Below, one piece after another: positions 1 through 64,000 of a stretch of DNA of 64,000 bases. The notes under the pieces are model-generated. The model was not told the DNA's origin. It did no database searches and was given only the letters and a program-made list of their open reading frames with translations. The position numbers and the translations under genes are program-made. Source of the DNA: Vandiemenella viatica (taxonomy: Eukaryota > Arthropoda > Insecta > Orthoptera > Morabidae); the NCBI GenBank assembly GCA_031002005.1, contig JARYHS010013630.1, forward strand, positions 238,335,539-238,399,538, read 5' to 3'. The stretch's first letter is position 1; the number at the start of each line of letters is the position of its first letter.

Positions 1-964
1 CCGAGGACCAAACAACGAAATGGCAAAGTTTTTGTTTTGATCCAGTTTATTTGAATAGGCTCCCTATAATATAATTTTAAAACATTGTATGTGTGATATT
101 CCGTTTTTACTCATCTAACGTATGCAATTTTTACGTTTACAGATTATTATTTTCACTAGCCGACGAACATATTAACTCAGAGGGCTTCATAAAGAAAAAT
201 AAAAAAAACTAAACACGCGTTAATAACTAAACACTGATTATCCTTCATGCAAAAGGAACCATCATCCATAGGATGTCGTTCCCCTCCAAGCATATTTACC
301 TAGCTACAGCAACGAGGAATCAACGCTTTAACCAATTACATTACACAGTACAGGAACAAGGGAAAATAAACCGCATTCTTTCAGGCACGCAACCAAACAA
401 TCTTCTTGTACACATGAAGAAATAATATTCTCTGTCTACTACTACTTTCAAACAATTCGGAAACAATGTTCTTTGCATTCTCTCACAGCAGGCGAAATAA
501 GCCAATGATGGTAGCTTGTTTTCCTTTCCTCCGCGGTGTGAATATGAACATGAAATCCAAACCACAGCGCCTTCACGGCGATTAACAAATTACCACGTAA
601 GACGTTGTAGAACTATGCAAAGATGTACTTATGTTAGTTTCCCTCGCGGATCAATTAAAAGCGATTGGAAATGTGTAAAAACATTTTTCATAAAATTAAA
701 TATATAATGGGCTAATGGATCAGACAACAATTTTTTAAATAAATCTCAATGTTAAATGAAATGAGATACGTTTTTCATCAGTTTCTTTTCTAAAAGTATT
801 CATTATTTTTGATAATTAAAAAGATAGACCGGATGTTTCTGACATGCCGTTATTAAAAAACATTACTTTTTCTCTCTGATATACTATCGTTTCTTTGTTA
901 AACTAGCTGTAGTTGTAAATTCAGAAAGATGTAATAATAAGTAAGACTAACGGTAACCCTCTAA
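1..964. other. Anonymous AT-rich DNA
   Basis: I see no gene, terminal inverted repeat, SINE head or tandem repeat in this stretch. The short open frames at about 340-707 overlap on opposite strands and look like no family I know. Confidence 0.6.
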
Positions 965-1190
965 CCGATCATGATGCGTGTGATGTAACGCTCTTTTCTC
1001 GCATAGGGGAGGACGCTGGTTCGAATCCCCGTCCGATCATCCAGAGCTGGATTTTCCGTGGTTTCCTCAAATAATTCTAAGCGAATTCCGGGACAATTCC
1101 TTCAAAAAAACATGGCTGAATTCCTTTCCACTCCTTACCCCCAGTTCTTTCCCGCCTTTAATGACCTCGACAAAGCGTATATCCAAAAGC
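965..1190 (+). repeat. Degenerate tRNA-derived SINE
   Basis: A B-box-like GGTTCGAATCC lies at about 1,018-1,028. It is followed by the same body as the better copy at 1,389-1,644: the CATCCAGA motif, a TTTTCC-TGGTTTCC block, the CCGGGA-ATTCCTTC block and a GACCTCGA tail. The A-box side is eroded. This is the most diverged full-length copy of the family in the window. Confidence 0.75.
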
Positions 1191-1388
1191 AAGTACGGCG
1201 GTAATATTTTTTTTATTTCCTTTTTATTCTCTTGTGAAAATCATTCCTTGTCATGGAACTGAAATATAATTTTTCGAGCTTTACAGCTTGGCGACGCCAT
1301 TATAGTAGATAAAGTATAGGTGATAAGAAACAGGAAGAAATGGCCATATGCAGGAACCATCCCGGCAGACTCCTAGAGTGATTTCACC

Positions 1389-1644
1389 GAGCGGGGCGGT
1401 GTAACGGTTAGCGTTCTCGCCTCGCATTCGGGAGGACGGCGGTTCGAATCCCCGTCCGGGCATCCAGATTTGGGTTTTCCATGGTTTCCCCAAATCACTC
1501 CAGGCAAATGCCGGGATGCTTCCTTCAAAAAGGCCATGGCCGAATTCCTTCCCATTCCTTGCCCCCATCCTTCCCCCCCATCCTTTCCCGTCTCGAAAGA
1601 CCTCGATGTTAAAAAGAGACGTAAAGCAGTTACAAAAAAAAAAA
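1389..1644 (+). repeat. tRNA-derived SINE, well preserved
   Basis: The head reads as a tRNA-like promoter. An A-box-like block (GTGTAACGGTTAGCG) is at about 1,398-1,412 and the B box GGTTCGAATCC at 1,441-1,451. The body follows (CATCCAGATTTGGG, GCCGGGATGCTTCC, GGCCATGGCC), and it ends in an A-rich tail at 1,633-1,644. It is about 256 bp and serves as the reference copy for the family here. Copies occur at 965, 1,647, 22,585, 34,440, 39,290 and 45,865. SINEs have no coding capacity and depend on a partner LINE, which cannot be named from this sequence. Confidence 0.85.
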
Positions 1645-1646
1645 TA

Positions 1647-1761
1647 GAGTGATTTCGCGAAACCATGGAACCTGAAATCTAGATGGCCGGGCGAGGATAT
1701 GAACACGCGTCCTCCCGAATGCCAAACCCTAACGTTACCACTTAGCCACCAAGCTTGGTGA
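1647..1761 (-). repeat. Truncated SINE in opposite orientation
   Basis: This is the reverse complement of the tRNA-like head and first part of the body (CATGG, CATCTAGAT, a degenerate B box, GCCAAACC-TAACG-TACCACTTAGC). It abuts the A-tail of the preceding SINE, giving a tail-to-body inverted pair. The 3' half is missing. Confidence 0.65.
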
Positions 1762-1954
1762 TCCCTTCCCCTTAATAACTCACGCTGGTTCAGGGACTAA
1801 ATATAGTCGGAATATGACGGGTACAAGTAACCATAACTGATATCATAAACTAAAACGGGTTTTAAAGGAAAAAGTGAGATAAGAAAGGTGAATACATAGG
1901 TTGAAAGCTTCATTGGAACAATAAAAACACGGAGTAGAGTGAATCCTCTTAAGA

Positions 1955-2165
1955 CAGGCATGTCAAGGATACGGCCCGCGGGCCGCATTCGGCCCCCGGG
2001 CCCTATTAATACGGCCCGCGATCGCAATGTGACACAGAAAGAAGAATCATGTTCTTTAGAACTTTCAGACTTCACTCGATTCCTCTCTTTTTATTTGAAT
2101 CTGGCCCGCCTACACATCCTAAATTTAATATACGGCCCTCTGCAAAATTGAGTTTGACACCTATG
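1955..2165. mobile_element. hAT-type miniature element, degenerate
   Basis: The left end CAGGCATGTCAA and right end TTTGACACCTATG are imperfect inverted repeats of the hAT style. The interior is rich in GGCCCGCGGGCC-type blocks typical of hAT miniature elements. The flanks TCTTAAGA and CTCTAAGA look like an eroded 8 bp target duplication. It has no coding capacity. Confidence 0.55.
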
Positions 2166-3984
2166 CTCTAAGACAAAGTGGAAAATAAATACCAGTGGTG
2201 CCTTCGATATCTTTGGACATCCGTTATCGTATTCTTGCTGACGACCGACAGATTGTTTCAGCGGCAGATACATTTCTAAGATTCATGTTTCTGCAATAAT
2301 GAAAATATTTGGCCTCTGTTTGAGCCATCAAACAGCATTCCAATTTAACTGACAGGACTAATACAGGATGCAGTATTGAGTTATGTTGTATGATCTCATA
2401 CAAGTTTCAAGAGGTGTCTGTATACTATGAGAATCAAGGCCTCAGTTTGAAATCATGAAAAGTGTTTTCAAAATATTCAGAAATAAGTACAAAAAACGCC
2501 GAAAACACTCGAGGAGTATATATTGAACAAAAAACTGAATAACAAACACAGTGTACAGAAGAACAGAGTGCACTGTAGTCTTGGCTGGTTCCCCGCCGTA
2601 TGGTGTAAAAACACGATGTTATGATGGCGCACTTAATCAGTTTCTGACGATGTTGACAGGTTGAACGTTAGAATTACACTATGCGGCAGAGAGCACAGTC
2701 GGAAATTCGTGTTTTGATAACAACGTCCAGAAGCAAACAAGCGAGTACTGCGTTGCAGTGACACTCTGGGAAAACCTCCATCCACGTATTTTCGAACCTG
2801 GATAACAACACCGTTCAACACATTCAACAATTTCTGGAAAAAAAGGAGATGAAATGATCTGGTAAAACATTTAGTGTTTGCGGAATATTTAAATATATGT
2901 TATGGTAGACACTGAAGACAAAAATCAGAATTTTGTACACTTTTTAATTAAATTAATGGAAAGTGGCAAATACTAACTTCTATCTACCACAATGTATGTC
3001 TCAGCGATCGGTCTAAAGACTTGTATCTAAGTTATGAAGCAAGATGCCACTACAACAACACGCGAAAAATAATTTGATGAAGCACATTTTTTTTTAATGA
3101 GAGTTGTGTGAAATAAAACAAAATGAATCAAGTACATTGTGTTTTTATTTTTACTTTTCACATGCAGGTAGTACCACAAATATCATATCCAGGATCATAT
3201 TTCTTATTTATTATGTTATTAACTCCGCCCAATAAAAGTAAATTTTTACATGCAATTATTTCTTGACTAAATAGTGCATAGTTCTATGATGAACTGGGGT
3301 TGTATACCTCTTGATTCACATAAACATTTTTAATATCCACATTTAACAGTTTTTGAACCTTAGCCATACGATAGTCACGTAGCACTTTACTGGTTAAGAT
3401 GCTCACGAACTTCTTGCATGTCTTGCAACTTGGTGGCACCATTTCTGGCACTAGACTTTAGGTGATGAGGCCTGGGTGGAAAAAATATGCTAACACCAAC
3501 TTTCATATACGAATGACCTAACAATTTACGGCAGTCGAAGTGTGGACGCTATCTCCAGCGTAATAGAACTAGTGTCTCCATCTGTGGTGACGTTTTGGAT
3601 GCTTGTCGGTGTGTCAGAGTTTCTATGCAAATGTTGGTTTTGATGTCTGTTTGATGACCATGTAAGCTAAGAGTGGTACTATAACTATATCGTGTGCTTG
3701 GTTAATTGAAGGAAGTGCGAAATTATAAACAAATGTGTTAGTTGGTCCGGAATCCGAAGGTTGGCGTCAGATGGGGGGCGTTGGAACCCAATGGAGAACT
3801 CTCCTGAGTACTGATTGGCTTAAAAAAGTGGAGCAAAATCGCCATAATACTGCAAGAAAGTTACACAGAGATCAGCAAGCAGTTGCTGTCTAAAAGGAAA
3901 TTACCTTGGTATAAAATGGTAATACCGCTATACCATCCAAAATATGGCATTGCAGCCTGTGTTAAGAAAGACTCTTGAATCTAC
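2166..3984. other. Anonymous DNA
   Basis: No recognisable coding region or element ends. The open frames at 2,633-2,870 overlap each other and match no family I recognise. Confidence 0.5.
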
Positions 3985-3989
3985 TCATG

Positions 3990-4290
3990 TTTTTGTGGTA
4001 CTTGGGGCACATGTTGCTGAATGGCTGAGAGGGTGGTTATGTGGGAGATATGAGATGATGCTTACATGAACGGTTTGGTACCTGGGACACATGTTATTAA
4101 ATGACAAAGAGGGCTGAGGTGTGTGAGAGGCGAGACGGTGGTGAAGTGAATATTTTGGACACCAGTTATTAATTAGGAGAGAGGGAGGAGATGTAAACCT
4201 GATACACATGCTACTGAAATACAGAGAAAAGATGAAGCTGGTGTGAACAGGATGGTACCTGGGGCACATTTACCGAATAACTGAAGGGAA
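3990..4290 (+). repeat. Degenerate tandem repeat, irregular 45-80 bp spacing
   Basis: A motif like GGTACCTGGGGCACATGTT followed by a GAATG-GAGAGGG block recurs at about 3,997, 4,077, 4,152, 4,197 and 4,254. Spacing and sequence are both eroded. The open frame on the opposite strand (3,985-4,269) is a product of this repetition. Confidence 0.55.
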
Positions 4291-4719
4291 TTGGGTTACA
4301 GACTTTGGGTAGACCACTGGTTAAATATGATGACATTGTTTGAGATCCCCAATCTGTGTATTAAGTACAGGGGTTGTTGGGCGCGAAAAGGTGTGCTACT
4401 AGACTTGTTTGATAACCCTGTCAGTAACTAATGTAAAAAAGGAATGGAATTGGGATTCATTGGAAAACAGAAGGATTTTCAGAAAGTGCTGGGAGAGTAC
4501 ACGGCGTATGTTGGCGATGAGGCTAAGGATGGATCTTGGTCAAAGAATTAGCAGTAGTGCGTGGAAGAGAAATGATGACCATCAGCATGTGCTGGCACTC
4601 TATTTCATATATAATCGAGGGGGTAAATTTTCTATATCTTCACCTTGGCCGCAGGCGATGGTCTCATGCATTCTGTGGAGAGAACTGCCTTAGCGTGGCT
4701 CGATTTTGATCACACTAGA

Positions 4720-5400
4720 CTGGTTTATGTTGTTGGGATTGGTGAGATTAAATGGAAGGACGCACAGGATTTCTGGTCTGGGGAACACAGGATAATTAGC
4801 ACACAAGCTGTGAATGGAGTCACTGGTGTAGGATTTGTAATGAACAAGAAAGTAGGGAAACGGGTTAGTTATTATGAACAATTTAGTGACAGGATTATTT
4901 TGATGAGGTTAGAAACTAAGCCCGTCCCAACCACATTAGTGCAAGTATATATGCCAACGTCACAGGAAGATGACGAAGAAATAGAAAGAATATACGCTGA
5001 AATTGTAGAATTAATCCAATATGTGAAAGGGGAGGAAAATATAATAATCATGGGTGATTGGAATGCAATAGTGGGAGAAGGAAAAGAGGGGAATACTGTA
5101 GGAAGTTTTGGTCTAGGAGAAAGAAATGAGCGAGGAAGCAGGCTGCTAGAATTTTGTGAAAGATATAAGCTAGTAGTGGCGAACACACTGTTTAAGAACC
5201 ATGCAAGAAGAATATACACCTGGAAACGTCCTGGGGATACAGGCAGATATCAGCTAGATTATATCATGGTCAAACAGAGATTCAGGAATCAAGTTCTGAC
5301 TGTAAGCGTACCCAGGAGCAGACATAGACTCGGACCATAATTTGATAGTAATGAAGTGCAGGCTGAAATTCAAGCGAATAAGGAAGCAGCATAAGCAGAA
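4720..5400 (+). pseudogene. RTE apurinic endonuclease domain, broken
   Basis: This is an exonuclease-endonuclease-phosphatase fold domain that nicks target DNA for target-primed reverse transcription. Visible landmarks are EIKWK and QDFWSG near the start, the MGDWNA block (metal-binding Asp and Asn) at about 5,050-5,068, and QLDYIMV at about 5,250-5,270. The catalytic SDHNLI block at about 5,320-5,345 is in a different frame from the rest, so a single frameshift near 5,310 separates the last His motif from the body. About 60 N-terminal residues present in the copy at 42,758 are absent. Confidence 0.85.
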
Positions 5401-5922
5401 CAAGACTGGAAGTGAATAAACTGAAACAATCTAGCACAAGAGAAAAATTTGCAGAAATGGTAGACTTAGGTCTAAGAAGTAACTAGTGAAAGGAGTTCAA
5501 CCGAGACAAATAGAATTAATTAAAGACCGAAATAATGAAAGCTGGTAAAAACAACATTAGGCTTTAAGGAATAAGCTGCCCGAAAACCTTGGATCACAGA
5601 AGAAATTTTGGAACTGATAGATCAGAGGAGAAGGTACAAAAATGCTCAGGATGAAGCAGGAAGAGAGCAATACAGGCAATTTAGAAATCAAATAAATAGG
5701 AAATGCAAAATAGCAAAAGAAAAATGGCTACAAGAAAAGTGTGAATGAAGTAGAAAAGGAAATGGTCATAGGAAAAGTAGATGTTGCATATAGAAAGATC
5801 AAACAGAATTTTGGAGAAATGGCGTTAACATTAAAGCGGCCGATGGGAAACCTCTTTTAACCTCAGATGATAGAGCTAACCGATGGAAGGAATACATTGA
5901 GAAACTGTATGATGGGGACGAC

Positions 5923-7479
5923 TTGAACAATAGAGTAATGGAAAAGGAAGGCGATGTCAACATTGATGACTTAATAGATCATATTTTGAGGACAGAAATT
6001 AATAAAGCTCTGAATGACTTGAAAGCAAACAAGGCAGTTGGAATTGATGAGATCCCTGCAGAACTTCTTAAATCTCTAGGAGAGGAAGGAATCGAAAGAT
6101 TATTCAAGCTGATATCAAAAAGTTATGAAACAGCAGAAATTCCAACTGATTTTAATAAAAATATCATCTTCACACTTCCAAAGAAAGCACAAGCTGACAA
6201 ATGCGAGAATTATCGCACAATTAGTCTAACATCACATGCTTCAAAATTACTGACCAGAATAATATACAGAAGGATGGAAAGGGTAGTAGAAGAGATAGTA
6301 GGTGAAGATCAGTTTGGGTTTAGGAAAAATCGCGGTACAAGGGAAGCAATTCTGTCTTTAAGATTAATACTTGAAGGGCGGATCAAGAAAAACAAAGATA
6401 CTTTTATGGCATTTGTTGATTTAGAAAAAGCTTTTGATAATGTTAGGTGGGACAAGATGTTCAAAATTTTAAAGAAGTCAGGTCTAAAGTATCGAGATAG
6501 AAGAATCCTCTATAAACTATATCAGAATCAAGTGGCTGTGATAAAAGTAGAGAATCACGAGAGACATGCATCAGTTAAAAAGGGTGTGAGACAAGGTTGT
6601 AGTCTATCCCCGTTAATATTCAACTTGTATGTAGAAGAAGCAATGAAGAAAGTCAAAGAAACATTTCCATGTGGCATAAGTTTTCAGGGAGAAAATATCA
6701 GTATACTACGATTTGCTGACGACATTGTCTTATTAGCAGAGAGGGCTGAGGATATTGAGAAGTTATTGAATGGCATGAACAAAATACTGAAGGAAGATTT
6801 TGGACTGAATATAAATCAAAGTAAAACAAAAGTGATGAAATGTAGCAGTAATGACACCAATACTAGCAGATTAAATATAAAAATAGGATCTGATGCAATA
6901 GGAGAAGTGAGTGAGTTCTGTTACTTGGGAAGCAAAATTACAACCGATGGCCGAAGCAGGAATGATGTTAAAAGCAGAATAGCACTAGCAAAAAGAGCCT
7001 TCATGAAAAAGAGAAACCTTTTAGTTTCAAATATTGATCTAGGAATTAGAAAGAACTTCTTAAAACTCTATGTGTGGAGCACAGCACTTTACGGTAGCGA
7101 AACATGGACTTTAGGAATACCGGAAAGAAAGAAACTTGAAGCATTTGAAATGTGGTGCTACAGAAGAATGCTGAAAATTAGGTGGACAGACAAAGTAAGA
7201 AATGAACGAGTTTTAGAAATGATGGATGAGAAAAGAAGTTTATGGAAGAATCTTACAGGAAGAAGAGACAGGCTGGTAGGTCATATTTTGAGACATGCTG
7301 GATTGGTTAATTTGTTAGTGGAGGGAACAGTTGAAGGTAAGAACTGTAGAGGTAGACAGAGATTAGAATATATGAAGCAGATAATTGAGGACATGGATTG
7401 TAAGGGGTATGTAGAAATGAAGAGGTTAGCACAGGATAGGAAGGGATGGAGGATTGCATCAAACCAGTCTAAAGACTGA
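5923..7479 (+). pseudogene. RTE reverse transcriptase, long open segment
   Basis: An open frame of 518 codons covers the reverse transcriptase of the LINE. In order it shows KANKAVGIDEIPAELLK (fingers), ISLTSHASKLLTRIIYRRM, EDQFGFRKNRGTREA, FVDLEKAFDNVRW (first catalytic Asp), VRQGCSLSPLIFNLY, and FADDIVLL at about residue 264 (the catalytic Asp pair). The C-terminal region includes WTLG and RRMLKIRWTD, typical of RTE elements. The first ATG is not the true start: the frame is preceded by linker sequence carrying stops and a frameshift, so the protein cannot be made as one polyprotein. It is the best-preserved coding region in the window. Confidence 0.9.
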
Positions 7480-7515
7480 CGACAGCAAAAAAAAAATAAA
7501 AAAAAAAAAAATACT

Positions 7516-7804
7516 GGTTTACTCTGCTGCGGACGCATTACTCAGGGCTGAAATTAGTGAGATTAGTACTTGTTAAAAGACGGTATTTTATTCCTGGAAC
7601 ATATGAAGTGCTCGTGTTATGCTGTAAAATAAAGTTATAAGGAAGTTAAAAGGAAGGTAAAAGGGGTGTTAGTATATGCCATAGCGTATATCGCTCTGTT
7701 TCTAATAAATCGCTGACGAAAACTTTACACTTACGAAGGATTACATGTTTAATGGCCTTCGGGCTTCCAGCTTGTCTCCGGTAACTTCACGTGTTCTCCA
7801 CGTG
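7516..7804. other. Anonymous DNA downstream of RTE
   Basis: No feature is recognised here apart from the A-rich 3' tail of the LINE just before it. Confidence 0.5.
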
Positions 7805-7993
7805 TTAGAAGGGAATGAAAGAGTGACCATCTTGTGACTGCGGTGCTGAATAAACCAGTTTTCTTTCCTCACAGACATTTCTGATGTGATTGCATATCAG
7901 TTTCTCCATTAATTTACCAACCACTGAATGGTCTGAAATTTTTACGCTCTTCCTTTTTGGCCCGGTACTAATATCGCATCTTTCCCTTGCCAT
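7805..7993 (-). pseudogene. Scrap of a non-LTR reverse transcriptase
   Basis: The minus-strand reading contains SVVGKLMEKLICNHIRN followed by an ERKLV segment. This matches the conserved block between RT motifs 2 and 3 of CR1/Jockey-type LINEs (typically SVVGKxLEKxI). Only about 60 residues are present and nothing on either side extends it. It could be chance resemblance, but the run of matches is good. Confidence 0.45.
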
Positions 7994-7999
7994 AAGTCT

Positions 8000-10009
8000 C
8001 AGTTCTTAAACGATTAAGGATTTTTACTGAAAATATTGTAAAGTGTGTTCATAAATCTGTAAGAGTGCTGCGTCTGTCTGGCCCTTGGTCCGGCATCACG
8101 CAAAGGCTACAGAACCAATTTCGTTGAGATTTCCACACTTTGTAAGCTTATGGTCTAGCTTAAAATCTGAGGTATACCTTTTGACGTTAAATTAGCGGAT
8201 AACAGAGTAGTAAATTATAATTCGGATTAACTTCCACAAGTGTTGTGTACTCACCTTTGCAAAGAGGGTGATTTCTAATAGAAAACCAGGTTGGAGCATA
8301 AACTTTTACAACATACCCTGTATATTGCTAGAGTAATTATATTTTCAGAACGAGCCTCCATAGATACATAAAAGACGGAGAATTGGGTCAGCGTGCTTGA
8401 CTTTGTACAGTTGTACAGTGAATAGCGCTCACCCCTCGAGCATTATTTACAAAAAAATGCCTGACAGGTAGGTCCAGACGACACAGAAGTAGTATTTATC
8501 GGGAAAATTACCTGCCGAGATCACTGATAGGATTACAAGTGGTGGCATATACATGCTTTCCGAGGTTGATATGCAGCCTTTACCCCTGTTGTACGACTAC
8601 GTAGTTACGCTTGTATTCACAGTAATATGTGAAACAGAGAATATATTCCACCCATATAAAAAAAGTTTCCCATTTCAAACATTAGTAACGTTTAAAGGTA
8701 TACATGTTGTGGAATTGAATTTCAAAAAGTGCAAGGCAATAAATCGATACTGAGTGAAGAATTAGGGTCAGTATGTGAAGGCCTACGAACAAAGGAGACA
8801 GCATACAAAAGTCACATTCATCTGGATTGCTGTTGTGCTGTGTTGATTGACTTTTTAAATAAAAGTAAAGATAAGGGAATAACTCGACGCTTTTGCAACA
8901 CTTAATGGCTGGGCAAATACTTGTCGCAGACATAGAGATCTCATACCAGAGTGCTGACGTCACGTGCGTGTTGAGACACCGGAATGTATTTGTAGATCGC
9001 TAATGCATTTACACAAGTCGAGCACTTAATGGCTGGGCAAATACCTTTCACCGAGCGCTCAGAGTGCTCTCGTCCCGTGCGTGACGAAAGAAGTTGAGCC
9101 AGATGTCATTGCGCGATGAAGTAGTAAATCGGCGAGGGCGGTTTTATACAAGGTAACCTGCAACTAAGTGGACACAATGTTGCTTGTGGAAACAATGTTG
9201 CGTAATCCATCCTCTCCAACAAGTCTTTGACAGTATAGTAAGGCTGTAACGTTGGGGTCTAACATTCGATGTTCTGCCATATGCATTTCGGTTTTCTATA
9301 GTCTCCCCCAGATCGATTTAGGCGAATGCCACGTTGTGTACCAAAGTTTGTACAGCGGACGAATAAATACGCTGTTTATTGTCAAATACAGACTAAATTT
9401 CCTAAATTAGGAAAAACCATATAGTTGACATAAAAACACGCTTTTTATACAGACCGAGGTTTTGAATTCCTGAACTCTGTATTCAAAACTTGAAAATTGC
9501 TATTCCAAATTATTGGTGTATCAGAATACAAAAATGATACATTTCAGACGGAGTAGTCAGTTGGTGATTATATTTTTTAAAAAAGACTGTGATTTGATAT
9601 TAGCTACATCAGTCTAATAATTATCTATTTTTTTAGATTAAATATCCATACAGTATTCGAGTAAGCAATAACTGAATAATAAACTCATCTAATAATTTAT
9701 ATTTAACCCGAATGAGTTAAACAATGAGAGAAATTTTCACGGATGAACTAACATCATCTAAAATAACATTAAACGTTTGATGCAAAAATACTTTAATCTA
9801 AATGAGTAGACGTGTTGGAGCTTTTTTTCATTGAGTCAGCACAAACTGCAGTGGATACGTCGTAATACTCTGCAATACTGATGTATGTTAAGTAGGCTTG
9901 ATGAATGAACCTAGTCTTTGTAGATACAGTGATAAAAACCAGCACGTTTAGTAAGACTTAGCATGAGATGCATTTGATTTACCATAACATTGTAATTCCT
10001 GATAACTAG
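8000..10009. other. Anonymous DNA with a short direct repeat
   Basis: A direct repeat starts with CTTAATGGCTGGGCAAATAC at about 8,902 and again at about 9,027. Each copy is followed by a CAGAGTGCT-GTC-CGTGCGTG block. No coding region or terminal repeats are identified. Confidence 0.45.
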
Positions 10010-10195
10010 TTATGTACATTTGTAAGAACGGAGACATTTCCGGCGTATGCTTGAAATGAAGACTTCACGGGTGTACGGATAGTGTTTTGAAAACACGATA
10101 TTTCGACGACTAGCTCCGTAGTCTTCATCAGGTGTCGAGACATCTGTACAGGTCGGCTGACCGTCGTATACTGAGACAGCCCGAACGAACGAACG
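10010..10195 (-). mobile_element. Penelope-like element 3' fragment with hammerhead-like core
   Basis: On the minus strand the segment reads CTGATGA (10,131-10,125), a GACTA/TAGTC stem, then GAAA (10,104-10,101) and a GTGTTTT/AAAACAC hairpin (10,096-10,082). This is the order of the conserved core of hammerhead ribozymes, which Penelope-like retroelements are known to carry. I cannot pair helix I, so activity is unlikely. The same strand stays open through wording such as YPYTREVFISSI, which I associate with the Penelope 3' region. Confidence 0.4.
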
Positions 10196-10700
10196 AACTT
10201 GGAGGTTTTCATCATCGTGGGCAAGCCCGCGATGATGATGGACGCTTTTGGCATTTCCTGCCACTCCGTCCTGCTGCATAATTTGGCGATTGTTTTGTTC
10301 GAGGTCGGCTAGGCAAAGAGTGCAAGGGCCCTGTATCCACGCTCGGCACCCAGAACAACCAAGCCCCAACCACACGCGCCGGGCTACTGGAGGCAACTTA
10401 CGCATCCCGGGGTGGGATCTGATTTGGGAAGGGGAGGGGGGGGTATTGGAAGTTGGATGTTTAGAGGAAGGACCGCCGCCATAGCTTGTTTATATGTCTT
10501 GTCTTGTTATTGTCAGTTGAAGTTTAATTCCAGGTCATTGGAGACAGCCCAGGTGCCGCACCTCCTTATATAGGCCAACGGCTCTCTCCCACGCCCAAGC
10601 ACGGCGGATGGCAGTGAGTGGGTGGGGGGGGGGGGGACTACAGTTGTTCGCTGCGGGCCGAGAAAGTTAACATTGGGCCGTTTGTGGCGGTTACTCAACA
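10196..10700. other. GC-rich DNA upstream of the Jockey LINE
   Basis: It is GC-richer than its surroundings and has a run of 13 Gs at about 10,624-10,636. Overlapping open frames occur on both strands but none matches a known family. It may be LINE 5' UTR or flanking DNA; the boundary with ORF1 is near 10,700. Confidence 0.35.
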
Positions 10701-11690
10701 TGCGAGCCAAGCTCTCCAAGAACGCTGCCCACTGAAGACCTGAAAGAAGAACTCTCAGAGATGGAATTTACTGTTCAAACGGTGGCCCAACTTCGCCGCC
10801 CAGGCAGCAACATATTAATGCCACTATTCTTGGTGATTCTTGCGGACTGCCAGGAAAACAGGGCAATCTTCGGGGTGGAGAGAATTTGCCACCTCCAAGT
10901 GAAGGTCGAGAAACTTCCGGCAACGACCGGACCTGCGCAATGTTACAACTGCCAGCGTTTCGGTCACGTGGCCAAGAATTGTAAAATGCCTCCAGTCTGC
11001 GTTAAGTGCGCAGAACAACACGACTCCACCAAATGCACCTTGCTGAAAGGACGAGACTCCACCAAGTGTTCCAACTGTGGGGGTGGACACGTGGCCAGTT
11101 ACAAAGGCTGCCCGGCCTTTAAGAGAGCCAGAAACCGACTAAGAGGCCTTCCAACTGAAATAGAAAAACCACCGGAACGTGCATCAATAACAAACAGCAC
11201 AGCGCGGCAAGACCAGACTTCAGCTCCTGAGCAACAGGGCAACCGTCCCACAACAGGGCAAGATCAGGCTCACTCTGCCACGGTAAAGAAGATGTCCGCG
11301 TCGCAGCTGCACCGCAGACGGAGGAGAAAGATAGGATCGAGAAATGTAACCGAGCAACAACTCCTGTTGTCGAGAGAAGACGATACCACTTCCAGAAACG
11401 AACGAGTCACCCCTACCGGGTGCCCCGCTGACCCGTCTGCATCAACGTCAACTGAGCAACGAATCAAATCAGTCGACCCACCTACTGGTCACCACGCCTC
11501 CCATCAACAGCAAAGAAACACAGGCGAATTGGACCGCGAAGCGCAACAGAACCTAGACAGACTTACTAACATGATGGAATCTGCCCTGAAGATGATGTGC
11601 CACCTTACCGAGCAGCTGGAAAAAATGACCAGCGCCGTAACTAATGCTCTAGCTGTCCCAAAGTGCCCACACTGCAACCACAATGGATAG
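10701..11690 (+). pseudogene. Jockey ORF1 nucleic-acid-binding protein (gag-like), 5'-truncated
   Basis: ORF1 protein coats LINE RNA. The frame is open upstream of the ATG at 10,761, and the residues before it (LPTEDLKEELSEMEF) match the PRE_C2HC-type domain, so that ATG is internal. Three CCHC zinc knuckles follow: CYNCQRFGHVAKNC, CVKCAEQHDSTKC, and CSNCGGGHVASYKGC. The latter half is low-complexity, basic and Gln/Thr-rich. The frame ends HNG-stop in an ATGGATAG overlap, so ORF2 starts on the last ORF1 codons, a common Jockey arrangement. The missing N-terminus makes this a 5'-truncated insertion. Confidence 0.88.
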
Positions 11691-12582
11691 AAAGCCACAA
11701 ATTCACTCCTTATCTTTCTGTGTTTGGAATGCTAATAGCATGTTCAACCAACTGCTTGAGTTTAGGCAGTTCCTTCGAGACCAAGATGTTGACATATGTC
11801 TGGTGTCAGAGACCTTCTTGAAACCCGGTCTGCGATCTCCAGTAGCCAATTACAGTTGTTACCACCGCGACATACCCACCGCTGGTGGTGGAGTCGCGGT
11901 TTTCATTAAGAACAGTATTCCACATCATGAAATTGTCCTACCACCTCTCCAACAGATGGAAGCCGTTGGAATTGAAGTGACCACGGCTAATGGGAAGCTA
12001 ACCATCATATCATGCTACCGACCACCTCGAAGACAGCTCGAAGAAGCCGACTTTACGGCTCTGGCAGATGTCAGCGGTAAAGTCCTGATCGCTGGCGATC
12101 TTAATGCCAAACATTCCGACTGGAATAGTAGGTACAATAACACAGCGGGTATAGCATTGAGACGCCTCACAAACAGGTACAATATGTGCGTATGGGCACC
12201 AGAAGAGCCCACGCACTACCCAAGCAACGGCAACAGACCAGATGTACTAGACGTAGTCATCAGCAAGGGCATCCAGGGCTATGTCACCACCTCAGTCATA
12301 AACCGACTATCTTCAGACCCCTGTCCAGTTATGATTGAGGTCAAGGTTGGTCCCTGGCAAGCTAAAAAAGAACCATCTTTCAACTTCCACAAAACTAACT
12401 GGAGACGTTACCAGTCGCACCTACAGACTAATCTAGTTGACCCACCTGAAATTGGCAACATTGACGCTGCCCTTCAGTCGTTTGAGGCAGCAGTCAAAGA
12501 TGCAACTGCAGCATCCACTCCAATCAGGATACCAAGACCAGCTCCCACTCCGCAGCTTCCCCCCCCCCCCCCTCCTGGCTAA
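11683..12582 (+). pseudogene. Jockey ORF2 endonuclease domain, catalytic His lost
   Basis: This is an apurinic-type endonuclease that opens the target site for LINE integration. Motifs in order: FCVWNANSM, LVSETFLKPG (catalytic Glu), GGGVAVFIK, IISCYRPP, AGDLNAKHSDWNS (metal-binding block at about residues 131-143), RPDVLDVVIS, and a final SSDPCPV where the family has SDHxPV. The catalytic His codon has become Pro, so the domain is dead even where the frame is open. The frame ends in a run of 12 Cs at about 12,560-12,571, and the protein continues in another frame (from about 12,570), which indicates a slippage frameshift. Confidence 0.88.
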
Positions 12583-13924
12583 AATCCGCCATAAAAACCG
12601 GATAGCCAAAGAATGGAAGCTCACGAGAAATCAGGTGACCAGGAGACTACTAAATCGCTTGCAGAGGGATATTAAAGATTCCCTGATTCAACATCGGAAC
12701 CAAGAATGGGAAGCAAGAGTCTCTATGCTCCATCCGGAGGATGGGTCTCTATGGCTTCAAACTAGAAGACTCATCAGGCGAAGGCAGCGGCTCCCCCCAC
12801 TGCACGGCGAAAGAGGCCTAGCAGTCACTCCGGAGGAAAAGGCCAACGCACTGGCTGATGTCTTTGTGAAGAATTTTCGGCCTTCGCAAACTAACGTGGA
12901 CCCCACCCACATCACTGCAGTTCATCGTCGCCTGAGAGTCTATCTCGACGCTGAAGATGACCATCAAATAGATGACATCACCCCGGAAGAGGTAGCCAGC
13001 TACCTATTGAAACTGCACCCACAGAAAGCACCAGGGCGTGACGATATCAGCAACACTCTCCTCAGGCACCTACCACCAGAGGCCTCTGTTCACCTCATCG
13101 CTATCTTCAATGCCATTTTAAGAAGTCAGCATTACCCTCAACTGTGGAAACACGCTATAATTGTGGGTATTCTCAAGACCGGGAAAGACAAACATCTACC
13201 TCAGAACTACAGGCCCATAAGTTTGCTCCCAGCCATTAGCAAAGTGTTCGAACGGCTGTTATTAAAAACGCCTGTCTGCATTCATCGAAAACGCCAACGT
13301 TATTCCAGATCACCAGCTAGGATTTCGACGTGGACACTCCACCACCCAGCAGCTGATGCGGGTTGTAGAAGCAGTGACCCACGCTTTCAACTTCAACAAC
13401 TACAGCGCCATGGTACTTCGACATCTCGCGTGCCTTTGACTCCGTGTGGCATCCGGGGCTTCTGCTCAAGCTCTACGAACAGGGTATCCCGGTGCCATAA
13501 GTGAAGCTACTAAAATCCTACCTCGCCGGCCGGACCTTCAGCGTAAAGGTGGACAAAGCTTACTCCTCTTCCAGGAACATCGAGGCAGGGGTGCCGCAGG
13601 GCTCTGTGCTTAGGCCCGTGCTATACTCTCTTTACACCGCTGACGTTCCGACTAGCAACGGTGTTCTGACAGCTACTTACACCGACGACACCGCGTACTT
13701 GGCCTCCAGCCACAGTAGAGCACTGGCCACCCGACGACTGCAGGAAATCCTCCAAGTAACAGAGGCCTGGGCTAGGAGGTGGCGTATTGATATAAATGCC
13801 ACCAAGACTCAAGCAATTATAGTAACCAAACGACTTGGTGCCCGTCAACTAACTCATCCTGACCCAACACTTCGCCTACATGGTAGAGAAATCCCATGGT
13901 CTATTACGGCACACTACCTGGGGG
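12570..13924 (+). pseudogene. Jockey ORF2 reverse transcriptase, left-arm copy
   Basis: The RT is split over several frames. Readable blocks are KAPGRDDISNTLLRHLP, NYRPISLLPAISKVFERLLL, then FDISRAFDSVWHPG (another frame), EAGVPQGSVLRPVLYSLY and ATYTDDTAYL. The active site is YTDD, where the right-arm copy has the normal YADD. Lesions: an extra A in the AAAAA run near 13,266 (left arm only), a frameshift just before FDISRAFD near 13,412 (both arms), and a TAA stop before KLLKSYLAG at 13,498-13,500 (both arms). The frame runs into the hAT element at 13,925. Confidence 0.88.
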
Positions 13925-14093
13925 CATGGGCGCCGGGAGGGGGGTGCAAGGGGGTGCACTTGCACCCCCCCTGACATCCCAGGTGGCCGTCTGGGCAGTA
14001 GTAGAGCTAAAAAAAAATGGTCGCCCAGCCCGGAAATTTTTGGGCCGATAGCCCTGGTGCACCCCCCTAGAAGCAATCCTGCCGGCGCCCATG
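13925..14093. mobile_element. hAT-type miniature element inside the LINE
   Basis: It has perfect terminal inverted repeats CATGGGCGCCGG and CCGGCGCCCATG, 169 bp overall. It is flanked by CCTGGGGG (13,917-13,924) and CCTGGGGA (14,094-14,101), an 8 bp target duplication with one change. Removing the element and one duplicate restores the LINE reading frame (HYLG followed by MTLDKRLNW). It is shared with the right arm (62,795-62,962). The interior motif GGGCAGTAGTAGAGCTAAAA also occurs in the hAT element at 42,105. Confidence 0.88.
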
Positions 14094-14258
14094 CCTGGGG
14101 ATGACTCTAGACAAAAGACTGAACTGGTGTAGCCACATCAACGAAGGCCGTCGGAGAGCAAGCACCAGGCTCCACAGTCTTTACTCTATCCTGAATAAAG
14201 ATAGCAAGCCAGCCCCTTCAACAGGAGTCAAGATATATACATCTCTCATACGCCCAAT

Positions 14259-16813
14259 AGGGTATTTGACTACTTCTTGAAAATGGTTTTAAATTGTTTA
14301 TTGGTACACCTTATTCACCGAGTGAAGAGATTTTTTGACAAAAGTGCAGTATTTTGCGAAAAATTCAAAGTTAAAATTTAAAGAATTTAAAAGCCCGCCA
14401 AAACGCTCATTTGCTGCCTGGCGCGCGCAACGGCAATCGTGACGTCACCCGTCTGTAAACGCTGCCGCTGTGAATGGAGCGTTTCCTATTACCCAAGTTT
14501 TCAACTATTTTTTATTGTTTGTTGCTGGTTATTTCTTGTTATTAATGAAGGTTCGTTTTGAATATAAAATCAAAAAAAATTGAAAAAGCCTACAGCGGAA
14601 AAATATTGAAAGTAGACGCCTTATTTGTGGACCTAGCTATAGGAACAACCACTGAGTTTTATTCTGTGGAGCTTAAAAATGTGACAACTTCAATTTGATA
14701 TTGCAACAAAGTCACTTACGATTTTCTGTGAATCTCATTTACACCGCAATTTCGTAGAGTAAATGTAATACGTTGTTTAAGGCGAGAATTATTAGGGTTG
14801 GTCCTGAGGTTCGATCCTCGCTTCGGAATATTTTCAGTTGGTTTTCTTTTGTCATTTTCTTTGGATACTAGTTGCTGTTGGTTGCATTACATAATAACTT
14901 TTTCCAGAAAATCCACCAGAAAATCAATTTAATTTTTCTTTTTCTTTTTTCTGAAGGCTTCACAAATTTTTGGATAACAAGCGAATTACAACCATTTGAA
15001 ACAGCCAAAGATGATTTCAAAATGGGAATTGGACGTTACTTGCACACCGGATTTTTTTTTTTTTTTTTTTTTTAAATGAAAATGACTTGCACATTAAAAG
15101 TAATATCGCCTAATAGACGGTTATGTCAAGAAGGTAACCTACAGTTGTATCGTCACGTAAAAATTCCAACGAAAAGTACACAAAGCGTTCCGGAACTGTT
15201 GCAAGATTAGCATGAAATTTCTACATGTGATGTCACTTCTAAAATAAATTCCATTGTTCAAGGCCGTGCACCTGTATTTTTTGCATGATATTCTCTCTCT
15301 GGTAAGTTTGAAAATTAAAACTTTTCATGTATGGTAGCAATTCGTTTCAAACACTTGCATGACGCTTAGCAACTGTTATGAATACTTAGAATAAAAACAT
15401 GGTAGTGCAAATAACAGCAAACAAATACCGAAAAAAATTCACACAAAAAATAATATCCCAACCAAGGTTCTTCGAACGTAAGACGTTCTGAATTCCATTA
15501 CCACTCTTCAATCACGCAGCTATCCTGACACTACTTCTTAATTGCTTCTCTTTATGTTAATGGTGAACACTTCACAGTTTCTTCATGTGATATGAAGTGA
15601 AACGAGGTAGGTAAATGAATAAACAAACAAATTCAGTTTTATTGACAAAAAATATTATTTATCCATAATGTACAATTAAGAAAAATGGCCCACAACATCC
15701 AATTGTTTCGAGCGTGTTGAGTGAGCAGTTAACGCTCTGGTCTCGCATCCGGGAGGACGCCGCACAGTGTGATATTTTCTAAATCTAGAGGAACAAAAGT
15801 CAGTTTTGATAATTGTCTACGCAGGCAAAATAGTTATTTATACTACTCGGAACAAAGGTTTATTTTCAACGAATTCACGCCTAATAGAAAAAATAGTTTG
15901 AACAATGGGCTTCCTGTGATCCACCGAACAAGCGCTTCAGTCGGCCGCGCTAATCCATTGAGTTTGGTCGATGATTACGCTGTATTTCTGCTTGTTAGTA
16001 GTGATTTGTGTGTTGCTATTGCTTTTGGCGAGCTTTAAGGTAAGTTAATGCATGATTTTTCCGTGATACAATAGCATCATTAAAACAGAACGAGATTATT
16101 TTTAATAAAAAAAAAAAAAACTACTGAGCCAATTTCATGTTGAGTTTTAGTTCATTATACCGATCTCTTACTATATTTATTTGAAAGAGCTGCTTATTAG
16201 CTACAAGAAATACCTTAATTTGTTTGCGTATATTTGCGACACCCATACAACTTTTCTTTATTTTCAGCATGACTGCACAAATTTCGCGTACAGAATTTTT
16301 CGACGTATGGTTTGCTAACGCAAAACAATCAATCTCTAACCTTCAATTTAAACATAAATGAGTCCAAATAGAAGCTGTTACATTTTTAAGCTCAGTAGAA
16401 TAAAAGTCGGTTTTTTTTATATAGCCAAACCCACAAATAAGGCGTCTATTTCCTTATTTTTCCGCAGTAGGCTTTTACATAATGTTCTCGATTCTGTATT
16501 AAAAATGAAATTTCATTAATAACAAGAAATGACCAGCAACAAACAATAAAAATAGTTGAAAACTTGGATAATAGGAAACGCTCCATTCCTAGCCGCAGCG
16601 TTTACAGACGTGTGACGTCACTCAAGCGACCACCAATCCTAGACCGTTTTCTGTCACGTGACCAGAGGTAAGAAAAGTATAATTTTTGTTTCGCTTTTTT
16701 TATTAAAAATAATCCACTTTTCTTTTCAAAAATGAAAAAATTAGCTTCCTGAAGCATTAATCTATGAGAATGAGTTCAATTTATAATATTTTTTTAATAT
16801 TGTCAAATCGCCT
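14259..16813. mobile_element. 2.55 kb non-coding DNA transposon with long subterminal inverted repeats
   Basis: The ends AGGGTATTTGAC and GTCAAATCGCCT are inverted repeats (10 of 12). After about 180 bp of diverged sequence, a longer inverted repeat of about 250 bp follows, with landmarks GTGACGTCAC, CGTCTGTAAACGCTGC, GGAGCGTTTCCTATTA and CAAGTTTTCAAC at about 14,440-14,690 and 16,385-16,620. Flanking AT dinucleotides (14,257-14,258 and 16,814-16,815) restore the LINE frame (RPIMEYACPVW) if counted as the target duplication. No transposase is present. The interior has a T-run at 15,051-15,073 and a SINE-head scrap at about 15,720-15,765. I cannot assign the superfamily. It is also in the right arm at 60,062-62,629. 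Confidence 0.75.
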
Positions 16814-17106
16814 ATTATGGAGTATGCATGTCCTGTGTGGGCATACGCCAGCGACAGGCAAATCATAAAACTCCAAATTATTCAAAACAGAGCCCTACAG
16901 AGAGCCTTACACCTCCCGTGCCGGTTCCCCACGGATGCACTCCACGAGGCCCCGGCATACCTAAATTGAAGGATAGATTCCGCCAGCTGGCTGAAAACTT
17001 TTACAATAGCACCAGACAATGCAACAACCCTGCGGTCAACTCGCTTGGAAGCTACGACAACGCCTATGACAGGCATAGAAGACCGCTCAGCATATTAGTA
17101 AACTGA
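16814..17106 (+). pseudogene. Jockey ORF2 C-terminus
   Basis: This continues the LINE after the 2.55 kb insertion, in one open frame reading MEYACPVWAYAS, NRALQRALHLPCRFPTDALHE and LKDRFRQLAENFYN, ending at a stop at 17,104-17,106. This is the usual C-terminal tail of Jockey RTs. About 300 bp of this region (16,907-17,211) is missing from the right arm, where the Harbinger-like array sits. Confidence 0.85.
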
Positions 17107-17212
17107 CACCCAACAAGCAGGCACACCGAAAGTTAAGAGTATTGTAACCCCTTCGTGATGTTGGAGGCAATGTCTACGGACAAATACTCCACCCTCCACC
17201 TGCCTGTAACCT

Positions 17213-17470
17213 AAGGCAGTGAAGGTGCCATGTGTGTGTGCTCTCTGCCTAGAGTTGCTAAGGCTGGTTTACATGCCTCGCTAAGACATAGCCCACTATC
17301 TCTGTTGTAGGTATCAGCCAATCGAATTTCAATCGCTTCTTTGAGTATGGAATCCCAAAAGTATGAGGTCCTAGCCAATATCGTGACGTTGTTGAAGTCA
17401 ACCCTGTGGCCATGGTTGCACACATGCTCGGCAATCGCTGACTTGCAATTCGCGAATACTAGCATTTAAA
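17213..17470 (-). pseudogene. Penelope-like element: tail of GIY-YIG endonuclease domain
   Basis: The minus-strand reading shows CKSAIAEHVCNHGHRVDF, then ILARTSYFWDSILKEAIEIRL and YNRDSGLCLSEACKPAL. This is the conserved C-terminal half of the GIY-YIG endonuclease of Penelope-like retroelements (KSAIAEH, REAIEI and NRDxG are the landmarks). The RT and the GIY-YIG start are absent, so only about 80 residues remain. It has an almost identical counterpart in the right arm at 53,489-53,738. Confidence 0.75.
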
Positions 17471-18604
17471 CATTATTATAAATGGAATGACTTATTCAAA
17501 ACAACGCTTAGGCACATATGACCTGCTAGAAAAAATTATAGTAAGCACCGGTATTATGGATAGTAATGTATCTCCTGGCTCGCAGTTGTTGTGAAACTCT
17601 GTTCGGAATCGAAGTGAAGTCCGGTTATTGCCCTTTAGTTTTATTGTTCAGTCGACGGTGTTATGGGTTAAGTTGTGTTTCACAATATGGTAAGTGAGGG
17701 CAAGTATTGCGGCAGTAATTCTAACTTTATTAGAGGATGCGATTCATCAAAAAATAATTTCTTCAGACGTGTTTTAGCAATTTGCCGCTTTCATGCTTGG
17801 TGTTATTTTAACTGAAAATATTTTTTAAAAATCCCTGCTTTAATTTAATTTCGTGTAGTTACGATGGAGTGACTGCTTCGGTGGCAATTTTCCTACAATC
17901 TCTATTTACGTCTAAAAATCGGCACGCAAAGTTTTTAAACTTACGTGTCACGTTGCAGCCGAAGAAATTATTCCACAGATTTTGCATTTTGCAGAAAATT
18001 CATTATTTTGTACATCTGTCTGCAATAGTTTTTTTATGGTTATGCAGGCTGTTATATCCACCGTCATCCGTTTAGTTTATTAATGTACACAACACAGTAC
18101 ACAGAAACAGTGGGCCAGTGGCACAGCCGACAAAACAAGAAACTAAACAAAAAGTGACCGAGTATGAACGATTAATCCCAAAACAGATGAAGGAATTATC
18201 ACCCGTCCACTGCACATGATCAATTCGGTGGAATGAAGCCGAGCGACGGAAAATTTCCAAGGTTTCGTTCGGATACTATTTTTGTACGTAAAAAGTCAAA
18301 TTTATTACTTTCATATATTTTAGAATACGCCCACGTGGAATATAGTACAAAACTCACTAACAGAGTATGGGTGGCAACCCTATTTTCAATTGCTGCGCCA
18401 AGGAATGCAGTGTCGGCATCGGCTGGCTTCCGTGGGGAGTGCCCTAAATTTAGCAACTGTGTCGACGCAGATACAAGTAAAACCCATTAAGCATTTCACA
18501 ACGTCGCGTGGCCATTAAGCATTTCACAACGTCGCGTGGCCCGCGGCAGAACTGTACAGGGCCATGGCTTCCACCATCTAAACTTAGTCGCAAAGTACCC
18601 TTAT
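17471..18604. other. Non-coding arm DNA
   Basis: It is conserved between both arms. About 130 bp at 17,480-17,610 also occurs a third time in the spacer (38,447-38,575). The small open frames here are preserved on both arms only because the DNA is; none matches a known protein. Confidence 0.6.
18485..18540 (+). repeat. 28 bp tandem duplication, left arm only
   Basis: A unit starting CATTAAGCATTTCACAACG is present twice in direct tandem (18,485-18,512 and 18,513-18,540). The right arm has a single copy at about 52,465-52,500. Confidence 0.85.
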
Positions 18605-19370
18605 GGAGATTTTTGGCTGCATATTAAAGGATGTCTCTTTGTTTGTGCGATGAAGTCTTGAAGTATGCTGACGGTTTTCTGGGTATTGTGTGGATATCTA
18701 TAACTTTGTGGAGGGAATAATGTAAGCGGTTGTGTGTTTGTATGGTGATTTTTGGATGCATCTACGTGAGCTTATCTTTGTACGATGATGTCAATAAGTC
18801 TTGAAGTATGCTGATGGACAGTGGTATGTGGGTCTGTGTGAGAGAGATAATGTCTGCGGTTGGGGTGTCTGTGTGGTGATTTTTGGGTACATGTTAGTAG
18901 GCGCGTATTTGCTTGTGCGGTGATTTAAAAAATTTTGATGTATATCTGTGTGCGGGGTTGTGTCGGCAGGCCTGTGTTAGTGGAAAAATGCCTGTGCAAC
19001 GTGAATGGATGTTTACGAGTGCTTGTGGATGTTTGTGTATCTAAATGTGTATGTGTTGACGTATGTTATTGGGTGGCTGTGTGAGATTATATAATTATGT
19101 GATTCTGGGGAATTATTTCTTTTTTTGTGTACGAGTGTGTTTTGTGATTACATATGTTGGTTGATATCTGTGTGTGGTGTATGCCTGTATGTATGTAGTT
19201 TGGTCCACAAGTTGAGTTTATATTGCTAGGTACCTGTTTCCGATTATGTGGCGATGTGTTTCGGTGTGTGTTAAGTTGGTGTTTGTTTGGGTCCGTGAAC
19301 GCCTGTGCCTGATTGTATCATATCTGGTATGTGTAGGCGAGCTAGTGTTTGAACATGTATGGTTCGGTGT
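18605..19370 (+). repeat. GT-rich degenerate tandem repeat, about 135 bp period
   Basis: GATTTTTGG recurs at about 18,607, 18,748 and 18,879, each followed by a TTTGT-CGATGA-GTCTTGAAGTATGCTGA block in at least the first two units. Later units dissolve into GTGTGTTTG-type sequence. Strand composition is strongly skewed, with few Cs on the plus strand. The counterpart at about 51,600-52,375 is the CA-rich reverse complement. Confidence 0.65.
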
Positions 19371-22300
19371 GGACTCCAGGTTTTCATGGTTCTTGAAGAC
19401 TGTCTTGGCAAAGGAGAAGGACAGATGACAACATTCGTGGAGGGAATTGACTCACAATCACAACGAAGAAATTAATTATAGTATCAGCATCCCTACAAGC
19501 AGGCAACATTTTCAACATTAACGATGTAGAGGAAAATAGCTTGGACGAACAAAATGGCTACCTATGATGGAGGTGGTGTGTGGAAATATCTTAGTGTCAA
19601 CGCAGATAGTTGAGAACAGAGATGAAAGGAATTTAAGCTGTCAGTTTACAATACCTTTAAAAAAATTATTTAAAGTTTTACGTATTTTTAATTTACAAAG
19701 TTGTGCAGATTATAAAATCGAAGTGGAAAACGAAGTTTCTATGGGACATTCCAAAATTACTAAACGATTAAAGCTCTGAAACTCTTCACAATATTTATTC
19801 TGCAGCATTAGACATGTGCCATAGAAAATGTACAAAAATTGGTTTTCATATAGGAGAACGTTGTTTTTTGTAAGATAACGGGTTACAATAGTCAACCTTG
19901 AATAAAATAAACGGGAATTGAAATTTTAACAAGACTGAATGTTTATGCCATGGTAAAAATGTAAAAAATAATCTTGAGTGCTGTTTTATCATGACCTGTT
20001 AGGTATTTAAATATCTTAGCAGCGTTTTGTTTCAGCATTGGAAACTTATCTAGAGATACAATATCGAACAGATCAACAAAGATCAGTCATTCAAAAGATA
20101 AATGCTCTGCTTTGGTATGCAACTACATTGTTAAATTACCACTCTTGGTGTAAAAGTTAAGAATTTACTGAGACGAACAGAATAAACAGCAGGAAGCGTT
20201 AGGTAGCTTTATCGCCAGGGTCTGCACTGGCTGGCCGCGCTTATTGCTGTCGGGGGTAACAGAACGAATTGGTCGGGTAGAAGCTTTGAACGCTCCAGAG
20301 GAAGCCAGGATATCGGGCCCAAGCCACATGTCTGTTATCTACTGACCTCTGGCAGCCTTCACATGTTCATTTTACAAAAAATACCGTGTCCGTAATTAAC
20401 AGATTAAACTTCAACTACGGATGAAAATACAGAAAACTCCTCCTGACAATGCGATGAATAATGAGAGGCCGACACTAACCACCTTTTTTCTGGATGATGC
20501 AGACATTCCCTTAAAACATCTAAAACACTGGAGAATACGCTGTGTTGTTAATATCTCAATGCTCTGGAAAGCGTTTGAGTCTACCAGGGGATGGCACGGT
20601 TTATCCAAATAATGTTACCGAATTGAGTATTCTGGCAATTCATTTCTTCGGAGTTGCATAACTGTTTAATGATCTGACCATGAAAGTTCTCTGGCCATTA
20701 CAGGCACTGTGACCTAAGATTACATTATGAAAACCCAGCCTCACTAAAAAGAAGCAATGTGATGCTTTCGAAACAAGCAGGAATTTTTTTAAATTTTGCA
20801 GAGGGTACTTTAAGGGTCAAATACAAGTCAAGTTTGTATTTCAGAAAGTTCGAGTTTACGACCTTTGAATAATTATTCGATAGCGCGATCGTCCATGTCC
20901 GTGTTTAATACCTTCGTCTATTAATACTTCTGACTTCTGAGTTGTTCAAGCTCAAGAGATTTTAGACACTATAAGAGTGAAACACAGGTCAGTTTCGTAA
21001 TTGGTCAGATCAGGTCAACCTGTCATAATCTTTGACCCTAAAAACTCTGTTCTTGACCCGTAACGATTCGCGAAAACGGTCACGGGCTTACACTAGTCAA
21101 TAATAAACGCTTTACTGCATTCACCTGATACAGTTATTTGCATTTGTGGACAGAATAGGATCCGGTTTCCTCCTGAATGCCATGCCTAAACTTGGATCAC
21201 CTACCCTGCAAGTTCAACCTGAGAGCCTGAGAGGCTCCGTTACCCTGTAAGATTACAGAGTTATTAGAAGCCAATTGACTGTGGGAACCGTCAGCTAGGA
21301 AAAGCGCAGGAAGTTATTAAATATCGAAACGAGCGGCCACAACAGCAAGCATTCTCTAATTGATAAGTTCCTGCCTGGAAACTGTTGTCGACAGACTGGA
21401 AGTTTAATGCAGTAGCTTCTGCTGCCTCTCCAGACGTTTGCAAACGGAAGAGAAAGTACGGTTACCAGTTTGAAATGCTGTGCAGATTGTGATTACGTAA
21501 TGATTCTTACCGTTAACAACCGCTCCAACATCACACCCGTTGTGCACACAAGGAAAAGCTTCTCGAGCCAACTTCGCGTCTACGATTCTGTCCTTAGAAT
21601 TCACTTGTGCCTCTGCAACAAGACTGAGTAAACCAAGCCCTGTTCTAACGATTTCCACAGACCCTGTCATGAAAGCGACACACAAATTATCTCTAGCAGA
21701 TCAATATGTCTATGAAAAAATATGTTACTTGGACAGCCGTAGTGATGTTACACTCGTCCGTGTGACGTTAGCGCTTTAATTTTTTGCTTGTCGCCATCGG
21801 AACAGGAAATTCAAATTTTGGCAGGAGGTTGCACTTCCTCGGCCAAACCCTCCCCTCAGAAACGGTGATAGTTATATTTATCCTGCGATAATATTTAAGT
21901 AAATGTTCCTACTGTGTCTTCAAAACCACTGTGCACAAAGTGAATGGTGCGCTGCCCGGGAAAGGCAACTGATATTCCCAAACTAAAATTAAGTCCTCCG
22001 CTTTTGCAACTGACGATAGCGGGATGGACAGATTGCAACCTGCGACGAGCTCCGATCCGTGTCAACACTTCTACATAGACAAAAGAACGTCAGATACTGT
22101 GGCTCCTCATCCTCAGTCGTCACTGGAATTTGATGTATAATCACAACGAGCGCCGATTCATATATCGCAAAAGTGCTTCAAGGTCGCACGATGTGTTACA
22201 GATTGCCAGTAATTAACATAACCGAAAAAGGTACTCCTTGACAATGGACTAAACCATGAGAGATTCTTAAAGTTAAAATAAAAAATCAATGCCAGCACAA

Positions 22301-22584
22301 TACAAATATCCCCTACTAACTTTTGCAGTGGAAAATCCTAAATTCTTTAGTCCCAATACTAGCAAAAGTGATAAATTCACTAAAGCTTCTTTATTCTCTA
22401 TCTTACCACAGAAAATAAAATGTTATCTACGAAAGCCTACAAACTGAAATCCAATAAATAACCACTTCACTCAGTGAAACAATTTTCTTATTAGGATTTC
22501 GTAACTAAAGATGATTGACAAAATAGTGTATGCTCTTGCAGTGCAGAATTGTAAATTGTCAGTTTTATTTTTAATAGCGCTTTA
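19371..22584. other. Non-coding arm DNA
   Basis: It is paired throughout with about 46,110-51,600 of the right arm, except for the block at 46,460-48,790. I recognise no protein, TIR or RNA gene. The conserved short frames (20,421-20,612 and 21,540-21,779) differ between arms by replacement changes and stops, as expected of non-coding DNA. Confidence 0.6.
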
Positions 22585-22805
22585 CGCCTTGTTGACGTGG
22601 GAGTCATTAGAGGCGGGATGGGACTGGAGACAAGGAACTGGAAGGAACTCGGCCATGGCCTTTAGAAGGAAGCATCCCGGCATTCGCTGGAGTGGTTTGG
22701 GGAAACCATGGAAAACCCAAATCTGGATGCCCGGACGGGGATTCTAACCGGCGTCTTTCCGAATGCGAGGCCAGAACGTTAAACACTCACCAACCACGAT
22801 CGGTG
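22585..22805 (-). repeat. tRNA-derived SINE (left arm copy)
   Basis: This is the reverse complement of the 1,389 family: GCCATGGCC, CCCGGCATTCGC, CATGG, CATCCGGGCA-type blocks, then a mutated B box (GGATTCTAACC in this orientation) and the A-box side near 22,780. It pairs with 45,865-46,095. Confidence 0.85.
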
Positions 22806-23729
22806 GAAATTGTCGAAGTTATTCACATTTACTAAAATAGTGAATGATTTTCTTTTGTGGAAACCGTTTACACATGCACCAGTTAGGATATCTGGAAAGC
22901 GTATTCATATGTAGTAATAAACATTGGATATTACATATTAGCAGTTAACATTCGAAATTGAACACACTAATGGCATGTTAAATAACTAACCGGTAATCAG
23001 TGGCTGGTAATATCTATTTATCAATGATTATAAGTACTGTCCCACATTCCCGAAACTTTTTTCACTTGCGATCAAAGCGAGCATATCTAATGTAATCCAA
23101 CCTCAACACTTGCACTGCCTATATCTAATGTGCATTACAATTCTGTGAAGCTTAGATTAAGAGAAGAAATTATTATGAAAATTGCTCCAGCAATCAACAT
23201 CCATATTGATGCCCTTTGTCAATTCAGAAAATATAAATATTCTATGTTCTATGTTAATTTTTATATTCAACAACAGTATACATTAATAACAATACTGTTT
23301 ACTGAAATAAGCACTCTAACCTTTTTTGTGACCTATTTTCTATCGCAGCGACAGCTTAACCTAAAGAGTTCTTGTAGTCATATATTTTCCGGATATAATT
23401 CAGTAAGTTTCTAATACTTAATAACTCATTTTAATAACTGATTTCATCACACTTTTCCCAGGCTTTGGACTGGCTTAGTGATTGAAATGCACGTATCATA
23501 CAATCTTTTGAGGCATGTTTAAAATCAGCTTGAATTCAGCTTCGTCAATATTTATTTATTTACATATTTACGCTGTCTCTTTATTTACATTATTTGCATT
23601 TTTTTCTTTTTGTGTGCGTGTGTTAAGAAAGCAGGTCTAGCCCAGATTTTTTAAGTATGATATCGTTTTCAAACAAGATGTAATATCACCTACTGTACGA
23701 ATGACACGAAAGTAATAAGACCCTAAACA

Positions 23730-24087
23730 GATGAGCTGTGCTGGATACTCAGGGTATAATTTTTCTTGGAATTTTCAACTGCAGGTAGGCGAGGGCAGGT
23801 ATAACTACTCACCGAGTTGATGAGCTGTACTGGATACTCAGGGTATCATTTTTCTTGGAAATCTCAACTGCAGGTAGGCGAGGGCAGGTATAACTTACCC
23901 ACCGAGTTGATGAGCTGTACTGGATACTCAGGGTATCATTTTTCTTGGAATTCTCAACTGCAGGTAGGCGAGGGCAGGTATAACTACCCACCGAGTTGAT
24001 GAGCTGTACTGGATACTCAGGGTATAATTTTTCTTGGAATTCTCAACTGCTGGTAGGCGGGGGCAGGTATAACTACCCACCGAGTTT
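23730..24087 (+). repeat. 89 bp minisatellite, 4 units
   Basis: Units start GATGAGCTGTACTGGATACT at 23,730, 23,819, 23,909 and 23,998 (periods 89, 90, 89) and end CACCGAGTT. It forms the inner end of the left arm. The right arm carries about 11 units of the same repeat next to the assembly gap. Confidence 0.95.
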
Positions 24088-24279
24088 GGGTTGTGTGATT
24101 TTGTCATATATCCAGCGTCTCTACCACATCGGAAAATAATATGTCGCTTCCCATCTTATAAATGCCCAGTTTTTTTCTACCTGAACCGTCTTGCTCTGAA
24201 GGATGTCTGATTGGAAACGAAGCTGCTTGTGCTGCTTAACAGCGTCATAGTGTAAGCAATTGATATAATACTAGTTTTC

Positions 24280-24672
24280 ATGCTTCTTGGCTATCGCCGA
24301 GTCGAGGTATTGAATGCTGACGTTTCGGCCGATCTGCTTGGAAGATACTTGAACCCACATTCAGAGCTAACGGATACTACAACTCCGAAATCAGTCAGGA
24401 CTCTGACTACAGCCTCCTCCACAAGACCCACCAATATAAACACGACAGCTTCCAGCCAACTAACAAGCTCACCCCGTAAAGTGGCGGTGTTACCCTATAG
24501 CAGAGACGTCACGGATCGCACTGGGAAGGTATTTAAACCAGACTTTACGGTAGTTCATGCCTTGCAGCCGTGGGCTAGTGCACAGCGGGGAGCGGCTGCA
24601 ATAAGCCCCCAAAACATAATCCGCCATTACAAATCCAATAACCCTAAAAACTCTGCCACTGTGGAGAGTTGA
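24280..24672 (+). pseudogene. Possible Penelope-like RT tail
   Basis: An open frame contains VAVLPYSRDVTDRTGKV, which resembles the LPYxxGxTDxIGRxL segment after the RT of Penelope-like elements. A GACGTTTCGGCC block nearby (24,319-24,330) recalls their 3' regions. The N-terminal half of the frame is Thr/Ser-rich and matches nothing I know. The call is weak. Confidence 0.3.
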
Positions 24673-25448
24673 TCTACGACCGGCCGGCGATGCTATACTA
24701 CTTTTGAAACAAAATCAGTGATAGCTGAGGCGGCATTCAGAAACGGGACATGGCGATACACTGGAACAGTGGCGCCGGAAGTGATTTGCTCATGTAGTAA
24801 CAACACCGAAATTTTTCGACGGTTTACTGATTTTCATTTGTTGAAGTGAAAGGTGCCTGGAAGAACAACTCAGAGTTGACTAAGAATCTCGCAACTTAAA
24901 AATTTTCATCGTCCAAAAGTCTTATTACCTGCGTGTTCTGAAAGATTGAAGAAATGACTTTGAAATTAATCAATCTATTAGCTTTAAAATTGACCAAAAT
25001 GTAAACAAACAATGACTTATTAGTCTAAAACCAAGGAGTTGACTTACAGGCAGTACTGGATTACGCAATAGGCACGACTAAAACGTTGCTTCAAGCGTCT
25101 GATTTTTTTTTTTTTTTTAAACTCTGAAAGATAACTTTTTTCATTAAAAATGAAAAATAAACTCATAAAAAAATAAATCAATCAAAGCAATATGAAAAGC
25201 ATAGAAAAACAAGTTTTTGTTTTCATTGTAGCGTACGATAAATAAAAGTAATTTTCAAAATAACATAAGTTGCAAAATTCGTTTGTTTAAGTCATGTGCA
25301 AAATGTTTAAGGGGAGGGTCAGATAAAGTAAAAAATTATCTAGGCGGGCCAAACAAATTAAACAAAACAAATTTTTAGAAGTGATAAAGTTTATTTTCTA
25401 CTTTTATATCACACACAACTTATATGCTGCAATGGTATAAAAAAAAAG
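24673..25448. other. Anonymous DNA
   Basis: AT-rich with a T-run near 25,107-25,120. No coding or terminal-repeat signal is recognised. Confidence 0.5.
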
Positions 25449-25670
25449 TTACAAAAATTGATTATTCTTTAGAAGAGTATGAAGGCGCATGTTACAGATA
25501 GAACTGTGACTGGCTTCTAAAAGTTGTTCATAATCAGCTAGAAACTGGGGTGTGCTCATTCGCAATAGTGCAGCTAAATGGTGGTCAGTCAATCGGTTCC
25601 TACCGCTGTTTTTGCGAAGCTTCACATTAGAAAACACCTGTTCACAGATGTAAAGAATCAAACATCGCAA
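25449..25670 (-). pseudogene. hAT transposase C-terminal dimerisation domain
   Basis: The minus-strand frame reads YICEQVFSNVKLRKNSGRN, then RLTDHHLAALLRMSTPQF. This is the hallmark of the C-terminal dimerisation region of hAT transposases (YxCEQxFSxMKxxKxxxRxRLTDxHL), close to the ZBED5/GTF2IRD2-like group. The catalytic core and the BED zinc finger are absent, so this is about 70 residues of a roughly 600-residue protein. Confidence 0.72.
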
Positions 25671-25751
25671 TTTTCTTCTGAGCGTGAGATTTCAGGTTTG
25701 GGGAAACTTGATTTTGACAGGGGAGTTCCGAACTTAGCCGAGAAGCACACG

Positions 25752-25758
<7 letters not shown>

Positions 25759-25784
<26 letters not shown>

Positions 25785-25978
25785 AATGGCATTTGGCAAC
25801 GGAGGCCATACAGCGAGCTCAATGTAATTATAATTGCTTTCAGTGTATGGACGACACAGGACGGACAGGACATTCACACAGACACACAACACTTAACATC
25901 CATGCCCGCGGCCGGATTCGAACCGGCGGCCTTCAGTACGCGGAGCTAGCACTCTAGCCCCTACGCTACCGAGGCCGG
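25759..25978 (-). repeat. Second SINE family with tRNA-like head
   Basis: On the minus strand it begins with a tRNA-like head (GCGTAGGGGCTAGAGTGCTA as A-box region, GGTTCGAATCC as B box at about 25,915-25,925). It runs through a body unrelated to the other SINE family and ends in a run of 26 As (25,784-25,759). It is inserted in the hAT remnant. Confidence 0.78.
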
Positions 25979-26071
25979 CATTGTAGGGGTTATTCAAAAC
26001 CATGTCGCGGACCGAATTGCCTAGCCCGAAGGGCCGCACTTGGCCCGCGGGCCGTACTTTCCCCATCACTG

Positions 26072-27483
26072 GTTTAACTAAATAAATAATATGACCAATT
26101 CAGTCATTCATCTATGAAACCTTTTCTTTGTACTTATAAAATAAAGATAACATTTTTTTCAAACTCAGAGTGACCCAAAAAATTTGAGTGCCTAGGGTTC
26201 CATACTTTCTTAAACCGGCACTGCCTTCGATGACAGTGGCAGTGGTACACAGTTTCTGACAGCGGAACACATTTTCCTTGAGAGTCGTTTTCTGCTACGT
26301 GCATTCATAAACTTGAGTAATTCTCCTTCAAAGGAACTATGAAATAGAAACAGTATTGCCTCCTCGTATTGATAAATCCTATTTCAACCCAAGAAACAGT
26401 AAATTGTCAAAATTATGCTGCGGACCACTAGCTTACATAGGCCTAATTTTTTATCTATGTGTATACTATGTATATGGACATATTGTAAAGGCCGGACTGA
26501 ACCCCCTGTGCCGAACCTTACGTTGTCAAGAGGCCGGAGTGGATGGGGGTGAATTTGTGGGCTTGTGGTGGAAGCAGACTTTAGGGTGGAAGTTTACTGA
26601 CCTTCGGGACAATTACTAAGTCTTCTATTCCTCTTGCGCTGTCTTCACTCTTGAAGATGTCTTCTGTCTTCTGATGATCTAAGAAAAGACTTGTGGGCTA
26701 TAGTAAGATGTTAATTGATGTTAATTGTCAGGAATCATGACACCACTCCATTAGTTACGGTTGGAGAACCGATTAGGCAGGGAAAGGCCAGGGCAAAATG
26801 ATAACCTAGCTGAGAATCTACCTAATAAATAATGTAGGCGACTATCGTATTCAGAGTCCCCTTTATTGACCACTAAAGACTATATAATACAGTTGAGAGC
26901 GCGATCTGTAAGGATAACTCCCGAAAGCCTCTACAATAATAATTATTGACTCAGCCGCATTTCGGCTGCGCAAACTGACTGATTGAGAATGTTAACTTCT
27001 TGACTGAATGGCGACTTGACGTGATGGATGCATGGTGGCGAGGCAAGCTAGCGAGACACGGCCTAGCTCAGAATTAGCCCATACTGACTGGTTGATAATG
27101 ATCGACAAAGTGAGAGCGAATTTGGCTCGCTGTGGTCGCTCGTAAGTTCGGTTTTGCGTCACAGAACAGAGCGATGCCCTCTTAGTCAGCCGTCAGCGTT
27201 TTACCCATAAACAGCACTTGCTGACACTCGCACTTGCATTCTGTTCTGACTTGAGGCTCCATTAACTTTACGAAATATTTCATATACCTAAAATTCTCAT
27301 TCTTTCGAATAAATATATATGTGCAAAACGACAATGACAATATTTTATAGTGCCATTATTACGAGTAAATCTAAAACAGTTTTGAATTCCTACGAAAACA
27401 CAGTTATGAAACTGGAAGCGATTAATAGTTAATTACATGTTGGTCAGACCCTTGATACTTACGAAACCAAATAAATAATTATG
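26072..27483. other. Anonymous DNA
   Basis: No recognisable gene. The ORF at 26,356-26,619 has no family resemblance. Confidence 0.5.
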
Positions 27484-28100
27484 TGTAATGTCCCACAGAG
27501 CACGGCGTCACGGTTTTTCGGGGGACCAGACGATGATAGAAGGCAGACGCCTGTCCCCAGAGACATGTTTGGTTTGGCAAAGGGGCGCGAGACACAGCCT
27601 GTCCTCTCTTCTCACGATATTTTTTGTATTTTCTGGAGGGCTTGCCGCATGTGGTGCAGTGTGTGGGATAGCCAGCTGATGGAGGGAATTGCATTTTCTC
27701 CTCCGAGATGGTTTTTCCCCCCGTATGTTCTATGTCGTCGGGAGTGGGAAGGACGTGGCTGGACGCCGCTGAATAAGGTCGTGGGCAGTGTACTGAGGCG
27801 AGAAGCTGGACTTAGACGGAGGCAGCTGTGTGTATCAGGTGGTCGGACTGGTCAAATCCTCGCTTGCCGATTCCGCCGCCGCCGACCAGTCTCCATGCCG
27901 GGTAATGTGTGTCGCCTGCTGTTATAGAGACATTCTGCAACTTCTCAAAACCCTCGAAACTGCCCTGAGCGACTCATGCCAGAGTTAAAGAGCTATTAGC
28001 CTGGGTGCCTATCATATGTTCGACATATATTTGTGATCTTTAAATGACTACCACTTTGTCTTCATGAATAAATTTTTCTTTTAAGGTGAACCAATTTCTT
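27484..28100 (+). repeat. Candidate solo LTR
   Basis: It starts TGTAATGTCCC, which is common at LTR starts. It has a GC-rich first two thirds, then an AT-rich end with AATAAA at about 28,069. TTATG at 27,479-27,483 and again at 28,101-28,105 could be a 5 bp target duplication. The 3' terminus is TT rather than the usual CA, so the right boundary is uncertain. The open frames inside (27,481-27,927) overlap in two registers and look incidental. Confidence 0.35.
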
Positions 28101-29652
28101 TTATGCAATCCCCTGAGAACTGTCATGTGAAGAACCCATTATAAATATTATTTAACTAAATTAAATAACTTTTACTACTTCTGCGAGCTAGCACCGTACA
28201 AGGTGTTTTTTTTTCTTTTCTTTTTTCCTTTTTAAGTTAAAACTAATACCCCGACCTTAAGGATTAATGCAAATGCTACTATAGACTGGACGCTACACTA
28301 TATCATCCGCCAACATGTCCAAAATAAAATGAAAGATGCTAGATTGTACACTTTTTATTTTTGTTTACTTCACCACTCGTATTTTACCACCCTTACAACG
28401 TACCGCAGTCGCCTATTACAAGACCCTCAGAAAACGGACATTTGCTTAATGCCTAGACGAATGGCACTCTTTTTGTTGCCATTTGGAAATGAATAGACTA
28501 TTGTGGAAATAATGCTGTTCTATACTCATCCTGGAAATGCCAGATTTTGCCACTGAAATATTCAAGGCTTTCAAAAAGTTAGGCTTAAAATCTTTTACTG
28601 TATGAATATGGTTTCAAAAATTTCAAATGTTCGGCCTGTGCATCATCTGAACCATTTTCGCGGACCACCAGTGTTTTAGAGGATATAGCTGAATGTGGAA
28701 AAAAAATGGCAGCTGCTGTTGCACTCTACCGACAGGATTACTAACATTTTCGACCTCCATAATTTTCCAGAGACCGCGTGGCTACCCACTGCCCGGGGCA
28801 GCATGAGACAGAACAAACTAGCAAAGCGGCCCTTCACCCTTGTATATTTCCGCGAAAATGCCAGAGCGCATGCGCGATTTGTGAAATTTCACATTTGTCT
28901 CCACGACAACGAAATAGTTCATTATTTTCCCTAGCTTTCATAAGTTATTGCATATTAGAGAATGCCGCATTTTTAAATTTTTTTCTTTCACTACATTTAT
29001 TTTTTAATTTATTTATTCTCGATTAGAAGGTGGTGACATGTCTCAGTGTCACTACGTCTAGAGCCGCCACTGCGAGGGAAACATCTATTACATCTGATGT
29101 GATTTTCTATCTAAAGGCATTTCGTGATGAAGCCTGCCAGACCATATGCCCGTCTCGAAGTTTGGTTGTAATCTAACCGGTACATGAACATTTTCTACCA
29201 GATACCACAAACGTCACAACCAAGAAACCTTTTTCTATGTTTGTTATTAATCCGATCACCTTCTCGTTTTAGCATATTATCCAAAATGGATTATCGGTAC
29301 CACAACAGGACGTATCATATTCCTTCTTGTTAAGTTTCTCTGTATGACAGCCGTCCACCAAATAGATGAAACTGTCTGTGTCCATATTAAACAGTTTGAG
29401 GCGTAAAAACCGGGGAGTAGAGAATTCATAATGAATCGAGAAAGCACATATCGACGTAGACAGGGCAGATGAACAGTATCCTCATTTTCGCCGTTTCCAG
29501 TGCGACCAAATTTTTCCTGAATATAGTCATTTGTTTGAATTTAAATGAAACTACTTGTTTACACGTACTCATGCGGCCCTCTTGCTGGTGTTGACATCCA
29601 ATGTAATCATTAAGTTGGATGCGGTAGAAATAATAGTGGCTTCGGTTTCAGG
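28101..29652. other. Anonymous DNA
   Basis: Nothing recognised. Fragments such as GCGGACCACCAGTG near 28,660 recall hAT ends but cannot be paired. Confidence 0.5.
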
Positions 29653-30691
29653 TAGGGATGTAACGGATATCTGCATCCTCAAGTGCGGAACTTTCACGTG
29701 AAAACCTACCTCCACTTCCGCATCCACAATTTTTAATGCGGGATGTATTGCGGATGTTTTGTTTGTATTGCAATATATATTATTCTTTTCTATTTTTATG
29801 AGATTCTGCCCATCATCGTTTATCTAACAACAACCTGTTCGTTTTTTCCTTACGATCTTGCAATAAAAGTAACAATGGGCTGAACGGTGTTATTACCTAA
29901 GCGATGAATTTACAAGTTTGAACTTGCAAGTAAAGTAAAGCGGCCTATTCACGGTCCAACATATAAGATATCTGCGTAGAACTATCGTAGGATGCGCTCA
30001 CCCATTCGCGCTACTTGAAGCTGTTCAAAAATGTTCAAAGTAATCCTTTCCACTCGTACCTTCTCGCCGCACACGAATGTCCTTGTCGCACACTCGTAGG
30101 GTGTTTGCTTCAAGCATGATCCAATGCCATAGTTTGTTGACGGCAAGGACACATGTTGGTTGTCTGGGAGTCCAACAACATCCAACGTCCTATGAGTAGT
30201 CCTGTAACGCCTTTCACGGCCCATCAAGAGTCCTTCATCTAAAAATCGAGTCATCGTAAGACCTACAAGTTGGACTGTGAATGGTCCATTGTAGCGGTGG
30301 AAAGGCGGGTGGTGGGCACGGAGAATTACTGTGGCGTGGCCTTGTGCTTGATCTAGACGAGCCGTGAACTCCGCAAGGTTCATATGACAAAGATTGTTTT
30401 GTAGTTATTTAAATAACTTAATTCACTAGTGAATTCATTCCACGTTGTTTGTTGTTGTAAGATAAACAAAAAATAAATTAGTAAGGCAGTATTATATGGA
30501 AATAGACTTTACTTACACAAAATGTACAATTTGGCATAAAAAAATATACTTTTTGATTTTAAATGTGTTTTTGATAAAATATTAAAATCTAAATAATTAA
30601 AAAATTATTTTTCCACCTCCGCATTCGCTAAACATCCGCATCCACGGATGTCAAGCGCTGAACATCCGCAAAGACCTCCGTTACAACTCTA
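29653..30691. mobile_element. hAT-type element, 1.04 kb, carrying an unknown ORF
   Basis: The ends TAGGGATGTAACGGA and TCCGTTACAACTCTA are inverted repeats (12 of 15). They are flanked by GTTTCAGG (29,645-29,652) and CTTTCAGG (30,692-30,699), an 8 bp target duplication with one change. Subterminal CATCCGCA-type repeats occur in both ends, as expected of hAT transposase binding sites. No transposase is visible. The centre holds an unassigned 133-codon frame. Confidence 0.75.
29982..30383 (-). CDS. Unidentified 133-residue ORF inside a hAT element
   Basis: The frame runs from an ATG at 30,383 to a TAG at 29,982. The protein is mixed in composition and mildly basic, with no low-complexity runs, no signal peptide and no transmembrane stretch. 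I recognise no motif, though it contains a GRERRYRTTHRTLDVVGL segment and two Cys near the C-terminus. It lies centrally between the hAT ends and is GC-richer than the AT-rich element flanks, which could mean captured host sequence. Expression is unknown, and a chance frame in GC-richer DNA is the alternative. Confidence 0.3.
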   Translation of the reverse strand: MNLAEFTARLDQAQGHATVILRAHHPPFHRYNGPFTVQLVGLTMTRFLDEGLLMGRERRYRTTHRTLDVVGLPDNQHVSLPSTNYGIGSCLKQTPYECATRTFVCGEKVRVERITLNIFEQLQVARMGERILR

Positions 30692-30699
30692 CTTTCAGG

Positions 30700-32181
30700 A
30701 CAAGGTGACTAATCCGCCTGGTAATCATGTTTGACCTGTGGAATCGTCAAGCCTCTCTCTAGACTGAAATCCCATAGCGAGTCGGCTACAATAATCTTCA
30801 AGACTAGCAATTTACTTAACAGTCAACTACCGAAACTCACCAAAGTGTGTATACCCATGTATGGTTCAGCAGTACAAATTATTTACATCGTAAGCTTTGT
30901 AAGTAAAATAAAATCTTAGGCATGCGTAAACCACATCAACATGGACATACCACAGAACAAATTCAGACCATATTCACAAGAAATGTTATTGAGGCGACGC
31001 GAAAGGTTTTTATTCATAATTCATTCTGATAGGTGGTTCCGAAGAACAACTGCTATATTTAAAATTAGGTTATAATGACCACAGATAGCTCTGTATTTCA
31101 GCATTGCTCGCCTGGGTTTACACTTCCTCTGTTTTGCTTTTTGAGTATGTGTATTTATTTCATAAGTTTTGTTATATGTAGTAGGTACAATAAAATAAAA
31201 TGGAATACTTTAATTAAACGTAAAAAATGTAAAAATATTCATTTTTCCTAAATATGACAATAGCGCTCAGATGTTAACTATCTTTGATTCTAATTTGACA
31301 GGAGAAAGTAAGATTATGTTTAGTGATTGTTCGCTGCAGTTAACTTTAAGTAAATCGCATTGTGTGTTGTATCATGCAGTTTACGTCAGCAGTATTTTTG
31401 TTTAGCAATGGAATTCACATGATAAGTATTAATAAATTTTACAACTAGCGGGGATTATACGGTAACCGTGGCGCTGCAATTTGATGATAGATTCTTATGT
31501 AACTCGACAAGCCAAATCAAAAGTGTAGAATAACATTTTTTGATATCTCCCTTAGTTCCCAAGATATAGTGTCTTAAAATTGAGGTGCTCGGAGTAAGAT
31601 GGACACTTAACATTTGTTGTGGTGTTTGGTCACAGTGTGCCTTACTTTCAGTCAATAGCGATAAACTCAGATTGTAAGTGTTAATAAAATATGGAATTAG
31701 TGAAATTCGTGCAGGTGAAAAAGTTGTCAGAATTGAATACATTGCCTGAATCATTAGCATCGTTCATGATGGTTGGGAGCTAAAGATCGAATAGTCTATC
31801 ATTACAGATACGAGTTTTGTCATTTTATATTTTTCAACTTCTAGCATCAAAAACATATTAAAATTCGTTTAACAAGCGGTTTTGAAGGATGCTTGGAGTT
31901 AGGGATAATTAGAATTAGGATTTGGGATTGTTAGGGTTAGCAAGCAGTGCAAAAATAGAAGGCGTAATAATTTACATATAAAATTCTATGCGTGAGTAAA
32001 CAGTATCTTCACTGACAAAACACTTGACACGTTCAGGCATATTAACGCATAGAGATGAATCGTAAGATTTTTATTTGCGTTTCATTCCGATACGTGGCGC
32101 TAAAGTCTAATTGTTATATTCCACTGCAAGATGGAATTACGTTTTGTTGATCTAAATTCTGTCAGGCCGATTTTGCTCATA
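30700..32181. other. Anonymous DNA
   Basis: AT-rich. The 101-codon minus frame at 31,455-31,760 has no family resemblance. Confidence 0.5.
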
Positions 32182-33513
32182 CGAGGTGTGTTCAAAAAGA
32201 AACCGAACTAATTAAATAGCGCACCAACGGCTGCAGATAAGATTCTCTGACTTCCGTGCACATTAGTGACATCTCTCGGCAAGAGATTGCCTCTTGTCGC
32301 TCTACGGTCACTGCATTAGTTTACGAGTGACAGCCGGTTGAGTGAGGTCGTGCGCAGAGTGCTCGTCGGATTTGTGAGAAAGCGAGAATGAAGGAATTGG
32401 AGGAGCAACGCGTATGTGTGAAATTTTGTGTTAAAATTGGGAAAACTTTTACCGAGACTCTTCAAATGCTTAAACAAGCCTATGGGGATGACTGCATGAG
32501 CCTAACACAGTGCTATGAATGGTTTAAGCGCTTTAAGGAGGGCAGGAGTTCGGTTACCGACAATCCAAAATCTGGTCGACCCTCCACATCAACAGATGAC
32601 CACCATGTTGAGAGGGTTCGTACTGTGATTCGTGAAAAGCGCCGTTTGACTGTCCGTGAGGTTGCTGAAGAAGTTGGCATAAGTGTAGGCTCTTGCAATC
32701 ACATCCTGAGAGAAAAACTTGGAATGCATCGTGTCAGTGCAAAACTGGTGCCGCGCTTGTTGACGGACGAGCCGAAGGAGAATCGAGCTAGGATCTCTAA
32801 GGAGTTGCTTGAAAAAGCAAATGAGGACGAAAACTTCCTCAAGAACATCATTACAGGCGATGAAACATGGGTTTATGGGTACGATGTGGAAACGAAGAGG
32901 CAGCTTCAGAATGGGTGGGGAAAGGATCTCCTCGACCAAAGAAAGCGCGGATGAGTCGGTCGAACATCAAGGTGATGATGGTCGTGTTTTTTTATTGCAA
33001 AGGAGTGTTGCACCATGAATTTGTACCACGTGGTCAAGCGGTAAACAAGGAAGTCTACCAGAAAATTCTGACACGATTGAGAGATGCTGTGCGTATGAAA
33101 AGGTCTGAACTGTGGGAGAATCAGTCGTGGATGTTGCACCATGACAACGCATCCCTCACGCATCGTTGTTTGTCAAGAATTACCTGGCAAAACATCGCAC
33201 TCCCGTTGTGCCTCAGCCACCCTATTCTCCAGACCTGGCTCCGGCAGACTTTTTTCTCTTCCCAAAACTGAAAAAACACTTTGAAAGGACGTCGTTTCCA
33301 GACCATAGAAGAAATTCAAGACGATGCGACGAAAGAACTGCGCGCCATCGGAGAAATTGCATTCCAGGAAGCGTTCCAAAACTTGAAAAAACGATGGCAA
33401 CGGTGTATTGATAGTGAAGGACAGTAGTTTGAAGGGGACAGTGTGTAAAAGTTAGTATGATGACTAATAAAGCAATTACAGCAGAAGTTCGGTTTCTTTT
33501 TGTACTCACCTCG
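32182..33513 (+). mobile_element. mariner element, full length, inactive
   Basis: The terminal inverted repeats are about 29 bp: CGAGGTGTGTTCAAAAAGAA at the left, and the reverse complement of the right end begins CGAGGTGAGTACAAAAAGAA. TA target duplications flank it at 32,180-32,181 and 33,514-33,515. At 1,332 bp it is the normal mariner size. It sits in the spacer and is absent from both arms. Confidence 0.93.
32388..33424 (+). pseudogene. mariner transposase with at least three frameshifts
   Basis: This is a cut-and-paste transposase of the mariner (DD34D) family, spread over several frames. The N-terminus is intact: a first helix-turn-helix (LKQAYGDDCMSLTQCYEWFKRF), a second (LTVREVAEEVGISVGSCNHI), then the first catalytic Asp in ITGDETWVYGYD. 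The frame shifts near 32,900, continues through HHDNA (second Asp) and shifts again near 33,165. PPYSPDLAPADFFLFP (third catalytic Asp) is in the next frame. A further shift near 33,290 leads to the C-terminus ending KKRWQRCIDSEGQ. All three catalytic residues survive in the DNA but not in one protein. Confidence 0.93.
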
Positions 33514-33515
33514 TA

Positions 33516-34439
33516 CTTGCAGTAAATGTTGCTTGGTCGACAAGAAATTGTTTTAGTGTCCTTAACATTCGATAGGTAAAAAAGAGTGTTTCACCTTGAT
33601 GTGAAGTTTGAAAGCTGTGAAATTCAAGAGGAAAGCTTCTACAAATCATTAAACATTTTTGATTGACGCGGTAGTTTCTTTGCCTCACTGGCATTGTGTT
33701 AGGTTAATATTCACATAATCGGGTTTGAGAGGGAGGTCCGTACTTTGGCATCTTATGTGAACGCAGTTGCTGGCAAAATGAAAGAAAACTTCTTCGGTAA
33801 TTTTTCTGTGATTAACAGCACGAAGCTCAAATCGCGGGTACAGCTAGTAGACAATAAATTTATTTGGCGCCTTATGGTTGTACTCCAACACATATGTTTT
33901 GTTGGCCTTGGCGTATCAATGGACACATTGGCACACACTTCCATGAATTCCGCTTGCGAAAAGAAGCAGCATGTCGGTTTCTGTCCATTTCGTCAAGAAC
34001 GCTCCTTAACATTTCTTACAAAGTAAAGCCTCTCTGGTTGTGCAGTAATGGGCGAGATAAAAGGTGTATTTCCTCATACATACACTCCTCAATTTTTCAA
34101 ACAGATCGGTAAATAGCTGCACATTTGTCAAAGTAGAGATTCGTTTACCTAATTGGAACTTCTCGAGATCCGTGAAATGCAAGCGGTAATGCACAGGTCA
34201 TCTTCCTCACTGGTTCCAACCAGCTTGCCTATATGAAGATTGCCACGTCTAGGCACTCGGGGATAAAGATTTCTCCTGTAACATGATACGGTAGTAAAGA
34301 TGAAAATAGTTTTGGTCGTTAAAGATTTAGAACGCAGACAATGTAACAAGCAGAGTTTCTATTCCTGGAAATAACGTTTCATGAACGTAAAAATTTTATA
34401 GCCCATAAATAACAGACCTGCAGCAGGGCAGTTTTTATT
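33516..34439. other. Anonymous DNA
   Basis: Overlapping short frames only; no family recognised. Confidence 0.5.
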
Positions 34440-34630
34440 TTTATTTTTGCTTCGGTTTTACGCTTCGTTGACATTTAGCGGGGAGGCAAGGTGCGAGACT
34501 GAATTCTGCCAAGGCCTTCTGAAGGGACCATTCTGGCATTCGCATCGAGTGATTTGGGGAACAGTGGAAACCCGAAATCTGGATGACCGGACAGGGATTT
34601 GAATCTGCGTCCTCCAGAAACGAGGCTGAT
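34440..34630 (-). repeat. tRNA-derived SINE, diverged
   Basis: This is the reverse complement of the 1,389 family (TACGCTTCGTTGAC tail side, CATTCTGGCATTCGC, CATCCAGAT region, GGATTTGAATC as a mutated B box). The A-box end is truncated. Confidence 0.75.
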
Positions 34631-34810
34631 GGAATAGTAATCCTTTGTTGTTAGTATTCCATTATTAGAAATCACTGGAATCATCGAGCAGTGTATCTCT
34701 ATTTCGGGGTCTCTTCGAGACCTTGGAGAAGTTTCGTATTCCTCGTCCCTTTCGTCGATCCGTTTTGCTGCACCGAGCATTTGTGTCGTCACCTTTAGAT
34801 TGTAAGGCCA

Positions 34811-34811
<1 letters not shown>

Positions 34812-34868
<57 letters not shown>
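34812..34868 (+). repeat. Run of 57 A residues
   Basis: This is a pure A homopolymer, possibly an old retroposon tail or an expanded simple repeat. No SINE or LINE body is recognisable immediately upstream. Length may be unreliable in the assembly. Confidence 0.9.
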
Positions 34869-34870
<2 letters not shown>

Positions 34871-35386
34871 CTACACAGCAGCAACCAGGGGATGCTGCTG
34901 TCGAAGAAGGCTCCCCCCGAGTCGTTATCGGCTTGCTAGGCATGTTGAACTCGTCACTGAGCTATATTGTTTTTGTCGCTGCTATGGGTTGCTAGTGTCT
35001 GTGGCCTCGCGCACGGGGAGAAGAAAGCGCCTCTCCGCGGCACTGTTAGCCAAGGCAAACTGGCAGGCAAGCCTTGGCATTCAGCTCTCCAGTTCAAAGA
35101 CAGAGTGGATCGCCAAACACAACAACACTTAAGCCGCGTTTACACGATGAAAGTTGGCTGGAACGAATGTACTGCCTTGTGTGGGCGCACAGCACTTGTT
35201 CGTCTGTCCTCGTGAAAACAGTTCAGTACAGTTAGTTAATTAAAGATAGAGAACTCTGTTTAAGGCCAACTTTTCTTGTGAGAGTTCAAAAATCAGGATG
35301 GTGACATCTAACAAGTCAGTAAGTAGAGTGAAGTAGAAACATTAACATTACTAGTACTATATGAAAGTGAAGAAATTCATGGAATT
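34869..35386. other. Anonymous DNA
   Basis: No recognised feature; mildly GC-rich at 34,990-35,210. Confidence 0.45.
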
Positions 35387-35575
35387 TCAAGAATAACAAC
35401 GATCTAAATATCTAAACGTTATTTCCAGTTTTATCCGTGGTGTTAATGCTTGGTTCATGACGGTGTCATGTTTTCTTTTTTCTTCCATATCGGCAGGAAT
35501 ATTTAACATCAACTCTTCAAATTGAGATACAGTTAGTCTTAAATGATTTCTGTCACTATACACCTTCAACTTCAT
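35387..35575 (-). pseudogene. PIF/Harbinger transposase N-terminal fragment
   Basis: The minus-strand reading contains LRLTVSQFEELMLNI, then ALTPRIKLEITFRYL. It fits the HARBI1/ALP1-like pattern (xRMxxxxFxELL followed by SPxxRLxxTLRYLA). Only the region before the catalytic core is present. It is interrupted upstream at about 35,613 by a Tc1-like insertion. Confidence 0.6.
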
Positions 35576-35612
35576 TCAAAAAAGTCTCTGAAGCACCTTT
35601 AGCGTTTATATA

Positions 35613-35842
35613 CAGGGGTTGGACAAAATAATATGAACACCATGCGATAGGGTACAGTTTGTTGCATGTTGGCACCACTTCATCCGTGTGAATACTGCGA
35701 CGCGCGTGCACGACGTAGTTGACGTGTCAGTGTTTATACGCTTTGTTCTGCGACGGTTATAACAAGCTATCGGTGAAATGCGTGATCTCTCAGACTTCAA
35801 AAGAAGACAAATAGTTGGAGCTCGGTTAGCGGGACAAACATA
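35613..35842 (+). mobile_element. Tc1-like element, 5' end only
   Basis: It starts after a TA with CAGGGGTTGGACAAAATAAT, a common Tc1-like terminus. About 165 bp later comes MRDLSDFKRRQIVGARLAG, the start of a Tc1 transposase N-terminal helix-turn-helix. The element breaks off near 35,842 at an AT-rich junction. Confidence 0.75.
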
Positions 35843-38446
35843 TATACCATCTTATCCATTTTCGACGTTTTTTTTCATATCATTCAGCGTTATTATTAAC
35901 AAATCAGCTACGATATTAACTCCATCTTGTAATACAGACATAATTTCAAGAAGATCACAAAGTAGGACGAGACAGTGGACTGTCTTCAAATTATTACTAT
36001 CATTTTAGTTCTCTCCAGTTTACCATCATTCCTGTCAAGTCGCATCGTTTCAACGCGGCCTTCAACAGTTTTGACCTGTCCCATCAAGACAGAAACGCTG
36101 TCCTCAAACGGGATACATGAGCCATAAAATCCTTTTGTTGCTGTTTCTGGCAGCTTTTGATCAAGCGTGTTTCCTCGAATTGCTAGGATCGTCGATTTGA
36201 GTCCTGCCTCAGGCATTGCCGTTTTTAATAAAGTGTTGTGTCTATCCTATGTGGTTTGTACTGTTGTGTAAACCAAAACTTTTTTTTTTTAAATAATATA
36301 CATACTCTAAGGGGATTGTTAAGACTTGTAAAATCAATATATACACTGTAACATCAATATGCACCGTACGTTATGAAGCTAGCTGAATGTCTGTAAAGTG
36401 CGGAAAACCATGTTTCCCCTTTTAAAAAAGTAAATGTTATTATGTCAAATTACAAATTTCATAGAGTCAGCAGTCAGCGGTAATCAAGTTCCAGTAGCTG
36501 CAGCAGTAGAAGTCGCATATATTGACAGTACAGTTGGATCTACACTTGAGAAAAAAAGTTAAAGCCAGGCATTCAATTTTCTCAGTTGAATCCGGCAATG
36601 CACTTCATTGGAACAACACGCAGGGAAAGTATCCGTTCTTCCAATTATCGTATTTGGGCGGTACATGATACTAAATATCGACAGGTGGACTTCATGACTT
36701 CGAACCGAATCCACAAAAGACGTGTGGCAGATTTTGCCGGCCTCCTGTAATCATTATGATCGTATCTAGCAACTGCTATTCTTAATATTAGATGAACAGC
36801 TAATTATTTGTTTTCTTCTGTAACAATACAATCAAGCCGTATATCGGTCTTCGATATATCGGAGCTGATGTAGAAGGGTGATGTTCCTAAAACCTGCAGG
36901 AGCTGATAACGGCTTATACAGCGACTCGAAATGAAAAAGCGCCGCCACCACTGCCTCCTAGCAACACAGCAGCCACGCTGCAGGGCGTAGATTGCCAATA
37001 CGCTCCGTCACTGCGCCAGATATAAGCGGGCAATTACCTGTCTACCTGAAGCTAAACGACCCCCCAGCAGATTGCCAATCTGCGCGGCTGTCTGCTAGAT
37101 ATTAAACGACCTCCTAGGGTCGGTCGTTGTTTCCCAATTACATATATTAATGTGGATTTCCCAGACCCCACCTCAGATACCGTACTGCGGAGAGAAACCT
37201 GAAAATATCATCAGGTCCTTAGACCACACGAATTTACTTAAATTCAGTAACTATTGAAATAATTAACATTTTTCGTATAGTGTGGGCAATTGCTCAGAGG
37301 CTTCCACCCGTATATATATATATATTGTAGTGTATTCGTGGTATGCTGGGCTATCGGCTCAGGCAGATGGACAAGTGAGACAAAGGGTGACAGGACTGCT
37401 TTGGAATGCGACCTTGAGCAGGTAGCGAGGGCCGTTAGGTGTGTGTGGAGAGGACGGCTGGCTGCGGGCATTGTGGTTGCGTGCGTGGCAGCCGAGATAT
37501 GAGTGAATGTGATGTGCAGCGGCTAAGGATAGCGCGCGCTGCTGTGGTGCTCTGTGTTGCATGTCGCCTGCGGAGCGGATGAGGCAACCGGCGAACGTAC
37601 AGATAGGTCGTCGCCGATGGAAGACCACTGGAAGCCGACCCGGCGCCTTCGAAATATGGTAAACACAGAGTGATCTTGGTAAAATCCCCGAAGTGTCGTA
37701 TTGATGACCAAACCTGCACCCTAGAGACCCGTTGTGTTTAGTTGAAGGACACTTAACAACACCTGTGGAATGATATGTGTAACTATTATATGATACGTTG
37801 ATTGATACATTGTATTTGAAAAGGAATTGTTATAATAAATATCACTGTTAGTTGTACGTGAAATGGTGTTGCCGACCTGTTCAGCACAATTCCTCTTTTC
37901 ATTAATGTCATATAATAATAATGGTTTCATTGTTGATCAATTAATTACAAGAAAAAGTAATTTAAATTAAAAAGGGGAGTACAAGTTGCACACTTCAATA
38001 TATATCGTCTGTACATATGTAAAACAACGATGTATTACAGATAATAATGACGGGACTTCTTTTTCAGCTTGGCCTTCGTATTACACCACCACTTCTTGGC
38101 AGTTGTCGCACAGACAAATTAGTAACCCAGCAGGTATTTTATTATAAAGATTTTTACCGTAAATAAATAATTCGGCTATTATTGACTGAATGCTTTGTTT
38201 TACGATGAATTGAACATTCGTACCTAATACAGACATATTGTTATGGGACTCTATAAAAGGCATGCCACAGCAATAGATACCGAATTCGAATCCAATGGAC
38301 GCTAATTACTTTTCATCCTCTTGCAGTGGGAAATTTCTAATAAAAATTGTACCATTAGTTGACAAATACATTAGCTCATTGTTTTTGAGCCCTGGGTTCA
38401 CACCCCGCTGCTGACACGCAATAACTGTGGACTCCACCTCGAAACG
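35843..38446. other. Anonymous DNA with a GC-rich segment
   Basis: The 76-codon minus frame at 35,986-36,216 looks protein-like but is unassigned. A short TA repeat is at about 37,311-37,325, followed by a GC-rich block (about 37,330-37,735) starting TGTAGTGTATTCG that could be an LTR. I could not find its right end or target duplication. Confidence 0.45.
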
Positions 38447-38575
38447 CGAGTTTCACAACAACTGCAAGCCAGAAGATACATTACTATCCTTAATACATGT
38501 GCTTACTATAATGTGTTTGCTAACTGGTCCTATGTGCCTCAGCGTTGTTTTGAATAAATCATTCCACTCATAATA
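38447..38575 (+). repeat. Third copy of an arm segment, in the spacer
   Basis: GAGTTTCACAACAACTGC through GTTGTTTTGAATAA matches 53,353-53,483 in the same orientation and 17,480-17,610 in reverse. It is more diverged from both arms than they are from each other. It probably belongs to a dispersed repeat associated with the Penelope fragment. Confidence 0.75.
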
Positions 38576-38585
38576 CTGTGTAAAT

Positions 38586-38922
38586 CAGGGGTGGCAAACT
38601 CGCGGCCCGCATGCGACCCGCCTTGAACATTTTTCCGGCCCGCGAGATTCATCACACTTTTACAAAATATTTATTTTATAATGGTGAAATCAGTAAAATC
38701 CAATGTATTTTTTAAAAAATACATTTTTTTGTGCTTCCATATATTCAAAAATTATCTGTTGAAATTATGAGTGTCATCATTATTATATTATCTACGTTTG
38801 CATGGAAGAATATTAGGAAAAACAATAAATAACTCATTATTTTTCAATTGTTCACTCCAAAAAAATGTCTATGATGGGTCTAAGACTAATAAGAGGATAT
38901 ATGATTTTATTTGCCACCCCTG
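38586..38922. mobile_element. hAT-type miniature element with perfect target duplication
   Basis: Ends CAGGGGTGGCAAA and TTTGCCACCCCTG are perfect inverted repeats. The 8 bp duplication GTGTAAAT flanks it exactly (38,578-38,585 and 38,923-38,930). At 337 bp it is non-coding. The perfect ends suggest a comparatively recent insertion. Confidence 0.93.
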
Positions 38923-39289
38923 GTGTAAATACTATTTTTTCGCGAATTGTACATACGTAGTTATAGGGAATTACAATGTTACGGTAAATCAATTGCAGCT
39001 CATGCTAAATCTTACTGCAAAAACCTATTGGTTTGTATCACACTATATCCTGTCCAGAGTACTACATGGTGTGCACAACGCCTTCTACCGAACAATTTCT
39101 GACGTGAAAACTATATGTTTCGCCACAACACCGATCCTACCTTCGGTCTCATGCGACTCGACATGGTGAAATCGCCTCGACGCGCAGCCTGCAGTGAGAC
39201 AGCCGTGGACATCAAGAAGAACTGGGACCACCTAGTTTTAAGGTATTACAAGGAGTTTGTAGGCACATTAGCCGAAAACATTCTACCTT

Positions 39290-39535
39290 TTTTTTACTTA
39301 TGGGTTTACCCCTCGTCGACGTCGAGGTCATTAGAGGCTAGATGGAACTGGCGACAAGGAACGGGAAGGAATTCGGCAATGGCATTTTTTGTAGGAAGCA
39401 TCACGGCATTCGCCTGGAGTTATTTGGGAAAACCATGGAGAACCCAAACCTGGATACCCGGACGGAGATTTGAACCGGCGTCATCCAGAATGCGAGGCCA
39501 GAGCCTTAACCACTAAGCCACCACGCTCGGTGTGG
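39290..39535 (-). repeat. tRNA-derived SINE
   Basis: This is the reverse complement of the 1,389 family, with GGAATTCGGCAATGGC, ACGGCATTCGCC, AACCATGG, GGATACCCGGACGG and GATTTGAACC (B box), and the A-box end near 39,510-39,530. It is nearly full length. Confidence 0.85.
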
Positions 39536-42096
39536 CAAAGTACCTCGGAGTCGACAGCTATAGTCCGTTCAGTTAACAGAGGCGGCTCGTGGTCAGACTT
39601 CGCTGCCCTTTCCTATACATGCGAAGGGGAAACAGTGTCCCTGACAATTTTGCCTCTGTCCAGTCTGGAGACAGCGGTATATTCGGAGGGGTAGGGGAAA
39701 AGGGGGATGAAGTGAGGGGCGGAGCAAGAGAAATATGACCTTGAGCCGCCAATTTAGGGTGAACAGAGTATAGGGGTCGACGAGCTGCTTATATTGAATT
39801 AAATCTATAAATACAACACACTGTTCAGAGTAAAACGTTAAGACAGTGTAATTCATGTGCTGTAAACGGGTATTTGAAAGAAAGGGTCAAAAATAAACAA
39901 TTTCATCGCCTCTAAACAATCAGATAGGTGCATTGGAGCTAGAGGGGTATGAAACCAGAGCCCTAGATCATATTTGTCGAAACATTATCATAACAAATAC
40001 TTTATTTGGTAAAGCATCAGTGCGTGAAGGTACATTTAGGTTATCGCTAAATGTCCATTACTACATTGTTTCATATGTTTCAGTACTTCTCTCAGTATCT
40101 GATACTTTGTATGATACGGCCTTCTAAATTCATATACAGTTTCAAATCAAGTCCATTTTGGTGAACGACAGCCGAATGCCATTTTTTTTTTTAAATACAC
40201 TGTGTATTGTAAAATGTGGACTAAATCAATATTAAGAGATATAAAATCTTCCGGCGCCTCGCGGTTGTACTCCTGCATGTACCGGTTGTAGTGAACTGAT
40301 ACATGTGCAACGCTAGCAACAAAGTAGGATCAGGTCAAAAATTCTTATTTTGCTTTGCGCTTCCTTTATACTGCAGAGAGCAGCTCGCAGTTTATCAAGT
40401 GTGCGGTCTGTCTTGACGGGTGGATTGGGAAGGTCACCTTCAACTCCGGGTGGCCTTGACGGGTGTCGGTGGCTTGGGAAGGTCACCGTGGCCTTGACGG
40501 GGCTCCGGTGGAATGGGGTGAGGCCAGAACAGAAATCTGTGAGATTTTAATTAAACGAAAACCATTAAAAATGTAGCTGACAGTTAAGGAGCCGGCTGAC
40601 AGGGCAATCTCGGTTCCGCGGTGGCAACCATTAATTTATAGGATGTTTAATATCAGGCTGACAGGTAATAGGCCATTGGGGCGGCGGGTCCTGCTCAAGA
40701 ATGACTAAGACCAGGGTGAGAAAGCCCAACACCACCATACTCTATTGTTACCACAAGGTATTTACATTTCGAGTCTACAACAAGCAATTCCTTTCCCAGT
40801 CTTACAATTATAATCAACTTTTAGTTCTTTTATCTGTTGTACCTAGTAAACTGGCTCTTCTTTGAATTTTTCTTGATCCCATGTTGACCTACCCGTCTAG
40901 ATATCGTCTGCAGATTACCCTGAAGCTGTTCACAGTCTTCTACCGTTTTGACCCTGTTAGGCCTACAGTATAACATTATGTAATCTGAACATAACCTGTG
41001 TGTAATCTATCAAGTTCCATGCTTCACGCAAATATTTTCTTTGATTTGAAATATGTTCCTACAACTGAATTTGATGTAAAACTCCAATGCGAAAGTTTTT
41101 TCCTATTCTGTCCGCGCGTCCAATGTTTTCACCTCAAATTCTATACCTGCTATAGCACGGTTACAAAAATTATAGTTTAGACTTAGCTCTTGGATTCAGT
41201 TAAAAAAAAAAAAAATAGTTGGGGATGGGCGTAAACATGATACTACTGTAAATGGAAACCTTGAGTACTTCCCGTTCCGCGTAAAAGTCGGGACTGTTGC
41301 CTACGCCATGTTCAACTCGACAAGCTAAGACTTGCTTGATATGTGATCTATTACGAAAAAATTGGAGGGGGGGGGCGATATTTATGAAACTATTTCCCGT
41401 CACATAAAATCCCTTGAGCCTATAACAAAAGGGATATTACTATAAAACATTTATAAGACTCATCGAATTCGACGATTACCAATTCTGGCAGAACTTTATG
41501 AAGGCATCTGGACAGCGAGCAAGCAAGATAATGCTACAGCCATTAAATTATCAACGTGAAATAAATCCTTTTTATACAAGTGCTATACAGGGCCATAATA
41601 AGTGCATGAATTTTTAAAAAAAATTGTGAAATATTAACTACCTTCTTATTACATACAGGTATAAAGATGATATATTTTGTTGTTTTCCGTGTATGAGCTC
41701 ATATTACAGCTCACATCTGTAGCAGTCAAGCAATAATTTCTGTCTTGTTAATTCAAGTGTACCATTTTTTTTCATTCTAGACAATTCCGAGGTAACAATT
41801 AATTTACTATAACGTTTCTCAGACTGTGGTCGGCGGATCACCTCTGATCCGCGAAGATGAGAGAGATTTATAAATATAACAACAAAAGAATTGTAAATTT
41901 TGTTCACTAAAATGAATACCGTACTAGTACTGTATAACACCACAAGCAAGTTTAAGCTACAATCCAAACTTTCTAAAAACCATGGTATTTCCAAGATTGG
42001 AGAAGAGTGAATTTTTACTATAATAGTCTATTCACTACATAAATTTCCAGTCAGTATCAGAACGCTATGTTCCTATGAGGGTTAAGTATTAAGGTT
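39536..42096. other. Anonymous DNA with a short GC-rich repeat
   Basis: CTTGACGGG with GGGAAGGTCACC recurs at about 40,410-40,505. CAGAGGCGGCTCGTGGT at about 39,580 and the TTTCTCAGACTGTGGTC block at about 41,814 look like single hAT ends. No gene is recognised. Confidence 0.45.
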
Positions 42097-42104
42097 TTGC
42101 GGGG

Positions 42105-42296
42105 CAGGGCCGCATTTAAGCATAGGCTACATAGGCTGTAGCCTAGTGGCCCGCACCACAAAGGGGGGCCCGCACCACAAAGAGGGCCCCTCACCACCCA
42201 CAACCCTCGCCTGGGCAGGTAGTAGAGCTAAAAAAAAAAGGGGGGCCCGCACCACATGTATAGCCTAGGGGCCCACAGAGCCTAAATGCGGCCCTG
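42105..42296. mobile_element. hAT-type miniature element
   Basis: Ends CAGGGCCGCATTTA and TAAATGCGGCCCTG are perfect inverted repeats. The flanks TTGCGGGG (42,097-42,104) and TTGCTGGG (42,297-42,304) form an 8 bp duplication with one change. Its interior shares the GTAGTAGAGCTAAAAAAAA motif with the element at 13,925, so both may derive from the same hAT family. Confidence 0.9.
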
Positions 42297-42429
42297 TTGC
42301 TGGGGTTGTAGTGTAGGTCTTACAGGACCATGGAACGTGCCAATAACAATTGGTGGGCTTGGCCGATAATATTAACAGAGAGATTTTCCTCACTACAGAG
42401 GTTTTACTCCAACATAACAACGAGGATCT

Positions 42430-42930
42430 GCGACTGAATGATTCCCGGTATTAGGAGTCACCCATTGCTTGCCAACGGCCTCCGAAAGGAGGGTGAAAGA
42501 GTGGGGAGCGGTCCAGGGCACCATCTTGCTGTTGGGGTTGGAAACGGCCAATAAACCACTACAGGCGGATGATCAGAAATGATCAAAGGGCATCAGGATG
42601 CAGAAGGCAACGGGAAACCACTGCATTAAAGACCCAAAGGGTATCCCTAGGACATGTAATCCTCTCAAATTACATATATCATGATGGCTTCTTCCTGGGT
42701 AAAAAATTCCGGAGGTAAATTAGTCCCCCTATCGGATCTCCTGAAGGAGTCATTAGAATGGATAGAAACATTCTACGAGACGGGGCGTGGAATGTTAGAA
42801 GTCTGAATAGGGCAGGTAGATTAGAAAACCTAAAAAGGGAGATGGAACGACTTAAGATAGATGCTGTTAGGATTAGCGAGATTAAATGGAAGGAAGCTCA
42901 GGATTTCTGGTCTGGGGAACTCAGGATAAT
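42430..42930 (+). mobile_element. Second RTE LINE copy, cut by the assembly gap
   Basis: It contains a 5' UTR-like region and then an endonuclease start at 42,758 reading WNVRSLNRAGRLENL, DAVRISEIKWKEAQDFWSGE. The last 45 codons overlap the truncated copy at 4,720, so this copy supplies the N-terminus missing there. All sequence after 42,930 is N. Confidence 0.85.
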
Positions 42931-43930
42931 NNNNNNNNNNNNNNNNNNNNNNNNNNNNNNNNNNNNNNNNNNNNNNNNNNNNNNNNNNNNNNNNNNNNNN
43001 NNNNNNNNNNNNNNNNNNNNNNNNNNNNNNNNNNNNNNNNNNNNNNNNNNNNNNNNNNNNNNNNNNNNNNNNNNNNNNNNNNNNNNNNNNNNNNNNNNNN
43101 NNNNNNNNNNNNNNNNNNNNNNNNNNNNNNNNNNNNNNNNNNNNNNNNNNNNNNNNNNNNNNNNNNNNNNNNNNNNNNNNNNNNNNNNNNNNNNNNNNNN
43201 NNNNNNNNNNNNNNNNNNNNNNNNNNNNNNNNNNNNNNNNNNNNNNNNNNNNNNNNNNNNNNNNNNNNNNNNNNNNNNNNNNNNNNNNNNNNNNNNNNNN
43301 NNNNNNNNNNNNNNNNNNNNNNNNNNNNNNNNNNNNNNNNNNNNNNNNNNNNNNNNNNNNNNNNNNNNNNNNNNNNNNNNNNNNNNNNNNNNNNNNNNNN
43401 NNNNNNNNNNNNNNNNNNNNNNNNNNNNNNNNNNNNNNNNNNNNNNNNNNNNNNNNNNNNNNNNNNNNNNNNNNNNNNNNNNNNNNNNNNNNNNNNNNNN
43501 NNNNNNNNNNNNNNNNNNNNNNNNNNNNNNNNNNNNNNNNNNNNNNNNNNNNNNNNNNNNNNNNNNNNNNNNNNNNNNNNNNNNNNNNNNNNNNNNNNNN
43601 NNNNNNNNNNNNNNNNNNNNNNNNNNNNNNNNNNNNNNNNNNNNNNNNNNNNNNNNNNNNNNNNNNNNNNNNNNNNNNNNNNNNNNNNNNNNNNNNNNNN
43701 NNNNNNNNNNNNNNNNNNNNNNNNNNNNNNNNNNNNNNNNNNNNNNNNNNNNNNNNNNNNNNNNNNNNNNNNNNNNNNNNNNNNNNNNNNNNNNNNNNNN
43801 NNNNNNNNNNNNNNNNNNNNNNNNNNNNNNNNNNNNNNNNNNNNNNNNNNNNNNNNNNNNNNNNNNNNNNNNNNNNNNNNNNNNNNNNNNNNNNNNNNNN
43901 NNNNNNNNNNNNNNNNNNNNNNNNNNNNNN
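42931..43930. other. Assembly gap of exactly 1,000 N
   Basis: The round length suggests a placeholder scaffold join, not a measured distance. The sequence to its left is RTE LINE and to its right the 89 bp minisatellite, so the join separates the spacer from the right arm. Confidence 0.98.
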
Positions 43931-44930
43931 TACAGCTCATCAACTCGGTGGGTAGTTATACCTGCCCTCACCTACCTGCAGTTGAGAATTCCAAGAAAAA
44001 TTATACCCTGAGTATCCAGTACAGCTCATCAACTCGGTGGGTAGTTATACCTGTCCTCGCCTACCTGCAGTTGAGAATTCCGAGAAAAATTATACCCTGA
44101 GTATCCAGTACAGCTCATCAACTCGGTGGGTAGTTATACCAGCCCTCGCCTACCTGCAGTTGAGAATTCCGAGAAAAATTATACCCTGAGTATCCAGTAC
44201 AGCTCATCAACTCGGTGGGTAGTTATACCAGCCCTCGCCTACCTGCAGTTGAGAATTCCGAGAAAAATTATACCCTGAGTATCCAGTACAGCTCATCAAC
44301 TCGGTGGGTAGTTATACCTGTCCTCGCCTACCTGCAGTTGAGAATTCCAAGAAAAATTATACCCTGAGTATCCAGTACAGCTCATCAACTCGGTGGGTAG
44401 TTATACCAGCCCTCGCCTACCTGCAGTTGAGAATTCCGAGAAAAATTATACCCTGAGTATCCAGTACAGCTCATCAACTCGGTGGGTAGTTATACCTGTC
44501 CTCGCCTACCTGCAGTTGAGAATTCCAAGAAAAATTATACCCTGAGTATCCAGTACAGCTCATCAACTCGGTGGGTAGTTATACCTGTCCTCGCCTACCT
44601 GCAGTTGAGAATTCCAAGAAAAATTATACCCTGAGTATCCAGTACAGCTCATCAACTCGGTGGGTAGTTATACCTGCCCTCGCCTACCTGCAGTTGAGAA
44701 TTCCAAGAAAAATTATACCCTGAGTATCCAGTACAGCTCATCAACTCGGTGGGTAGTTATACCTGCCCTCGCCTACCTGCAGTTGAGAATTCCGAGAAAA
44801 ATTACACCCTGAGTATCCAGTACAGCTCATCAACTCGGTGGGTAGTTATACCTGTCCTCGCCTACCTGCAGTTGAGAATTCCAAGAAAAATTATACCCTG
44901 AGTATCCAGCACAGCTCATCTGTTTAGGGT
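43931..44930 (-). repeat. 89 bp minisatellite, about 11 units
   Basis: This is the reverse complement of the repeat at 23,730. Unit starts at 43,931, 44,020 and 44,109 give an 89 bp period. Units differ at a few positions (CCAAG or CCGAG, CCTGTCC or CCAGCCC or CCTGCCC). The array is truncated by the gap, so the true number is higher or unknown. Confidence 0.95.
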
Positions 44931-45864
44931 CTTATTACTTTCGTGTCATTCGTACAGTAGGTGATATTACATCTTGTTTGAAAACGATATCATACTTAAA
45001 AAATCTGGGCTAGACCTGCTTTCTTAACACACGCACACAAAAAGAAAAAAAATGCAAATAATGTAAATAAAGAGACAGCATAAATGTGTAAATAAATAAA
45101 TATTGACGAAGCTGAATTCAAGCTGATTTTAAACAAGCCTCAAAAGATTGTATGACACGTGCATTTCAATCACGAAGCCAGTCCAAAGCCTGGGAAAAGT
45201 GTGATGGAAATCAGTTATTAAAATGAGTTATTAAGTATTAGAAATTTACTGAATTATATCCGGCAAATATATGACTACAAGAACTCTTTAGGTTAGGCGC
45301 ACTCTAGCGATTTTCTGTCGCTGCGATAGAAAATAGGTCGCAAAAAATGTTAGAGTGTTTATTTCAGTAAACAGTATTGTTATTAATGTATACTGTTGTT
45401 GAATATAAAAATTAACATAGAACATAGAATATTTATATTTTTTGAATTGACAAAGGGCATCAATATGGATGTTGATTGCTGGAGCAATTTTCATAATAAT
45501 TTCTTCTCTTAATCTAAGCTTCACAGAATTGTAATGCACATTAGATATAGGCACTGCAAGTGTTGAGGTTGGATTACATTAGATATGCTCGCTTTGAACG
45601 CAAGTGAAAAAAGTTTCGGGAATGTGGGACAGTACTTATAATCATTAATAAGTAGATATTACCAGCCACTGATTACCGGTTAGTTATTTAACATCCCATT
45701 AGTGTGTTCAATTTCGAATGTTAACTGCTAATATGTAATATCCAATGTTTATTACTACATATGAATACGCTTTCCAGATACCCTAACTGGTGCATGTGTA
45801 AACGATTTCCACAAAGAAAATCATTCACTATTTTAGTAAATGTGAATAACTTCGACAATTTCCA

Positions 45865-46095
45865 CCGATCGTGGTTGGTGAGTGTTAAACGTTCTGGCCT
45901 CTCTTTCGGAAGGACGCCGGTTAGAATCCCCGTCCGGGCATCCAGATTTGGGTTTTCCATGGTTTCCTCAAACCACTCCAGCGAATGCCGGGATGCTTCC
46001 TTCTAAATGCCACGGCCGAGTTCCTACCAGTTCCTTGTCCCCCGTACCATCCCGCCTCTAATGACCCCAACGTCGACAAGGCGTAAAGCGCTATT
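45865..46095 (+). repeat. tRNA-derived SINE (right arm copy)
   Basis: Counterpart of 22,585-22,805: a mutated B box (GGTTAGAATCC), then CATCCAGATTTGGG, GCCGGGATGCTTCC and a tail of AATGACCCCAACGTCGACAA. The shared B-box mutation supports common descent of the two arms. Confidence 0.85.
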
Positions 46096-46917
46096 AAAAA
46101 TAAAACTGACAATTTACAATTCTGCACTGCAAAGAACATACACTATTTTGTCAATCATCTTTAGTTACGAAATCCTAATAAGAAAATTGTTTCACTGAGT
46201 GAAATGGTTATTTATTGGATTTCAGTTTGTAGGCTTTCGTAGATAACATTTTATTTTCTGTGGTAAGATAGAGAATAAAGAAGCTTTAGTGAATTTATCA
46301 CTTTTTGCTAGTATTGGGACTAAAGAATTTAGGATTTTCCACTGCAAAAGTGAGTAGGGGATATATGTTTGGCATTGGTTTTTTATTTTAACTTTAAGAA
46401 TCTCTCATGGTTTAGTCCATTGTCAAGGAGTACCTTTTTCGGTTATGTTAATTACTGGCTTCCGAAGGCGATGGTGGGTCTATGTTTTACAATACTCTGA
46501 ACTAAAAATAGTAAAGTAATTAAATTTTTCCGTATTCACATGGCAGATTGGCAATTTTTCAATCCCTCAAAACAGTTTTCGACAGTTGTGTTGCTTGAAA
46601 AATTGGTCTTTAATCGCCCGCCTATAAATCACAACTGCTCACCTAGCCACCAGTGCTTGATTGTGGTTTCTTCTGGCGACACAGCCTTTCCAGGAAGGTA
46701 GAGGATTATAGACCGTCCTTCCAGGAAGGAGACTTTTGTGCGCTAATCGCTAATGTCACCTGCGCGCTTTTAGTGGGTCACCAGAGACACTACCATGAGT
46801 GCAAAAATCTCTCGATTAACTGTTATTTGTACTATTGAGAGTGCTTGTATGAATGTAGATGAAATATATACTGCTTATTTGTGTAATTTTCCTGCCAATA
46901 CGTGATGATATACAAAG

Positions 46918-46919
<2 letters not shown>

Positions 46920-46958
<39 letters not shown>
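46920..46958. repeat. TA dinucleotide repeat
   Basis: About 19 TA units lie directly beside the Tc1 foldback, whose TA target site is the last unit. Confidence 0.95.
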
Positions 46959-46964
<6 letters not shown>

Positions 46965-47122
46965 CGGAAAAAAAAATCCCAACACCAAGAAAAAATTATT
47001 GTAGAGTAATGAAATTTGGACAATGCATTTGTAAAGTTAACATGTTTAATTGATTAAATTTTCAAGATCACAGGTTAATTTAAGCTCAAGAAAATGCATT
47101 TCAAATGTGAAATACTGTTAAA

Positions 47123-47899
47123 TTAATAGCCGGTGTAACCTCCAGAATTTTGAATGCAAGCCTGCAAACGTGAATGCATTGTGTCATACAGGTTTCGAAT
47201 GTCACTTTGTGGTATGGAGTTCCATGCTTGTTGTACTTGTGCTGTCAATACTGGGACGGTCAGTGCTGGCTGTGGATGATGCTGGAGTTGTCGTCCAATG
47301 ATATCCCATACGTGTTCAATTGGAGACAGATCTGGTGATCTCGCAGGCCAAGGTAACATGTCGACACTCTGTAGAGCACGTTGCGAGACAACAGCGGTAT
47401 GAGGGCGAGCGTTATCCTGTTGAAAAACTCCCCCTTGAATGCTGTTCATGAATGGCAGCACTACAGGTTGAATTACCAGACTGACGTACAAATTTGCAGT
47501 CAGTGTGTTTGGTATAACCACAAGAGTGCTCCTGCTGTCATAGGAAATTGCTCCCCAGACCATGACTCCAGGTGTAGGTCCAGTGTGTCTAGGCCGCAGA
47601 CAGTTTGGTTGCAGGCGTTCCCCTGGCCTCCTTCTGACCAACACTCGGCCATCACTGGCACCAAGGCAGAACCTGCTTTCATCAGAAAACACAACAGATC
47701 TCCACTCCGTCCTCCAATGAGCTCTGGCTTGACACCACTGGAGTCGCAAACGGCGATGGCTTGTAGTCAGTGGAATGCACGCTACAGGGCGCCTGGCTCG
47801 GAGCTGTCCTTGAAGTAACCGATTTCTAACAGTTCGTTGTGTCACTGTGGTACCAACTGCAGCTCGAATTTCTGTAGTGCTGCCATTCATGAACAGCAT
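47123..47899 (-). CDS. Tc1-like transposase, chimeric start, catalytic domain open
   Basis: An open frame of 258 codons. The first 11 residues (MLFMNGSTTEI) are read antisense from the opposite arm, so the start is an accident of the rearrangement. Then comes the tail of the second DNA-binding domain (TVRNRLLQGQLRARRPV). The DDE catalytic domain follows: FSDESRFCLG (first Asp), FQQDNARPHTA (second Asp) and RSPDLSPIEHVWD (Glu), ending GGYTGY. I count 32 residues between the second Asp and the Glu. Tc1 transposases are normally about 340 residues, so the first helix-turn-helix is missing and DNA binding should fail. No stop breaks the catalytic part, which suggests recent origin. Confidence 0.85.
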   Translation of the reverse strand: MLFMNGSTTEIRAAVGTTVTQRTVRNRLLQGQLRARRPVACIPLTTSHRRLRLQWCQARAHWRTEWRSVVFSDESRFCLGASDGRVLVRRRPGERLQPNCLRPRHTGPTPGVMVWGAISYDSRSTLVVIPNTLTANLYVSLVIQPVVLPFMNSIQGGVFQQDNARPHTAVVSQRALQSVDMLPWPARSPDLSPIEHVWDIIGRQLQHHPQPALTVPVLTAQVQQAWNSIPQSDIRNLYDTMHSRLQACIQNSGGYTGY

Positions 47900-48215
47900 T
47901 CAAGGGGGAGTTTTTCAACAGGATAACGCTCGCCCTCATACCGCTGTTGTCTCGCAACGTGCTCTACAGAGTGTCGACATGTTACCTTGGCCTGCGAGAT
48001 CACCAGATCTGTCTCCAATTGAACACGTATGGGATATCATTGGACGACAACTCCAGCATCATCCACAGCCAGCACTGACTGTCCCAGTATTGACAGCACA
48101 AGTACAACAAGCATGGAACTCCATACCACAAAGTGACATTCGAAACCTGTATGACACAATGCATTCACGTTTGCAGGCTTGCATTCAAAATTCTGGAGGT
48201 TACACCGGCTATTAA
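47850..48215 (+). pseudogene. Inverted duplicate of the Tc1 transposase C-terminus
   Basis: Its residues from VVLPFMNSIQGG to the C-terminal TGY are identical in the listed reading to the C-terminal part of the minus-strand transposase. It carries the second Asp and the Glu but lacks the first Asp and all DNA-binding parts, so it cannot act as a transposase. Confidence 0.9.
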
Positions 48216-48646
48216 TTTAACAGTATTTCACATTTGAAATGCATTTTCTTGAGCTTAAATTAACCTGTGATCTTGAAAATTTAATCAATTAAACATGTTA
48301 ACTTGACAAATGCATTGTCCAAATTTCATTACTCTACAATAATTTTTTCTTGGTGTTGGGATTTTTTTTTTCCGTCTGTGTATATATGGGGTAGCCTACA
48401 TAAGCGCAATTCCTGAAATAAAAACATACTAAATAAAAGAAATTAATTGATTTTTCTCATGTTTCCACGTGGCATGTGATTTATTGATATATAATCACTT
48501 CACAAACAACATATTTTTCCGTCTCCTTAATCACTCGTTCAACTAGAAATGTACTTCCATATTTGTTAATTGTAATTCGTGCTGGTAAAATCACTCGGCA
48601 GTGTCAATCATTAGATCATATCTGATAGTTACATACACTGAAGTGC

Positions 48647-48720
48647 GAAAGTCATAGGATACAAAGACGCAAATATCGAGATGGCGTACAGCGTGTATCA
48701 TTTTTCCTGAATCAGGATAC
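48647..48720. mobile_element. Tc1-like terminus, fragment
   Basis: After a TA, CACTGAAGTGCGAAAGTCAT followed by a GATAC-AATATCGAGATGG block resembles ends of Tc1-like elements common in orthopteroid genomes. No transposase or matching right end is present. Confidence 0.4.
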
Positions 48721-48790
48721 ATTCAAATTTTGTAACGATAATACTTCTGTAATATTTAGCGTTTTTGGTAAACGTAAAGCGACCTCGTGC

Positions 48791-51599
48791 AATCTGTAAC
48801 ACATCGTGCGACCTTGAAGCACTTTTGCGATATATGAATCGGCGCTCGTTGTGGTTATACATCAAATTCCAGTGACGTCTGAGGATGAGGAGCCACAGTA
48901 CCTGACGTTCTTTTGTCTATGTAGAAGTGTCGTCACGGATCGGAGCTCGTCGCAGGTTGCAATCTGTCCATCCCGCTATCGTCAGTAAAAAAGCGGAGGA
49001 CTTAATTTTAGTTTGGGAATATCAGTTGCCTTTCCCGGGCAGCGCACCATTCACTGTGTGCACAGTGGTTTTGAAGACACAGTAGGAACATTTACTTAAA
49101 TATTATCGCAGGATAAATATAACTATCACCGTTTCTGAGGGGAGGGTTTGGCCGAGGAAGTGCAACCTCCTGCCAAAATTTGAATTTCCTGTTCCGATGA
49201 CGACAAGCAAATAATTAAAGCGCTAACGTCACACGGACGAGTGTAACATCACTACGGCTGTCCAAATAACATATTTTTTCATAGACATATTGATCTGCTA
49301 GAGATAATTTGTGTGTCGCTTTCATGACAGGGTCTGTGGAAATCGTTAGAACAGGGCTTGGTTTACTCAGTCTTGTTGCAGAGGCACAAGTGAATTCTAA
49401 GGACAGAATCGTAGACGCGAAGTCGGCTCGAGAAGCTTTTCCTTGTGTGCACAACGGGTGTGAGGTTGGAGCGGTTGTTTAACGGTAAGAATCATTACGT
49501 AATCACAATCTGGACAGCATTTCAAACTGGTAACCGTACTTTCGCTTCCGTTTGCAAACGTCTGGAGAGGCAGCAGAAGCTACTGCATTAAACTTCCAGT
49601 CTGTCGACAACAGTTTCCAGGCAGGAACTTATCAATTAGAGAATGCTTGCTGTTGTGGCCGCTCGTTTCGATATTTAATAACTTCCTACGCTTTTCCTAG
49701 CTGAGGGTTCCCACAGTCAATTGGCTTCTAATAACTCTGTAATCTTACAGGGTAACGGAGCCTCTCAGGCTCTCAGGTTGAACTTGCAGGGTAGGTGATC
49801 CAAGTTTAGGCATGGCATTCAGGAGGAAACCGGATCCTATTCTGTCCACAAATGCAGATAACTGTGTCAGGTGAATGCAGTAAAGCGTTTACTATTGACT
49901 AGTGTAAGCCCGTGACCGTTTTTGCGAATCGTCACGGGTCAAGAACAGAGTTTTTAGGGTCAAAGATTATGACAGGTTGACCTGATCTGACCAATTACGA
50001 AACTGACCTGTGTTTCACTCTTATAGTGTCTAAAATCTCTTGAGCTTGAACAACTCAGAAGTCAGAAGTATTAATAGACGCAGGTATTAAACACGGACAT
50101 GGACGATCGCGCTATCGAATAATTATTTCAAAGGTCGTAAACTCGAACTTTCTGAAATACAAACTTGACTTGTATTTGACCCTTAAAGTACCCCTGCAAA
50201 ATTTAAAAAAATTCCTGCTTGTTTCAAAAGCATCACATTGTTTTTTTTAGTGAGGCTGGGTTTTCATAATGTAATCTAAGGTCGCAGTGTCTGTAATGGC
50301 CAGAGAACTTTCATGGTCAGATCATTAAACAGTTATGCAACTCCGAAGAAATGAATTGCCAGAATACTCAATTCGCTAACATTATTTGGATAAACCGTGC
50401 CATCCGCTGGTAGACTCAAACGCTTTCCAGAGCATTGAGATATTAACAACACAGCGTATTCTCCAGTGTTTTAGATGTTTTAAGGGAATGTCTGCATCAT
50501 CCAGAAAAAAGGTGGTTAGTGTCGGCCTCTCATTATTCATCGCATTGTCACGAGGAGTTTTCTGTATTTTCATTCGTAGTTGAACTTTAATCTGTTAATT
50601 ACGGACACGGTATTTTTTGTAAAATGAACATGTTAAGGCTGCCAGAGGTCAGTAGATAACAGACATGTGACTTGGGCCCGATATCCTGGCTTCCTCTGGA
50701 GCGTTCAAAGCTTCTACCCGACCAATTCGTTCTGTTACCCCCGACAGCAATAAGCGCGGCCAGCCAGTGCAGACCCTGGCGATAAAGCCACCTAACGCTT
50801 CCTACTATTTATTCTGTTCGTCTCAGTAAATTCTTAACTTTTACACAAAGAGTGGTAATTTAACAATGTAGTTGCATACCAAAGCAGAGCATTTATCTTT
50901 TGAATGACTGTTCTTTGTTGATCTGTTCGATATTGTATCTCTAGATAAGTTTCCAATGCTGAAACAAAACGCTGCTAATATATTTAAATACCTAACAGGT
51001 CATGATAAAACAGCACTCAAGATTATTTTTTACATTTTTACCATGGCATAAACATTCAGTCTTCTTAACATTTCAATTCCCGTTTATTTTATTCATTATT
51101 ATTCAAGGTTGACTATTGCAACCCGTTATCTTACAAAAAGCAACGTTCTCCTATATGAAAACCAATTTTTGTACATTTTCTATGGCACATATCTAATGCT
51201 GCAGAATAAATATTGTGAAGAGTTTCAGAGCATTAATCGTTTAGTAATTTTGGAATGTCCCATAGAAACTTCGTTTTCCGCTTCGATTTTATAATCTGAA
51301 CAACTTTGTAAATTAAAAATCACGTAAAACTTTAAATAATTTTTTTAAAGGTACTGTAAACTGACAGCTTAAATTCCTTTCATCTCTGTTCTCAACTAGC
51401 TGCGTTGACACTAAGATATTTCCACACACGACCTCCATCATAGGTAGCCATTTTGTTCGTCCAAGCTATTTTCCTCTACATCGTTAATGTTGAAAATGTT
51501 GCCTGCTAGTAGGGATGCTGATACGATAATTAATTTCTTCGTTGTGATTGTGAGTCAATTCCTTCCACGAATGTTTTCATCTGTCCTTCTCCTTTGCCA
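48791..51599. other. Non-coding right-arm DNA
   Basis: Reverse complement of about 19,371-22,190. No protein or RNA gene recognised. Confidence 0.6.
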
Positions 51600-52375
51600 A
51601 GACAGTCTTCAAGAACCATGAAAACCTGGGGTCCACACCGAACCATACATGTTCAAACACTAGCTCGCCTACACATACCAGATATAATACAATCAGGCAC
51701 AGGCGTTCACGGACAAACACCAACTTAACACACACCGAAACACATCGCCACATAATCGGAAACAGGTACCTAGCAATATAAACTCAACTTGTGGACCAAA
51801 CTACATACATACAGGCATACACCACACACAGATATCAACCAACATATGTAAACACGAAACACACGCGTACACAAAAAAAAGAAATAATTCCCCAGAATCA
51901 CATAATTATATAATCCCACACAGCCACCCAATAACATACGTCAACACATACACATTTAGATACACAAACATCCACAAGCACTCGTAAACATTCATTCACG
52001 TTGCACAGGCATTTTCCCACTAACACAGGCCTACCGACACAACCCCGCACACAGATATACATCAAAATTCTTTAAACCCCTCTGAAATCCCCGCACAAGC
52101 AAATACGCGCCTACTAACATGTACCCAAAAATCACCACACAGACACCCCAACCGCAGACATTATCTCTCTCACACAGACCCACATACCACTGTCCATCAG
52201 CATACTTCAAGACTTATTGACATCATCGTACAAAGATAAGCTCACGTAGATGCATCCAAAATCACCATACAAACACACAACCGCTTACATTATTCCATCC
52301 ACAAAGTTATAGACATCCACACAATACCCAGAAAACCGTCAGCTTACTTCAAGACTTCATAGCACAAACAAAGAC
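51600..52375 (-). repeat. CA-rich degenerate satellite (right arm copy)
   Basis: Reverse complement of 18,605-19,370, with CCAAAAATCACCACAC-type motifs near 52,130 and 52,260 and the same degenerate periodicity. Confidence 0.65.
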
Positions 52376-53488
52376 ACATCCTTTAATATGCAGCCAAATA
52401 TCTCCATAAGGGTACTTTGCGACTAAGTTTAGATGGTGGAAGCCATGGCCCTGTACAGTTCTGCTGCGGGCCACGCGACGTTGTGAAATGCTTAATGGGT
52501 TTTACTTGTATCTGCGTCCCCACGGAGGCCAGCCGATGCCGACACTGCATTCCTTGGCGCAGCAGTTGAAAATAGGGTTGCCACCCATACTCTGTTGTGA
52601 GTTTTGTACTATATTCCACGTGGGCGTATTCTAAAATATATGAAAGTAATAAATTTGACTTTTTACGTACAAAAATAGTATCCGAACGAAACCTTGGAAA
52701 TTTTCCGTCGCTCGGCTTCATTCCACCGAATTGATCATGTGCAGTGGACGGGTGATAATTCCTTCATCTGTTTTGGGATTAATCGTTCATATTTGGTCAC
52801 TTTTTGTTTAGTTTCTTGTTTTGTCGGCTGTGCCACTGGCCCACTGTTTCTGTGTACTGTGTTGTGTACATTAATAAACTAAACGGATGACGGTGGATAT
52901 AACAGCCTGCTTAACCATAAAAAAACTATTGCAGACAGATGTACAAAATAATGAATTTTCTGCAAAATGCAAAATCTGTGGAATAATTTCTTCGGCTGCA
53001 ACGTGACACGTAAGTTTAAAAACTTTGCGTGCCGATTTTTAGATGTAAATAGAGATTGTAGGAAAATTGCCACCGAAGCAGTCACTCCATCGTAACTACA
53101 CGAAATTAAATTAAAGCAGGGATTTTTAAAAAATATTTTCAGTTAAAATAACACCAAGCATGAAAGCGGCAAATTGCTAAAACACGTCTGAAGAAATTAT
53201 TTTTTGATGAATCGCATCCTCTAATAAAGTTAGAATTACTGCCGCAATACTTGCCCTCACTTACCATATTGTGAAACGCAACTTATCCCATAACACCGTC
53301 AACTGAACAATAAAACTAAAGGGCAATAACCGCACTTCACTTCGATTCCGAACAGAGTTTCACAACAACTGCGAGCCAGGAGATACATTACTATCCATAA
53401 TACCTGTGCTTACTATAATTTTTGCTAGCAGGTCATATGTGCCTAAGCGTTGTTTTGAATAAGTCATTCCATTTATAATAATGTTTAA

Positions 53489-53738
53489 ATGCTACTTTTC
53501 GCGAATTGCAAGTCAGCGATTGCCGAGCATGTGTGCAACCATGGCCACAGGGTTGACTTCAACAACGTCACGATATTGGCTAGGACCTCATACTTTTGGG
53601 ATTCCATACTCAAAGAAGCGATTGAAATTCGATTGGCTGATACCTACAACAGAGATAGTGGGCTATGTCTTAGCGAGGCATGTAAACCAGCGTTAGCAAC
53701 TCTAGGCAGAGAGCACACACACATGGCACCTTCACTGC
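53489..53738 (+). pseudogene. Penelope GIY-YIG tail (right arm copy)
   Basis: Counterpart of 17,213-17,470 with one visible residue change near the start (MLLFANCKSAIAEH against MLVFANCKSAIAEH). It stops at the Harbinger-like array, whose TTA target duplication (53,740-53,742) abuts its last codons. Confidence 0.75.
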
Positions 53739-54236
53739 CTTAAGGTAGCCACACACGTGGAGGCCGGGCCGCAGGGGAAACGGACCGCAGGGATTTCATC
53801 GAAGTGGCGCTGCACACACACGGGGGGTTAAAATCCTCAAGGGTTTCTCAGTCTCAGAGTTGGCTTCACGATGGCAGCATCCGATGATGTTCACGCATTG
53901 GCTGCTGTTACGATTTTCTTTATTGAATCTGTCACAGTGCTTGCTACCTCTCTCTAAGCTGCCTAGTAAAACTTGAAGCAGCCTTTTTCTGTAATTCCAT
54001 ATCTTCATAAAAGCTTCCTATCATATTTCAAAAATTTGCCTCGGTTAGCCAGGTGGCTCGAATAATCGGAACTCGGATAACCGGACTTTTACTGTAATTG
54101 ATTTATTCCCATTCGTAAATACATCAACAACATAAAATTAAGTTTAAATGACATAAAAACTAAATTAAAATAATATTAGTTTAAAATCATGTTGTAATTA
54201 ATATAGTTGATCATGTGATGTAAACTCAAATTCAAA

Positions 54237-54530
54237 TCACAAAACATCATTTGCATTATAATTTGATAGAACAATTGCTGCTGTGTCGTTGTTTTGAGGT
54301 AATTTATCAAAATCTGCTGGTGGTTTATAATGATCCTGCTGGTGTTGCTTGAAAAGGTTGTGGGCTGAGACTATTCGATGAGGTTCCTGGATAAAAAAAT
54401 ATCCAGAACTGCTGCCTGCAGAATAGTACAGGCCAGAAGTAGGTAACCATTGCTCACTGTAAGACATTCCTAAACAGCCCATTTCGATTTGAAACAGGGT
54501 GTCATTAATTATTTTTTCTGCTATTAGCAT
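54237..54530 (-). pseudogene. BESS/MADF-like protein tail, unit 1
   Basis: The reading MLIAEKIINDTLFQIEMGCL matches the helical end of BESS/MADF proteins, which in Harbinger elements assist the transposase. A Gln/Asn-rich tail follows (EQWLPTSGLYYS, FKQHQQDHYKP). The longer upstream segment found in unit 4 is separated here by a TTAG-type stop. It has 97 codons. Confidence 0.5.
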
Positions 54531-55246
54531 TTAATTGGTCGGAAGGCCACGTAATTTTATGGCAACGGTTTTGCTAACAACGTCAAAGTGATCTTCTTGC
54601 AGCACGGTTTTTTTTTAATGTTCTTCAGCAAATCACTTCGCAAAGATTCATTTCCTGATGGTTTAATGTTGCTGTTTTTTTTTTTAATATTGATTTTTTT
54701 TATTTTTTTGCATTTGGTTCATTCTCCTTCAATATTTATGCCAGCTTGGCGTAGGTAGCTTCTCGTTTGTTTGTGTCGTTGTATTCCTGGTACTTCAATT
54801 CCTATAGACAGGGCTCACTATCATACATATTTATAAACACGGAACATCACGAAACGGAACATTAGAAACAAAACAGAGAAACAAAATCGCAACACACGCA
54901 GGCACTCGCAAGAAATCCTCGAAGGCCGACTGACCGCAGGAGACACGCTGAGATTCCCACCCTCCCTCCCGGCCTTCGACGAAGTAAAGGCCGCCACACA
55001 CGTGCGGGAAACCCAAGGGATTTGGACGCAAGGGTCACGGCCTTGCGGGATCCCGCACGTGTGTGGGCACTTGCTTGAGGCCGTGGCCGCACCCCAGTGC
55101 GGCCAAATCCCTGCCGAAAAACAATTCTTATTTCCTCGAAGGCCGGGAGGGAGGGTGAGAAGCTCAGCGTGTGTCCTGCGGTCAGTCGGCCTTCCGGGAT
55201 TTCTTGTGAGTGCCTGCATGTGTTGCGACTTTGTTTCTCTGTTTTG

Positions 55247-55963
55247 AATACAAGTTTTCTATAACTTCGAAGTTTTTCTGGATTATGATGGTAATATTTG
55301 TTTAATATACATATAGTAAATTGAGGTTTAAAATTTTTTAGCAAATTTTTTGCTTTATATCGGCTAATGCAAACAATTTCCGTAAAGTTTGCATGTAGTA
55401 AAACATTAGTTTTCTTCCAGAACCATTTCATGTCTCCGTTCAAACTTCCAACATAGGTCCTTTATCATTTCAGTTACTGACTGTAGTTTGCGGTAATTTG
55501 CACAAACAAATTGGGCTGCCCTTTTCTGCGCTACATGTATTTGGTAGTCTACCAGTAATGCAGATCCAATACCATATTATATTAATCAACCAACGGTATG
55601 ACCAAGGTTTTGTACTTAGGTTTCCTGATTTTTCTGGAACATTCCTTCTTCAATCTCTCCAATAGATGCGGACTTGGAAACCTATACCATCAACTTCCCA
55701 ATGTGTATTGCTTATTTGAGTTAAGATGTCAGGAGAATATCTTTGCAACAAGTAATTCTCGTTGTACAACTTTTACCATTCTTTCTGTCTATCTAATAAG
55801 CTAGTTCTATCTGATATTAATCTTTACCGTTGTTCCATGTCGATCTGATGAACTAAATATCCTGTATTTGTTCAATCATCTGTGTTTTTGGTATTAATCA
55901 ACATTGTGTCATCCGCAACGAGCTTATCTTCTAACCGAAAGGAGACAATCCTACGACATTGTT
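55247..55963 (-). pseudogene. CR1-like LINE RT fragment inside unit 2
   Basis: On the minus strand, LVADDTMLI near 55,920 matches the RT active site. Further on, VDYQIHVAQKRAAQFVCANY and SVTEMIKDLCW (about 55,530-55,440) match the C-terminal QRRAARFV and SSVTEMLxxLxW motifs of CR1-type LINEs. The two motifs are closer than in a full RT and several stops intervene, so the copy is deleted internally. About 5 bp of unit 2 is lost at the junction. Confidence 0.6.
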
Positions 55964-56343
55964 AATGTTCCGTTTGGTGATGTTCCGTGTTTATAAATAT
56001 GTATGATAGTGAGCCCTGTCTAAAGGAATTGAAGTACCAGGAATACAACGACACAAACAAACGAGAAGCTACCTACGCCAAGCTGGCATAAATATTGAAG
56101 GAGAATGAACCAAATGCAAAAAAATAAAAAGAATCAATATTAAAAAAAAAAAAAACAGCAACATTAAACCATCAGGAAATGAATCTTTGCGAAGTGATTT
56201 GCTGAAGAACATTAAAAAAAAAACCGTGTTGCAAGAAGATCACTTTGACGTTGTTAGCAAAACCGTTGCCATAAAATTACGTGGCCTTCCGACCAATCAA
56301 ATGCTAATAAAAAATAATTAATGACACCCTGTTTCAAATCGAA

Positions 56344-56589
56344 ATGGGCTGTTTAGGAATGTCTTACAGTGAGCAATGGTTACCTACTTCTGGCCTGTAC
56401 TATTCTGCAGGCAGCAGTTCTGGATATTTTTTTATCCAGGAACCTCATCGAATAGTCTCAGCCCACAACCTTTTCAAGCAACACCAGCAGGATCATTATA
56501 AACCATCAGCAGATTTTGATAAATTACCTCAAAACAACGACACAGCAGCAATTGTTCTATCAAATTATAATGCAAATGATGTTATGTGA
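56344..56589 (+). pseudogene. BESS/MADF-like protein tail, unit 2
   Basis: Same protein tail as in units 1, 3 and 4, read from the plus strand because unit 2 is inverted. The upstream IAEKIIND segment is broken by a frameshift in an A-run near 56,310, so the frame begins at MGCLGMSYSEQW. Confidence 0.5.
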
Positions 56590-57227
56590 TTTGAATTTGA
56601 GTTTACATTACATGATCAACTATATTAATTACAACATGATTTTAAACTAATATTATTTTAATTTAGTTTTTATGTCATTTAAACTTAATTTTATGTTGTT
56701 GATGTATTTACGAATGGGAATAAATCAATTACAGTAAAAGTCCGGTTATCCGAGTTCCGATTATTCGAGCCACCTGGTTAACCGAGGCAAATTTTTGAAA
56801 TATGATAGGAAGCTTTTATGAAGATATGGAACTACAGAAAAAGGCTGCTTCAAGTTTTACTAGGCAGCTTAGAGAGAGGTAGCAAGCACTGTGACAGATT
56901 CAATAAAGAAAATCTTAACAGCAGCCAATGCGTGAACATCATCGGATGCTGCCATCGTGAAGCCAACTGTGAGACTGAGAAACCCTTGAGGATTTGAACC
57001 CCCCGTGTGTGTGCAGCGCCACTTCGATGAAATCCCTGCGGTCCGTTTCCCCTGCGGCCCGGCCTCCACGTGTGTGGCTACCTTAAGAATTGTTTTCGGT
57101 GGGGAATTGGCCGCACTGGGGTGCGGCCACGGCCTCAAGCAAGTGCCCACACACGTGCGGGATCCCGCAAGGCCGTGACCATTGCGTCCAAATCCCTTGG
57201 GTTTCCCGCACGTGTGTGGCGGCCTTA

Positions 57228-58614
57228 AGGTAGCCACACACGTGGAGGCCGGGCCGCAGGGGAAACGGACCGCAGGGATTTCATCGAAGTGGCGCTGCAC
57301 ACACACGGGGGGTTAAAATCCTCAAGGGTTTCTCAGTCTCAGAGTTGGATTCACGATGGCAGCATCCGATGATGTTCACGCATTGGCTGCTGTTACGATT
57401 TTCTTTATTGAATCTGTCACAGTGCTTGCTACCTCTCTCTAAGCTGCCTAGTAAAACTTGAAGCAGCCTTTTTCTGTAGTTCCATATCTTCATAAAAGCT
57501 TCCTATCATATTTCAAAAATTTGCCTCGGTTAACCAGGTGGCTCGAATAATCGGAACTCGGATAACCGGACTTTTACTGTAATTGATTTATTCCCATTCG
57601 TAAATACATCAACAACATAAAATTAAGTTTAAATGACATAAAAACTAAATTAAAATAATATTAGTTTAAAATCATGTTGTAATTAATATAGTTGATCATG
57701 TGATGTAAACTCAAATTCAAATCACATAACATCATTTGCATTATAATTTGATAGAACAATTGCTGCTGTGTCGTTGTTTTGAGGTAATTTATCAAAATTT
57801 GCTGATGGTTTATAATGATCCTGCTGGTGTTGCTTGAAAAGGTTGTGGGCTGAGACTATTCGATGAGGTTCCTGGATAAAAAAATATCCAGAACTGCTGC
57901 CTGCAGAATAGTACAGGCCAGAAGTAGGTAACCATTGCTCACTGTAAGACATTCCTAAACAGCCCATTTCGATTTGAAACAGGGTGTCATTAATTATTTT
58001 TTCTGCTATTAGCATTTAATTGGTCGGAAGGCCACGTAATTTTATGGCAACGGTTTTGCTAACAACGTCAAAGTGATCTTCTTGCAGCACGGTTTTTTTT
58101 TAATGTTCTTCAGCAAATCACTTCGCAAAGATTCATTTCCTGATGGTTTAATGTTGCTGTTTTTTTTTTTTAATATTGATTTTTTTTATTTTTTTGCATT
58201 TGGTTCATTCTCCTTCAATATTTATGCCAGCTTGGCGTAGGTAGCTTCTCGTTTGTTTGTGTCGTTGTATTCCTGGTACTTCAATTCCTATAGACAGGGC
58301 TCACTATCATACATATTTATAAACACGGAACATCACGAAACGGAACATTAGAAACAAAACAGAGAAACAAAATCGCAACACACGCAGGCACTCGCAAGAA
58401 ATCCTCGAAGGCCGACTGACCGCAGGAGACACGCTGAGATTCCCACCCTCCCATCCCGGCCTTCGACGAAGTAAGAATTGTTTTTCGGTGGGGAATTGGC
58501 CGCACTGGGGTGCGGCCACGGCCTCAAGCAAGTGCCCACACACGTGCGGGATCCCGCAAGGCCGTGACCATTGCGTCCAAATCCCTTGGGTTTCCCGCAC
58601 GTGTGTGGCGGCCT
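57228..58614 (+). mobile_element. Harbinger-like unit 3
   Basis: This is a full-length unit directly after unit 1, joined through TTAAGG, so the two share junction bases and lack a separate target duplication. Its 3' end abuts unit 4 without the first six bases of that unit. The tandem layout therefore probably arose by recombination between copies. Confidence 0.85.
57722..58015 (-). pseudogene. BESS/MADF-like protein tail, unit 3
   Basis: 97 codons, differing from unit 1 by a few residues (HYKPSANF against HYKPPADF, NANDVM against NANDVL). A TAA ahead of MLIAEK interrupts the longer frame present in unit 4. Confidence 0.5.
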
Positions 58615-59980
58615 CCACACACGTGGAGGCCGGGCCGCAGGGGAAACGGACCGCAGGGATTTCATCGAAGTGGCGCTGCACACACACGGGGGGTTAAAAT
58701 CCTCAAGGGTTTCAGAGTTGGATTCACGATGGCAGCATCCGATGATGTTCACGCATTGGCTGCTGTTACGATTTTCTTTATTGAATCTGTCACAGTGCTA
58801 CCTCTCTCTAAGCTGCCTAGTAAAACTTGAAGCAGCCTTTTTCTGTAGTTCCATATCTTCATAAAAGCTTCCTATCATATTTCAAAAATTTGCCTCGGTT
58901 AACCAGGTGGCTCGAATAATCGGAACTCGGATAACCGGACTTTTACTGTAATTGATTTATTCCCATTCGTAAATACATCAACAACATAAAATTAAGTTTA
59001 AATGACATAAAAACTAAATTAAAATAATATTAGTTTAAAATCATGTTGTAATTAATATAGTTGATCATGTGATGTAAACTCAAATTCAAATCACATAACA
59101 TCATTTGCATTATAATTTGATAGAACAATTGCTGCTGTGTCGTTGTTTTGAGGTAATTTATCAAAATTTGCTGATGGTTTATAATGATCCTGCTGGTGTT
59201 GCTTGAAAAGGTTGTGGGCTGAGACTATTCGATGAGGTTCCTGGATAAAAAAATATCCAGAACTGCTGCCTGCAGAATAGTACAGGCCAGAAGTAGGTAA
59301 CCATTGCTCACTGTAAGACATTCCTAAACAGCCCATTTCGATTTGAAACAGGGTGTCATTAATTATTTTTTCTGCTATTAGCATTTGATTGGTCGGAAGG
59401 CCACGTAATTTTATGGCAACGGTTTTGCTAACAACGTCAAAGTGATCTTCTTGCAGCACGGTTTTTTTTAATGTTCTTCAGCAAATCACTTCACAAAGAT
59501 TCATTTCCTGATGGTTTAATGTTGCTGTTTTTTTTAATATTGATTCTTTTTAATTTTTTTTGCATTTGGTTCATTCTCCTTCAATATTTATGCCAGCTTG
59601 GCGTAGGTAGCTTCTCGTTTGTTTGTGTCGTTGTATTCCTGGTACTTCAATTCCTATAGACATGGCTCACTATCATACATATTTATAAACACGGAACATC
59701 ACCAAACGGAACATTAGAAACAAAACAGAGAAACAAAGTCGCAACACATGCAGGCACCCACAAGAAACCATCGAAGGCCGACTGACCGCAGGACACACGC
59801 TGAGCTTCTCACCCTCCCTCCCGGCCTTCGAGGAAATGAAGAATTGTTTTTCGGCAGGGATTTGGCCGCACTGGGGTGCGGCCACGGCCTCAAGCAAGTG
59901 CCCACACACGTGCGGGATCCCGCAAGGCCGTGACCCTTGCGTCCAAATCCCTTGGGTTTCCCGCACGTGTGTGGCGGCCT
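58615..59980 (+). mobile_element. Harbinger-like unit 4
   Basis: It lacks the first AGGTAG but is otherwise complete, ending GTGGCGGCCT, then TTA at 59,981-59,983. It has the least broken coding tail of the four. Confidence 0.85.
59091..59459 (-). CDS. BESS/MADF-like C-terminal protein, unit 4 (longest)
   Basis: 122 codons: HFDVVSKTVAIKLRGLPTNQ, then LIAEKIINDTLFQIEMGCL, then a polar tail ending NANDVM. The pattern FxxxVxxxLRxLPxxQxxxAEKxIxxxLFxxxxG is that of the C-terminal BESS-type dimerisation helix of MADF/Myb-SANT proteins. The DNA-binding MADF/SANT part is missing, so this is a remnant ORF whose translation is doubtful. It is also possible that an upstream exon exists in an autonomous relative. 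Confidence 0.5.
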   Translation of the reverse strand: MLQEDHFDVVSKTVAIKLRGLPTNQMLIAEKIINDTLFQIEMGCLGMSYSEQWLPTSGLYYSAGSSSGYFFIQEPHRIVSAHNLFKQHQQDHYKPSANFDKLPQNNDTAAIVLSNYNANDVM

Positions 59981-59983
59981 TTA

Positions 59984-60061
59984 GGCTCTCTGTAGGGCTC
60001 TGTTTTGAATAATTTGGAGTTTTCTGATTTGCCTGTCGCTGGCGTATGCCCACACAGGATT
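59984..60061 (-). pseudogene. Jockey ORF2 C-terminal scrap (right arm)
   Basis: Reverse complement of 16,830-16,906, coding CPVWAYASDRQ and IQNRALQRA. It ends where the Harbinger-like array starts. About 15 bp next to the 2.55 kb element (TTATGGAGTATGCATG side) is also missing. Confidence 0.85.
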
Positions 60062-62629
60062 AGGCTATTTGACAATATTAAAAAAATATTATAAATTGAA
60101 CTCATTCTCATAGATTAATGCTTCAGGAAGCTAATTTTTTCAATTTTGAAAAGAAAAGTGGATTATTTTTAATAAAAAAAGTGAAACAAAAATTATACTT
60201 TTCTTACCTCTGGTCACGTGACAGAAAACGCTCTAGGATTGGTGGTCGCTTGAGTGACGTCACACGTCTGTAAACGCTGCGGCTAGGAATGGAGCGTTTC
60301 CTATTATCCAAGTTTTCAACTATTTTTATTGTTTGTTGCTGGTCATTTCTTGTTATTAATGAAATTTCATTTTTAATACAGAATCGAGAACATTATGTAA
60401 AAGCCTACTGCGGAAAAATAAGGAAATAGACGCCTTATTTGTGGGTTTGGCTATAGAAAAAAAAAACCGACTTTTATTCTACTGAGCTTAAAAATGTAAC
60501 AGCTTCTATTTGGACTCATTTATATTTAAATTGAAAGTTAGAGATTGATTGTTTTGCGTTAGCAAACCATACGTCGAAAAATTCTGTACGCGAAATTTGT
60601 GCAGTCATGCTGAAAATAAAGAAAAGTTGTATGAGTGTCGCAAATATACGCAAACAAATTAAGGTATTTCTTGTAGCTAATAAGCAGCTCTTTCAAATAA
60701 ATATAGTAAGATATCGGTATAATGAACTAAAACTCAACATGAAATTGGCTCAGTAGTTTTTTTTTATTATTAAAAATAATCCCGTTCTGTTTTAATGATG
60801 CTATTGTATCACGGAAAAATCATGCATTAACTTACCTTAAAGCTCGCCAAAAGTAATAGCAACACACCTATCACTACTAACAAGCAGAAATACAGCGTAA
60901 TCATCGACCAAACTCAATGGATTAGCGCGGCCGACTGAAGCGCTTGTTCAGTGGATCACAGGAAGCCCATTGTTCAAACTATTTTTTCTATTAGGCGTGA
61001 ATTCGTTGAAAATAAACCTTTGTTCCGAGTAGTATGGTTCATCTACTTTGAATATAAATAACTATTTTGCCTGCGTAGACAATTATCAAAACTGACTTTT
61101 GTTCCTCTAGATTTAGAAAATATCACACTGTGCGGCGTCCTCCCGGATGCGAGACCAGAGCGTTAACTGCTCACTCAACACGCTCGGAACAACTGGATGT
61201 TGTGGGCCATTTTTCTTAATTGTAGATTATGGATAAATAATATTTTTTGTCAATAAAACTGAATTTGTTTGTTTATTCATTTACCTACCTCGTTTCACTT
61301 CATATCACATGAAGAAACTGTGAAGTGTTCACCATTAACATAAAGAGAAGCAATTAAGAAGTAGTGTCAAGATAGCTGCGTGATTGAAGAGTGGTAATGG
61401 AATTCATAACGTCTTACGTTCGAAGAACCTTGGTTGGGATATTATTTTTTGTGTGAATTTTTTTCGGTATTTGTTTGCTGTTATTTGCACTACCATGTTT
61501 TTATTCTAAGTATTCATAATAGTTGCTAAGCGTCATGCAAGTGTTTGAAACGAATTGCTACCATACATGAAAAGTTTTAATTTTCAAACTTACCAGAGAG
61601 AGAATATCATGCAAAAAATACAGGTGCACGGCCTTGAACAATGGAATTTATTTTAGAAGTGACATCACATGTAGAAATTTCATGCTAATCTTGCAACAGT
61701 TCCGGAACGCTTTGTGTACTTTTCGTTGGAATTTTTACGTGACGATACAACTGTAGGTTACCTTCTTGACATAACCGTCTATTAGGCGATATTTACTTTT
61801 AATGTGCAAGTCATTTTCATTAAAAAAAAAAAAAAATCCGGTGTGCAAGTAACGTCCAATTCCCATTTTGAAATCTTCTTTGGCTGTTTCAAATGGTTGT
61901 AATTCGCTTGTTATCCAAAAATTTGTGAAGCCTTCAGAAAAAAGAAAAGAAAAATTAAATTGATTTTCTGGTGGATTTTATGGAAAAAATTATTATATAA
62001 TGCAACCAACAGCAACTAGTATCCAAAGAAAATGACAAAAGAAAACCAACTGAAAATATTCCGAAGCGAAGATCGAACCTCAGGACCAACCCTAATAATT
62101 CTCGCCTTAAACAACGTATTACATTTACTCTACGAAATTGCGGTGTAAATGAGATTCACAGAAAATCGTAAGTGACTTTGTTGCAATATCAAATTGAAGT
62201 TGTCACATTTTTAAGCTCCACAGAATAAAACTCAGTGGTTGTTTCTATAGCTAGGTCCACAAATAAGGCGTCTACTTTCAATATTTTTCCGCTGTAGGCT
62301 TTTTCAAATTTTTTTCGATTTTATATTCAAAACGAACCTTCATTAATAACAAGAAATAACCAGCAACAAACAATAAAAAATAGTTGAAAACTTGGGTAAT
62401 AGGAAACGCTCCATTCACAGCGGCAGCGTTTACAGACGGGTGACGTCACGATTGCCGTTGCGCGCACCAGGCAGCAAATGAGCGTTTTGGCGGGCTTTTA
62501 AATTCTTTAAATTTTAACTTTGAATTTTTCACAAAATAATGCACTTTTGTCAAAAAATCTCTTCACTCGGTGAATAAGGTGTACCAATAAACAATTTAAA
62601 CCCATTTTCAAGAAGTAGTCAAATACCCT
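60062..62629. mobile_element. 2.55 kb long-TIR element (right arm copy)
   Basis: Counterpart of 14,259-16,813. Ends AGGCTATTTGAC and GTCAAATACCCT. The left end has one extra change relative to the left-arm copy. The internal SINE-head scrap is retained near 61,135-61,185. Confidence 0.85.
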
Positions 62630-62794
62630 ATTGGGCGTATGAGAGATATATATATCTTGACTCCTGTTGAAGGGGCTGGCTTGTTATCTTTATTCAGGAT
62701 AGAGTAAAGACTGTGGAGCCTGGTGCTTGCTCTCCGACGGCCTTCGTTGATGTGGCTACACCAGTTCAGTCTTTTGTCTAGAGTCATCCCCAGG
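62630..62794 (-). pseudogene. Jockey ORF2 segment between the two nested elements
   Basis: Reverse complement of 14,094-14,258, coding MTLDKRLNWCSHI and KIYTSLIRPI in the minus direction. Confidence 0.85.
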
Positions 62795-62962
62795 CATGGG
62801 CGCCGGCAGGATTGCTTCTAGGGGGGTGCACCAGGGCTATCGGCCCAAAAATTTCCGGGCTGGGCGACCATTTTTTTTAGCTCTACTACTGCCCAGACGG
62901 CCACCTGGGATGTCAGGGGGGGTGCAAGTGCACCCCCTTGCACCCCCCTCCCGGCGCCCATG
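62795..62962. mobile_element. hAT miniature element (right arm copy)
   Basis: CATGGGCGCCGG and CCGGCGCCCATG ends as at 13,925. The flanking duplication is less well kept (CCCCAGG on both sides). Confidence 0.88.
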
Positions 62963-64000
62963 CCCCCAGGGAGTGTGCCGTAATGGACCATGGGATTTCT
63001 CTACCATGTAGGCGAAGTGTTGGGTCAGGATGAGTTGGTTGACGGGCACCAAGTCGTTTGGTTAGTATAATTGCTTGAGTCTTGGTGGCATTTATATCAA
63101 TACGCCACCTCCTAGCCCAGGCCTCTGTTACTTGGAGGATTTCCTGCAGTCGTCGGGTGGCTACTGTGCTCTACTGTGGCTGGAGGCCAAGTACGCGGTG
63201 TCGTCAGCGTAAGTAGCTGTCAGAACACCGTTGCTAGTCGGAACGTCAGCGGTGTAAAGAGAGTATAGCACGGGCCCAAGCACAGAGCCCTGCGGCACCC
63301 CTGCCTCGATGTTCCTGGTAGAGGAGTAAGCTTTGTCCACCTTTACGCTGAAGGTCCGGCCGGCGAGGTAGGATTTTAGTAGCTTCACTTATGGCCCCGG
63401 GATACCCTGTTCGTAGAGCTTGAGCAGAAGCCCCGGATGCCACACGGAGTCAAAGGTACGCGAGATGTCGAAGTACCATGGCGCTGTAGTTGTTGAAGTT
63501 GAAACCGTGGGTCACTGCTTCTACAACCCGCATCAGCTGCTGGGTGGTGGAGTGTCCACGTCGAAATCCTAGCTGGTGATCTGGAATAACGTTGGCGTTT
63601 TCGATGAATGCAGACAGGCGTTTTAATAACAGCCGTTCGAACACTTTGCTAATGGCTGGGAGCAAACTTATGGGCCTGTAGTTCTGAGGTAGATGTTTGT
63701 CTTTCCCGGTCTTGAGAATACCCACAATTATAGCGTGTTTCCACAGTTGAGGGTAATGCTGACTTCTTAAAATGGCATTGAAGATAGCGATGAGGTGAAC
63801 AGAGGCCTCTGGTGGTAGGTGCCTGAGGAGAGTGTTGCTGATATCGTCACGCCCTGGTGCTTTCTGTGGGTGCAGTTTCAATAGGTAGCTGGCTACCTCT
63901 TCCGGGATGATGTCATCTATTTGATGGTCATCTTCAGCGTCGAGATAGACTGTCAGGCGACGATGAACTGCAGTGATGTGGGTGGGGTCCACGTAAGTTT
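62963..64000 (-). pseudogene. Jockey ORF2 reverse transcriptase, right-arm copy, runs off window
   Basis: Minus-strand blocks: KAPGRDDISNTLLRHLP, NYRPISLLPAISKVFERLLL and KRLSAFIENANVIPDHQLGF in one frame (intact where the left copy is shifted), then the shared frameshift before FDISRAFD near 63,475, the shared TAA before KLLKSYL near 63,390, EAGVPQGSVLGPVLYSLY and the active site YADDTAYL. A right-arm-specific 2 bp difference (AGCACAGTAGCC) near 63,160 breaks the frame after SSHSRA. Confidence 0.88.

What the first reader, a model, noticed from the sequence alone, without database searches (positions are those of the whole stretch)
12880..64000. Giant inverted repeat: 11 kb arms around a 20 kb spacer
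The left arm (12,880-24,087) and right arm (43,931 to beyond 64,000) are reverse complements over at least 11 kb, with every nested element in matching order. Either this is a large genomic palindrome, which would be prone to hairpin formation and gene conversion, or the right contig is an alternate haplotype scaffolded in reverse. The exact 1,000-N gap at the arm border fits the second reading; the many structural differences fit either.
Basis: partly seen in the sequence, partly recalled or inferred. Interest (0 to 1): 0.8.

Follow-up and report, generated by a model that had tools for sequence, protein, structure and literature searches.

The report
Allelic contig probably scaffolded backwards
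The two mirror-image stretches are real in this arthropod-like sequence, but they are best explained as the two parental versions of one repeat-rich locus, joined head to head across a gap by the assembly rather than a giant natural palindrome.

Summary
The inverted homology is real and far beyond chance: left contig 12,888-24,086 is the reverse complement of the right contig 43,931-64,000 in three collinear blocks, with 195 substitutions in 10,814 aligned bases (1.8%). The picture of 11-kb arms around a 20-kb spacer is not established, because no genuine arm boundary lies in the window. The inner edge of the right arm is the first base after the 1,000-N gap, inside an 89-bp tandem array; the outer edge is only the window end. 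The right arm is 20 kb, with about 9.2 kb the left lacks. Differences are evenly spread, without conversion-like identical patches.

Most likely the right contig is the other allele of 12,888-24,086, broken in its longer array (at least 11 copies against 4) and placed beside its partner in reverse: a heterotype false duplication, a well-described assembly error. A real inverted segmental duplication is not excluded, because no reads and no sequence outside the window were available. The locus is rich in transposons. Interest is low. Depth over both copies, and reads crossing 24,086 and 43,931, would decide.

The parts
12888..24086 (+). Left copy (L): part of the left contig, homologous to the reverse complement of the right contig
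   Evidence: Self-BLAST blocks and block alignments
43931..64000 (-). Right copy (R): all of the right contig visible in the window, homologous to L in reverse except for private pieces
   Evidence: the match begins at the first base after the gap, as an array monomer
42931..43930 (.). Assembly gap of exactly 1,000 N between left and right contig
23730..24086 (+). 89-bp tandem array, 4.0 copies; the left contig then runs on into other sequence
43931..44920 (-). The same 89-bp array, at least 11.1 copies, cut off by the contig end; the 30 bases flanking the array on the other side are identical in L and R
46460..48788 (-). About 2.3 kb present in R only; contains a Tc1-like element (46,952-48,387). 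By eye the ends show no terminal inverted repeat and a 2-bp microhomology, so a deletion in L is a fair alternative to an insertion in R
53764..59982 (.). About 6.2 kb present in R only: cluster of four ~1.1-1.25-kb repeat units in mixed orientation, in place of L 16,908-17,192
16908..17192 (+). 285 bp present in L only; reads by eye as the end of a jockey-type LINE ORF2 (no Pfam match for the ORF there)
24087..42930 (.). So-called spacer: left-contig sequence whose partner, if any, is not in the window
   Evidence: Only short dispersed matches (70-228 bp, E up to 1e-10) to the rest of the window

Best explanation
Heterotype false duplication (haplotig misjoin). The right contig is the second allele of the locus 12,888-24,086. 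In that allele the 89-bp array is longer and the assembly stopped inside it. The allele was not purged, and scaffolding set it next to its partner in reverse orientation across a fixed-size 1,000-N gap. Shown: the reverse homology, the contig end inside the array, the array length difference, about 1.8% substitutions, and private structural differences. Inferred: that the copies are alleles, that the array caused the break, and that scaffolding chose the orientation.
For: (1) In the window the right contig is homologous to L from its first base to its last, apart from private pieces; a real palindrome would need its inner arm edge to fall at the contig end or be hidden in the gap. (2) The contig end lies inside an array with at least 11.1 copies on this side and 4.0 in the left contig, which reads through it. 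(3) The copies are separated by an N gap of a round size. 1,000-N gaps from Hi-C joins are documented for the oat assemblies in PMC6874827 (passages seen). [quoted passage not shown] (4) Substitutions of 1.28%, 1.90% and 2.67% per block, evenly spread, longest identical run no longer than random (P 0.528, 0.536, 0.596 in 3 of 3 blocks), transitions/transversions 97/83. (5) Private structural differences lie on a shared nested background.
Against: Divergence and structural differences of this size also fit a non-converting segmental duplication, so points (4) and (5) do not separate the two. Contigs also break at the edges of true repeats, so point (1) is strong but not proof. Reverse orientation is allowed, not predicted: one scheme in PMC8081667 describes tandem copies with a gap (passage seen), and the word 'inverted' does not occur in the main text of PMC9516828. 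A gap of 1,000 N is not specific to Hi-C. No read depth, k-mers or flanking sequence could be examined, and the heterozygosity of the species is unknown.
Confidence: 0.8

Rival explanations
1. A real inverted segmental duplication: two copies of at least 11 kb, head to head about 20 kb apart on one chromosome, that have diverged without exchanging sequence.
For: High-identity inverse homology with matching order of shared elements; private structural differences fit two independently evolving loci.
Against: No arm boundary is seen. The only inner edge is a contig end within a tandem array and the copies are separated by an N gap.
Confidence: 0.12
2. A palindrome kept alike by arm-to-arm gene conversion, as on mammalian Y and X chromosomes.
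For: Only the geometry.
Against: Arms differ by about 1.8% substitutions plus kilobase-scale differences, with no patches of identity (longest runs 283, 234 and 132 against random means of 300, 248 and 145). Abstracts of PMC3723533 and PMC8981503 (search listing) give above 99.9% and above 99% arm identity for such palindromes.
Confidence: 0.02
3. A paralogous copy from elsewhere in the genome, wrongly placed here by the scaffolder because of shared repeats.
For: The locus is rich in transposons, which can mislead scaffolding (general knowledge).
Against: The homology includes a specific nested arrangement and the array flank (30 of 30 bases identical), so it is a copy of the locus, not just of one element; the allelic reading needs fewer steps.
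Confidence: 0.05
4. A missed-adapter or foldback artefact of one molecule (false palindromic read).
For: Reverse-complement geometry; PMC9516828 mentions false chimeric PacBio palindromic sequence (passage seen).
Against: The two copies differ by 195 substitutions in 10,814 bases and by 2.3-kb and 6.2-kb pieces, so they come from molecules of different sequence.
Confidence: 0.01

Closest known systems
Heterotype false duplication / haplotig retained in a primary assembly (PMC9516828, PMC8081667; passages seen)
   Same: Two diverged copies of one locus in a single scaffold, separated by an assembly gap, one copy ending at the gap
   Different: Here the second copy is in reverse orientation; half depth and heterozygous k-mers could not be checked
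Gene-converting palindromes of mammalian sex chromosomes (PMC3723533, PMC8981503; abstracts in search listing)
   Same: Large inverted copies about a central interval
   Different: Those have over 99% or 99.9% arm identity; here about 98.2% counting substitutions only, large private differences and no conversion-like patches
Inverted segmental duplication (general class, recalled)
   Same: Divergence and shared nested elements would fit
   Different: No boundary of the duplicated segment is visible; copies are separated by a gap

Membership tests
Heterotype false duplication | Both copies in one assembly, separated by an assembly gap | tested here: met
   1,000-N gap at 42,931-43,930 between the copies
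Heterotype false duplication | Homology of the second contig runs up to its contig end, with no independent boundary | tested here: met
   Homology starts at 43,931, inside the shared array; the other end of the right contig is outside the window
Heterotype false duplication | Divergence in the range of alleles | tested here: inconclusive
   195/10,814 substitutions; plausible for an outbred arthropod (recalled), but the heterozygosity of this species is unknown
Heterotype false duplication | Haploid read depth and heterozygous k-mers on both copies | not testable with these tools
   No reads available
Gene-converting palindrome | Arm identity near 99-99.9% | tested here: not met
   Substitutions 1.28-2.67% per block plus large private pieces
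Gene-converting palindrome | Patches of identity from conversion tracts | tested here: not met
   Longest identical runs no longer than random in 3 of 3 blocks
Gene-converting palindrome | Contiguous spacer joining both arms | tested here: inconclusive
   The spacer is joined by sequence to the left copy only; an N gap lies before the right copy, which neither shows nor excludes a join
Inverted segmental duplication | A defined end of the duplicated segment inside assembled sequence | tested here: inconclusive
   Within the window the only ends are a contig end and the window end; ends outside the window could not be looked for
Inverted segmental duplication | Two copies per haploid genome | not testable with these tools
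   No reads or phased assembly; the genome search did not complete

The most novel reading that the evidence does not exclude
A true large inverted duplication in an arthropod whose arms, despite about 98% identity and about 20 kb spacing, escape both gene conversion and deletion and keep collecting private structural changes.
Probability: 0.12. Interest if true: 0.35.

Novelty: not a real feature. Interest (0 to 1): 0.12.

Why it matters
It matters mainly as a warning. A scaffold like this would be read as a palindrome, or as duplicated loci, in copy-number and inversion surveys, and this locus should be flagged for haplotig purging. If the duplication proved real, it would be a natural test of whether long inverted repeats in arthropods can persist without arm-to-arm conversion.

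Tried and rejected
Gene conversion: tested by the spread of differences; no support. Chance similarity: excluded by E = 0 blocks. Single-molecule foldback artefact: excluded by the substitutions and kilobase differences. Arms made only of independent copies of one transposon: rejected, because the shared stretch includes a LINE interrupted at the same place and an array with identical flank in both copies. Host genes: 10 of the 11 ORFs of at least 80 aa listed for 13,980-24,086 were put to Pfam at E 0.1 and none matched; the eleventh (13,853-14,104) and the ORFs private to the right arm, other than the Tc1-like one, were not tested. Structured RNAs: none at Rfam's gathering scores; tRNAs: none by ARAGORN as run, with the bacterial code. 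Species identification: three protein searches gave named relatives that are arthropods in the rows I saw, among many unnamed ones, and no species (lists of 14 and 15 capped at 120 of 314 and 120 of 545). Matching single array monomers between L and R: dropped, because two of the four left monomers were out of register in my script. Literature: the six-term search found no paper; some searches gave listings; a second paper with 1,000 N (PMC7055283, passage seen) did not bear on the gap size here.

Full report
What is in the sequence. A self-comparison of the window finds one large inverse match. The left contig at 12,888-24,086 matches the reverse complement of the right contig in three collinear blocks, with 51 of 3,992, 94 of 4,948 and 50 of 1,874 aligned positions substituted: 195 of 10,814, or 1.8%. 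The same alignments hold 34 small indels (11, 15 and 8). In a realignment that leaves out the array and trims one block edge there are 180 substitutions in 10,440 positions and 33 indels, 19 of them 1 bp and 8 of those in homopolymers of 4 or more. The window holds one N run of exactly 1,000 bases, 42,931-43,930.

What is not in the sequence. No genuine end of either arm is in the window. The outer end at 12,888 is simply the base that pairs with the window's last base. The inner end of the right copy is the first base after the gap, and that base is inside an 89-bp tandem array (43,931-44,920, at least 11.1 copies). The left contig carries the same array with 4.0 copies (23,730-24,086) and then runs on into other sequence. 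The 30 bases flanking the array on the far side are identical in both copies. So 'two arms and a 20-kb spacer' describes where contigs and the window stop, not an anatomy with edges of its own.

How the copies differ. The right copy is 20.07 kb against 11.20 kb. It alone has about 2.3 kb (46,460-48,788) holding a Tc1-like transposase ORF (PF13358, PF01498) and about 6.2 kb (53,764-59,982) with four related units of about 1.1-1.25 kb in mixed orientation. At the latter place the left copy has 285 bp with no significant match in the rest of the window (best E 0.18), which read by eye as the end of a jockey-type LINE ORF2 (no Pfam match; 'jockey-type' is my label, from the domain order). The left copy is thus probably ancestral there and the right derived. 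At the 2.3-kb difference about 490 and 400 bp of other sequence flank the Tc1-like element and the ends show only 2-bp microhomology, so a deletion in the left copy is a fair alternative (sequences; inference).

Alleles or paralogues. Differences are evenly spread: per 250-bp bin the variance-to-mean ratio is 0.85, 1.02 and 1.28, and the longest identical runs (283, 234, 132) are no longer than random placement gives (P 0.528, 0.536, 0.596). This is what two lineages without patchy exchange look like, and it argues against a converting palindrome; mammalian palindromes have over 99% or 99.9% arm identity (abstracts of PMC8981503 and PMC3723533 in the listing). It does not by itself separate alleles from a non-converting duplication. 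What tips the balance is contig structure: the whole visible right contig is a copy, it ends in the array that is longer on its side, and a gap lies between the copies. Published analyses of false duplications describe gap-separated copies of divergent haplotypes (PMC9516828 and PMC8081667, passages seen). A 1,000-N convention for Hi-C joins is on record for the oat assemblies (PMC6874827, passages seen); which method joined these contigs is unknown. The cautions are that contigs also end at the edges of true repeats, that reverse orientation is allowed by the allelic model and not predicted by it, and that an arm edge could be hidden in the gap.

The left contig's end. Its last 70 bases (42,861-42,930) match a LINE endonuclease region at 4,727-4,796 at 90%, so the left contig also stops in a dispersed repeat.

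Where it comes from. The proteins are arthropod-like. The best named relative of the Tc1-like transposase is from the spider Araneus ventricosus (88% identity over 95% of the query), while an unnamed protein matches at 98%. For the RTE-type reverse transcriptase the named relatives listed include Macrosiphum, Diaphorina, Cryptotermes and Schistocerca; for the jockey-type endonuclease, Carabus, Parnassius and Uroleucon. The species was not identified. Of nine ORFs put to Pfam, seven matched, all with domains of the kinds found in transposable elements, some inside the arms and some outside. Of 11 ORFs of at least 80 aa in 13,980-24,086, ten were tested and none matched.

Limits. The verdict rests on contig structure and the pattern of differences: about 0.8 for a reversed haplotig, 0.12 for a real inverted duplication, and the rest for other readings.

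Noticed in passing
46952-48387: Tc1-like element whose transposase ORF lacks about the first 91 residues of the 340-aa relative P0219; an inverted 515-bp copy of the element's own other end (99.4% identical) lies where they would be, giving two nearly identical long ends.
   Followed up: partly
53740-59985: Cluster of four ~1.1-1.25-kb units in mixed orientation, with ends built on CACACACGTG and TTAA at three junctions; perhaps a non-autonomous TTAA-targeting transposon that inserted into itself. Family not determined.
   Followed up: partly
10671-17100: Jockey-type LINE (PRE_C2HC, zinc knuckle, endonuclease, RT) interrupted by eye from about 13,930 to about 16,770 by an insert carrying 260-bp inverted repeats (85% alike); the part within 12,888-16,907 is shared by both copies.
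   Followed up: partly
4627-7479: RTE-type LINE with endonuclease and reverse transcriptase ORFs; the seven best relatives are 55-67% identical and unnamed.
   Followed up: no
32346-32954: ORF with a Mos1-type HTH domain (mariner transposase fragment).
   Followed up: no
964-1567, 22581-22808, 34482-34626, 39305-39532, 45863-46087: Dispersed short repeat family, about 73-88% alike, in both orientations; the second and last places are the same site in the left and right copy.
   Followed up: no
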